In this document: positions 1 through 36,821 of the stretch, in pieces
Layout: every line of letters begins with the position of its first letter
Position numbering within the stretch: the stretch's first letter is position 1
Assembly (NCBI GenBank): GCA_015522785.1
Contig: WALP01000027.1
Location: 1 to 36,821 of the forward strand
Direction: 5' to 3'
Origin: Candidatus Parvarchaeota archaeon
GTDB lineage: Archaea > Nanobdellota > Nanobdellia > CSSed11-243R1
DNA length: 36,821 nucleotides
Notes under the pieces: generated by a model
Databases searched by the model: none
What the model saw: the letters and a program-made list of their open reading frames with translations, nothing else
Told to the model about the DNA's origin: nothing
Program-made: the position numbers and the translations under genes

Positions 1-2
1 AG

Positions 3-386
3 GAGCAAAAGTATACCAACAAGACAAAGCCCGAAGGGGATGAAGTGGAGATTGAATGGAACTGTTACAAGAAGGTCGATGATTATTCATTATTCAGGAT
101 TTTCGCAAAGACATTAGTTTTGGGATTGCAGAAAAAGCAAGTAGTTGTTGAGGGCGTTCAGACAACGAAAAATTATGGTACAATCGAGTTGGAAATAAAA
201 TGTTTCATACAGACTGATTACGAAAACAGATGGGAAACAAATCCAATGATGAAATTCCTTAAAGGTATATATGATACATATTTCTATCGTTCGACTTTCG
301 AGACATGGAAGCAGAAGGTTGTCACAGATATGCACACCGTTGAGAATGAGGTTAAGGCATTTTTCAACATGCAGAGATTCCTTTAA
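3..386 (+). CDS. C-terminal part of an unknown conserved-looking protein
   Basis: The reading frame is open from the window edge, so the true start lies upstream; a GTG at 45 is internal to the open frame and has no ribosome binding site. I do not recognise the family. The visible part is a mixed alpha/beta, soluble-looking protein rich in aromatic residues, with the segment IELEIKCFIQTDYENRWE suggesting a beta strand pair, and an ending of charged helix then FFNMQRFL. No signal peptide, membrane segment or cysteine cluster is visible in this part. It converges on the next gene and overlaps its 3' end by 4 bp. No function can be assigned. Confidence 0.7.
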   Translation, partial: EQKYTNKTKPEGDEVEIEWNCYKKVDDYSLFRIFAKTLVLGLQKKQVVVEGVQTTKNYGTIELEIKCFIQTDYENRWETNPMMKFLKGIYDTYFYRSTFETWKQKVVTDMHTVENEVKAFFNMQRFL

Positions 387-658
387 TATTTTTTTAAGAA
401 GTGATGTTCTTGTCCCGGCATAAATTCTTTCAGTAAGGACATCATTCTTTTTTCATCTTCATTTGCGTAACTTGTGTAACCACCTATTTCAATTGCCTGC
501 CATGACTGTCCTGGCTTGAAAAATTCAAGAAGTGAAGCTGTACTCCTTTCGTTGTAATCTCTATTAATTAGGGTGTAATTTCTTTCTCCAATTAAGGTAT
601 ATCTCTTAAATGGAATAAATGCCAAATCTTCATTTGATATTTCTTCGAGATTTTTCAT
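383..658 (-). CDS. Small unknown protein (91 aa)
   Basis: I chose the ATG at 658 because an AT-rich TATA-like element (ATTTAAATAT at about 680-690) lies 24-31 bp upstream, the spacing for a leaderless archaeal transcript; the in-frame ATG at 679 would be too close. The protein is soluble and mixed in charge, with a central FFKPGQSWQAIEIGGYTSY segment and a C-terminal helix EDEKRMMSLLKEFMPG. No known motif, signal peptide or membrane helix is seen. Its 3' end overlaps that of the convergent upstream gene by 4 bp. It may be a lineage-specific protein; the function is unknown. Confidence 0.55.
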   Translation of the reverse strand: MKNLEEISNEDLAFIPFKRYTLIGERNYTLINRDYNERSTASLLEFFKPGQSWQAIEIGGYTSYANEDEKRMMSLLKEFMPGQEHHFLKKY

Positions 659-723
659 AACAAGTATATTCAAGAACATTATTTAAATATTTGTCGTTTC
701 TTTTGGGTAGTGAATGGAAAGTT

Positions 724-731
724 TTATAAAA
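724..731 (+). promoter_or_regulatory. TATA box of the kink-turn RNA
   Basis: TTATAAAA lies about 26 bp before the inferred start of the structured RNA at about 752. No open frame starts nearby on this strand, so this promoter supports independent transcription of the RNA. Confidence 0.5.
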
Positions 732-751
732 CTATGTAACTTAATCAATAA

Positions 752-891
752 CGGCAAGGCTTAGTCAAGTGGGCCGGTCTCTATATGAGGAGCTCGAGCA
801 GAGCTTCGCCTATGAGTATAGTTTACTCCCACTTGATTTTTGGCCCGCGAAGGTGCTGGCTTGACACGTGATAGCCGGATAGTTGCGGGCC
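752..891 (+). ncRNA. Structured RNA with two kink-turn hairpins (H/ACA-guide-like)
   Basis: Hairpin 1 closes with TCAAGTGGG (765-773) and CCCACTTGA (828-836). Above an internal loop comes a textbook kink-turn: CTATAT-GA-GG on one strand (781-790) and CC-TAT-GA-GTATAG on the other (809-821). Hairpin 2 closes with GGCCCGC (842-848) and GCGGGCC (885-891). It has an internal loop and an upper stem CTGGCT/AGCCGG capped by a kink-loop, T-GA-CACGT-GA-T (862-872). Two stems, each with an internal pocket and an L7Ae-type motif above it, is the layout of archaeal double-hairpin H/ACA pseudouridylation guides. I do not see an ACA box at the expected distance after either stem, so the class is not certain. 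The start is inferred from the TATA box at 724-731. Confidence 0.55.
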
Positions 892-979
892 ATCATAATC
901 ACCTTACCAAACTCATAATTAAATGCCAATTGGCGAGATCATCATAATCACTTAATCACCAATGAATTGGGGTATAAAT
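891..979 (+). promoter_or_regulatory. dnaG promoter region with repeats and palindromes
   Basis: TATAAAT at 973-979, preceded by purine-rich BRE-like sequence, is the likely dnaG promoter, giving a leader of about 37 nt. Upstream lie a 12-bp direct repeat CATCATAATCAC (891-902 and 940-951), a perfect palindrome GCCAATTGGC (925-934) and a related inverted repeat CCAAT-GA-ATTGG (959-970) that ends 2 bp before the TATA box. The two palindromes share CCAAT/ATTGG halves, as expected for a regulator site. The bound protein is unknown. Confidence 0.5.
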
Positions 980-1037
980 GCCCAACTAGGTAAGCAAGTA
1001 GCTATTTCTCGTCTTTGGCTAAAAGGAGGCGAACTTT

Positions 1038-2267
1038 ATGGGTAAAATTGCACCTGTATCCGCGAAGTATATAATTCGCGTGAAGATACATGTTGATGGA
1101 ACAGTCGAAAAGCCGGATGTCATTGGAGCTATTTTCGGACAGACAGAAGGGCTTTTGGGAACAGACCTCGAATTGAGGGAACTACAAAAATCAGGAAGAA
1201 TAGGTAGAATAGAAGTTAATCTTCAAAACAAAGGTGGAAAAGCAGATGGAGAAATAACAATTCCTTCTTCTATGGATATGGCAGAGACAGCCATTGTCGC
1301 GTCAGCTATTGAGACAATCCAAAGGATTGGACCATGTAACGCGAAACTTGTAATAGAGAACATAGAGGATGTCAGGGTAACCAAAAGAGAGTATGTCATT
1401 GAAAGGGCAAAGGAACTCTTGAAGAACATGATTGACAAGGGACCTGATTCCGCGGAGCTCATGGAAGAATTGAAGCAGACAGTCAGGGGAATGGAGCTTG
1501 TCAATTACGGGAAAGACAAAGTTCCAGCAGGGCCTAATGTAAAAGACAGCGATGACATAATTGTTGTTGAAGGAAGAGCTGACGTAATAAATTTGCTTAA
1601 GCATGGTTTCAAGAACGCAATAGGGTTGAACGGAACTTCGGTGCCGCCAACAGTCGCCGAGCTGACGAAGACAAAAACAACAACAGTATTTGTTGACGGA
1701 GACAGAGGAGGAAACTTGATTGTAAGGGAACTTATGGCAGTAGGCGACATTGACTTTGTAGCTATGGCACCGTCAGGAAGGGAAGTTGAAGAATTGACAA
1801 AGAAGGAAATTCACAAGTGCTTGAGGTCAAAGATACCTTTGGACCAGTTCAAGGAGGAGATGGGTGAAAGCTCACGAAACGGAAACCTTCACAGCAGCAA
1901 GCCACAGAGGAATGACAGAAATGATGACAGGAGACCACAGCGACAAAGACAGCAGCAAAGGAAGCGCGACATACACCCTGAATACGCGAAGCAGTTCAAG
2001 AAAATGCTCGACGAGCTTATAGGAACACGCGGGGCGTACTTGCTTGACGCGGACATGAATATTCTTGGCAAAGTTCCTACAAAAGAGCTCAAGAACGCGA
2101 TAAGGAGCCTTCCGGAAATAAACATGATTGTTATGGACGGCCAGGTTACGCCTGAAATGATAAGGTTCATCGAACGTTCGTCCGTGAACACAGTCGTAGC
2201 GGAAGGAGCGACGGGCACCAGCAGAAGATTGAAGATATTGACAGCTGCTGACTTGGGAAGCGCTTAG
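1038..2267 (+). CDS. dnaG: Archaeal DnaG (Toprim-domain primase/exosome subunit)
   Basis: Archaeal DnaG is a Toprim protein that has primase activity in vitro and is a stable subunit of the RNA exosome. The Toprim domain is visible as VVEGRADVINLL near residues 176-187 (catalytic Glu178) and VFVDGDRGG at 217-225 (Asp220 and Asp222). The N-terminal 165 residues match the archaeal-specific domain, and a Gln/Arg-rich linker at about 281-310 precedes a C-terminal domain (HPEYAKQFKKMLDEL onward). The 409-residue length is normal. The start is fixed by AGGAGG at 1024-1029, 8 nt before ATG. It is followed directly by the SRP RNA gene. Confidence 0.95.
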   Translation: MGKIAPVSAKYIIRVKIHVDGTVEKPDVIGAIFGQTEGLLGTDLELRELQKSGRIGRIEVNLQNKGGKADGEITIPSSMDMAETAIVASAIETIQRIGPCNAKLVIENIEDVRVTKREYVIERAKELLKNMIDKGPDSAELMEELKQTVRGMELVNYGKDKVPAGPNVKDSDDIIVVEGRADVINLLKHGFKNAIGLNGTSVPPTVAELTKTKTTTVFVDGDRGGNLIVRELMAVGDIDFVAMAPSGREVEELTKKEIHKCLRSKIPLDQFKEEMGESSRNGNLHSSKPQRNDRNDDRRPQRQRQQQRKRDIHPEYAKQFKKMLDELIGTRGAYLLDADMNILGKVPTKELKNAIRSLPEINMIVMDGQVTPEMIRFIERSSVNTVVAEGATGTSRRLKILTAADLGSA

Positions 2268-2301
2268 AAAACTTTTTAACCTCTTTTTTCTTATTTTATT
2301 T

Positions 2302-2570
2302 GGGCGAGCTAGGTGGGCCGTTGGGCGTGGCCTGTCAATCCCAAACCGTCCTTAGGGGAGCCGAAGCCAGCTTGAGGGTTGTCACATTTTGAGTAAGCTC
2401 ATGCCGTATCTGCGAAGCCTCGCCCCAAGGGATGTGTTATTCTGTGAACCGTGCGAGGTCCGGAAGGAAGCAGCACTAAGCGGAGTAGCATATGCTCTTG
2501 GGATACGGGGTGGAGAAAAGGTATGGGGACTGCTCCTGGTGCGGCTTCTCGATGGCTGGTGTGCTCGCCT
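2302..2570 (+). ncRNA. ffs: 7S signal recognition particle RNA
   Basis: The universally conserved helix 8 motif that binds SRP54 is present: GTGAACC, AGGTCCGGAAGGAAGCA and GCAC at about 2443-2478. The 5' end GGGCGAGC (2302-2309) pairs with the 3' end GCTCGCCT (2563-2570), closing helix 1 as in archaeal 7S RNAs. The Alu domain shows the expected CTGTC-AATCCC-AAACCG and GGGGAGCCGAAGCC elements. The length, about 269 nt, is slightly short for archaea. It guides ribosomes making secreted or membrane proteins to the translocon, with SRP19 and SRP54. A T-rich stretch follows the 3' end. No intron-like insertion is visible inside it, in contrast to the tRNAs. Confidence 0.93.
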
Positions 2571-2575
2571 ATTAA

Positions 2576-2626
2576 CTTCTTTTTCCGTGCACGCTTTTTC
2601 CAAAAGGGTGCTAAGAAAGCTGCACC
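2576..2626 (-). repeat. tRNA-intron-like core element outside a tRNA
   Basis: Read on the minus strand, this stretch contains a hairpin CTTTT/AAAAG, the linker GCGTGCACGG and a second purine tract GAAAAAGAAG. This matches the core of the tRNA introns elsewhere in the window; the linker is identical to that of the tRNA-Ser anticodon intron. A GGTGC/GCACC hairpin lies beside it. It sits between the 3' end of the SRP RNA and the stop codon of the convergent hydrolase gene, so it would form part of that gene's 3' untranslated region. No tRNA surrounds it. Confidence 0.5.
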
Positions 2627-2657
2627 AAAAGAAACACTTTTTTACATATGTGAAAAC

Positions 2658-3212
2658 TTATTTAAGAAATTCTTTTATTTTTTCAAGCAAAAATGGAAAC
2701 TTTGTGTACCCCGCTTTTTCGTTGAAGTGCCCAGCGCCGTGAATTATTATTGGTTTCACATTAAGTTTTTCCGCGAGTTCATAAGTTTTTTCTAAAGGAA
2801 TATAAGGGTCGTTGTCAGAACCGATTACAAAAATGTTCTTGCAGTTTTCTTTTATTTTCTTCCAGTCAAACGGCTTTTCGAAAAAGGTTGAATTGATTTT
2901 ATCGACTTCGGCGAAACCTAGTGCTCCGAGGAAACCCGCTATTAAAAAAGTAGCTTTGGTTTTATACTTCTCTAAAAGATGCAATACAAATGAGGGTCCA
3001 ATGCTGTGAGCAACAAAAATTGTATTCTCGTCAACATACTTTTCATAATCTTTGAAAACATTTAGCCAATTTTCTAAGGATTGCCCTTCTGGTGTCGGGA
3101 ATTTTGGCACAAAGACTTTGCAACCCACCTTCTCGAGTTCTTTCTTCAGCCAAGGAAACCAATTTTCCTGCGGATGCCCAAATGCGCCGTGTATGATGAA
3201 AACATTTGTCAT
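2658..3212 (-). CDS. Small alpha/beta hydrolase (RBBP9/YdeN-like serine hydrolase)
   Basis: A 184-residue single-domain alpha/beta hydrolase. The N-terminal strand and oxyanion region read VFIIHGAFGHPQENWFPWL. The nucleophile elbow AHSIG gives Ser70, and GSDNDPYIP gives Asp135 and GAGHFNEKAG gives His162, a complete catalytic triad. These signatures fit the RBBP9/YdeN family of serine hydrolases, whose substrates are mostly unknown. The ATG at 3212 is chosen because a TATA-like ATATAA motif lies about 28 bp upstream, so the transcript is probably leaderless. The gene is monocistronic and converges on the SRP RNA, with an intron-like repeat in its 3' flank. Confidence 0.85.
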   Translation of the reverse strand: MTNVFIIHGAFGHPQENWFPWLKKELEKVGCKVFVPKFPTPEGQSLENWLNVFKDYEKYVDENTIFVAHSIGPSFVLHLLEKYKTKATFLIAGFLGALGFAEVDKINSTFFEKPFDWKKIKENCKNIFVIGSDNDPYIPLEKTYELAEKLNVKPIIIHGAGHFNEKAGYTKFPFLLEKIKEFLK

Positions 3213-3306
3213 AATCTCTCTAATAATCTTTGTAGTTATATCTTTATCCTTTTAGAGCTCTTTTTTTGGTAAATATTTTTCCTTGGAAAAACGTTTGCTG
3301 CGAAAG

Positions 3307-3315
3307 AAATATAAG
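3307..3315 (+). promoter_or_regulatory. TATA box of tRNA-Ser(GCU)
   Basis: AATATAAGG lies 26-34 bp before the first base of the tRNA, the usual archaeal position when transcription begins at or near the mature 5' end. Confidence 0.6.
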
Positions 3316-3355
3316 GGGTTTATTCATTCTATTGGATTATGCCGGGGTCGCCTAG

Positions 3356-3411
3356 CACCACCCTTTTCTTAAAAGAAAAGCGTGGACGGAAAAGAAGAGG
3401 GTGATGGGTTA
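3356..3411 (+). other. tRNA-Ser intron 1, D-loop 15/16 (56 nt)
   Basis: The central helix pairs exon GCCT (3350-3353) with GGGT (3406-3409) using two G-U pairs. The bulges AG^C and TA^T are cut to join G15 to T16. The core holds tract CTTTTCTT (3363-3370), its complement AAGAAAAG (3373-3380), linker CGTGGACG and mirror tract GAAAAGAA (3389-3396). ACCACCC can also pair with GGGTGAT to close the intron stem. Confidence 0.75.
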
Positions 3412-3435
3412 TCTGGTTATGGCGCTGGCCTGCTA

Positions 3436-3491
3436 GCACCCTTTCTTAGAAAGAAAGCGTGCACGGAAAGAAATTTCCGTGGGTCGTAGTC
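3436..3491 (+). other. tRNA-Ser intron 2, anticodon loop 37/38 (56 nt)
   Basis: This is the canonical archaeal intron site. The central helix pairs exon CTGC (3430-3433) with GTAG (3486-3489); the bulges TA^G and TC^A join A37 to A38. The core holds CTTTCTT (3441-3447), AAGAAAG (3451-3457), linker CGTGCACG (3458-3465) and mirror tract GAAAGAA (3466-3472). CACGGAAA also pairs with TTTCCGTG downstream, an alternative hairpin. Confidence 0.85.
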
Positions 3492-3523
3492 AGCCAGTTT
3501 CCTTCGGGATCCGTGAGTTCGAA

Positions 3524-3574
3524 AGAGCCTTTCTCTTGCGAAGAGAAACCCTCGGGAAAGAGAAGCTCCGATTT
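3524..3574 (+). other. tRNA-Ser intron 3, T-loop 59/60 (51 nt)
   Basis: Exon TTCG (3518-3521) faces CGAT (3569-3572), giving three pairs and a U-U mismatch. The bulges AA^A and TT^T restore the T-loop TTCGAAT. The inner stem is GAGC/GCTC. The core tracts are CTTTCTCTT (3529-3537), AAGAGAAA (3541-3548) and mirror GAAAGAGAA (3556-3564): all three differ from the other copies in a matching way. Confidence 0.75.
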
Positions 3575-3588
3575 TCTCACCCCCGGCG

Positions 3589-3597
3589 CTTTTTTTA
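3589..3597 (+). terminator. T-run terminator after tRNA-Ser
   Basis: A run of seven T residues starts 2 nt after the discriminator base, a typical archaeal intrinsic termination signal. Confidence 0.55.
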
Positions 3598-3633
3598 GAA
3601 AAATTAATAATCAACATTTTCATTAATATTCAC

Positions 3634-4242
3634 ATGTACATAGAAGAAATAGGAAATAGAAAATATTTTGCCGAAGTTATTGCGGATGACCTGCTTAAAA
3701 AATCTTTTCTAAAAATTTGGTGGAACAATAACGGCAAAGACATCTCGCTTGAACTTTACCCAGGGAATGGACTGGAGTATATTGTTGATAACTACACTGA
3801 AAGTGAAAGTATTAATGGTGTGTACAAACAAATGTTAAGCTCATTATCCGAAGTAGCAACAGGCATTAAAACAGGAATTGGGGTGTGGAAAGGCGGAAGG
3901 ATAAGGTTTTCATACTGGGTTAATGAAGAAGGCATATTCTTTGTTGATGAAAATGAAGATGAAGTTGAGAAGCTGACGATTAAAGATATTTTGTCGAGAC
4001 TAAATGGTGTGAAGCCGTTCAATTGGGAATTTGACACGTCGGGCATGAGTTTTATTGAGAAGTTTGCCTATGTGTTTAGTTCTCTTGACAAGAATCCGTG
4101 TCCGTTTATGAACAAGGATAAAATTTGTTTCGCTGATGGAGAACATTGCAATCACTACAGAAAATTTGTGTACTATGGGCACACCTGTCCGAGGTACGAA
4201 ACCGATTTTGAGCTTGAGAAAAAGCTTTTTGGTAAAGTTTAA
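3634..4242 (+). CDS. Unknown protein with a C-terminal four-cysteine motif
   Basis: A 202-residue soluble protein I cannot place in a family. The first 150 residues are mixed alpha/beta. The C-terminal 50 residues carry four cysteines: CPFMNKDKICFADGEHC, then HTCPRY a little further on. This pattern could bind zinc or an iron-sulfur cluster; that is inference only. The ATG at 3634 fits a leaderless transcript, since an AT-rich TATA-like element lies at about 3600-3610. It lies between tRNA-Ser and the next unknown gene, about 80 bp from the latter, which has its own promoter. Confidence 0.7.
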   Translation: MYIEEIGNRKYFAEVIADDLLKKSFLKIWWNNNGKDISLELYPGNGLEYIVDNYTESESINGVYKQMLSSLSEVATGIKTGIGVWKGGRIRFSYWVNEEGIFFVDENEDEVEKLTIKDILSRLNGVKPFNWEFDTSGMSFIEKFAYVFSSLDKNPCPFMNKDKICFADGEHCNHYRKFVYYGHTCPRYETDFELEKKLFGKV

Positions 4243-4323
4243 TGATTCAGTGTTCCGAATTGTATGTGGCGAAATATTTATAACTCTTTAGTCATTACTT
4301 TTTTTGAAATAGGGGTGATTGAT

Positions 4324-4947
4324 ATGGATTTTTTAGAAAAAGTAAATGGTATTGATAAATACAAATTATACACAGGTCCCCTTGAGGATGCCATTCACGC
4401 AATTAGAGCTGATGGGAGAACCCCAATGACTATTGAACAAATAGCACGCAAAAGACTTGAAGTTTATTCGAGTGGAGATGCCAATCATGATAAGGTTTGG
4501 TGGTGGAATGAATCACACTTTGGTGTGTATAACGGTGTTGCGTATTTTGAGGATAAGATTAAAGTTATAGATGGAGACACATTGCTTATGGCTGCTCTTG
4601 AGGGGAGAAAAAATGAATATTCCCTTATGATTAGCGAGGAATTGTATCATTCACTTGAAGGCGAGGAGTTCAAAAAATCAAAATCATACGATAGGAGAGA
4701 CAATTCTTTCTTAAAAGCATTGTTCGGTGATGTGTTTGATGAGTATAAGAAAGTGGCAGAGGATAGGTACATTGGTTTTAGAGGAGATAGATGTGTTTTG
4801 CCAACATTTAATGACTGCCTTAAATTTTGGAAGCCTAAAATACCTGAAGTGCGTGGACTAACAATATCTGGATTGGTGGATGTATCTACTATTTATACGA
4901 CATCTCCCCCAGGGGGGAATTTTGTTGGGGAAATAGCAAAAGAGTAA
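4324..4947 (+). CDS. Unknown 207-residue protein
   Basis: The start at 4324 is chosen because AGGGGTGAT stands 5-8 nt before it and a TATA element (ATATTTATAA, about 4274-4283) lies about 45 bp upstream; the in-frame ATG at 4264 lies before that promoter. The protein is soluble, with no signal peptide or membrane helix. Recognisable stretches such as DKVWWWNESHFGVYNGVAYF and DRYIGFRGDRCVLPTFNDC do not match a family I know. The hydrophilic central region is rich in Lys, Glu and Asp. It is monocistronic; the next gene is tRNA-Val(GAC). Confidence 0.65.
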   Translation: MDFLEKVNGIDKYKLYTGPLEDAIHAIRADGRTPMTIEQIARKRLEVYSSGDANHDKVWWWNESHFGVYNGVAYFEDKIKVIDGDTLLMAALEGRKNEYSLMISEELYHSLEGEEFKKSKSYDRRDNSFLKALFGDVFDEYKKVAEDRYIGFRGDRCVLPTFNDCLKFWKPKIPEVRGLTISGLVDVSTIYTTSPPGGNFVGEIAKE

Positions 4948-5034
4948 CAATCCCTTCCACAAAAGTTTAAAAATGATAATCTTACTTTTCTTTTCATGGG
5001 CCCGTGGCCTAGTGGCTATGGCGTCCGCTTGACG

Positions 5035-5082
5035 AAACCCTTTCTTCCAAGAAAGCATTTACGGAAAGAAGGGTGTTCAAAA
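5035..5082 (+). other. tRNA-Val(GAC) intron 1, anticodon loop 37/38 (48 nt)
   Basis: A full bulge-helix-bulge: exon TTGA (5029-5032) pairs with TCAA (5077-5080), with bulges CG^A and AA^T. Inside, CCTTTCTT can pair with AAGAAGGG to extend the stem. The core tracts are CTTTCTT (5040-5046), AAGAAAG (5049-5055) and mirror GAAAGAA (5064-5070), with linker CATTTACG. Confidence 0.9.
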
Positions 5083-5104
5083 TGCGGGAGATCCCCGGTT
5101 CGAA

Positions 5105-5194
5105 AGCAGCCTTTCTTTAGGAAAGAAAGCCTGCAGGGAAAGAAATTTCTTTTCCCTCAAGGCTTTTCTTTTTAAGAAAAGGCTTGCACGAAAG
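5105..5194 (+). other. tRNA-Val(GAC) intron 2, T-loop 59/60 (90 nt)
   Basis: Exon TTCG (5099-5102) pairs with CGAA (5189-5192); the bulges AA^A and AG^T restore TTCGAAT. The intron holds a first core (CTTTCTTT, AAAGAAAG, linker CCTGCAGG, mirror GAAAGAAA) and then a second hairpin CTTTTCTT/AAGAAAAG, so it looks like a double unit. Confidence 0.8.
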
Positions 5195-5247
5195 TCCGGG
5201 CGGGCCCATTTCTAAAGTTTTAAATATGTAACTCATTTTAATCTTAT

Positions 5248-5601
5248 ATGGCAAAGAAAAAGACAACGAAAAGAAAAACAGCTAAAAGAGCACCAAAGAG
5301 AAAAGTCGTGGAATTGAAAAACAAAGCAGCTATGAATACAGTACACTTGGTTTTTGAGATTTTGGCGGCAGCAGGATTCGCGATTGGGTTAATTCCATTA
5401 GGATATCTGTTCTCTATGTGGTGGGTAATACCAATGACGTTGATATCGATGATTATCTCTGTGATGTGGAGCAAAAAAACGTTGACTTTAGATGTTGTTA
5501 CTTTTATAATGAGTCTATTGTCAATAATACCTATATTGGGTTTTGTTGCAAGGGTTATTGGTATTATAACAGCTGCAGTAGCGGCTAAAGATTTAATTTA
5601 A
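5248..5601 (+). CDS. Small membrane protein with a lysine-rich N-terminal tail
   Basis: The first 20 residues, MAKKKTTKRKTAKRAPKRK, form a very basic tail. Three hydrophobic segments follow (about residues 30-50, 55-70 and 78-112), consistent with a small integral membrane protein of 117 residues. I do not recognise the family. The start is supported by TTTTAAATA at 5218-5226, about 26 bp upstream, so the mRNA is probably leaderless. The tail closely resembles the start of the CBS-domain protein at 12922-13857 and the lysine-threonine repeat protein at 28931-29056. A role in tethering nucleic acid to the membrane is possible but is only inference. Confidence 0.75.
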   Translation: MAKKKTTKRKTAKRAPKRKVVELKNKAAMNTVHLVFEILAAAGFAIGLIPLGYLFSMWWVIPMTLISMIISVMWSKKTLTLDVVTFIMSLLSIIPILGFVARVIGIITAAVAAKDLI

Positions 5602-5607
5602 TTTTTT

Positions 5608-8600
5608 TTATTTTTTTGGTAGTTTGACGGAAACTATTTGTGATTCTCCAAGTTGGTTCATGTGCACTCCGTATATTGTATCTGCATATGAAAGAATTGC
5701 GTCGTTGTGGGTTACGACTATGAACTGCGAGGTTTTTGAATATTCCGACAAAAGCTGGGCAAGTTTTTCTGAGTTTTCCCTGTCAAGAGCTGCTTCAACT
5801 TCGTCCATTATGTAAAATGGAGATGGTATGAATTCCTGAACAGCGAATATGAATGCGAGGGTTACCAGTGTTTTCTCGCCCCCGCTCATCGCTCTAAGGG
5901 ATATGAATTTTTTTCCTCCGGGACGGGCGATTATATCAAGTCCACCTTCAAACGGATTCTCTTCGTTTTCAATTACAAGTTTTGCCTCTCCGTTTGGCGA
6001 AAGAATTGAGAACACCCTTTCAAAGTTCTTCGCGACATTGTTGTATGTTTCAAGGAAAGATTCCCTTTTCTTCTCCTCTACCTCATCCATGACTTTTAGA
6101 ATCTCATTCTTTTCTTCATCAAGCTTGTCATACTTTGCTTTTAGTTCGTTGTATTCCTTTTCGACTTCGTTGTAAACATCAAGGGCGCGGAGATTGACAG
6201 CTCCAAATTGAGATATTATAGATTCTAAATGTTTAATCTCGCTTTCAAGCTCATTAACACTTTTCGTTACTTTTTCTATCTTTATGTCTGAAAATTCTTC
6301 CATTGCAGTGCGCTTGCCTTCAAGTTTCGCATTTGTTTCTGCTATTTTAAGCTTCAAGTTGTTGAAGTCATCTTTTAACTTTTCAATCTTTTCGTCTATT
6401 CTTGCCCTTTTTATTTCAATTTGTTTTATTCTTTCATTGAGTTTGTTTCTTTTGTCATACAACTCCCTTAATTTTGTGTGAAATTTCTTTTCTTCTTCAA
6501 TTTTTTTCTCAAGCTCTTTGTTGAAAGTTTTCAGCTCAATACTGGATTTTTCAATTGCTTCTTTGAAAGAGTTTTCTTCCTTCTCCAAGTCTTTGAGCAA
6601 CTTTTGAGAATGCTCCAAATCTTTTTGAGAGATTTCAATTTCAAATTTGATTCCACCTTTCTTTGCTTCTATCTCATTCAACTTGTTTTGCATTTCATTT
6701 ATCTGGTAATTCAGCTTTTTGATTAGAGAATCATCCACTTTTACTGGAAGGTTCTTCATCTTATCCTCTAGAGATTTCTTCTCATCCTCCTTCTCTTTAA
6801 GTTTCTCCTTTAACTTTTCAAACTTAGTCTCATCAACTTCTTTGATTCCCTCAATTGACGCACTAAGATGGAATATCTCCCCCCGCATATTTGTAATCTC
6901 TTCGATTAATGTTTCTCTTTTGGATTCAATTGTTGAGATACTCGAAGCAATTTCGCTTAATTCTGATTTTATTTTTTCAATTTTTTCATCGATAGGCTCG
7001 CTGCTGAATCCAAGTGTTCCCTTTTGTCTATACCCTCCTGAAATTGCTCCGCTTCGTTCTATTAAATCGCCTTTTAGGGTCACCATCCTATAGCTGTTTA
7101 TGCCAACTTTCTTTGCTGTTTCTATTGAGTCCACGATTAACGTGTCAGAAAGTATGTGTTGAAACACCTTTTCGTATTTCTTGCTGAATTTTACTAAATT
7201 TATAGCATAATCAACTACACCCTCAATCTTGGGTGGTTCCCTTTTGATTTTTTCAGTTTTTAGTTTATCAAGCGGAAGAAATGTTGCCACGCCAAGTTTG
7301 TTGTTGCGCAAATAGTTTATACATTCTTTTGCGGCATTCACATCATCGACTACAATTGCATTGCTTCTCGAACCTGCCGCGACTTTTATAGGTATAGAAT
7401 ATTTTTCATCAACTTTTGCCAAATCATACACCAAACCATGGACTCCTTTTAATTCTCCCCGTTCTTTCGCCGCCAGGACGGCGCGTGTTCCCTTGTTCAA
7501 TAATCCAAGTAGCACGTCTCGCTTTCCTTCGAGGTTATGAAGCTGTTTGTTTAATCTTTCCCTTTCGCTTTTTAGATTTGACAATTTAATCGCGAGATTT
7601 GCATCATTTTCAGCCTTTTCCTTGAGCAAGCGCTCTTTTGTAGAAAGCTCCTTTTTGGTTGTCTCTGCCTTTTTGATTTCATTAAGTTTGTCTTCAAAGG
7701 AAGAAATTTCATTTTTTATCGAAACTATCTCTGTTTCTATCTCACTAATTTTTGAGGCTATCTCGAGCCTTTCCTTGTCGGCGTTGCTTACCCTATTAAG
7801 CTCAACCTTCAACTGGTTTATTTTTGATTTTATTTCTTCCCCTTCATTTATTAGCTGCGGAATTTTTAATTTTGATTGTGTCGCATTTTTCTCATTTATT
7901 GATATATCATTTAATATCTGCTTCTTTCTTTCATTGATTCTTATAATTTCATTCTTTTTTCCTTTTATTTCTGCGTTGAGCTCATTGATTTTAATCCTCA
8001 AATTTTCAATTTGGTTGTTGAGTTCTATCTGTTCCGTTTCGCCAAGCTTTTCTGTTGTGCTGTTTATTTCTTCAATTTCTTTTGTGATATCCTCTATTTT
8101 ATTTGATAACTCCGCTTTTTGATTAGTTAACTTATCTATTTCTTCTTCTTTTGCTTTTAATTTCTCGTCAAGCTTCTGCCTTTCGGAATTTATATACTCC
8201 ATCTCCTTGAATATCCTTGCCGCTTTGGAGTATCTTAGTTTTTCATTTAAATCTTTGAATTTTTCAGCTTCATCTTTTTCTTTCTTTAGCTCCTCCATAT
8301 GTCTTATTTTTTCATTTAGGATGATGCGAGCTTCTTTGAGTTTTTGTTCTACTTTATCTATTTCTAAAAGGCATTTGTGTTTTTTTTCTTCATATATAGA
8401 AATTCCGGACAAATCCTCGATTATTTTTCTTCGTTCGTCAGATGACAATTCAACAAATTTTTGGATTTCCCCCTGCATGACAATATTATACCCGTCAGCA
8501 TCGATGTTTGCATAAGCAAGTAAACTTTTTACGTAATCTCTTGTCTCCCTTTTCCCGTTTACGCGGAATAAGCTTCTCCCTTCTTTATCAACTTTCCTGC

Positions 8601-8904
8601 TTATTCTTAGCTCATCTTCATCGATAGGAAACTTTCTGTTTTTATTATCGATTATAATAGTTACTTTAGCGAATTTGCTTGGCGGAAGTTTTTTTCCACC
8701 ATTGAACACCAAATCCCCAAGCCTTTCAGCCCTTAAATCCTTTTTAGATGCTTTTCCCAAAACAAAGCATATTGCTTCGGTTACGTTACTCTTCCCGCTC
8801 CCATTCGGGCCCATGACACAGTTCAATCCCTCAGGAAAAGTGATTTCTTTTCTTCCAGAGAAAGATTTGAATCCAAATATTTCAAGCTTTTTGATGTGGT
8901 TCAT
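5608..8904 (-). CDS. smc: SMC chromosome condensation ATPase
   Basis: SMC forms a ring-shaped dimer that compacts and segregates chromosomes with ScpA and ScpB, both encoded in this window (20946-22137). The N-terminal Walker A is GPNGSGKSN at residues 32-40. Long coiled coils flank a hinge at about residues 480-640 (GVHGLVYDLAKVDEKYSIP to the IERSGAISGG region). The C-terminal head carries the ABC signature MSGGEKTLVTLAF near residue 1006 and Walker B FYIMDEVEAALD near 1030. At 1098 residues it is slightly shorter than most SMCs. An AT-rich element (TTTAAAAA on the minus strand, about 8931-8941) lies about 30 bp before the start. It is transcribed alone, away from scpAB. Confidence 0.97.
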   Translation of the reverse strand: MNHIKKLEIFGFKSFSGRKEITFPEGLNCVMGPNGSGKSNVTEAICFVLGKASKKDLRAERLGDLVFNGGKKLPPSKFAKVTIIIDNKNRKFPIDEDELRISRKVDKEGRSLFRVNGKRETRDYVKSLLAYANIDADGYNIVMQGEIQKFVELSSDERRKIIEDLSGISIYEEKKHKCLLEIDKVEQKLKEARIILNEKIRHMEELKKEKDEAEKFKDLNEKLRYSKAARIFKEMEYINSERQKLDEKLKAKEEEIDKLTNQKAELSNKIEDITKEIEEINSTTEKLGETEQIELNNQIENLRIKINELNAEIKGKKNEIIRINERKKQILNDISINEKNATQSKLKIPQLINEGEEIKSKINQLKVELNRVSNADKERLEIASKISEIETEIVSIKNEISSFEDKLNEIKKAETTKKELSTKERLLKEKAENDANLAIKLSNLKSERERLNKQLHNLEGKRDVLLGLLNKGTRAVLAAKERGELKGVHGLVYDLAKVDEKYSIPIKVAAGSRSNAIVVDDVNAAKECINYLRNNKLGVATFLPLDKLKTEKIKREPPKIEGVVDYAINLVKFSKKYEKVFQHILSDTLIVDSIETAKKVGINSYRMVTLKGDLIERSGAISGGYRQKGTLGFSSEPIDEKIEKIKSELSEIASSISTIESKRETLIEEITNMRGEIFHLSASIEGIKEVDETKFEKLKEKLKEKEDEKKSLEDKMKNLPVKVDDSLIKKLNYQINEMQNKLNEIEAKKGGIKFEIEISQKDLEHSQKLLKDLEKEENSFKEAIEKSSIELKTFNKELEKKIEEEKKFHTKLRELYDKRNKLNERIKQIEIKRARIDEKIEKLKDDFNNLKLKIAETNAKLEGKRTAMEEFSDIKIEKVTKSVNELESEIKHLESIISQFGAVNLRALDVYNEVEKEYNELKAKYDKLDEEKNEILKVMDEVEEKKRESFLETYNNVAKNFERVFSILSPNGEAKLVIENEENPFEGGLDIIARPGGKKFISLRAMSGGEKTLVTLAFIFAVQEFIPSPFYIMDEVEAALDRENSEKLAQLLSEYSKTSQFIVVTHNDAILSYADTIYGVHMNQLGESQIVSVKLPKK

Positions 8905-9008
8905 TCTAATTTAGTATAAGTTTAGATTGTTTTTAAATCATTGTGTCTAATAATCTATTGAAATTAAAAAAATATAAAGGTGCTCACAGTTAAATTAATG
9001 GGTCAAAA

Positions 9009-10526
9009 ATGAGGAAGCCAATGAAAAATTATATAATTCGTATTGGGACTACTAAAGTAGCAGTGTCCATAAATAAGGAAGAAGGCAAATTTGTTCCGAT
9101 TTACACTCTTAACTTGCCAAAATTGGAACCCGCAACACTTGCTTTTTTTGAGGATGTTAGGGACAAGTTGATATCCACAGTTCCAATTAAATTGGAAGTT
9201 CTTAGGGACCCAACAGAATTTGAGAAAATTAAATATGTGCTTTCTAATAAGGCAACAGAACTTATTAAAAAAGGGCTTCCATCAGCGCCTGATGAAGTCG
9301 TTGATTTTGGTGTGACCTTTTTGTTGAATGAAATGCTTGGATTAGGCAATATTGAATTTTTGCTTCATGACACAAATCTTGAAGAAATTGTCATTAATGA
9401 CAGTAAGGAACCAATTTGGGTTTATCACAAAGAGTTAGGTTGGCTTCAAACAAATATTATCGTTGATAGCGAAGAACAAATAAAAAATTATGCGTCAATT
9501 GTTGGCAGGCGTGTTGGACGACAGATAACTATCTTAAACCCGCTTATGGATGCCCATTTAATAACAGGAGACAGAGTTAATGCTACCCTGTTCCCAATTT
9601 CTACAAAAGGCAACACATTGACTATAAGAATGTTCAGGAGGAAGCCTTGGACAATTACTGATTTCATAAAAAACAAAACACTAAATTATGAAACTGCGGC
9701 GTTGTTATGGCTTGCAATTCAGTATGAAATGAGTATAATCATCGGCGGCGGAACTGCAAGTGGAAAGACAAGTATGCTAAATGTAATTCTTCCGTTCATA
9801 CCGCCAAATCAAAGGATAATTAGCATAGAAGAGACAAGGGAAATTAACCTACCCACCTTCTTGCATTGGGTCCCCCTTACAACAAGAGACCCTAATCCTG
9901 AGGGAAAAGGCGAAGTCACAATGCTTGACTTGTTGATAAACTCCCTTAGAATGAGGCCTGATAGAATTGTTGTGGGAGAAGTTAGGAGACAACAAGAGGC
10001 AGAAGTTTTGTTCGAGGCATTAAACACTGGGCATTCTGTTTATGCGACACTTCATGCAAACACTTCAGAAGAGGCATTTAGGAGACTTACATCACCGCCG
10101 ATAAATCTCCCAAAGGATTTGATTCGTTCTCTTCCATTATTCACCATTATGTTTAGGCAGCGCAGGAAGAATATAAGGAGATTGTTTGAGATATCCGAAG
10201 TTGTTTCGAATAATGATGTCAAATTAAATGTGCTCTATAGATGGGACGCGAAAAAAGATGTGCAAGTTAAGATGGGTGAATCAAAGAGGTTGATTCAAGA
10301 GATTAAAATGTTCACTGGATTGAGCAAGGAAAAGCTTGATGAAGATTTGAATGAAAAGAAAAAAATTCTCAAGTGGATTGTGGAACATGATATAAATACT
10401 GTCAACACTGTTGGGAAAGTTGTAAATGAATACTACAAGGATAAAGAAAAATTAATGAAAACAATGAGAGAAAAAAGAGGGGTTGAGGCAGTTTTAGGCA
10501 ACTTCTTTTCAGAGTTAGGAGAGTAA
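9009..10526 (+). CDS. tadA: Type IV pilus assembly ATPase (TadA/GspE/VirB11 family)
   Basis: A secretion ATPase that powers pilus assembly at the inner face of the membrane. Walker A is IIGGGTASGKTSML at about residues 243-256. The Asp box ISIEETREI follows. Walker B is in RMRPDRIVVGEVR at about 313-325, and the His box ATLHANTSEEAFRR follows. The N-terminal domain of about 200 residues is typical of archaeal GspE-like ATPases, and the 505-residue length is normal. The start ATG lies about 30 bp after an AATATAAAG TATA element. The stop is 2 nt before the next start, so it heads an operon with the two membrane platform genes. Confidence 0.93.
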   Translation: MRKPMKNYIIRIGTTKVAVSINKEEGKFVPIYTLNLPKLEPATLAFFEDVRDKLISTVPIKLEVLRDPTEFEKIKYVLSNKATELIKKGLPSAPDEVVDFGVTFLLNEMLGLGNIEFLLHDTNLEEIVINDSKEPIWVYHKELGWLQTNIIVDSEEQIKNYASIVGRRVGRQITILNPLMDAHLITGDRVNATLFPISTKGNTLTIRMFRRKPWTITDFIKNKTLNYETAALLWLAIQYEMSIIIGGGTASGKTSMLNVILPFIPPNQRIISIEETREINLPTFLHWVPLTTRDPNPEGKGEVTMLDLLINSLRMRPDRIVVGEVRRQQEAEVLFEALNTGHSVYATLHANTSEEAFRRLTSPPINLPKDLIRSLPLFTIMFRQRRKNIRRLFEISEVVSNNDVKLNVLYRWDAKKDVQVKMGESKRLIQEIKMFTGLSKEKLDEDLNEKKKILKWIVEHDINTVNTVGKVVNEYYKDKEKLMKTMREKRGVEAVLGNFFSELGE

Positions 10527-10528
10527 AA

Positions 10529-11416
10529 ATGAGGCTCTTTGCATTTTTGCCAATGAAAGAAGAAACCATGAGGAAAGCATCCGCAATTTTTCTACCAATT
10601 GGCGCTAGATTATCCCGTTTTTTTCCAAGCGTAAAAACAAATTTGGTGCAGTTGGAGATAAAGATTTCACCTGAAGAGTATCTGTCGATGGCGCTCTTTG
10701 CAACTATATACGCTTTTTTGATGGTGTTTGTTCCTCTTTTTGCGCTTGGTGTGATGACAAAAGGGGCAGTAATGGCTTCTCTAAAAGTTGCGGTAACAAG
10801 CGGGGCAATACTAACTTTTTTTGTTTTGATATACTCTTTTTTTTACCTCAAGATTATGCTAATGAGAAAAATCAAGCTGTTGGAAAAAGACCTGCTTTTT
10901 GCTCTTAGATATATTTACATTAAAATAAAGTCTGGGATTCCATTATACGACGCTATGGTCGGTGTGGCGTACGGAAATTTCGGCGAGGTTTCAAAGGAAT
11001 TTAAAAAAACAGTGAAGGAAATTTCAGCGGGGATAGATAATGCTACCGCGCTTGAGAATATGGCGCTAAGAAATCCATCCTTATACTTTAGGAGGGTTAT
11101 CTGGCAGATAACAAATAACATGCGTGCGGGGGCAAGTATTTCAGATATACTAAGGAGTATAACCACTTCTCTAACAAAAGAGCATAAGAATATGTTAAGG
11201 CACTATGGGGCTGAATTGAATCCAATAATCCTAATGTACATGATGTTCACCGTTGTCATCCCAAGCTTGGGGATTACGGTAATTGTTGTGATGAGCTCGT
11301 TTTCAGGATTGGAAGTTCCTAAGATTGTGTTTTATGCAATTCCATTTTTTGTATTTATACTGCAGTTATTTTTCATTTCAATTATAAGGGAGAAACGCCC
11401 GCTTTTGGTGGTATGA
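10529..11416 (+). CDS. tadC: Type IV pilus membrane platform protein (TadC/GspF domain)
   Basis: A 295-residue integral membrane protein. Hydrophobic segments lie at about residues 52-80, 85-110, 235-262 and 268-290, with a cytoplasmic helical GspF/T2SSF domain between (LLFALRYIYIKIKSGIPLYDAMVGVA onward). Such proteins form the platform that couples the ATPase to pilin insertion. It starts 2 nt after the ATPase stop and overlaps the next gene by 4 bp (ATGA), so translation is coupled. The pairing of two half-size platform proteins in tandem is common in archaeal pilus loci. Confidence 0.88.
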   Translation: MRLFAFLPMKEETMRKASAIFLPIGARLSRFFPSVKTNLVQLEIKISPEEYLSMALFATIYAFLMVFVPLFALGVMTKGAVMASLKVAVTSGAILTFFVLIYSFFYLKIMLMRKIKLLEKDLLFALRYIYIKIKSGIPLYDAMVGVAYGNFGEVSKEFKKTVKEISAGIDNATALENMALRNPSLYFRRVIWQITNNMRAGASISDILRSITTSLTKEHKNMLRHYGAELNPIILMYMMFTVVIPSLGITVIVVMSSFSGLEVPKIVFYAIPFFVFILQLFFISIIREKRPLLVV

Positions 11417-12393
11417 TGATAGAACGGATAGGAAGATTGCTTGGGGAAAAAAAGCTGAAAAAAGTAAAACAAATGCTCGATTACGCCAATATTAAAACAC
11501 CACCAGATAAATTTGTGGCAACACATTTAATAATATCTATGTTATTCTCTGCCTTCATTGCATTTTTTGTTTACAACAGTTATAATATTGTCTATTCGGC
11601 AATTTCCGTTGGTTTGTTTTTATTTGTTTATTTCTCTACGGTGCTGATGATTGTTTCCCTGCTTGCGGAGCAGAGGGCAAGATATGTAGAGTCTGTGCTC
11701 CCTGATGTGCTTTTGCTTATGTCCTCGAATTTGAGGGGAGGTATAGCTCCGGAAGAGGCATTTCTTTTAAGCGCCAGACCTGAGTTTGGTTTTGTGGCAG
11801 ATAGAATTAAAAAAGTCGGCAAGAAAATTGCTGCGGGTGACTCGTTAGTAGATGCTCTTTCTGGATTTTCAAAAGGTATACGCTCCAAACTGCTCGAGCA
11901 AACTATGCAGATGATATTAGACGGCATAAACGCAGGAGGAGACTTGTCGGTGTTGCTTGAGAGCACGGCAAATGACTTGAAGGAAACTGCGTCAATTAGA
12001 AAAGAAGTCGCGTCAATGATTTTTGTTTATGCTATTTTCATCTTCATGGCGGCCTGTTTGATAGCACCTATATTATATGCGGTTTCAATACAGCTTGCGG
12101 GAGTGCTTTCAAAGCTAAGCAATTCAATTTCAATGCAGTTTTTAACCACAAAGTCGCCCGCCGGTATAAAGCTGGCATCGTCAGGTATCACTGGAGATTT
12201 CCTGAACAAATTCGCATATGTCAATTTGTTGATAACAGCTATATTTGCGTCGTTCATTGTAGCTTTGATAAACAAAGGCGATGAGAAGTATGGTATTAGA
12301 TATATCCCTTTTTTTGTGGGTGTCTCTCTGGCATTGTTTTATTTATCGAGGATATTATTAGCGTCTTTCTTCGGCGGAATTAGGGTAATTTGA
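11413..12393 (+). CDS. Second type IV pilus platform protein (TadC/GspF domain)
   Basis: A 326-residue membrane protein of the same family as its upstream neighbour. Hydrophobic segments are at about residues 38-58, 60-85, 195-225, 270-290 and 300-322. The GspF-type helical core shows SVLPDVLLLMSSNLRGGIAPEEAF, similar to the LLFALRYIYIKIKSG motif of the upstream protein. It overlaps that gene by 4 bp. Together they would form a heteromeric platform for the ATPase at 9009. A separate promoter follows it for the pilin gene. Confidence 0.88.
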   Translation: MMIERIGRLLGEKKLKKVKQMLDYANIKTPPDKFVATHLIISMLFSAFIAFFVYNSYNIVYSAISVGLFLFVYFSTVLMIVSLLAEQRARYVESVLPDVLLLMSSNLRGGIAPEEAFLLSARPEFGFVADRIKKVGKKIAAGDSLVDALSGFSKGIRSKLLEQTMQMILDGINAGGDLSVLLESTANDLKETASIRKEVASMIFVYAIFIFMAACLIAPILYAVSIQLAGVLSKLSNSISMQFLTTKSPAGIKLASSGITGDFLNKFAYVNLLITAIFASFIVALINKGDEKYGIRYIPFFVGVSLALFYLSRILLASFFGGIRVI

Positions 12394-12446
12394 TTTGACT
12401 AAATCTTTATATATATTAATTAGTTCCCATATCTTGGTGATATTAC

Positions 12447-12920
12447 ATGAAAAAAGGACAATCTGCTTTGGAATATCTTTTAACATATGGTTGGGCGATA
12501 TTGATAGTCATAATAGTAGGGGCTTCATTGTACTCGCTCGGTGTGTTTACACCAGGACAATGGACTGGAAAGAGACAAACAGGATTCGCACAGTTTAGAA
12601 TCGTTGACTTCTCGCTTAAAAATAATGGAAATATGTCAATAGCGTTCCAGAACCAGCTTGGGAAGACAGTGACTTTGAATGGTATCAATGTGTATTACAA
12701 AAATGTTAAATGTAAATTAAGTAGTGGAGATTACAACGGCACGATCTCACCGAACACTATATATGTCGCATATGGCAATTGCACTACATCAGGTAATTGG
12801 AACACATCTGTTGAGTTTAGGTCATCATATTCATTGACAACGGACTTTAACTACACAGACCCCGATTCAGGCATGCAGCACTTGGACACAGGAACATTGT
12901 TCGGTTCGGTTGAGAAATAA
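12447..12920 (+). CDS. Type IV pilin with class III signal peptide
   Basis: The N-terminus MKKGQSALEYLLTYGWAILI is a classic archaeal class III signal peptide: a short basic leader, predicted cleavage between Gly4 and Gln5 by a prepilin peptidase (PibD/EppA type), then a hydrophobic helix that builds the pilus core. The remaining 130 residues are a Thr/Asn/Ser-rich globular head with three cysteines. The 157-residue size suits a major pilin. CTTTATATATA at 12405-12415 and GGTGAT before the ATG indicate its own strong promoter. This allows the expected higher expression than the assembly genes just upstream. Confidence 0.92.
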   Translation: MKKGQSALEYLLTYGWAILIVIIVGASLYSLGVFTPGQWTGKRQTGFAQFRIVDFSLKNNGNMSIAFQNQLGKTVTLNGINVYYKNVKCKLSSGDYNGTISPNTIYVAYGNCTTSGNWNTSVEFRSSYSLTTDFNYTDPDSGMQHLDTGTLFGSVEK

Positions 12921-12921
12921 A

Positions 12922-13857
12922 CTAAACTTCTTCCCTTTCTTTTTTTATTAATTTTATAGTGCCTATCCGTGAGAAATCAATATCAATTAAATCATGGTCT
13001 TTTAAAATTCTTGCGAACTTTTCCACATCTGACAAAGGCATTTTCAGGGCTTCTGCCGCTTCCTTTGTTGTAATCTCCTTTTGAGACTCGATGTAATCAA
13101 GAAGCTTGTCAATTCCGGTTTCTATTACTTCCTTTTCAACTATCTCCTTTTTGATGACATCCCTATCCATAAACTCAAGTATGTTGTCAAGCAACAAAGT
13201 CCCGATTAATTCATTGTTATTATTTACTACTGGAATTTGGTCGAGCTCGTAGGAGTTCATTATCTTGACTGCTGTTTCGACAGGCGTCGTCTTTTTTACA
13301 TGTTTGTCCATCTTAACCATAACACTTGACACCGTATGTTTGAGCACTTTTTCAAGCTCCTTTGGATTTTCTTCGATAGGTTTTTCTTTGATATTAACTG
13401 AGGACGTAATCGCAGATAAAATGCCGTCCTCGGACAAGATACCAATTGGTTTCTTGTCGTCAACTATGATGATACTCCTTAATTTATACTTATGGAGTAG
13501 CCCTACAGCATCGACTAAAGGCGCGTTTTTAGGGAGAGTAATCGGATTTCGAAGCATAAGGTCATCGACAAGAATTTTTTTTGAAATATGTGCTCCAATT
13601 TTTCTTCTTTCATGTTTCTCAGAAAGGCTTTTAGAAATATGTTCTATAACATCCTTTTTTATTTTAAGATGGATGTTTTTCCTTTGTTGTTTCTTCTTTA
13701 CCACTTTTATTTTTGGTTTGGCTCTCTTTTTGGTTGTTCTTTTTTTAGCTGTCTTCTGTTTTAATACCTTCTTCTTAATGATTTTCTTTTTTACTCTTGT
13801 TTTTGCCTTCTTTTTGGGCACAACTCTCTTTTTGAGAGTTTTCTTCTTTTTAGCCAT
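12922..13857 (-). CDS. CBS-pair and winged-helix protein with a lysine-rich tail
   Basis: The first 68 residues are an almost pure Lys/Arg/Thr tail (MAKKKKTLKKRVVPKKKA and on), resembling histone H1-like tails. Two CBS domains follow, at about residues 98-155 (LMLRNPITLPKNAPLVDAVG) and 175-232 (KKTTPVETAVKIMNSYELD), which usually bind adenine nucleotides. A C-terminal winged-helix segment follows (EITTKEAAEALKMPLSDVEKFARIL, about 260-290). I infer a DNA-binding regulator that senses adenylates. It sits inside the pilus locus on the opposite strand, converging on the pilin gene with 1 bp between them, and shares a divergent promoter region with the gene at 13930. Confidence 0.85.
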   Translation of the reverse strand: MAKKKKTLKKRVVPKKKAKTRVKKKIIKKKVLKQKTAKKRTTKKRAKPKIKVVKKKQQRKNIHLKIKKDVIEHISKSLSEKHERRKIGAHISKKILVDDLMLRNPITLPKNAPLVDAVGLLHKYKLRSIIIVDDKKPIGILSEDGILSAITSSVNIKEKPIEENPKELEKVLKHTVSSVMVKMDKHVKKTTPVETAVKIMNSYELDQIPVVNNNNELIGTLLLDNILEFMDRDVIKKEIVEKEVIETGIDKLLDYIESQKEITTKEAAEALKMPLSDVEKFARILKDHDLIDIDFSRIGTIKLIKKEREEV

Positions 13858-13929
13858 AATTTTGTAAATATTGCCAGATTAAAATACTTTTAGAAAAATT
13901 AATAATCCCCAAGAGGCTATTTTTTAACT

Positions 13930-15558
13930 ATGAAACTGAAAGTCATCCTCGGGATTTTGTTAATGTTTTTTGTGTTTGGGTTAGCCCATTCTTTAGAAGC
14001 GGACAATGTGATTATATACCAGAACATACCTAATCCTTCACTATGGTTTGGTGGGAGTGAAACTGTATATTTTGTTGTGTATAATAATGGGACAGAACCC
14101 ATCCATATTTCAAATTTAACTCACTATTGGGGTCACTCTTTCGTGAAATTTATTAATTCATCCTTTATTGGCAACGATGAGATAGGATATTCAGACCCGT
14201 CTGTTTTCATAGATGGTGATACTGTCAAAACAAATCTGAGTTCGCCTATAACAATACCTTCCAAGAGTTATATTGAATGGAGTTATACATTTACTTCATA
14301 TTCTATGAATTTTGTAAGCATTAATTCAAATATCGTTGTGCACTTTCAGGATAATAGTTCGTCAAATAGAAGTGATATTATCTCAACAGTGATGGCGCCG
14401 GCAATTTCGACGGACTTCAAAGTAGACAATGTAAATTTTTCTTCTGCGGAAGGCGCGGACAACAAAATTGAAATTAATATGCCTTACAACTTTACATTTA
14501 GAGTATCTGATTATGCAGATACATTTACCACGATGAGTAATGGGAATTATAAAGGTAACATTGTTATTAGATTCCCATTTGAATTTACAAATATTTCTCC
14601 TGTTTCTGGAAATTTGACTTGCAATGGCAATGTATGTAACTGTTCTGTGGAGTTTTATACAAATACCCCTCCTGAAGAATGTGTTGTCAGCGCGACGCCA
14701 ATACAAGAAGGAACATATATAATACATGCAAATGCATCACAAAACGAGCTTTTATTCCACCAGGATTCAAACACAAGATCAGAACTTCTGGTTAAAGTAT
14801 TTAAACCATGTTCAGATATACTCATTTCAAATATAACTACTTCATCAACAAATATATACTTCGGAGAGAAAATTATTGTTTCCGCTGATGTCGCCTCAGA
14901 AGACCCAATTACTAGTGTTATTGCAAGAATAGGAGACACAAGTAAAGTGATGACATACCAAAATGGAAAATATACTGCAATGATATATCCTGATGTAGGT
15001 AGCAATTCTGTAAGTGTGAAAGCCGAAAACGAATGTGGGAATGTTAAAATACTAAATAATGGCATCATCAATGTTGCTCCACCAGTAAAACCACCATCTC
15101 CAGCAGCATGTAATAATATAACCACTTTAGGACTTGCAGTAACCCCAGGGATTATCGATGAACACAAGCTTAACGCTTTTATACACTTAAATTATTACTG
15201 TGCCAAAAACGTCCTTGGGCTGTGGGATTACAATTTCATTTTTGAAGTTACCTACCTAAATGGTTCGTATTACACAATAAATGGAACTTCAGTCGTGTAT
15301 GGTGTGACTCCAGGGAAAACATCAGAAAATGTGATTTATGGAATTAGTGGAACTGGGTACATTTCTCCAAGATTTGCTGGTGGGAGTATATCAGGTGGAG
15401 GGATTACCACTTCATCCTACGGTGGATATACAATCCCAACAGAAGTTGTCCCCGACCAATCAAGTTATGGAAAAGTGATTTACTTTGATAGGATTGCTGT
15501 TTTGAAAACAGATGTTGGGTATAAGTTGGTTAGAGTTTCATTAGGTGTGTGGAAGTGA
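13930..15558 (+). CDS. Secreted pilus-locus protein, adhesin-like
   Basis: A hydrophobic signal peptide (MKLKVILGILLMFFVFGLAHS) precedes 520 residues of beta-rich sequence with many N-X-S/T sequons, typical of archaeal surface glycoproteins. Cysteine pairs are present (TCNGNVCNCS and ECVVS). A Gly/Ser-rich stretch (GGSISGGGITTSSYGGY) lies near the C-terminus. No clear membrane anchor follows, so it may be released or held by the pilus. It is the first gene of a run of four coupled genes with minor pilin-like proteins, so it may be a pilus-tip or adhesion component; that is inference. An AT-rich promoter element lies at about 13892-13905. Confidence 0.78.
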   Translation: MKLKVILGILLMFFVFGLAHSLEADNVIIYQNIPNPSLWFGGSETVYFVVYNNGTEPIHISNLTHYWGHSFVKFINSSFIGNDEIGYSDPSVFIDGDTVKTNLSSPITIPSKSYIEWSYTFTSYSMNFVSINSNIVVHFQDNSSSNRSDIISTVMAPAISTDFKVDNVNFSSAEGADNKIEINMPYNFTFRVSDYADTFTTMSNGNYKGNIVIRFPFEFTNISPVSGNLTCNGNVCNCSVEFYTNTPPEECVVSATPIQEGTYIIHANASQNELLFHQDSNTRSELLVKVFKPCSDILISNITTSSTNIYFGEKIIVSADVASEDPITSVIARIGDTSKVMTYQNGKYTAMIYPDVGSNSVSVKAENECGNVKILNNGIINVAPPVKPPSPAACNNITTLGLAVTPGIIDEHKLNAFIHLNYYCAKNVLGLWDYNFIFEVTYLNGSYYTINGTSVVYGVTPGKTSENVIYGISGTGYISPRFAGGSISGGGITTSSYGGYTIPTEVVPDQSSYGKVIYFDRIAVLKTDVGYKLVRVSLGVWK

Positions 15559-16286
15559 ACAAAGGTGTTGTATTTACCATAGATGCGCTACTTGCACTTT
15601 CAATTTTTATTGCCGCTTCAATTGGGTTTTATGAGTTTTTTTCGCAAACAACTACCTTTAGTTCATCTGGCGCGAACGTTTATACCCATGTGGACAACTA
15701 TATCTCTGCGTTTGACAACAGCGAAGAACTTTCAAAAATTTATAGAGAGTACCAAATTAATTCAACTAATGCGTTAATTTTATTTACACAATTAATGAAT
15801 GAGACTGACTATCCAACAAATGCAGAATTTTTAGTGTGGAACGGGACTAATTTCATAAAGATAATGAACGTCACTAATTATAATTTTGATGAAAAATTTT
15901 TAATTCGGAGGTATCTCGTGCTTTCTGTTACCGAGGGGTTGGGCAATAAGAGTGGCAACATAACTGTTCGTGCTCCGTCTTCATTACCAGGAAGGGATAT
16001 TCTAGTTGGAGTTAATGTTCATAATCCAACATCATCCCAATTAAATGTTACTCTTAGAGTTGAAGATAAAGATGGGAGTAATGTTGGATGGAATATTTCA
16101 CCATCTAATTATTTGATTGTTTCAGATTCAAATTTGTCTTTTAATGTGACAATCCCTGAAGACGCTGTTGTGGATGAATACAAGGTGATAGCAAATGCAA
16201 CAGGCACGGGATTTAGCGAAGAGGATTACGACAATTTTAATGTTATTAAATATGGTATGATTGTTGTGGAGGCGCATTCCAGATGA
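15555..16286 (+). CDS. Minor pilin-like or membrane-anchored surface protein
   Basis: I place the start at the GTG at 15555, which overlaps the upstream stop as GTGA and has GGTGTG about 7 nt before it; a GTG at 15549 is the alternative. The N-terminus MNKGVVFTIDALLALSIFIA resembles the pilin-like leaders of archaeal pilus loci, with a helix rather than a classic cleaved peptide. The rest is Ser/Thr/Asn-rich and beta-like with many N-glycosylation sequons. An Ig-like or CARDB-like segment is plausible (SLPGRDILVGVNVHNP). It is translationally coupled to genes on both sides. Confidence 0.75.
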   Translation: MNKGVVFTIDALLALSIFIAASIGFYEFFSQTTTFSSSGANVYTHVDNYISAFDNSEELSKIYREYQINSTNALILFTQLMNETDYPTNAEFLVWNGTNFIKIMNVTNYNFDEKFLIRRYLVLSVTEGLGNKSGNITVRAPSSLPGRDILVGVNVHNPTSSQLNVTLRVEDKDGSNVGWNISPSNYLIVSDSNLSFNVTIPEDAVVDEYKVIANATGTGFSEEDYDNFNVIKYGMIVVEAHSR

Positions 16287-16618
16287 GGAAAGGGATTCTT
16301 TCAACAATTTTAGTTATACAACTTATCCTATTAGTGCTTGTCACTTTCTCAAGCATACAATCTAAAAGGGAGATATTTGTAGTCGAAAATCAATATCAAA
16401 GGCTAAGCGCTTACAAAATGGCATCCTCATTTTATGATATAAAATATGACATGCATTATCTACGTGAAAAAAATGCCACAAGCGAAACAATAGATAACTA
16501 CCTTTCATTTGTGAACCAAACATATAAAGAAAACTATTTTTTAGATATCTACATAAATAAAGATTATCTAAAGCTTGTAGATAGCAGTCTTGAAATGCAA
16601 AAAGAGGGAGATATATGA
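16283..16618 (+). CDS. Small membrane-anchored pilus-locus protein
   Basis: A 111-residue protein with one N-terminal hydrophobic helix (GILSTILVIQLILLVLVTFS) and a mostly helical, charged outer domain. It lacks a clear prepilin peptidase site. It overlaps both neighbours by 4 bp (ATGA), so it belongs to the 13930-17346 operon and is probably a minor pilus-biogenesis component. No named family is recognised. Confidence 0.75.
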   Translation: MRKGILSTILVIQLILLVLVTFSSIQSKREIFVVENQYQRLSAYKMASSFYDIKYDMHYLREKNATSETIDNYLSFVNQTYKENYFLDIYINKDYLKLVDSSLEMQKEGDI

Positions 16619-17346
16619 AATCACAAACGGCAATAGAATTTATGTCCATTGTGGCGCTCGGCTTGACATTGATAGCCATAACTTCTTTTTTTGGAGTGGA
16701 TTATATAACTTCTTATTTTAGAGATATTGATTCTATAAATGCTCAGCAAACAGTAGACACAATTAGCTCGTCAATTAATTTAGTTTATGCTCAAGGAGCT
16801 GGTGCGGTAACTAAAGCATATATCAATCTCCCAAATGGGATTGACCGAAGCGGGACATATCTCTATAAAGATGAGATAAACCTTAGGCTTAGTGGAAAAC
16901 ATTCCAAAGATGTCTACAAGACAACGAAGATAAGAGTTTATGGTGCAATCCCATTAAATCCAGGAAGGGTGACTTTGTCTGTTGAGATGGTTCAACCAAT
17001 TGGCGCCGCAGTGGTATTTGTAAATGACCATAACCCTTCTGGTGTTTTTGTTGAAGTATATAATGATTCCAGTCGAACTATGGTGGATAATACCTTTAGC
17101 GGCGGTGATACTGTTTATTATACTATCACTCTTTCAGATGAAAATTTTAATTTAAGGCGTGGAGATTCGCCAGTCAATATGACTATTTATTACCCGAACA
17201 AAACAATTGCGGAGAGTTATGTTGCTAATGTGCATGATTATTATTTAAATAATTACACCTTGCCTAGTATAAATGGGACATGGATTATTTCTGCTATGAT
17301 TCCAGATTCAAGAATTGTCGGCGCGGCGTACATTAAGGTGGGGTAG
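16615..17346 (+). CDS. Minor pilin with class III-like signal peptide
   Basis: The N-terminus MKSQTAIEFMSIVALGLTLI has the basic leader, the Q-X-X-X-E-F motif and the long hydrophobic helix of archaeal pilins, with predicted cleavage before Gln4. At 243 residues it is larger than the main pilin at 12447. The rest is a beta-rich head with an Ig-like flavour (SGGDTVYYTITLSDENFNL). It is the last gene of the coupled run. Its 3' end overlaps that of the opposing minor pilin gene by 14 bp. Confidence 0.82.
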   Translation: MKSQTAIEFMSIVALGLTLIAITSFFGVDYITSYFRDIDSINAQQTVDTISSSINLVYAQGAGAVTKAYINLPNGIDRSGTYLYKDEINLRLSGKHSKDVYKTTKIRVYGAIPLNPGRVTLSVEMVQPIGAAVVFVNDHNPSGVFVEVYNDSSRTMVDNTFSGGDTVYYTITLSDENFNLRRGDSPVNMTIYYPNKTIAESYVANVHDYYLNNYTLPSINGTWIISAMIPDSRIVGAAYIKVG

Positions 17347-17548
17347 AATGTTCTTCCCAATTTGTGGTTCCAGAAGAATATGCTAGAGAGTTTATTGCTG
17401 CCTCCCCTTTTATTTGCATATCTCTGTTCTGTGATTGTTGCTCTTCATTAATATTGAACTCATAAATCATAACCCCCATTCCGCCGATGATAATCATAAG
17501 TATAGTTATTGCTATAAATAAATCCATTGAAATCATCTGCGCTTTCAT
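17333..17548 (-). CDS. Very small pilin-like protein (71 aa)
   Basis: MKAQMISMDLFIAITILMII at the N-terminus gives a short basic leader and one hydrophobic helix, and only about 40 hydrophilic residues follow. It resembles a pilin reduced to its core helix. It overlaps the upstream gene by 4 bp (ATGA at 17545-17548), so the two are translationally coupled. It converges on the main pilus operon. The function is inferred from context only. Confidence 0.7.
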   Translation of the reverse strand: MKAQMISMDLFIAITILMIIIGGMGVMIYEFNINEEQQSQNRDMQIKGEAAINSLAYSSGTTNWEEHSTPP

Positions 17549-18180
17549 ATTACATATATTGTTTTCTCAGAATTTAAAGTTTTGTAATTCTCATCGTATG
17601 CTTTTATGAGATATGTCCCTGTGCTAGTAGTATGGAATGTATAATTAAATTCGCCGTTTGATGTAGGCAAGGTTTCATTTATGATAATGGAATTGTTTTT
17701 AGATATACTTAAACTGACGTTAGTTAAAAAATATTTTCCGACAATTAGAACATCATTTCCTATTGGATATGTTTCATTTTCTGTTGACAAAGTTGAGATG
17801 TAAACAGTACCATTTAAATTGTTTATGGAAAGTTTACATGGAGTGAAATTGAGTTTCGTTACGTTTTGGGTTGTAAGTGTACACGAAGAAATTCCATCTC
17901 CCCAGTCAATTGTTATTGTTGACTCATTTCCTGGAACGACATAAACATGATAGTTTTTATTTGAAATTTTTTCAGGGAGGGTGATGTTAAGAGCTATATT
18001 ATCCCCTCCAATGACAGCAGAACTTACGCCTGTTGAGAGCGTGTAACACACTTGCTTTCCCATTTCGCTTTCTACAACGTTTGTCTGGGTGTAATTGCTG
18101 AAGACACCAATAGTTGCTACATATATTATGAGGATGATTGTTACGCCAATTAAAAATTCTATGCTCATTTGTGATTTCAT
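17545..18180 (-). CDS. Minor pilin with class III signal peptide
   Basis: The N-terminus MKSQMSIEFLIGVTIILIIY matches an archaeal prepilin (basic leader, Q-X-X-X-E-F, hydrophobic helix) and is close to that of the pilin at 16615. The 211-residue protein has a beta-rich, N-glycosylation-rich head with three cysteines. TATA-like AATTTATAAATT (18201-18212) lies 21-32 bp before the ATG, so the mRNA is probably leaderless. It forms a two-gene operon with the small pilin downstream and is divergent from the regulator at 18295. Confidence 0.83.
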   Translation of the reverse strand: MKSQMSIEFLIGVTIILIIYVATIGVFSNYTQTNVVESEMGKQVCYTLSTGVSSAVIGGDNIALNITLPEKISNKNYHVYVVPGNESTITIDWGDGISSCTLTTQNVTKLNFTPCKLSINNLNGTVYISTLSTENETYPIGNDVLIVGKYFLTNVSLSISKNNSIIINETLPTSNGEFNYTFHTTSTGTYLIKAYDENYKTLNSEKTIYVI

Positions 18181-18227
18181 TACTCTATGAAGTTCTTTTT
18201 AATTTATAAATTGTGCCAAGCGAAAAG

Positions 18228-18282
18228 TTTATAAATGTTGGTTACACATACCAACAGTATATGTGGGTATAACACACCAACA
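18228..18282 (+). promoter_or_regulatory. Promoter and tandem operators of the regulator-cdc48 operon
   Basis: TTTATAAAT at 18228-18236 is the TATA box. Two inverted repeats with identical geometry follow: TGTTGGT-N7-ACCAACA (18236-18256) and TGTGGGT-N7-ACCAACA (18262-18282), with centres 26 bp apart. They cover the TATA edge to the expected start point and then the first transcribed bases, where bound protein would repress. The first gene downstream encodes a DNA-binding protein, so autoregulation is likely. Confidence 0.65.
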
Positions 18283-18294
18283 GAGTGATTGAAT

Positions 18295-18591
18295 ATGGAC
18301 GAGCTTTTCAAAAAGATGATGAAGAAACACATGGAAGACGTGCTTTTGATAGAGAAGCAAATGAAACTTTTTGAGGCGCTGACAATGAAAAGGATGGAAT
18401 TAATAAGGGCAGTTATGGAAAAACATCCAAGTTCAATAAGGGAACTTGCGAGCATGGTTGACAGAGATGTAAAGAATGTGTTTGATGACCTGAAACTCTT
18501 AAATAAGATGAGAATAATTCAGTTAAGACGTGTAGGAAGAAGCGTGAAACCCACAGTAAGAAAAAAAATAATTATAATCAATTTGTCGTAG
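18295..18591 (+). CDS. Small HTH regulator (HVO_A0114-like)
   Basis: A 98-residue protein with a helical N-terminus and a helix-turn-helix (MEKHPSSIRELASMVDRDVKNVFDDLKLLNKMRII, about residues 42-76) followed by a short beta wing. The S-I-R-E-L-A ... R-D-V-K-N-V ... D-L-K-L-L pattern matches the small archaeal HVO_A0114-type putative DNA-binding proteins. I use the ATG at 18295 because TTG at 18289 has no advantage. It ends 10 nt before cdc48, so the two are probably co-transcribed from a promoter that carries two tandem operators, likely its own. Confidence 0.75.
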   Translation: MDELFKKMMKKHMEDVLLIEKQMKLFEALTMKRMELIRAVMEKHPSSIRELASMVDRDVKNVFDDLKLLNKMRIIQLRRVGRSVKPTVRKKIIIINLS

Positions 18592-18598
18592 GTGATGA

Positions 18599-20890
<2,292 letters not shown>

Positions 20891-20945
20891 TCTTTTTTTC
20901 TTTTTTTGTATAAGTTTTTTAATGCGGAATTAGTGTATATTCTAT

Positions 20946-21617
20946 ATGCAAGAAGACAAATTATACAAGACTATTATGTCGGAGGAGCTCACGTGGGAAG
21001 GCTTGATTAGAGATATAGTCGCAGGCGAGGGGCTTGACCCGTGGGACATAAACATCTCAATTCTAGTGAAAAAATATCTTGACGCGATTCGGCTTATGAA
21101 GAAGCTTGATATAAAACTTTCTGGGAAGTTTTTGCTCGCGGCTGCTATTTTATTGAAGATGAAGTCGGATTATCTAATCGCCAAGAAGCAGGAAGAAGCA
21201 ATCACATCTAAGGAAGAGGAAAAAATTGAAATTGGCAATTATGAACTTTACCCACATGTGCCACAGCCTAAGAAAAGAAAAGTCACAATTGAGGAATTGA
21301 TTTCATCATTGAGGAAAGCCATTGTCGTGAGCGAGAAAAGAAAGTTCAGACATAAACAGAGGGAAGTCAAGATGAAACTTAAGCTCAAGAAGATTGACTT
21401 GAGTGAAAAGATAGCCCTACTTTATGATAAAATTTTAGGTTTTTTCAAAAGGTTTAATAAAGAATCTGTGAAATTTTCTAGTTTAACTCCAAGTAAGCAA
21501 AGGGAAGACATTATATGGACATTCGTGCCTTTGATTCACCTTGCGAACAAGGGAAAGATAAAAATAAATCAAGAAGAGGAATTCGGTGAGATATATGTCA
21601 GACGAGGATTACACTAA
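20946..21617 (+). CDS. scpA: Segregation and condensation protein A
   Basis: The kleisin subunit that bridges the SMC heads. The N-terminus shows the ScpA signature LTWEGLIRDIVAGEGLDPWDINISILVKKYLDAI, then FLLAAAILLKMKSDYLI. The C-terminal region ends with FVPLIHLANKGKIKINQEEEFGEIYV, a winged-helix-like kleisin tail. At 223 residues the length is normal. The start fits a leaderless transcript, with TTTTTTAAT about 27 bp upstream. It overlaps scpB by 23 bp. smc itself lies 12 kb away on the other strand. Confidence 0.93.
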   Translation: MQEDKLYKTIMSEELTWEGLIRDIVAGEGLDPWDINISILVKKYLDAIRLMKKLDIKLSGKFLLAAAILLKMKSDYLIAKKQEEAITSKEEEKIEIGNYELYPHVPQPKKRKVTIEELISSLRKAIVVSEKRKFRHKQREVKMKLKLKKIDLSEKIALLYDKILGFFKRFNKESVKFSSLTPSKQREDIIWTFVPLIHLANKGKIKINQEEEFGEIYVRRGLH

Positions 21618-22137
21618 GCACAAAGCAAAAGTTGAAGCCCTGCTTTTCGCAACGAACGGGCTTACGGTAGAGGAAATAATGAAAAAGACGGGAATCAACA
21701 AGAGGGATGTCAAAAAAATTCTTGACGCTCTTGAGTTAGAATATCTTGACGAGTCAAAGGGAGTTCAGATAATCAACGAGGGAGACATTTGGAAGATGTC
21801 GATAAAACCGGAGCACACTCCTGATGTAAAAGATATGCTTCCTCCTGAAATGCCGAGTGGATTGATAAAGACACTTGCAGTAATAGCCGCGAAGAAGCCC
21901 ATAAAGCAGTCGACTGTTGTCAAAATAAGAGGCAACAAAGCATATGGACATATAAAGAAACTTGAGAGGATGGGATTTGTTCTTTCTGAAAAGCACGGGA
22001 CGACACAACTTTTGGACTTGACGGAAAAGTTTTTTGAGTATTTCAGTGTTGTTGAATCAAAGTTCAGGGAGCAGATAAGCCAGGAGACAAAAAAGAAGGT
22101 TGAGGAGATAGAGGCAGAGGAGGACACAAAAATTTAA
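21595..22137 (+). CDS. scpB: Segregation and condensation protein B
   Basis: A tandem winged-helix protein that binds ScpA and regulates SMC. The signature KAKVEALLFATNGLTVEEI at the N-terminus and the second winged helix (ALIKTLAVIAAKKPIKQSTVV-like, about residues 87-135) match ScpB. The ATG at 21595 is chosen because GGTGAG lies 4-9 nt before it; the GTG at 21586 overlaps that site. The C-terminal 20 residues are acidic and lysine-rich. Its start lies inside scpA, so translation is coupled. Confidence 0.9.
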   Translation: MSDEDYTKHKAKVEALLFATNGLTVEEIMKKTGINKRDVKKILDALELEYLDESKGVQIINEGDIWKMSIKPEHTPDVKDMLPPEMPSGLIKTLAVIAAKKPIKQSTVVKIRGNKAYGHIKKLERMGFVLSEKHGTTQLLDLTEKFFEYFSVVESKFREQISQETKKKVEEIEAEEDTKI

Positions 22138-22180
22138 AAGTAAGTGATTTTTTATTATTTTCATATAAGGAGGTAAGATT

Positions 22181-22453
22181 ATGCTGAAGATGAGGGAAGT
22201 ATCAAGGACATATGGCGTTAAAGTATATACAGACCAAGGTGAATACTTTGGGGATGTTGATGAAATAATAATTCAAAATAATAGAATATTCGGTTGGAAA
22301 ATAAAGGCGACAAGAAACAGCTATTTGAGTAAGACAATTTCCGGCGCAAGGGGAGTAATTGTTCCGCACCAGTTGGTAAAGGCGGTCGGCGATATTTTGA
22401 TAATCTCAAAGGCTGCAATACCAAGCGAAGCAGAGACTGAAGAAGCAGAGTAA
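22181..22453 (+). CDS. PRC-barrel domain protein
   Basis: A 90-residue protein. It begins MLKMREVSRTYGVKVYTDQG, followed by EYFGDVDEIIIQNNRIFGWKI, the two-strand repeat of PRC-barrel domains. Small archaeal PRC-barrel proteins of this size are widespread and probably act as binding adaptors; their partners are mostly unknown. A strong AAGGAGGT site precedes the ATG by 6 nt. The C-terminus ends in an acidic tail (PSEAETEEAE). It lies between scpB and lonB and is probably transcribed with one of them or alone. Confidence 0.8.
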   Translation: MLKMREVSRTYGVKVYTDQGEYFGDVDEIIIQNNRIFGWKIKATRNSYLSKTISGARGVIVPHQLVKAVGDILIISKAAIPSEAETEEAE

Positions 22454-22502
22454 GTAAACTTAGTGGTAATCTTTTTAACATTTGTTCTTCTTATTTTCTA
22501 TA

Positions 22503-24410
22503 ATGGCAAACGATTCCAAATATCTTAAATTCAAAACTACAGCAGACATAAAAGTTCCTGAAAAATTGATAGACCAAGTTATAGGACAAGATGATGCTGT
22601 TGATGTCATAAAAAAAGCCGCAAGGCAGAGAAGACATGTTCTTTTAATCGGCGAGCCCGGAACAGGAAAGAGTTTAGTCGGGCAGGCGCTCGCGGAATTA
22701 ATTCCAAGGGAAAAACTTCTTGATGTTCTCTGCCTTCCAAACCCGAAGGACGAAAACAATCCAAAGATACAAACAGTTCCAGCGGGGATGGGCAGAAAGA
22801 TAGTAGAACAAACAAGACTCAAAGCGCTCATGCAGATGTCCGGAAAGAACAGCTGGCTTTACATTGTTGTGATATTTGTTCTTATGTTCACTGCGTCCAC
22901 AGTCCTTGACTGGATTGTAGGCGCGGAAAAAAGCGACATCCTAAAAGCCGCCGATAGGGTGTCAGGAACAATGTTTTTGATGCTCATCTTTTTAGGGGCT
23001 GTTGCTTTTTATGCCGTTTATAAGATGCAGAACCAAAGGAGAAGGTTGATAGGACCGAAGGTTTTGATTGACAACTCGAACTTGACTCATGCGCCTTTCA
23101 TTGACGCGACGGGACTGCATGAAGGTGCCCTCTTAGGAGATGTTCTTCACGACCCGTTTCAAACGGGAGGGCTTGGAACACCACCACACGAAAGAGTTAT
23201 CGCAGGCGCGATTCACAAAGCAAATGGTGGTGTTTTATTTGTAGATGAAATTGCCACATTAAAACCTGAAATGCAGGTTGAAATTTTGACTGCCATGCAG
23301 GAAAAGAAATATGCAATTACCGGAAGGAGCGAGAGAAGCGCCGGCGCCATGGTCACGACGGACCCAGTTCCAACAGATTTCATTCTTGTCGCCGCGGGAA
23401 ACCTCGAAACAGTAGGGCATATTCATCCCGCATTGAGAAGCAGAATCCGCGGAAGCGGTTATGAAGTTTATATGAAAGATAAAATAAAAGATACCCCTGA
23501 AAATGTCAAGAAGATGGCAAGGTTTGTTGCGCAGGAAGTCATCAAGGACGGAAAGATTCCACACTTTACTAAGGATGCAGTTATCGAGATAATTAAGGAA
23601 GCAAGAATGAGAGCCGGGAGAAAAGGATACTTGACTTTGAAGCTCAGAGATTTGGGCGGATTGATTAGAGTCGCGGGTGACATAGCAAAAGAGGAAGGAA
23701 GCAAATACGTAAAACCAATTCACATCAAGAAAGCAAAGGGAGCTTCCGAAACTCTTGAACAGCAGATTGCCGAGAAATATATTCACGAGAAGAAAGAATA
23801 TCAGATAATCAAAGTATCTGGTGCCGAGCTTGGAAGAGTCAACGGCCTGGCGGTTGTCGGAGGAGCGACGGGTTCAGGAATTTTGTTGCCGATAGAAGCC
23901 TCTGTTGTTCCGGCACTTGAAAAGGAAAGAGGGCAAATCCTCGCGACAGGAAAGCTCGGAGAAATTGCCAAGGAAGCAATCACGAACGTGAGCGCTATAT
24001 TCAAGAAGTATTCCGGAAAGTCACTCATAAACTATGACATTCACATTCAGTTCCTTCAAACGTATGAGGGAGTGGAAGGAGATTCCGCATCGGTGTCTGT
24101 TGCTACATCTGTCATATCCGCGCTTGAAAAGATTCCCGTTAGGCAGGATGTCGCTATGACGGGTTCGCTGTCAATACGTGGAGAAGTTCTTCCAATAGGA
24201 GGAGTAAACGCGAAGATACTGGCGGCAAAGGAAGCAGGCATAAAAGAGGTTTTGATTCCGAAGTCGAACGAGAAGGATGTGCTTGTTGACAAAAAGGGAA
24301 TAAAAATTACCCCCGTCGAGAACATCGCTGAAGTCTTAGAACATGCTTTAAAGTGGCCGAAGGGAAAGAAGAACGTTCTCAGGAAAATAAAGCGCGCCAT
24401 AAGCAAATAA
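22503..24410 (+). CDS. lon: Archaeal membrane-bound Lon protease (LonB)
   Basis: LonB is an ATP-dependent protease anchored in the cytoplasmic membrane. The AAA+ domain has Walker A GEPGTGKS near residues 50-57 and Walker [12 protein letters not shown] near 242-252. Between them lie two membrane helices (about 116-139 and 156-175), the hallmark of archaeal LonB. The protease domain has the Ser-Lys dyad: Ser528 in EGDSASVS and Lys571 in [14 protein letters not shown], 43 residues apart as in other Lons. I use the ATG at 22503, which has CTTTTTAACA about 27 bp upstream (leaderless). This gives 635 residues. Confidence 0.96.
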
Positions 24411-24438
24411 TTTAAATGAAAACCATCTTTCCTTTCAC

Positions 24439-25812
24439 ATGAATTACAGGCAGTTGATTAAGAGATTTGAGAGCAAAGGCGCTGAGTTCATTGACGTGCG
24501 TATTCTAAACCAAAATGCCGAAACTATTTCGACTGAAGACTCATCCGTGAAAACAATCCAAGACTTGTCCTCAAAGCAGATAGGAGTCAGGATTTTTTAC
24601 AAGGGTGCTTGGGGTTTTGCGTACACCAACGACGAGAAAAAAGTTGAGTCAATATTTTCAAAGGCGTTCAAGGCGTCGAAGGTTTCTTCGAGGGATGCGT
24701 CAAAGTTTTCAATAGACAATGTTCCTATTAACAAGAAAAAAATTTTGTTCAAGGGTAAGTCGCCGTTTGACGTGGACGTCGAGGACAAGCTTAATCTTCT
24801 AATGAAATTATACTCCAAATTTTCCCTAAAAGAACTGAAGAGCAAGAACATCGAGGCGAGCTTTGCCATGAAAGACCAGTTATATTTGAACTCTTTCGGC
24901 TCCGACGTCAGGGAAGTCCGCCCCTACTTCAACTTTTTGATGGTGCTTACGGGAAAGAAAGGCGATAAGCTTAGGCAATCGTTTGAAAGAATAGGGAAGG
25001 TAGGGGACTACAGGCTTTTCCTGAAAACCGATTTCACGGGATTAATTAACGAGCTTGAAGAAAAACTCAAAATTTACCTTTCGGCAAAAAGGGCGCCTGC
25101 AGGAAGAATGCCATTGATTGCGGACCCTGTTTTGACGCACGTGTTTTTCCACGAGGCGGTTGGGCACGCCACCGAGGCAGATTCAATCATAGAAAAAAGC
25201 TCGGTGCTTGTCGGCAAACTTGGCAAGAAGATAGCACCAGACTTTTTGAATTTATATGATACTCCAAAGATAAATCACGAGCACGGATTTTATTCATTCG
25301 ACGACGAGGGAGTCAAGGCGCAGAACACCCAGCTGATAAAAAATGGCGTCCTTACAAATTATCTTCAGTCACTTGAAACTGCGAACAAGATGGGCATGAA
25401 ACCGACAGGGAATGGAAGGGCTCAGGACGCGACTAATATGCAGATACCGAGAATGAGCAACACCGTTCTCGCTAACGGCGACTACAAATTCGATGAGCTT
25501 TTCGAGGGAATCAAAAAAGGTGTATACGCCAAAAATTCCATGGGCGGCGTAGTCGAGCCGACAACAGGCAACTTTCTTTTCAATGCCAGGGAAGCGTATT
25601 TGATTGAAAATGGAAAAATAACAAAGCCGATAATGGGGGTTTCATTTGGCGGGAATATTCTTGAAACTCTCATGCGAATTGAAAGAATTGGCAATGACCA
25701 AAAGGTGTCATTTGGCGGATGGAGGTGCGGAAAGGCGGGGCAAAGTGTTCCCGTTGGCGGAGCAGCGCCACACATAATGATTTCAGAGGCGATGGTTGGT
25801 GGAGATAAATAA
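24439..25812 (+). CDS. tldD: TldD metalloprotease subunit
   Basis: TldD is the catalytic subunit of the heterodimeric TldD-TldE metalloprotease (MEROPS U62), which degrades peptides and, in bacteria, matures microcins. The zinc motif HEAVGH is at residues 238-243, followed by TEADS. The C-terminal signature SFGGNILETLMRIERIGND and the WRCGKAGQSVPVGGAAP region are intact. At 457 residues the length is normal. The next gene, tldE, starts inside its 3' end, so the subunits are co-translated. Confidence 0.95.
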   Translation: MNYRQLIKRFESKGAEFIDVRILNQNAETISTEDSSVKTIQDLSSKQIGVRIFYKGAWGFAYTNDEKKVESIFSKAFKASKVSSRDASKFSIDNVPINKKKILFKGKSPFDVDVEDKLNLLMKLYSKFSLKELKSKNIEASFAMKDQLYLNSFGSDVREVRPYFNFLMVLTGKKGDKLRQSFERIGKVGDYRLFLKTDFTGLINELEEKLKIYLSAKRAPAGRMPLIADPVLTHVFFHEAVGHATEADSIIEKSSVLVGKLGKKIAPDFLNLYDTPKINHEHGFYSFDDEGVKAQNTQLIKNGVLTNYLQSLETANKMGMKPTGNGRAQDATNMQIPRMSNTVLANGDYKFDELFEGIKKGVYAKNSMGGVVEPTTGNFLFNAREAYLIENGKITKPIMGVSFGGNILETLMRIERIGNDQKVSFGGWRCGKAGQSVPVGGAAPHIMISEAMVGGDK

Positions 25813-27082
25813 AATAATTAAATTCGGGGAAAAATTCGGAGATGTTTCAATTAGCGTCGAGAAGGAATCAAAGTCAGAACTTATATACTCAAACAGGAAA
25901 GCATCGAAGTTCGTGGAAGGAGAGGAGGTGTCGCTTGGAATAAGAATTTCTAGAGGAAAAAAATTTGGTTATGCTTTTACCACTAATATTGATAATTGGA
26001 AAGATACTGTTATCCGCGCTGCTAAGATAATGAAAGTGTCAAAGGATTTGGAAAATGAAGTGCCGATTGTTGAAAGGAAGAAGATGCCATCATTGGAAAA
26101 AATGTACTATAAGGAAATTGTAGGATTAAGTTCAAAAGACATTTTTGAACACGGGGAAGAGTTAGTGTCTTCTGTTGATTCAAAATTCAACATTCCAATG
26201 GCTTCGATTTCAAAATATGTTCAGGAAAGGTTGTTCGCTAATTCAAACGGAGTAAATTTAAAACATAAGGAGAGTGGATTTTCTTCTTCAATTGAAGTAA
26301 GCAATTCTTACTTAAATTCGTATGATTTTCACACAACTCACAATATCCATGATGTTTCAAAAATTGGCAAGAGTGCTTCCAAGCTGCTGGACTCAAAGCT
26401 TAACGCGAAAAAAATATCATCATTCAAAGGAAGCGTGCTCTTCGACTACTTCGCGGTTTCGGATTTGATGGAATCAGTGATAATCCCAGCGGTTTTGGCG
26501 AGCAATGTCCAGACAAGGCGCAGCAGATTCACAGGGAAGCTGGGAGAGCAAATCTTTTCCGACAAAATTACTGTATATGATAATGGAATTCTGCCCAGCG
26601 GACTTTTTTCGTCCAAGTTTGACGGCGAGGGTGAAAGAAGGCAAAAAACTATTGTATTCAAAAAAGGTGTACTGAAAAACTACCTTTATGACAACTTTTC
26701 CGCTGAAAAGGATAATACCACTAGTACTGGCAATTCGAATGGCATAGAAGTAATTCCAAATATATCTGCGTCAAATTTTATTCTTAGCAAGGGAAAGTAT
26801 TCCCATGATAAATTGATTTCTGAAATTAAGCATGGATTGTTTGTTAGGGAACTTGTTGGCACACATCTAATCAATAAAATAACAGGCGACTGTTCTGTTG
26901 GGGTTGATGATGTGTTTTATGTCAAAGACGGAGAGATTAAATATCCTGTTAAGCAGGCAATGGTAAGCTTTAACTTGTTTGACGCTCTTAAAAAAGTTGA
27001 GATGGTTGGGAACAAGTACCGCCAAGAGTCAAGTGTTATATCCCCACAAATTTTATTTGAAGATGTGCAAGTGATAGGATGA
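25799..27082 (+). CDS. tldE: TldE/PmbA protease subunit
   Basis: The non-catalytic partner of TldD. It has the family fold throughout (KASKFVEGEEVSLGIRISRGKKFGYAFT near the N-terminus) but no HExxxH motif, as expected for TldE/PmbA. The conserved GNSNGIEVIPN and GDCSVGVDDVFYVKDGEI stretches are present. I prefer the GTG at 25799 as start; a TTG at 25796 is in frame. It overlaps tldD by 14 bp and the next peptidase gene by 4 bp. Confidence 0.93.
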   Translation: MEINKIIKFGEKFGDVSISVEKESKSELIYSNRKASKFVEGEEVSLGIRISRGKKFGYAFTTNIDNWKDTVIRAAKIMKVSKDLENEVPIVERKKMPSLEKMYYKEIVGLSSKDIFEHGEELVSSVDSKFNIPMASISKYVQERLFANSNGVNLKHKESGFSSSIEVSNSYLNSYDFHTTHNIHDVSKIGKSASKLLDSKLNAKKISSFKGSVLFDYFAVSDLMESVIIPAVLASNVQTRRSRFTGKLGEQIFSDKITVYDNGILPSGLFSSKFDGEGERRQKTIVFKKGVLKNYLYDNFSAEKDNTTSTGNSNGIEVIPNISASNFILSKGKYSHDKLISEIKHGLFVRELVGTHLINKITGDCSVGVDDVFYVKDGEIKYPVKQAMVSFNLFDALKKVEMVGNKYRQESSVISPQILFEDVQVIG

Positions 27083-28392
27083 ACATAAAAGAGATATGCA
27101 GAAAGCTTTCAATTCAGCACTTTCGTATGTATTCTGGTTTTAGTTATAGTGAAGAGAAAATAAATACTTACCAAAAAGAACTTGCAGTAATATCAAAAAG
27201 ACTTATACATAAAGCGGATGACAAGCAGTATAAGCTTTGGCTTTTGGGGAACATAGCTGAATACTCACAGACGAAACTTTTTCTCCAGCAGATAAAGGAG
27301 CGCTCAAAATTGCACTATAAAAAAATAAACTATGCTAATTGGAAGATGTGGCTCCCAAACTCGAAAGAGGAAGAGAGGAAAAAGGTGTTGGATTACTTCA
27401 TTGGCAATAGCTCCAAAATAAAGAAGGTTCTTAAGAAGAGATATGAGAAGATAAGTGAAGTTTATTTCAGATATGGAGAAAGCGTGCTTGATTCATTCCT
27501 GACAACTGAAAATCTTTCAGAGGATATTTTCAAGAAGATAAAATCACTTGGTATCAAGTATAAACCAACATTTAAGAAAGCATGGAAGACGCTCGGAGTT
27601 TCGAAAGAATACTGGAATGAGTATTATTACTTGGGCTCAATCTTGTACAAGAATATTAATTTCCATCTCGAACCAAAGAAATATGTGAAGAGAATTTATA
27701 AGTCAATGGGATTCCCGTTTGGAAAAATCATGGTTGATGACAGGGACAGGAAAAACAAGTTCGGGTTCGCATACTGCTTCTGGCCGAACCCCCCATATGA
27801 TGTGAGGGTTTCGTACAAGCCTGTTGGCGGATTTAACATGTTCGAGACTGCATTCCATGAATTCGGACATGCCGCACATGCCGTAAGTATGTCTCCTAAT
27901 GTTCCATTCTGGAAAAGATTTGAAGTTCCAAGCGGTGTCGCTGAAACCTTTTCGGAATTGTTTGAATCAATATCAACAAATAAAACATACCTTAAATCAA
28001 TAAACGCTTTTTCACCAGAATTGCAGAAAAGAATTGAGTTGTCTAGGGCGAAATTCCTGACGTTCTACGCTGCGAATTCTCTTGTCAAATACAAATACTG
28101 GAGCGGCGAAATAAAGTTCGACGAGATAGGAAGCGAATACTCCTCATTACTGAAAAAGTTTGTAGGCATCGAGCCACCAGAAGATTACTGGCTTTTTCAC
28201 CACATACTTTCCGAATTTACCATATATTCTCCAAGCTATGTCGTCGCGGATATGCACAAAAACTGGATGCTTAAGAAGCTGAAGAACAAATTCGGCAGGG
28301 AATGGTGGAACAGCAGAGACGCCGGGAGTTTCATAAAATCTTTCATGGCGCCAGCATACGACGCTAACTTCATGCTTGGTAGTACAATTTAG
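27079..28392 (+). CDS. M3-family-like zinc metallopeptidase
   Basis: A 437-residue metallopeptidase. The zinc motif HEFGH is at residues 260-264, and Glu289 (in SGVAETFSELFE) lies 25 residues after the last histidine, the same spacing as in M3 oligopeptidases such as thimet oligopeptidase and oligoendopeptidase F. The C-terminal SEFTIYSPSYVVADMHKNW suits the substrate-binding tyrosine region. It is shorter than most M3 enzymes (about 560-700), so the N-terminal helical lobe is reduced. It overlaps tldE by 4 bp, forming a peptidase operon, which suggests a joint role in final peptide breakdown. Confidence 0.85.
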   Translation: MNIKEICRKLSIQHFRMYSGFSYSEEKINTYQKELAVISKRLIHKADDKQYKLWLLGNIAEYSQTKLFLQQIKERSKLHYKKINYANWKMWLPNSKEEERKKVLDYFIGNSSKIKKVLKKRYEKISEVYFRYGESVLDSFLTTENLSEDIFKKIKSLGIKYKPTFKKAWKTLGVSKEYWNEYYYLGSILYKNINFHLEPKKYVKRIYKSMGFPFGKIMVDDRDRKNKFGFAYCFWPNPPYDVRVSYKPVGGFNMFETAFHEFGHAAHAVSMSPNVPFWKRFEVPSGVAETFSELFESISTNKTYLKSINAFSPELQKRIELSRAKFLTFYAANSLVKYKYWSGEIKFDEIGSEYSSLLKKFVGIEPPEDYWLFHHILSEFTIYSPSYVVADMHKNWMLKKLKNKFGREWWNSRDAGSFIKSFMAPAYDANFMLGSTI

Positions 28393-28403
28393 TTTTTAGA
28401 AAA

Positions 28404-28411
28404 TTTTAAAA
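28404..28411 (+). promoter_or_regulatory. TATA box of initiator tRNA-Met
   Basis: TTTTAAAA lies 28-35 bp before the first base of the initiator tRNA. The peptidase gene ends only 12 bp before it, so this is the likely promoter of the tRNA. Confidence 0.55.
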
Positions 28412-28477
28412 GGGTTCGCTTGACTAACAACTAGTGATAGCGGGATAGACTAGCCTGGAGTGGTCGCCGGGCTCATA

Positions 28478-28524
28478 AAAGCCTTTCTTCCGAAGAAAGC
28501 CTTGGGAAAGAAGGGTTCAGGGAG
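28478..28524 (+). other. Initiator tRNA intron 1, anticodon loop 37/38 (47 nt)
   Basis: Exon CTCA (28472-28475) faces AGGG (28519-28522): three pairs and one mismatch. The bulges are TA^A and AG^A. The core tracts are CTTTCTT (28483-28489), AAGAAAG (28493-28499) and mirror GAAAGAA (28506-28512), with a shortened linker CCTTGG. Confidence 0.8.
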
Positions 28525-28546
28525 ACCCGGAGGTCGGTGGTTCAAA

Positions 28547-28614
28547 AGGCACTTTCTCTCTTTGAAAAGAGAGAACCTGCGCTAAGAGAGAAACTCTTGG
28601 CGGTGCTTTGAAAG
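28547..28614 (+). other. Initiator tRNA intron 2, T-loop 59/60 (68 nt)
   Basis: Exon TTCA (28541-28544) pairs with TGAA (28609-28612); the bulges AA^A and AG^T restore TTCAAAT. The interior is nearly identical to the T-loop intron of tRNA-Val(CAC) apart from a 41-nt insertion there. The tracts TTCTCTCTT and AAGAGAGAA (twice) give a symmetric version of the core. Confidence 0.85.
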
Positions 28615-28634
28615 TCCACCTCCCGCTATTTCTC

Positions 28635-28760
28635 TTATTTTACTTTCTTATCAAAGAATTCATCCCAAGTTACAGGACGTCCTGCCTTGGATGACATTCT
28701 CATTTTCTTTTTTATCAGCTTTTCATATACTTTTTTTGATATAGTTATAGTCGTTTTCAT
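28635..28760 (-). CDS. 41-residue ribbon-helix-helix-like protein (antitoxin-like)
   Basis: A short gene. The sequence starts MKTTITISKKVYEKLIKKKM and ends with GRPVTWDEFFDKKVK. The T-I-T-I-S strand followed by a K-V-Y-E-K-L helix is the pattern of archaeal ribbon-helix-helix antitoxins of the VapB type. The mRNA looks leaderless: ATTTAAATA (28782-28790) lies about 26 bp before the ATG. A perfect 8-bp inverted repeat flanks that TATA box, as for an autorepressor. No toxin gene is adjacent; the next gene in its direction lies beyond the initiator tRNA on the other strand. An orphan regulator or solitary antitoxin is the best guess. Confidence 0.6.
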   Translation of the reverse strand: MKTTITISKKVYEKLIKKKMRMSSKAGRPVTWDEFFDKKVK

Positions 28761-28768
28761 AAATTAAA

Positions 28769-28802
28769 TAATGTAAATAAAGTATTTAAATCTTTTACAT
28801 TA
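28769..28802 (-). promoter_or_regulatory. Operator flanking the RHH gene TATA box
   Basis: TAATGTAA (28769-28776) and TTACATTA (28795-28802) form a perfect 8-bp inverted repeat with an 18-bp gap. The TATA box ATTTAAATA of the 41-residue RHH gene lies within the gap. Binding here would block TBP, which fits autoregulation by the encoded protein. Confidence 0.55.
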
Positions 28803-28930
28803 CACATTGTCTTCGTTTTTTTGTCTTTTCTGAAAAGAAAAATGTTTTTAAATAAAAACCTACTTTAAATAATTACTAAAAATCAAGATCTTCAACTAAT
28901 GATTTTGGTTGGAGAGTCGGAGGGATGAAA

Positions 28931-29056
28931 ATGGTTGCTAAAAAGAAGAAAACCACAAAGAAAAAGACAACAAAGAAAAAGAAAACCACAAAGAAAAAGA
29001 CAACAAAGAAAAAGAAAACCACAAAGAAAAAGACAACAAAGAAAAAGAAGAAGTAA
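28931..29056 (+). CDS. Lysine-threonine repeat protein (41 aa)
   Basis: After MVA the protein consists only of Lys and Thr, in the pattern KKKKTTKKKTT repeated three times, with charge near +30. I choose the ATG at 28931 because GGAGGG (28918-28923) lies 7 nt before it; the ATG at 28925 is too close. The promoter TTTTTAAATAAAAA is at about 28845-28857. The composition resembles detached histone H1-like or nucleoid-protein tails and matches the N-terminal tails of two other proteins in this window. Nucleic-acid binding is inferred from charge only. Confidence 0.65.
   Translation: MVAKKKKTTKKKTTKKKKTTKKKTTKKKKTTKKKTTKKKKK
28943..29050 (+). repeat. 33-bp in-frame tandem repeat, about three copies
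   Basis: The coding repeat unit is 11 codons of AAG/AAA with two Thr pairs (ACC ACA and ACA ACA). The copies are nearly identical at the DNA level, including the alternation of Thr codons, so they arose by recent duplication of 33 bp and copy number may vary among strains. Confidence 0.7.
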
Positions 29057-29080
29057 TTAAGCTTCTTCATTTTTTTCTTT

Positions 29081-30007
29081 TTATTTTAATGTTATAATTC
29101 TTATCAAATCCCCAAAATTCTTCGAGATATAATCCATTATTTTCTTGTTAGGGCTCGCAGGGGTTATTAAAACGGCTGGAAGCTTCTTTATATTCGCTTC
29201 CACGTACAACTTGGACATATCCCCCTCACTCACACTTTTCTTGTTCTTAACTTTAACAAAAAATTTCTGGGCGCCCACAGGAGTTTCAAAGGATATAATA
29301 AAATTTGATTCACTTCTTCCGATTTCTTCATGCAAAACCTTGGCGCCTTTCTCCTGAAAATACTCAACCGCTTTCTTTTCAAGCTCGCCTTTGGCGACAG
29401 CTTTCCTCGGCTTCTTGGTTTTTGGCTTTGGAGTTTCTTTTGGCGCCTCGACTTTCAGCTCCGTTTCGACTTTGGGTTCCAATTTTATCTCTTTTATCTC
29501 CTGCTTTTCCTCAGCCGGGACCTCCTTTACAACTTCGGGTTTGGATTCTTCGTTTGGAACATTGAATTTTTCTTTTAAGATGTTGTTGAACTCCTCGTCG
29601 CTTACAGAATAATGTCTCCAACAATAAACTTCCTTGTCATCGTGCTTTATCTGCAGATAGTCTACAAAATCTTTCAAGTCGGAAAGCAAAACCCTCTCTT
29701 GCGGATACAAGTCATCTCTAAATGCAACTTTTAATTCTTTGAGCCTGTTAAGCGCCTTTTTTTCAAGCTCATTTAACTCCGGGTAAAGCATGCTTCGCAC
29801 TCTTTGCTCCTGTCCGCTTATATAATATAGTGGTGAGGAACCAACTTTTCTATGAGAAATCTTTACATATCCCTTGTTGATTAAAGTGGATAGAATCGCA
29901 GACGCAAGAAATGTTTCCACACCTAATTCTTTAGATACTTCAATCGGAAGAATGGGGCCCCGCCTTTGGATGATTTCAACAACTTTTGCTTCTTTTTCGT
30001 TTAACAT
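29081..30007 (-). CDS. Winged-helix protein with a C-terminal nuclease-like domain
   Basis: Residues 1-70 form a winged helix (IIQRRGPILPIEVSKELGVETFLASAILSTLINKGYVKIS). The middle of about 70 residues is helical, and a Pro/Lys/Glu-rich linker spans about 150-205. The C-terminal 100 residues (KKAVEYFQEKGAKVLHEEIGRSESNFIISFETP to PAVLITPAS) look like a restriction-endonuclease-like fold, though the catalytic set is not clear, so it may be a pseudonuclease. I use the ATG at 30007, since AATTTATAAAG lies about 26 bp upstream. Role unknown; DNA binding is inferred from the winged helix. Confidence 0.7.
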   Translation of the reverse strand: MLNEKEAKVVEIIQRRGPILPIEVSKELGVETFLASAILSTLINKGYVKISHRKVGSSPLYYISGQEQRVRSMLYPELNELEKKALNRLKELKVAFRDDLYPQERVLLSDLKDFVDYLQIKHDDKEVYCWRHYSVSDEEFNNILKEKFNVPNEESKPEVVKEVPAEEKQEIKEIKLEPKVETELKVEAPKETPKPKTKKPRKAVAKGELEKKAVEYFQEKGAKVLHEEIGRSESNFIISFETPVGAQKFFVKVKNKKSVSEGDMSKLYVEANIKKLPAVLITPASPNKKIMDYISKNFGDLIRIITLK

Positions 30008-30040
30008 CAATATCTATTTGCGTTCTTTCTTTATAAATTG

Positions 30041-31192
30041 TTAGTGCCTTTTTGATTTGTATTCTTTTATTACTCTCTCAATTAGAACTCCTTTCTTGAT
30101 AGCAGAATCAATGTCCTCCTTGTCGACAAAGTGTACTCCCTCTTTTGATTTTATATTAACATCTTTTTCATCAACAATAGTAAATCCTTTTGACAATAAA
30201 ATATCCTTGAGTTTTTTCCCTCTCCTGAACAAAATCACACTTATCCTGTTGCGCTTGAGAAATCCGAGCGTCCTCTTGCTTGGAAGCGTCAATTCTTCAA
30301 CTAAAAGGGCGTCACCGAAGGCATTTTCAATTTTTGAAATCTCATCATCACTTAAATTTTTCACTTTTCTCACAATATAGCAGTCACGTGCCTTAATAAC
30401 CCTACATTCATTTTCCACGAATGAATTTATTTTTTTGAGTTTGCTTATCTCCACTTTGAGAAGTAGTATTTTTTCTTCAAGGGTTTTGATGACGCTTTTG
30501 CGTTTTTCCGCCAGTGATTTCATTTCACTATTAGATTTTTTGAGACTAAGTTTCTTTTTGAGTTTTTTATTTTCATTTTCGAGGAAAACAATTCTCTCTT
30601 TTGATTTCTCAAGCAGTTTTTTAAGCGAGTCTATTTCTTTTTTCATGGATGTTGTTAAACTTTCCTTTTCAATATACCTGCTTCTCTTTTTTCGCTGAAG
30701 GTTTATTTTCTCAACTTTTTCCTTTGCGGCGTCCTTTATGCTTTTTGCCCCGCCAAGAATCAATTTCTTTTTTATTTCATCCCCCTTTTCAGGCTTCCCT
30801 ATCTCATCAATGTATACGTCAACTCTTCTGAATAATGAATTGTATTTTTTAAACGCGAACAAGGCAGCCGCGCAGGAGTCCCTCTGGTGGTCATCCTTTG
30901 TGGGGAGTCCGCTTGTCATTTTTTGCTTTTCGCCGACTTTTAAGTCATATGGAGGATGCACGAGTTTTGCCTTCAGGAGCATGCTGAGTTTTTTGACAAT
31001 AAATGGGGGAACTTTCACATCACATGCGATTACAATCGGAATTCCAACAGATTCCATCCACGAGATGATTTTCTCAATACCCATTTTTTTCGAACTGTAT
31101 GTCTTGACTAATTTTCCGTTTAAGTCAATGGCGCAAAGCCCAGTGGTTATCCCCGGGTCGACTCCGACAATCAGGTATTTTTTATTCTTCAT
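30041..31192 (-). CDS. DUF460 / RuvC-YqgF-like predicted nuclease
   Basis: A conserved archaeal family (COG2433). The N-terminal RNase H-like domain starts LIVGVDPGITTGLCAIDLNG and includes the conserved TSGLPTKDDHQRDSCAAALFAF. A coiled coil follows at about residues 175-260, then a basic C-terminal domain with NRISVILFRRGKKLKDIL. I use the ATG at 31192, preceded by AAAGG; an upstream in-frame start would reach into the nuclease gene. It overlaps the XPF-type nuclease gene by 11 bp and so belongs to the repair operon 33757-30041. A role in DNA repair or recombination fits both fold and context. Confidence 0.85.
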   Translation of the reverse strand: MKNKKYLIVGVDPGITTGLCAIDLNGKLVKTYSSKKMGIEKIISWMESVGIPIVIACDVKVPPFIVKKLSMLLKAKLVHPPYDLKVGEKQKMTSGLPTKDDHQRDSCAAALFAFKKYNSLFRRVDVYIDEIGKPEKGDEIKKKLILGGAKSIKDAAKEKVEKINLQRKKRSRYIEKESLTTSMKKEIDSLKKLLEKSKERIVFLENENKKLKKKLSLKKSNSEMKSLAEKRKSVIKTLEEKILLLKVEISKLKKINSFVENECRVIKARDCYIVRKVKNLSDDEISKIENAFGDALLVEELTLPSKRTLGFLKRNRISVILFRRGKKLKDILLSKGFTIVDEKDVNIKSKEGVHFVDKEDIDSAIKKGVLIERVIKEYKSKRH

Positions 31193-31859
31193 ATTCCTTT
31201 TCCACAATTTCCTTGATTTTTTTGGCTTTTTTGTCGCCGATTTTTTCAACTTTTTTGAGTTCCTTAATCTCGGCGTTCACCAGATTCTTTATTGTCTTGA
31301 AATGAGAAAGCAGGTTTTGGGCAATACCCCTTCCAATTCCCGGAAAACTTGTCACTATATATTCCTGCAACAATTTAGGTGACATTGGTTTTTTCTCCCC
31401 TCTTAAGGAAATCTTCACTTTTTTGTCAAGCTGCTCCCTGCTTGCAATCATGTAAAGGAACAATGCTGTTTCCTCCTCGCCCGTCGTCTGGATTATGGGT
31501 ATCCTAAAGTCTATCGCGAGGGATGCGATTGCCCCGCGTATGGCGTTAGGGTGCATCATCCTTTCGGTGTACATATCCTCAAGCCCCTCAACAATTATGA
31601 CTGGCTTCTCGAAGTTTTCGGTTAAGTTGGATATCTGGGAAAAAAGCCGCCCGTCGACAATCGACTGCAGGAAGTCTTTGACTGTTTTTCTTTCGACGCA
31701 AACCCTTTCGGATAGAATGAAATCCCCAACCTGCAACTGGACGCTGTTTATGTTCGCGCCCAACTCATAAAGTTTTTTGACGACTCCGCTCCGCAGTTCC
31801 CGCGTGTCGACTATTATCTTGACTTCAGAATTCTTCGATTCGTTTTTGTTTTTCTCCAT
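31182..31859 (-). CDS. XPF/ERCC4-type nuclease (Hef nuclease half)
   Basis: An ERCC4 nuclease that cuts branched DNA such as stalled forks. The catalytic signature is VERKTVKDFLQSIVDGRLFSQI (ERK-X3-D) near residues 53-74, preceded by IIVDTRELRSGVVKKL. Two helix-hairpin-helix motifs follow (VTSFPGIGRGIAQNLLSHF and LKKVEKIGDKKAKKIKEIV). In many archaea this domain is fused to a DEAH helicase as Hef. Here it is a separate gene whose start lies 35 bp inside the helicase gene, in another frame, with AAGGAAA before its ATG. Confidence 0.92.
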   Translation of the reverse strand: MEKNKNESKNSEVKIIVDTRELRSGVVKKLYELGANINSVQLQVGDFILSERVCVERKTVKDFLQSIVDGRLFSQISNLTENFEKPVIIVEGLEDMYTERMMHPNAIRGAIASLAIDFRIPIIQTTGEEETALFLYMIASREQLDKKVKISLRGEKKPMSPKLLQEYIVTSFPGIGRGIAQNLLSHFKTIKNLVNAEIKELKKVEKIGDKKAKKIKEIVEKEYEE

Positions 31860-33309
31860 TTTCCTTCAACTCGTTCAAGGCGGACTTCATGCGCCTTTCC
31901 TTGTGGAACGACACCCAGTAATACTTCTCATCTATAGTGTCTTTTGTTATTAATAAAATAACCTCCCCGGGAGCGTGCCTTGCTGTTCGTCCGCGCCGCT
32001 GGATTGTCCTGAGGGCGCTTGGCACGGGCTCGAAGAAAATTACTTTGCTGACTTCCGGTATGTCAAGTCCCTCTTCGCCTATGCTGCTGCTAACGAGGAC
32101 ATTGAATTCCCCTTCCCTGAACTTGTTGAGAATTTCAACCTGCCTTTTCTGGCTCATGCCTTTCTTTTGTCCGATGAATTTGACTGGCGTTAGCTTGTCG
32201 TTTGTTTCTAAAAATTCTATAACTCTGTCAACGGTGTTCCTGTAATTTGTGAACACGATTGTCTTTTCGTCCGGGTCAATCAATTCAAGGAGCTTGCCGA
32301 ACTTTGGGTGCTCAATTCCCTTTGACTCCAGCTCAAAAGTCCGCGCCATTGCTTCCCTAAAATTAGTGTCATTCATTATAGCCTTTGTCGCCTTTACTTT
32401 GTGATACTGCTCTTTTAATCTTTCTATGAATCTTGCAAGAGGTTTAATTCCCTGGGTTTGCAGAAGCTCGAGGCAGTGCATTATCTTCGTGCACGCCGCC
32501 ACGATTGAAACATATTTGAAAAAGGCTGGCTCCTTTGTCCCGACTAATTTTCCCTGCAGCTTGAGCATGTCGCTTTTTTTGATTTTGGTGATGTCAGCGC
32601 TTTTGATTATATTGGCATCCTTTAATTCCTTGAGTCTTGTCCTCAGCGCCTTTTCAAAAAGTTCCTTTAGCTCCTTCAGGCTTTCTGGGAGTTCTATGAA
32701 AACCTTTTTCACTTTCATCTTCTTGACATACTGCTTGACGTCGGGGGAGCTTTCGTCGCGCACTTCGACTTTTTCTATGAAAAGGTTTTTCCTGATTTCG
32801 TTTATTTTTTCCTTATCGCTTCCCGGGCTCGCCGTGAGCGCAAGAATCCTTGGGAGTTTTGATTGGTTCATGTAATTTCTCGCGAGAAAGACATAGTCAT
32901 AATCTCCTATAGCCCTGTGCGCTTCGTCAAAGACAATGAGGGAAACGTCGTCAAACTTTATCCTTCCGCTTACCAAATCATTGGTTATAGTCTGCGGAGT
33001 CGCGAATATGAATTTAGAATTTTCCCAAATGGTTTTCCTGTCCTCGGGCTTCTTTGCTCCTGTCAGGACGGAAAGTTTCTCGCCATCTAAATTTTCCTCA
33101 AAGGTTTTCTTGTGCTGCTCGCACAGCGGCTTGGTTGGGGCAAGAAACAATACTTTTGAGTTGGGGAATATTTTTGTCCGGTGGACAGCGAGCATTAGTG
33201 CGATTAGCGTTTTTCCCAGCCCAGTTGGAAGTATGACTAATGTGTTTTGTTTTGCGGCGCTGGCGAAAATTTTCTCCTGGTATATCCTCGGCGTCGTCTT
33301 AATTTTCAT
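31825..33309 (-). CDS. hef: Hef/FANCM-family DEAH helicase
   Basis: A superfamily 2 helicase that remodels forks and D-loops. Motif I is LPTGLGKTLIALML near residues 29-42, motif II is FDEAHRAIGDYD near 124-135, and motif VI QRRGRTARHAPGE lies near 440. The insert between the two RecA lobes (about 190-320, rich in Lys) is typical of Hef/FANCM. At 494 residues it equals the helicase half of a full Hef. The nuclease half is encoded by the overlapping next gene. It overlaps the upstream nudix gene by 11 bp. Confidence 0.93.
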   Translation of the reverse strand: MKIKTTPRIYQEKIFASAAKQNTLVILPTGLGKTLIALMLAVHRTKIFPNSKVLFLAPTKPLCEQHKKTFEENLDGEKLSVLTGAKKPEDRKTIWENSKFIFATPQTITNDLVSGRIKFDDVSLIVFDEAHRAIGDYDYVFLARNYMNQSKLPRILALTASPGSDKEKINEIRKNLFIEKVEVRDESSPDVKQYVKKMKVKKVFIELPESLKELKELFEKALRTRLKELKDANIIKSADITKIKKSDMLKLQGKLVGTKEPAFFKYVSIVAACTKIMHCLELLQTQGIKPLARFIERLKEQYHKVKATKAIMNDTNFREAMARTFELESKGIEHPKFGKLLELIDPDEKTIVFTNYRNTVDRVIEFLETNDKLTPVKFIGQKKGMSQKRQVEILNKFREGEFNVLVSSSIGEEGLDIPEVSKVIFFEPVPSALRTIQRRGRTARHAPGEVILLITKDTIDEKYYWVSFHKERRMKSALNELKENGEKQKRIEEF

Positions 33310-33757
33310 TTATCTTCATCTCTACAATTGTCTCATTATCTTTGTCGAAAATGAAAGTGGCGTGAATTTTTTTGCCGGATAAAACTTTTGGCAGCCAGTA
33401 TTTATCATCATCCCACATTTTTTCAAATGGGATTTTGTCGATATCAAACCATTGTGGTTTCATTTCTTCTGTTTCTTTTGGTGTGCCTTCAAAATTTGGT
33501 ACATAAAACAAATGAACAATTTGGTTCCACTCTTCTTTGTGAGGGAATAAAAATGTGATTTCCCCAATTTTATCTAACTTTTGTGCAGTTATTGCTGCTT
33601 CTTCCAGAAGCTCTCTCTTCGCGGCGTCTTCGACATTTTCTTCTTCTTGGACTTTCCCACCAAATCCATTCCACTTTCCTTCTCCGAATCCCCTTTTCTT
33701 CATTCCAAGTAATATTTTGTTTTCATGTGTCACAATACAAAGAGTCGCATTTTTCAT
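33299..33757 (-). CDS. Nudix hydrolase (MutT/MTH1-like)
   Basis: A 152-residue nudix enzyme that probably sanitises oxidised nucleotides. The box is GKVQEEENVEDAAKRELLEE, with the full G-X5-E-X7-R-E-L-X-E-E order. The early GFGEGKWNGFGGKV and the late WFDIDKIPFEKMWDDDKYWLP resemble MTH1/NUDT1. The ATG at 33757 is preceded by GGTGAT. A longer open frame reading through the tRNA-Leu gene is not coding. It begins 23 nt after the tRNA-Leu 3' end with no room for a separate promoter outside the tRNA, so a tRNA-mRNA joint transcript is likely. Confidence 0.92.
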   Translation of the reverse strand: MKNATLCIVTHENKILLGMKKRGFGEGKWNGFGGKVQEEENVEDAAKRELLEEAAITAQKLDKIGEITFLFPHKEEWNQIVHLFYVPNFEGTPKETEEMKPQWFDIDKIPFEKMWDDDKYWLPKVLSGKKIHATFIFDKDNETIVEMKINEN

Positions 33758-33811
33758 TTTATCACCATAAAAGTATGAGTGCGGGAGGCAGGGTTTGAAC
33801 CTGCGTAGGGA

Positions 33812-33843
33812 ATGGTCACCAAGTGCCCAAAGGCACGTCAGCT
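33812..33843 (-). other. tRNA-Leu intron 3, variable arm (32 nt)
   Basis: GGTT (33849-33846) pairs with GACC (33817-33814), with bulges AG^A and AT^T. The interior closes with GTGCC-TTTG-GGCAC. Removal leaves a normal variable arm GGG-TTAGT-CCC. It lacks the pyrimidine/purine core of the others and is the shortest of the set. Confidence 0.75.
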
Positions 33844-33857
33844 CTAACCCACACGGT

Positions 33858-33905
33858 ATCCGCGGCCTTTCTTTTGGTTGAGCTTTTCTTCCAAAGAAAA
33901 GGTCA
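33858..33905 (-). other. tRNA-Leu intron 2, anticodon loop 37/38 (48 nt)
   Basis: This is at the canonical site with the usual length, but the central helix is weak: CTCA faces GCGG with only two good pairs. Inside, CCTTTTCTTTGG pairs with CCAAAAGAAAGG (one mismatch). The core tracts CTTTTCTT, AAGAAAAG and AAAAGAAA are present. Splicing here may need a relaxed motif. Confidence 0.7.
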
Positions 33906-33928
33906 CTTGAGCCGTGCCCGTTTGACCG

Positions 33929-34036
33929 CTCCGGCACTGCCCCTTTCTTTTCCCGAAAAGAAAGGTGTAAGTTGCCCCAAAGAAAAGGGCATCTTTCTTT
34001 CCGTACACGCTTTCTTTTTTTCAAAAGAAAGGGTGT
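33929..34036 (-). other. tRNA-Leu intron 1, D-loop 15/16 (108 nt)
   Basis: The palindrome CCGG of the exon (34042-34039) pairs with a second CCGG (33934-33931); the bulges are AG^A and AG^C. The intron is flanked by a 10-bp direct repeat AGTGCCGGAG (34046-34037 and 33938-33929), so the exact junction is ambiguous by sequence. It holds one full core (linker CGTGTACG) and then a second region with mirror-image pyrimidine tracts CTTTTCTTT and TTTCTTTTC beside an AAAAGAAAGG partner. Confidence 0.8.
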
Positions 34037-34097
34037 CTCCGGCACTCCCGCATATAGGAAACTTTGAAACTACACATTTTTAAATTTTTGTAAAGAA

Positions 34098-34472
34098 CTA
34101 AACGGAATTCTTAATCTTCTCGAGCTGCTTCCTCAGTCTTTCGAACTCACTCCTCAGCTCGTCAAATGATTCAAGCTCATTTGAGGGTTTTGGTTTTTCT
34201 TTTTTTACCTTTGCCTTTGGATGCGGCGCGACAGCGTGCTTTTCCTTTGGCGTTTTCGGGAGGATTGACTCTAGGTGCTTGAATTCTTTTTCTATGTTTG
34301 AGAGCTTTGCAAGAAATTCTTTTCTCTTATTGTTCTTTTCGTCGCTGAGGTTTTTTATGTCTATCATCAAGTTGGAATATCTTGCGAAGTCCTTCGCCAG
34401 CTTCGTGAAAGTAATCTTTAGAAGGTTTGCGTCATCTATCCGGACATAAGTTTCTTCTTTTGCCATTTTCAT
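34098..34472 (-). CDS. Small coiled-coil protein
   Basis: A 124-residue protein. Residues 5-75 are helical, with YVRIDDANLLKITFTKLAKDF at the start. A Lys/Pro linker (about 77-97) precedes a final coiled coil (FDELRSEFERLRKQLEKI). It resembles the C-terminal half of the Pro-rich protein at 34781-35341, which has FIRIDKYKDVIEAINNLGDE and the same run of helices. The ATATTTAAAAA element at about 34493-34503 is 26 bp before the ATG, so the message is leaderless. Function unknown; a protein-binding role is inferred. Confidence 0.7.
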   Translation of the reverse strand: MKMAKEETYVRIDDANLLKITFTKLAKDFARYSNLMIDIKNLSDEKNNKRKEFLAKLSNIEKEFKHLESILPKTPKEKHAVAPHPKAKVKKEKPKPSNELESFDELRSEFERLRKQLEKIKNSV

Positions 34473-34527
34473 CCCATTAAACTAAATCATCCATATTTAA
34501 AAAAGCTTTCAAATGGGCCCGCCCGGA

Positions 34528-34634
34528 CTTCCATACACTGCCAAGAGTTTCTCTCTTAGCGCAGGTCGACGAGACTACGTCTCGACGCAAGCGACGAAGT
34601 CGCTCTGTCTCTCTTTTCAAAGAGAGAAAGTGCT
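34528..34634 (-). other. tRNA-Val(CAC) intron 2, T-loop 59/60 (107 nt)
   Basis: Exon TTCA (34640-34637) pairs with TGGA (34533-34530); the bulges AA^A and AG^T restore TTCAAAT. The intron is homologous to the T-loop intron of the initiator tRNA but has a 41-nt nested insertion (34567-34607) made of two hairpins, GCGAC-TTC-GTCGC and CGAGAC-GTA-GTCTCG. Confidence 0.85.
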
Positions 34635-34677
34635 TTTGAACCGGGGACCTCCACCGCGTGAGGGTGACGTCATACCA

Positions 34678-34725
34678 TTGTCCGCACCACCCCTTTACCA
34701 CCTTTCTTTTTAAAAAGGGCAGCGT
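34678..34725 (-). other. tRNA-Val(CAC) intron 1, D-loop 15/16 (48 nt)
   Basis: Exon GTCT (34731-34728) pairs with GGAC (34683-34680), with bulges AG^A and AA^T. The inner stem CGC/GCG follows directly. The core is degenerate: CCCTTTTT, AAAAAGAAAGG, then AAAGGGG. Removal gives the same D-loop start, TAGTGG, as in the intron-free D-loop of tRNA-Val(GAC), which supports the junction. Confidence 0.8.
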
Positions 34726-34780
34726 CTAGACCACGGGCCCACAGAAATTGAATAGAGAATTAAAAATAAAAAGGTTTGGA

Positions 34781-35341
34781 CTACTCGTCCGTAGAACTAA
34801 ATGTCTTTTCGAGGTAGCTTAGCAAGTCCTCAATCTTCAAGAGAACTTCGGCGGCTTCCTTTATCTTGTCTTTTTCATTTTCGCTTATTTCATGTATCTC
34901 TTCCAAGTCGTCCTTTGTTGCCTTTATCTCATCTCCGAGATTATTTATTGCTTCGATAACATCTTTGTACTTGTCAATTCTTATGAATATGTGGGGTGGT
35001 GTTCCCTTCACTTTTGGAACAGGACCAAACTCCGAAGGCATTTCCATCTTCACGCCCATAGGCTTCGGCTGAGGCATTGGAATTGGTTCAGGTGCCTTAA
35101 ATGGCGGAAGTTCTGAAGGAGGTTGAGGTAGCTCATTCATTCCCGGCTTTGGCATTGGAGGCAATTGAGGAGGTAGTGGAGGAAGCTTTAATTCCTCAGG
35201 CGACCTGAATCCTTTTCCGAAATCATTTTCCTTTGGCATATCTGGTAATGGAGGAAGATCAGGTAATTTATCCTCATTTAACACTTCTGCCTTTTCATCT
35301 GCGAAGTTGTTTTCCTTTTTCTTGAAAAATTTGAAAGCCAT
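34781..35341 (-). CDS. Proline-rich protein with a C-terminal coiled-coil domain
   Basis: A basic start (MAFKFFKKKENNF) leads into a long region rich in Pro, Leu and Met (about residues 25-110, with repeated LPPLP and MPKP-type units). This suggests an extended or flexible arm. A conserved-looking helical domain (HIFIRIDKYKDVIEAINNLGDEIKATKDDL and on, about 117-186) follows, related to the small protein at 34098. GGTGAG stands before the ATG. There is no signal peptide or membrane helix. I infer a scaffold or linker protein; no family name is known to me. Confidence 0.75.
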   Translation of the reverse strand: MAFKFFKKKENNFADEKAEVLNEDKLPDLPPLPDMPKENDFGKGFRSPEELKLPPLPPQLPPMPKPGMNELPQPPSELPPFKAPEPIPMPQPKPMGVKMEMPSEFGPVPKVKGTPPHIFIRIDKYKDVIEAINNLGDEIKATKDDLEEIHEISENEKDKIKEAAEVLLKIEDLLSYLEKTFSSTDE

Positions 35342-35411
35342 CTTAAACTCACCATAAAAAAGAGAGCACTATGATTTAATAAAGTTTTTTAAAAATAATC
35401 TTCTACAAATC

Positions 35412-35879
35412 ATGGGAGTGCAGATGAAACTAAAGATGTTGATTGCATGTGTATTAATATTCCTAGTTTACAATGTGGCTTCTTCTCTGGATTACAATGT
35501 GTCATTTCCGCATGAAGTTGAAGTCGGAAAGTGGTTTAATGTCAATGTCTCCCTAAAATCAGAGACACCACTTAATGTGACTCTTTACTCATATGTGTAT
35601 AAGGGATTCAATTGTGTCGGGCAGGGATGGACGGACAACAAGCAAACTATAATATTGCATCCAAACTTGACTGAGCATGTTGTGCTCAAGGATTTTATAA
35701 AGCACGGCACCGAGGACGGCTACTATAACATACGCCTAAAAATAAAGTATAGCAATGAAACCATTGTCAAGACTGAAACAATTAGGGTTGTTTCAAGGAA
35801 TGATGTAGACCCAACATATTTATATATTGGACTTGTTGTGGTTTCATTAGTTGGTTTGTACGCTGTAATGAGGAAGTGA
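35412..35879 (+). CDS. Secreted protein with a C-terminal membrane anchor
   Basis: A hydrophobic signal peptide (KLKMLIACVLIFLVYNVASS) leads into about 100 residues of beta-sandwich-like sequence with N-glycosylation sequons (NVS, NVT, NLT, NET). A final hydrophobic helix (TYLYIGLVVVSLVGLYAVM) and a short basic tail complete a type I membrane protein. The start at 35412 fits a leaderless message with TTTTTTAAAA about 24 bp upstream; an ATG at 35424 is the alternative. It is followed 4 nt later by the next gene, so the two form an operon. Confidence 0.75.
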   Translation: MGVQMKLKMLIACVLIFLVYNVASSLDYNVSFPHEVEVGKWFNVNVSLKSETPLNVTLYSYVYKGFNCVGQGWTDNKQTIILHPNLTEHVVLKDFIKHGTEDGYYNIRLKIKYSNETIVKTETIRVVSRNDVDPTYLYIGLVVVSLVGLYAVMRK

Positions 35880-35883
35880 TGTT

Positions 35884-36369
35884 ATGTTTGTAAAAAAGAA
35901 GCAAAAAATTCGTGTGAGGATGTTCTTTGAGCTTATGGGTTGGCCAAAAGAGGCACTCAACAAGAGCTTAAAGGATATAGTTAACAAGCTAAGGCAGACT
36001 ATTAACGTTACTGATGAGAAATACGCCGAGCCGGAGAAGATAAGCGAGAAGATGTATACCTCCCACGTGGAATTCGAGGCTGAAATCAAGAATGTAAGGG
36101 ATGTTTTCATGATTACTATCTCATTTGGGCCGTCAGTTGTGGAGATTTTGGACCCCGCCGAAATCATAATAACGGCAGGAGAATTCCAGGACATTTTGGC
36201 GGACATTAGCGCAAAAGTCAACACAATGGACAAGGACATCAAGATTCTCGCCGCAAGATTAAAGCAGGCAACAGATGTTCTAAAAAGGCTTAAAATTGTG
36301 CCTAAAAAGGAAAAAGAAGCCGAAAATAAGCAGATAGAAGATAACCCAAATTTTACCATTAAGAAGTGA
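35884..36369 (+). CDS. Unknown conserved-looking protein (161 aa)
   Basis: A soluble protein. The first 120 residues are alpha/beta, with RVRMFFELMGWPKEALNKSL and VFMITISFGPSVVEILDPAEIIITAGEF. The C-terminal 40 residues form a coiled coil (ISAKVNTMDKDIKILAARLKQATDVLKRL) and a charged tail. No family is recognised. GAGGAAGTGATG upstream may act as a weak ribosome binding site. It is co-transcribed with the membrane-anchored protein just upstream and precedes the S-layer gene, which has its own promoter. Confidence 0.75.
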   Translation: MFVKKKQKIRVRMFFELMGWPKEALNKSLKDIVNKLRQTINVTDEKYAEPEKISEKMYTSHVEFEAEIKNVRDVFMITISFGPSVVEILDPAEIIITAGEFQDILADISAKVNTMDKDIKILAARLKQATDVLKRLKIVPKKEKEAENKQIEDNPNFTIKK

Positions 36370-36396
36370 CTAACTGCGAAATCGGCTAAAGAAAAC

Positions 36397-36537
36397 CTTA
36401 AATACCCTTCTATCAGTAGTTTATCTATAAAACCTCGCGCGCGAAGGAGAGATAGCTATCGTATAAAGCAGTAATTCCTCGGGGTTTTGAATTCGAAAAA
36501 ACAAAAAAATAACCTCAAAGGAGGTAGGTGAAGTAAA
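36397..36537 (+). promoter_or_regulatory. S-layer promoter and long structured leader
   Basis: Two TATA candidates are visible: CTTAAATA at about 36398-36405 and CTATAAAA at 36425-36432. Unlike most genes here, the S-layer gene has a leader of about 80-110 nt. It contains a palindrome GATAGCTATC and a small hairpin ACCTC-AAAG-GAGGT (36512-36525) that includes the main Shine-Dalgarno sequence. A second GGTGA (36527-36531) is left free. Control of translation by this fold is possible. Confidence 0.55.
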
Positions 36538-36821
36538 ATGGAAATGAAAAAGACCATAAAGAAAATTGCGGCACTCGTTGGAGGAGCTGTAATGGCTGGG
36601 GCAACCTTGGCTGGAGCATTTGCAGCTTTGGACGATTTGCCACACCCATTCGTCAACGACAACGGTGTATTTGACGCATATGTAGTAGTAGGAACAATGG
36701 GCTGGAATCCAAACATAGCCTTTACAGCAAGCGCAGCAACAGACTTGGCAAAGGATGTTTCAGTCGGTATGGATGTAGCAACAGCGTTTGGACAGACATC
36801 AGTAACATCAGCAGGTTCAGG
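36538..36821 (+). CDS. S-layer protein, N-terminal part
   Basis: The gene runs past the window edge. The start ATG follows GGAGGTAGGTGAAG, the strongest ribosome binding site in the window. The signal peptide is MEMKKTIKKIAALVGGAVMA followed by GATLAGAFA, and the mature part begins with DLPHPFVNDNGVFDAYVVVGTMGWNPN. This V-V-V-G pattern is typical of methanococcal-type and DPANN S-layer precursors. These proteins form the surface lattice and are very abundant, in line with the strong signal. Confidence 0.88.
   Translation, partial: MEMKKTIKKIAALVGGAVMAGATLAGAFAALDDLPHPFVNDNGVFDAYVVVGTMGWNPNIAFTASAATDLAKDVSVGMDVATAFGQTSVTSAGS

Follow-up and report, generated by a model that had tools for sequence, protein, structure and literature searches.

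The five tRNA genes in a 36,821-nucleotide stretch of DNA from a Candidatus Parvarchaeota archaeon (contig WALP01000027.1; hereafter the window) are interrupted by twelve insertions, which are very probably protein-spliced archaeal introns of the bulge-helix-bulge (BHB) type. Judged from sequence, most belong to one recently expanding family with a core of about 40 nt, which appears to have been inserted repeatedly, within a single genus, into tRNA genes, the genes for 16S and 23S rRNA, and the DNA between genes. The source organism is a small, GC-poor nanoarchaeote, and the invasion of its tRNA genes extends beyond tRNAs: members of the intron family also lie within rRNA genes and between genes.

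A cloverleaf finder that permits introns after nucleotides 15, 37 and 59 located five tRNA genes in the window and no more; in each of them all acceptor pairs (7/7) are formed. The finder recovered exactly what the first-pass annotation had claimed, five of five genes interrupted by twelve introns at four sites (three at 15/16, four at 37/38, four at 59/60 and one in a variable arm; Table 1). ARAGORN accepted all five genes once spliced, with the anticodons claimed and mature lengths of 71-84 nt plus discriminator. In the unspliced window it reported no tRNA, and Rfam reported none either at the gathering threshold or at E<=10. As a control for chance, a finder score of at least 21 gave 26 genes in the genome versus 0 in a Markov-shuffled copy, and a score of at least 19 gave 29 versus 2. 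Leu(CAA), the lowest-scoring of the five (19.7), has orthologues in both sister genomes. Its variable-arm intron recurs in further Leu genes within the genus and is an older intron.

Table 1. Interrupted tRNA genes, their introns and a dispersed core copy in the window
Feature	Position	Strand	Remarks
tRNA-Ser(GCU) gene, 3 introns	3341..3588	+	spliced form is Ser(gct) by ARAGORN
tRNA-Ser intron 15/16, 56 nt, family core	3356..3411	+	H score 3.2
tRNA-Ser intron 37/38, 56 nt, family core	3436..3491	+	H score 3.6
tRNA-Ser intron 59/60, 51 nt, family core	3524..3574	+	H score 2.2
tRNA-Val(GAC) gene, 2 introns	4998..5208	+	finder, and ARAGORN on spliced form
tRNA-Val(GAC) intron 37/38, 48 nt	5035..5082	+	H score 4.0; 3-nt bulges CG|A and AA|T
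tRNA-Val(GAC) intron 59/60, 90 nt, two family hairpins	5105..5194	+	98% identity to Arg(UCG) intron of sister G002
tRNA-Met(CAU) gene, initiator-like, 2 introns	28439..28628	+	finder, and ARAGORN on spliced form
tRNA-Met intron 37/38, 47 nt	28478..28524	+	H score 1.8
tRNA-Met intron 59/60, 68 nt	28547..28614	+	93% identity to Gly(UCC) intron of own genome
tRNA-Leu(CAA) gene, 3 introns	33780..34051	-	finder, and ARAGORN on spliced form
tRNA-Leu intron 15/16, 108 nt, built of two family hairpins	33929..34036	-	H score 4.0; 94% identity to Leu(AAG) intron of G001
tRNA-Leu intron 37/38, 48 nt, family core, no 4-bp central helix	33858..33905	-	H score 0
tRNA-Leu variable-arm intron, 32 nt, non-family	33812..33843	-	H score 3.6
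tRNA-Val(CAC) gene, 2 introns	34514..34740	-	finder, and ARAGORN on spliced form
tRNA-Val(CAC) intron 15/16, 48 nt	34678..34725	-	H score 3.6
tRNA-Val(CAC) intron 59/60, 107 nt	34528..34634	-	H score 3.6
Dispersed intron core outside tRNAs, 3' of SRP RNA and on the opposite strand to it	2576..2611	-	GCACCCTTTTGGAAAAAGCGTGCACGGAAAAAGAAG

The window's own metagenome-assembled genome (MAG) is 68.8% complete, and we analysed it together with two sister genomes of the same genus (G001 and G002, each 91% complete); all genomes compared are metagenome-assembled. The three hold 33, 35 and 37 tRNA genes with 64, 72 and 74 introns, respectively, so that about 90-94% of the genes are interrupted at roughly two introns per gene, and six genes carry four. 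In the window's genome, with a GC content of 0.36, just 2 of 34 genes are intronless, and both same-genus genomes show the same; this bears out the proposal that introns invaded the whole genome of a different lineage with low GC. The accompanying proposal of four fixed sites holds for the window and breaks down across the genus, where at least nine sites are used, among them 8/9, 20/21, 26/27, 30/31 and 53/54. Removing the introns restored a canonical tRNA in every case, with ARAGORN accepting 105 of 105 spliced genes from the three genomes; boundaries were set by hand in 11 genes, all outside the window, and those of D-loop introns are ambiguous by 1-2 nt. When introns were allowed, ARAGORN miscalled the anticodons, and without intron settings standard finders detected just 2-5 genes per genome. 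Standard tRNA finders therefore overlook almost all tRNA genes in genomes of this kind.

To each junction, with boundaries fixed without use of the score, we assigned a value H for a 4-bp central helix with 3-nt bulges. H was at least 3.2 at 114 of 182 junctions (33/43 at 59/60, 30/48 at 15/16, 11/11 at 53/54, 30/67 at 37/38, 4/4 at 30/31 and 6/6 at V). In the window, the helix and 3-nt bulges that the first-pass annotation had described were present at most junctions, with a 4-bp helix, but not at Leu(CAA) 37/38. Mean H at 37/38 was 2.39, compared with 0.98 +/- 0.15 when introns were swapped among tRNAs (maximum 1.49 in 1000 permutations), and was at most 0.32 when the boundary was slid by 1-3 nt; at 59/60 it was 3.45, against at most 0.76 on sliding. 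These values show that the 3' end of each intron is tailored to its own tRNA and that the junctions mostly obey the BHB rule. The central helix is missing from Leu 37/38 introns, and introns at 15/16, including those of the window, and at 53/54 are missing the outer exon helix. Group I or II self-splicing finds no support, as no Rfam match of that kind occurs in the window and the introns measure 12-115 nt, whereas self-splicing introns have a large catalytic core.

In the primary transcript, nucleotides -6 to -3 of the 5' exon would pair with nucleotides -6 to -3 of the intron, so that either strand keeps a bulge of 3 nt. EndA would then cleave each bulge behind its second nucleotide, and RtcB would ligate the exons. 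The 3' tails of copies in tRNA genes are fitted to the local exon, so that these copies could be spliced out. Each sister genome encodes one short M. jannaschii-like EndA, in which the catalytic Tyr, His and Lys are conserved, and has a single PF01974/PF02778 match, whereas relatives G011 and G023 (f7) show two. Compared with crenarchaeal EndA, the sister proteins have a 10-residue gap at the CSL position, and we found in them no lysine-bearing extra loop (11-18 residues, CSL/ASL), the ASL being judged by alignment length alone. No second, divergent subunit was detected in either 91%-complete genome; instead of the heteromeric or three-unit endonuclease that the first-pass annotation had anticipated, each has a single short, loop-less EndA. 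Leu 37/38, 15/16 and 53/54 junctions would not be expected to be readily accepted by such an M. jannaschii-type enzyme. RtcB is present in both sister genomes. Because neither EndA nor RtcB was detected in the window's own MAG, we infer the splicing machinery from the sisters. These results challenge the idea that intron-rich tRNA sets accompany a heteromeric or loop-bearing EndA.

The family core is present in 152 of 182 introns (84%) versus 1 of 182 shuffled introns. Its layout, X-C-Y-loop-R-C-X'-AC-R', spans about 40 nt; a pyrimidine-purine hairpin comes first, and after it a purine tract that mirrors the hairpin's purine arm. A classifier keyed on the longest hairpin undercounted the family (110/182) and was replaced. 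MAFFT was unable to align the variable hairpin arms. Antiparallel pairing of R' with Y and the loop was rejected as the general cause of the mirror tract: it fits introns whose loop is TCC or that have a distal GGTG, but accounts neither for where the G lies in most introns nor for intergenic copies. Of 277 other genomes in the window's class, 276 lack the motif; the one match, in another genus, is a chance match without the hairpin. A viral origin was rejected, since exact core searches of IMG/VR returned 0 and 2 matches, both protein-coding and hairpin-less.

Comparison among species revealed filled and empty sites. The 16S rRNA gene of G001 carries a 44-nt insert, with an ACCG:CGGT helix and 3-nt bulges, that is missing in G000, where the flanks are 94-96% identical; its junction thus obeys the BHB rule seen in tRNA genes. 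In the 23S rRNA gene, one 88-nt insert occurs in both G001 and G002, and G002 alone has a further one; at family inserts in 16S and 23S the empty sites are intact in sister species. Among tRNAs, 65-nt introns are identical in Gly(UCC), Glu(CUC) and Asp(GUC), and near-identical introns occur in other non-orthologous genes. Of the 118 introns with an orthologous counterpart, only 29 have it as their closest relative; because the closest relative of an intron usually lies in another tRNA, the family has moved often. These comparisons show insertion or loss of introns between species. Identical copies mark recent events, and intron gain is traceable nearly stepwise in this genus of tiny archaea. 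Neither a Y1 transposase (PF01797) nor a reverse transcriptase (PF00078) was matched in the three genomes; the family may have moved by reverse splicing and re-integration, by gene conversion, or by DNA transposition with a transposase that is missing here.

Eukaryotic introner elements are short, non-coding elements whose copies become spliceosomal introns. Tentatively, we read the core as an "archaeal introner": a mobile element of about 40 nt, non-autonomous and confined to this genus, with a Y-R-R' mirror repeat that could form a purine-motif triplex. As DNA or as RNA, it would move into tRNA and rRNA genes and intergenic DNA and become a BHB intron wherever the exon allows. Since a strict BHB is recreated by most insertions, a single loop-less EndA would tolerate the element, and the outcome would be a higher density of tRNA introns than any known, including tRNAs with four. 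The likeness to eukaryotic introners lies in a short non-coding element turning into an intron, whereas here EndA and BHB are involved; the analogy is functional only, with no homology implied.

An autonomous mobile element may not be needed if introns spread among tRNA genes by homologous gene conversion on shared exon sequence such as the T-loop TTCRA, a possibility that we consider rather unlikely. It would account for nearest partners at >=80% identity (close non-orthologous pairs) sharing their site in 80 cases versus 24 at different sites, and for the clustering of identical copies at 59/60, a site with an invariant exon. However, the site has changed in those 24 pairs, one 88-nt unit is common to 23S rRNA and the tRNA sites 53/54 and 59/60, intergenic cores have no tRNA flank and the 16S insertion no tRNA-like one. 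It is improbable that the dispersed hairpins have a regulatory or other function of their own (as terminators, leaders, chromatin or triplex signals) and that tRNA introns merely recruited or resemble them: intergenic copies are co-directional in 18 of 24 same-direction gene pairs and the core, mirror purine tract included, is under strong structural constraint, yet the orthologous gap is often empty (core absent from 29, present in 18), copies also lie between divergent genes, and a core found in 84% of tRNA introns is too frequent for casual recruitment.

That the genes are decaying pseudogenes, with functional tRNAs elsewhere or imported from a host, is strongly disfavoured: the incompleteness of the MAG and the frequent symbiotic lifestyle of DPANN archaea speak for it, but acceptor stems are perfect, BHB helices are tailored, the intact second copies that the first-pass annotation named as a sign of pseudogenes are lacking in the window's genome (69% complete; 33 genes, 33 anticodons), and both 91%-complete sisters repeat the pattern with at most four intact genes each. 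An assembly or binning artefact is scarcely credible even for metagenome-assembled genomes, as three species-level MAGs (median protein identity 70-76%, separate records where named) agree and the inserts are precise within otherwise aligned rRNA genes. For the core as a mobile element, a delimitable unit, empty and filled sites in sister species (16S, 23S, tRNAs and intergenic gaps) and identical copies make the mechanism of movement testable. Transposition has been proposed for archaeal tRNA intron gain from work on Thermoproteales, with the mechanism still an open question (PMC4090602).

Intron-rich archaea are already known among Thermoproteales and some Asgard. Large-scale transposition of tRNA introns is reported for Pyrobaculum and Thermofilum (Sugahara 2008; Fujishima 2010, as cited in PMC4033280, PMC4090602 and PMC8450103), and by these accounts that order resembles the present genus: its BHB introns occupy noncanonical sites (53/54, 59/60, 30/31, 20/21 and others) as well as canonical ones, one gene may hold several, different tRNAs have near-identical introns, and rRNA introns occur too. 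The present genus differs in belonging to another phylum, in its intergenic copies of the core and in an EndA without the crenarchaeal loop. Its density, about 2.0 introns per gene, compares with a highest value of 71 introns in 46 genes and an order average of 0.84 (PMC8450103), and its maximum of four per gene with a reported three. The Asgard Atabeyarchaeia and Freyarchaeia, with 228 introns in three genomes, are likewise heavily interrupted (92-95% of tRNA genes, more than half of them multi-intron, at many noncanonical sites), but are of another phylum, and the available text describes no common dispersed element (PMC11291895). ARMAN-2, with an epsilon2 EndA, and Nanoarchaeum equitans, with an (alpha-beta)2 EndA (PMC4033280, PMC12397907), are also ultra-small archaea with noncanonical tRNA introns, the latter in the same broad group; unlike them, this genus has many more introns, a single short EndA with no second subunit or extra loop detected, and no split tRNA seen. 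Set against these sources, the lineage, the intron density, the four-intron tRNAs and the dispersed core appear to be new.

An ARAGORN search found no tRNA in the unspliced window, and the sole Rfam report there was an archaeal SRP RNA. Allowing introns after nucleotides 15, 37 and 59, a cloverleaf search of the window recovered exactly the five named tRNA genes, with perfect acceptor stems; once 12 introns were removed by in-silico splicing, all five products passed ARAGORN, as Val(gac), Met(cat), Ser(gct), Val(cac) and Leu(caa). The first-pass annotation, which had claimed five tRNA genes with twelve introns at four sites, was right in every count. At a score of at least 21, the cloverleaf finder returned 26 genes in the window's own genome (G000) versus none in a Markov-shuffled copy.

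G000 is an archaeal genome of 578,669 bases (GC 0.364) that is 68.8% complete, the window being its contig 26. Two sister genomes of the same genus, G001 and G002, are each 91% complete, and median protein identity among the three species is 70-76%. Our tRNA gene catalogue covers G000 and G001 completely and G002 almost completely; in eleven genes, none of them in the window, boundaries were hand-set after inspection. G000 has 33 tRNA genes for 33 anticodons, with 64 introns (0, 1, 2 and 3 introns in 2, 8, 13 and 10 genes); G001 has 35 genes with 72 introns (0 to 4 introns in 2, 9, 13, 7 and 4 genes) and G002 has 37 with 74 (0 to 4 introns in 4, 6, 15, 10 and 2 genes). These numbers support the earlier proposal that introns have invaded a distinct lineage of low GC content. 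Six genes contain four introns each: in G001, Leu(UAA), Leu(UAG), Ile(UAU) and Ser(GCU), and in G002, Leu(UAA) and Leu(UAG), with at least one boundary hand-set in Ile(UAU) and in each Leu(UAG). Summed over the three genomes, introns lie mainly at 37/38 (n=77), 15/16 (54), 59/60 (48) and 53/54 (12), and more rarely in the variable arm (9), at 30/31 (5), 20/21 (2) and 26/27 (2) and in the D stem (1). An elongator tRNA-Met with an 8/9 intron, present in G000 and G002 and absent from G001, and an intron-containing Lys(UUU) gene of G002 were added later than the per-genome counts. In tRNA-Arg(UCU) of G002, the 30/31 and 37/38 introns are just seven exon nucleotides apart, the second being 12 nt long.

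Most introns share a core of about 40 nt, found in 152 of 182 introns versus 1 of 182 shuffled introns. In it, a 3-4 bp stem X:X' is followed in order by a C-C mismatch, a pyrimidine-purine hairpin Y:R (arms, for example, CTTTCTT:AAGAAAG), the dinucleotide AC and a purine tract R'. This tract, which lies on the 3' side of the hairpin, mirrors the sequence of the purine arm R rather than complementing it, and the two co-vary. Mirror identity was 0.991 in the ACGG subtype versus 0.839 (maximum 0.894) with tails permuted among 45 elements, 0.86 versus 0.756 in ACCA and 0.986 versus 0.868 in ACGA, although these permutations are not independent trials because core copies are related. The Y-R-R' order is the arrangement that a putative purine-motif triplex would need. 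Introns without the core are mostly older and unrelated (28-nt Tyr, 31-34-nt Ile(UAU) and about 32-nt Leu variable-arm introns). Some introns are composite or nested, with a second core within or beside the first.

Copies of the core are dispersed among tRNA genes and beyond them. The 65-nt 59/60 introns of Gly(UCC), Glu(CUC) and Asp(GUC) in G000 are identical. The orthologous intron was the closest relative for just 29 of the 118 introns having one in a sister species, and for 68 of 167 the closest relative was another intron of the same genome. tRNA-Pro(UGG) carries a 37/38 intron in G000, a 15/16 intron in G001 and no intron in G002. A 44-nt family insert interrupts the 16S rRNA gene of G001 and is missing from G000; its junction shows 3-nt bulges and a fully paired ACCG:CGGT helix. 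In 23S rRNA genes (loci L253 and L252), G001 and G002 have one 88-nt insert and G002 alone has another, both sites being empty in G000; by inspection, the 88-nt unit of G001 closely matches that genome's 53/54 tRNA introns and the 59/60 intron of the Pro region (GGC) in G000. A strict scan placed 8, 28 and 16 cores between genes in the three genomes, on either strand, versus 0, 3 and 2 matches at any location in shuffled sequence, and the intergenic copy was missing in 29 of 47 orthologous-gap comparisons. Neither a Y1 transposase (PF01797) nor a reverse transcriptase (PF00078) was found in the three genomes.

Coordinates of individual features (C numbers are contigs)
Feature	Location	Strand
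Intergenic core adjoining SRP RNA; mirror-tract example	window 2576-2611	(-)
Intron; mirror-tract example	window 3436-3491	
Composite/nested intron	window 33929-34036	
Composite/nested intron	G002:C17 17467-17659	
Elongator tRNA-Met, 28-nt intron at 8/9 (acceptor/D junction)	G000:C30 20168-20290	(-)
Elongator tRNA-Met, 28-nt intron at 8/9	G002:C18 about 20285-20395	(+)
tRNA-Arg(UCU)	G002:C21 107027-107226	
16S rRNA with family insert	G001:C8 2732-4321	
Lysine/threonine-rich repeat ORF	window 28928-29055	

With boundaries set by tRNA geometry alone, we scored pairing of 5'-exon nucleotides -6 to -3 with intron nucleotides -6 to -3. At 37/38, mean pairing was 2.39, versus 0.98 +/- 0.15 with introns swapped between tRNAs and about 0 (at most 0.32) when slid; anticodon bases take part in this helix, so 37/38 introns match the particular tRNA that hosts them. 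Mean pairing at 59/60 was 3.45, versus at most 0.76 when slid. There TTCR and YGAA form the central helix and the T stem serves as exon helix, giving a full bulge-helix-bulge (BHB) at a noncanonical site where the exon hardly varies between tRNAs. D-stem nucleotides 10-13 form the central helix at 15/16, where the outer exon helix is absent; in Leu 37/38 introns it is the central helix that is missing.

The heteromeric or three-unit endonuclease expected at first pass was not borne out. G001 and G002 both encode RtcB and one 176-aa EndA each, which aligns over its full length with M. jannaschii EndA (1a79; E 6.5e-39), retains the catalytic Tyr, His and Lys and, in the alignment, lacks the ten residues holding the lysine-bearing loop described for crenarchaeal EndA (PMC12397907). 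No second subunit was seen in G001 or G002 by a search that shows two in further related genomes. An EndA search also matched Jingweiarchaeum, Parvarchaeota and Pacearchaeota records. EndA loops or heteromeric enzymes have been correlated with diverse introns (PMC12397907); with its lone, loop-less EndA, this genus does not, on present evidence, follow that correlation. On one reading, an ordinary EndA may suffice since most introns offer a strict BHB wherever they are placed; introns at 15/16 and at Leu 37/38 would put this to the test. Near EndA in both genomes are small basic proteins similar to a short, histone-tail-like repeat ORF of the window (MKMVAKKKKTTKKK...).

Among 277 other genomes of the class, a search for the core gave no match in 276 and a chance match in the remaining one. 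In G003, from another genus of the family, about half of 32 tRNA matches span 98-137 nt without the core motif, suggesting single introns. Multiple introns per tRNA gene seem to be peculiar to the genus of the window.

Intron-rich tRNA sets are already known in archaea: PMC11291895 gives 92-95% of tRNA genes as interrupted in Asgard Atabeyarchaeia and Freyarchaeia, and the richest genome in PMC8450103 has 71 introns in 46 genes. The value of the present set is its intron density, its four-intron genes and its single dispersed core, and filled and empty sites in sister species make intron gain testable. Whereas the maximum reported for the PMC8450103 genomes is three introns per tRNA gene, here there are genes with four.

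Follow-up and report, generated by a model that had tools for sequence, protein, structure and literature searches.

Results

Three-tract cores in the tRNA introns of an archaeal contig

What are the introns that interrupt the tRNA genes of this locus, and what keeps three short tracts in each intron core matched to one another? The window, by which we mean the whole stretch of 36,821 nucleotides that was analyzed, is a single contig of a 69%-complete, 579-kb archaeal MAG (Nanoarchaeota). Its Cdc48-type ATPase shares 92% identity with the protein of Nanoarchaeota archaeon AUK188 and ~65% with those of the next relatives. The window contains SRP RNA, ordinary archaeal genes, and five tRNA genes with introns (Table 1). 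An unannotated, structured-looking region with repeated ATCATAATCAC motifs lies upstream of a DnaG-like gene (positions 729 to 1010, forward strand) and had no Rfam match at the gathering score.

ARAGORN reported no tRNA in the unspliced window, and the five intron-bearing genes were also missed by Rfam. When spliced by hand, the Ser-GCT, Val-GAC, and initiator Met genes were recognized by ARAGORN, so removal of the introns restores the tRNA; the hand-spliced Leu and second Val (CAC-like) genes were not recognized. Many tRNA genes in the MAG carry one to three introns each, with a common core. The intron boundaries are exact only in part, most having been placed by hand. Automatic intron finding with BHB and ARAGORN was convincing for the Ser T intron alone, whose ends form a good BHB (central helix of 3/4 bp, inner stem GAGC:GCTC, outer T stem of 5 bp), and the other introns gave a relaxed BHB or no clear one. 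The tRNA splicing endonuclease (PF01974) was absent from the 69%-complete MAG and was found in the congeners G005 and G006; self-splicing introns in an endonuclease-less genome were dropped as an explanation, since these congeners encode the enzyme. An Rfam search of the window and 40 core loci returned no group I/II intron, ribozyme, riboswitch, or other RNA family at the cores.

A sequence-only reading of the locus had described a pyrimidine tract (Y), its reverse complement (R), and a mirror-image purine tract (R') in the intron cores, and all the cores that it quoted are present in the Ser D, Ser anticodon, Ser T, and Val anticodon introns. The layout is Y, a loop of 2 to 4 nt, R (the complement of Y), an 8-nt segment (J), and R'. 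The outer C and G that had been counted with the Ser T tracts lie outside the paired tract: the C belongs to a conserved C.C mismatch, and the G is that of J. A blind scan for 7-mers that have their reverse complement and, after it, their plain complement downstream matched essentially tRNA introns only, and shuffled windows gave 0.15 matches each. In the T intron of the Val(CAC)-like gene, R and J are separated by an insert of ~40 nt that is rich in hairpins.

Table 1. Positions of intron-bearing tRNA genes and three-tract cores in the window
Feature	Position	Strand	Tracts or basis
tRNA-Ser(GCT) gene; D-, anticodon-, and T-loop introns	3341..3588	+	Spliced exons, ARAGORN
Core 1 (Ser D)	3363..3396	+	Y CTTTTCTT 3363-3370; R AAGAAAAG 3373-3380; J CGTGGACG 3381-3388; R' GAAAAGAA 3389-3396
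Core 2 (Ser anticodon)	3441..3472	+	Y CTTTCTT 3441-3447; R AAGAAAG 3451-3457; J CGTGCACG 3458-3465; R' GAAAGAA 3466-3472
Core 3 (Ser T)	3530..3564	+	Y TTTCTCTT 3530-3537; R AAGAGAAA 3541-3548; J CCCTCGGG 3549-3556; R' AAAGAGAA 3557-3564
tRNA-Val(GAC) gene; anticodon and T introns	4998..5208	+	Spliced exons, ARAGORN
Core 4 (Val anticodon)	5040..5070	+	Y 5040-5046; R 5049-5055; J CATTTACG 5056-5063; R' 5064-5070
Core 5 (Val T, sense half of inverted pair)	5111..5145	+	Y 5111-5118; R 5122-5129; J 5130-5137; R' 5138-5145
Core 5b (Val T, inverted partner)	5147..5181	-	Y 5181-5174; R 5170-5163; J CCTTGAGG 5162-5155; R' 5154-5147
Initiator tRNA-Met gene; anticodon and T introns	28439..28628	+	Spliced exons, ARAGORN
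Core 6 (iMet anticodon)	28483..28512	+	Y, R, 6-nt J, R'
Core 7 (iMet T)	28554..28593	+	TTCTCTCTTT / AAAGAGAGAA / CCTGCGCT / AAGAGAGAAA
tRNA-Leu(CAA)-like gene with introns	33780..34051 (approximate boundaries)	-	Spliced form missed by ARAGORN
Core 8 (Leu D-arm intron)	33993..34031	-	R' mirrors R at 8/9 positions
Core 9 (Leu anticodon intron)	33869..33901	-	Class 2; third strand begins with C
tRNA-Val(CAC)-like gene; T intron core and degenerate D-arm core	34514..34740	-	Direct sequence reading; inferred anticodon
Non-tRNA core, antisense, immediately 3' of SRP RNA	2577..2609	-	CTTTT/AAAAG/CGTGCACG/GAAAA

The third tract mirrors the second across core copies

Copies of the core were found with two covariance models built from cores. 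From stretches of 17 related genomes (own genome included), we gathered, without using R', 223 hairpins that have a Y:R stem of 7 bp or more and a purine run after it. R' was the exact, full-length mirror of R in 127 of them, a frequency biased upward in absolute terms, as the scored stretches were chosen by models trained on cores; the permutations control for association alone. Swapping the downstream parts within a genome gave an expectation of 29.9 ± 4.5 exact mirrors (maximum, 42), and swapping within both genome and tract length gave 56.5 ± 4.9 (maximum, 70 in 300 trials). The core copies are related, and these counts therefore measure association and not independent events. The direct-repeat control reached 33 in the same set, and R' as a direct repeat of R through a copying error was rejected as the main cause, since the mirror far exceeds this control. 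The earlier claim that R' mirrors R, in the geometry of an antiparallel purine third strand, is thus borne out; R' does not repeat R.

The exact cores are also regular in their spacing: R and R' were separated by exactly 8 nt in 118/127, and loop 1 was 2 to 3 nt in all 127. Furthermore, among class 1 cores picked by J alone, R' had G opposite C at 204/210 positions and A opposite T at 689/700 positions. Cores selected by J complementarity followed the mirror rule at ~98 to 99% of bases, with wrong-strand hairpins set aside. In a second class of cores, the first base of R' is C and J is shorter, and the remainder of R' obeys the rule in 39 of 43.

The three tracts also differ together at orthologous sites. 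Among 33 sites shared with congeners, the Y tracts differ at 24, and at these sites a core's own R' was an exact match in 42 of 48 directions, and the R' of its ortholog in 13 of 48; its own R' was the better match in 29 directions, and the ortholog's was better in 2. At one site, for example, CTTTTCTC/GAGAAAAG/(C)AAAAGAG in one genome stands against CTTTCTTC/GAAGAAAG/GAAAGAAG in the other. Such concerted change may have come about step by step, through compensation, or at once, when another copy took over the site by conversion or transposition; whichever the route, the unit that persists is the whole three-tract set. The joint variation first noticed in two of the Ser introns therefore holds for sequence and length alike, in comparisons within a genome, across genomes, and at orthologous sites. 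Drift of the third tract independently of the first two, named beforehand as the observation that would count against a three-tract structure, was looked for across genomic copies, and the outcome did not refute such a structure.

The J segment has a pairing code of its own

Pairing of J1 with J8 and of J2 with J7 served as the selection criteria for the J-chosen cores; J3 and J6, although outside these criteria, pair in 98%. In addition, J2 to J5 pair with the four bases 5' of Y (mean of 3.71 out of 4, compared with 1.94 and a maximum of 2.18 when permuted), and they do so through 31 different stems. The base next to Y and J1 form the C.C mismatch, and J8 is G in 107/112. Given that J2 and J3 are used by two mutually exclusive pairings, the element has at least two states. 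These must be an extended hairpin (P stem plus Y:R) and a J1-3:J6-8 turn that sets R and R' antiparallel. The second would be the natural geometry for R' lying on the Y:R duplex, and a triplex may be just one of the states.

Cores are dispersed and occur outside introns

With the covariance models, the own genome yielded ~60 to 70 credible core matches, and AUK188 about as many. Of 93 relatives of the class (own genome included), 25 matched at an E value of ≤0.001, comprising all six members of the family and several other families, whereas twelve genomes reached via ATPase loci, seven of them outgroup archaea, had at most 3 marginal matches each. Cores beyond the own family have different tracts and J sequences in an identical layout, and the mirror rule was also found in G007, G022, G028, G045, G093, and others. 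A search of viral contigs with four core patterns gave no match and no viral carrier.

The core had been described as an intron feature; the same core, obeying the same rule, is found outside introns and in both orientations. One lies directly after RNase P RNA (L228), others are downstream of 16S rRNA (L128 and L204), and still others follow stop codons or stand at mRNA ends. At two further loci (L129 and L202), cores appear by sequence reading to lie inside the RNase P RNA gene, with no confirming Rfam match there. By a simple motif test in G000 and G001, all tRNA-associated single cores are sense, and antisense cores at tRNAs occur only as the second half of inverted pairs; non-tRNA cores have both orientations.

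Among G000, G005, and G006, copies at gene ends are also present or absent and can have swapped orientation. The junction that precedes a glyA-like gene carries no core in G005, a single core in G000, and an inverted pair in G006. At the start of ThrRS, G000 and G005 have a duplicated gene start and a core, and G006 has an empty site. Direct repeats that range in length from 21 to 48 bp flank several copies, and in one case the event occurred again at the same base. No transposase or other mobilizing enzyme was identified, transposase having been looked for within the window. Dispersed copies that occur in both orientations and are present or absent between relatives indicate a mobile or recombining repeat, for which tRNA introns are one niche.

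Several of these loci have further peculiarities. At the ThrRS locus of the own genome (L131), the first 21 bp of the gene are duplicated upstream and followed by the core; G005 (L293) has the same arrangement with another core, and the G006 locus (L294) is empty. By eye, the duplicated start at L131, L241, L255, and L293 can be read through the core in an open frame that ends at the true start codon or overlaps it, in the manner of a leader ORF coupled to the gene. At L256 (G093), the gene start occurs three times in succession, the first two each with a core inserted after the same bases (GCGTTTGG), and the older core has a hairpin-rich insert of ~35 nt inside J. At L249 (G093), an inverted core pair follows a tRNA-Lys gene, and the final 22 bp of the tRNA are then repeated, an arrangement that resembles integration at a tRNA 3' end.

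A third-strand interaction as the proposed basis of the mirror rule

R' stands to Y as a parallel complement, a relation that is not made by ordinary copying and not rewarded by ordinary pairing, and a third-strand interaction would thus be the simplest reason for the mirror rule. According to Holder et al. (PMC4666352), RNA forms triplexes of the pyrimidine motif but not of the purine motif, and where one strand has a purine-motif sequence with A-A-T or G/C triads, the opposite strand is a candidate for the pyrimidine motif. The first point makes single-stranded DNA or the opposite strand a likelier place for the structure than the sense intron RNA. Of the earlier third-strand proposal, the mirror geometry stood, and the sense intron RNA is a poor candidate for its site, given the work cited in PMC4666352. 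The T-rich tracts would favor the opposite strand (T.A-T). Two points weigh against a triplex: the A-rich purine motif gives weak ones, and, on the other strand, C.G-C requires protonation.

The account that we favor, and hold to be moderately probable, is of a mobile or recombining DNA repeat defined by its structure, in which an intrastrand triplex on one strand would maintain the mirror rule and intron insertions would survive by splicing. The comparisons show that in this repeat of ~35 to 50 nt, defined by structure rather than by sequence, Y and R form a hairpin and R' mirrors R over the exact hairpin length at a fixed 8-nt spacing; J1-3 pairs with J6-8, and J2-5 with the four bases 5' of Y, around the conserved C.C mismatch facing G. 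On one strand, R' would lie antiparallel on the Y:R duplex (purine motif); alternatively, on the other strand, its complement would lie parallel (T.A-T/C.G-C). The triplex would most likely form in single-stranded DNA during replication, recombination, or transposition. An insertion into a tRNA gene would be tolerated since the host splices it out, and the stem needed for splicing would come from the 3' flank together with the bases 5' of Y.

A more specific identity is put forward tentatively. The core may be a DPANN mobile element with a three-strand fold that would accept any C/T tract as long as R and R' follow, whose triplex, on one of the two strands, would be recognized for transposition or repair, and which would double as a spliceable tRNA intron. 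An element of this kind, if real, would explain the intron-rich tRNA genes of this lineage.

It has so far been an open question whether genomes ever select for intrastrand triplexes, because a known repeat such as TM_ECO, with its single fixed sequence, is unable to show covariation. Dozens of tract variants with a three-way match in sequence and length allow a comparative test and provide many natural substrates for biophysics. The covariation seen here would be an unusually direct comparative sign that a triplex-like structure matters in nature.

Alternative explanations of the matched tracts

One alternative, which we consider unlikely, is that the core is a Watson-Crick switch only, in which Y pairs either with R, closing the hairpin, or with R' and the 3' flank, forming the outer intron stem, and this choice of partner regulates or allows splicing. 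Such a switch had been proposed from the sequence, and predicted minimum-energy RNA folds do use Y:R' plus the flank in 4 of the 5 window introns. A core's own Y:R' duplex is also slightly better than permuted ones (-6.00 versus -5.31 kcal/mol), a difference so slight that antiparallel Y:R' pairing was rejected as the main driver of the rule; Y:R is on average stronger still (-6.44 versus -6.00). The switch leaves the mirror rule unexplained: it would be served best by a direct repeat (R' identical to R), yet asymmetric tracts gave 134 exact mirrors versus 32 direct repeats, and the rule also holds outside introns and in antisense. Within intron RNA, the predicted folds suggest that Y:R' plus the 3' flank is probably the outer stem used for splicing, and a Y/R' switch is possible there.

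We also regard as improbable a reading in which a protein, e.g., a transposase or chromatin protein on the hairpin and the adjacent single strand, reads the mirror strand with no third-strand interaction. The invariant C.C/G position and the J code could be protein contacts, and mobility implies an enzyme, but the base-by-base match of R' to a tract that is free in sequence and length is not easily explained in this way.

H-DNA, with only the R-J-R' homopurine mirror repeat of duplex DNA functional and the Y hairpin incidental, seems distinctly improbable. R-J-R' is a mirror repeat of the classical H-DNA type, and the genome has both strands. However, when we searched in reverse from R-J-R' and ignored Y, Y was present at 107 of 111 sites, and at 80 of those 107 the mirror run and the stem were equally long and ended at the same base; J, moreover, pairs with the bases 5' of Y.

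A hairpin alone, with a few low-complexity master copies spread recently and a third tract that matches by descent and composition, is very doubtful: the tracts are short and C/T-only, G001 and G005 have several near-identical T introns, and cores have clearly been copied around the genome, but the exact cores include 37 different tracts of 7 to 12 nt, cores extend over several genera and families, the swaps were controlled for genome and length, and the differences at orthologous sites are concerted.

Comparison with known repeats and introns

In Holder et al. 2015 (PMC4666352), the order Y, loop 1, R, loop 2, R' is that of a class II intrastrand triplex, with the TM_ECO/BoxC repeats of Escherichia coli as the case in point; earlier class II triplex-motif work is that of Hoyne and Maher (cited in PMC4666352). 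The cores have this order on one strand, with R' antiparallel to R. They resemble TM_ECO further in being dispersed, multicopy genomic repeats whose complementary strand is a pyrimidine-motif triplex candidate and in their tie to genome rearrangement. TM_ECO, however, is one G/C-rich sequence, CCCTCNCCC N3-6 GGGNGAGGG N3 GGGNGAGGG, with a 3-nt second loop, which the cores do not fit: their tracts are A/T-rich (T-rich Y with some C) and are not fixed in sequence, the three tracts covarying among copies. In the cores, loop 2 has 8 nt and a pairing code of its own that links it to the 5' flank; the elements occur in DPANN archaea, where many of them are tRNA introns. ITxF searches for loops of 1 to 6 nt, and Hoyne et al. 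allowed 0 to 10 nt (PMC4666352). With a loop 2 of 8 nt in 118/127, the cores fall outside the ITxF rule, which applies to both loops, and within the wider one, and the limit of 1 to 6 nt is a search setting, not a chemical limit. A literature search for triplex-type tRNA introns found none.

Like REP/BIME and MITE-type repeats, the cores are short, palindromic, and dispersed, often stand in inverted pairs and at gene ends, and are polymorphic between relatives; both dispersed copies and presence/absence polymorphism, the marks of MITE and REP elements, were found. They differ in their mirror third tract, J code, and use as tRNA introns, as well as in the variable length of their flanking repeats and in that no transposase was identified within the window.

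Multiple noncanonical archaeal BHB tRNA introns are known in Thermoproteales. The introns described here resemble archaeal BHB introns in their D-, anticodon-, and T-loop positions, in a BHB at least in the Ser T intron, and in the endonuclease of the congeners; they differ in having a mobile, structure-coded core that is also found outside introns. This suggests a source for the many noncanonical tRNA introns of some archaea, namely, a mobile repeat tolerated in tRNA genes through splicing.
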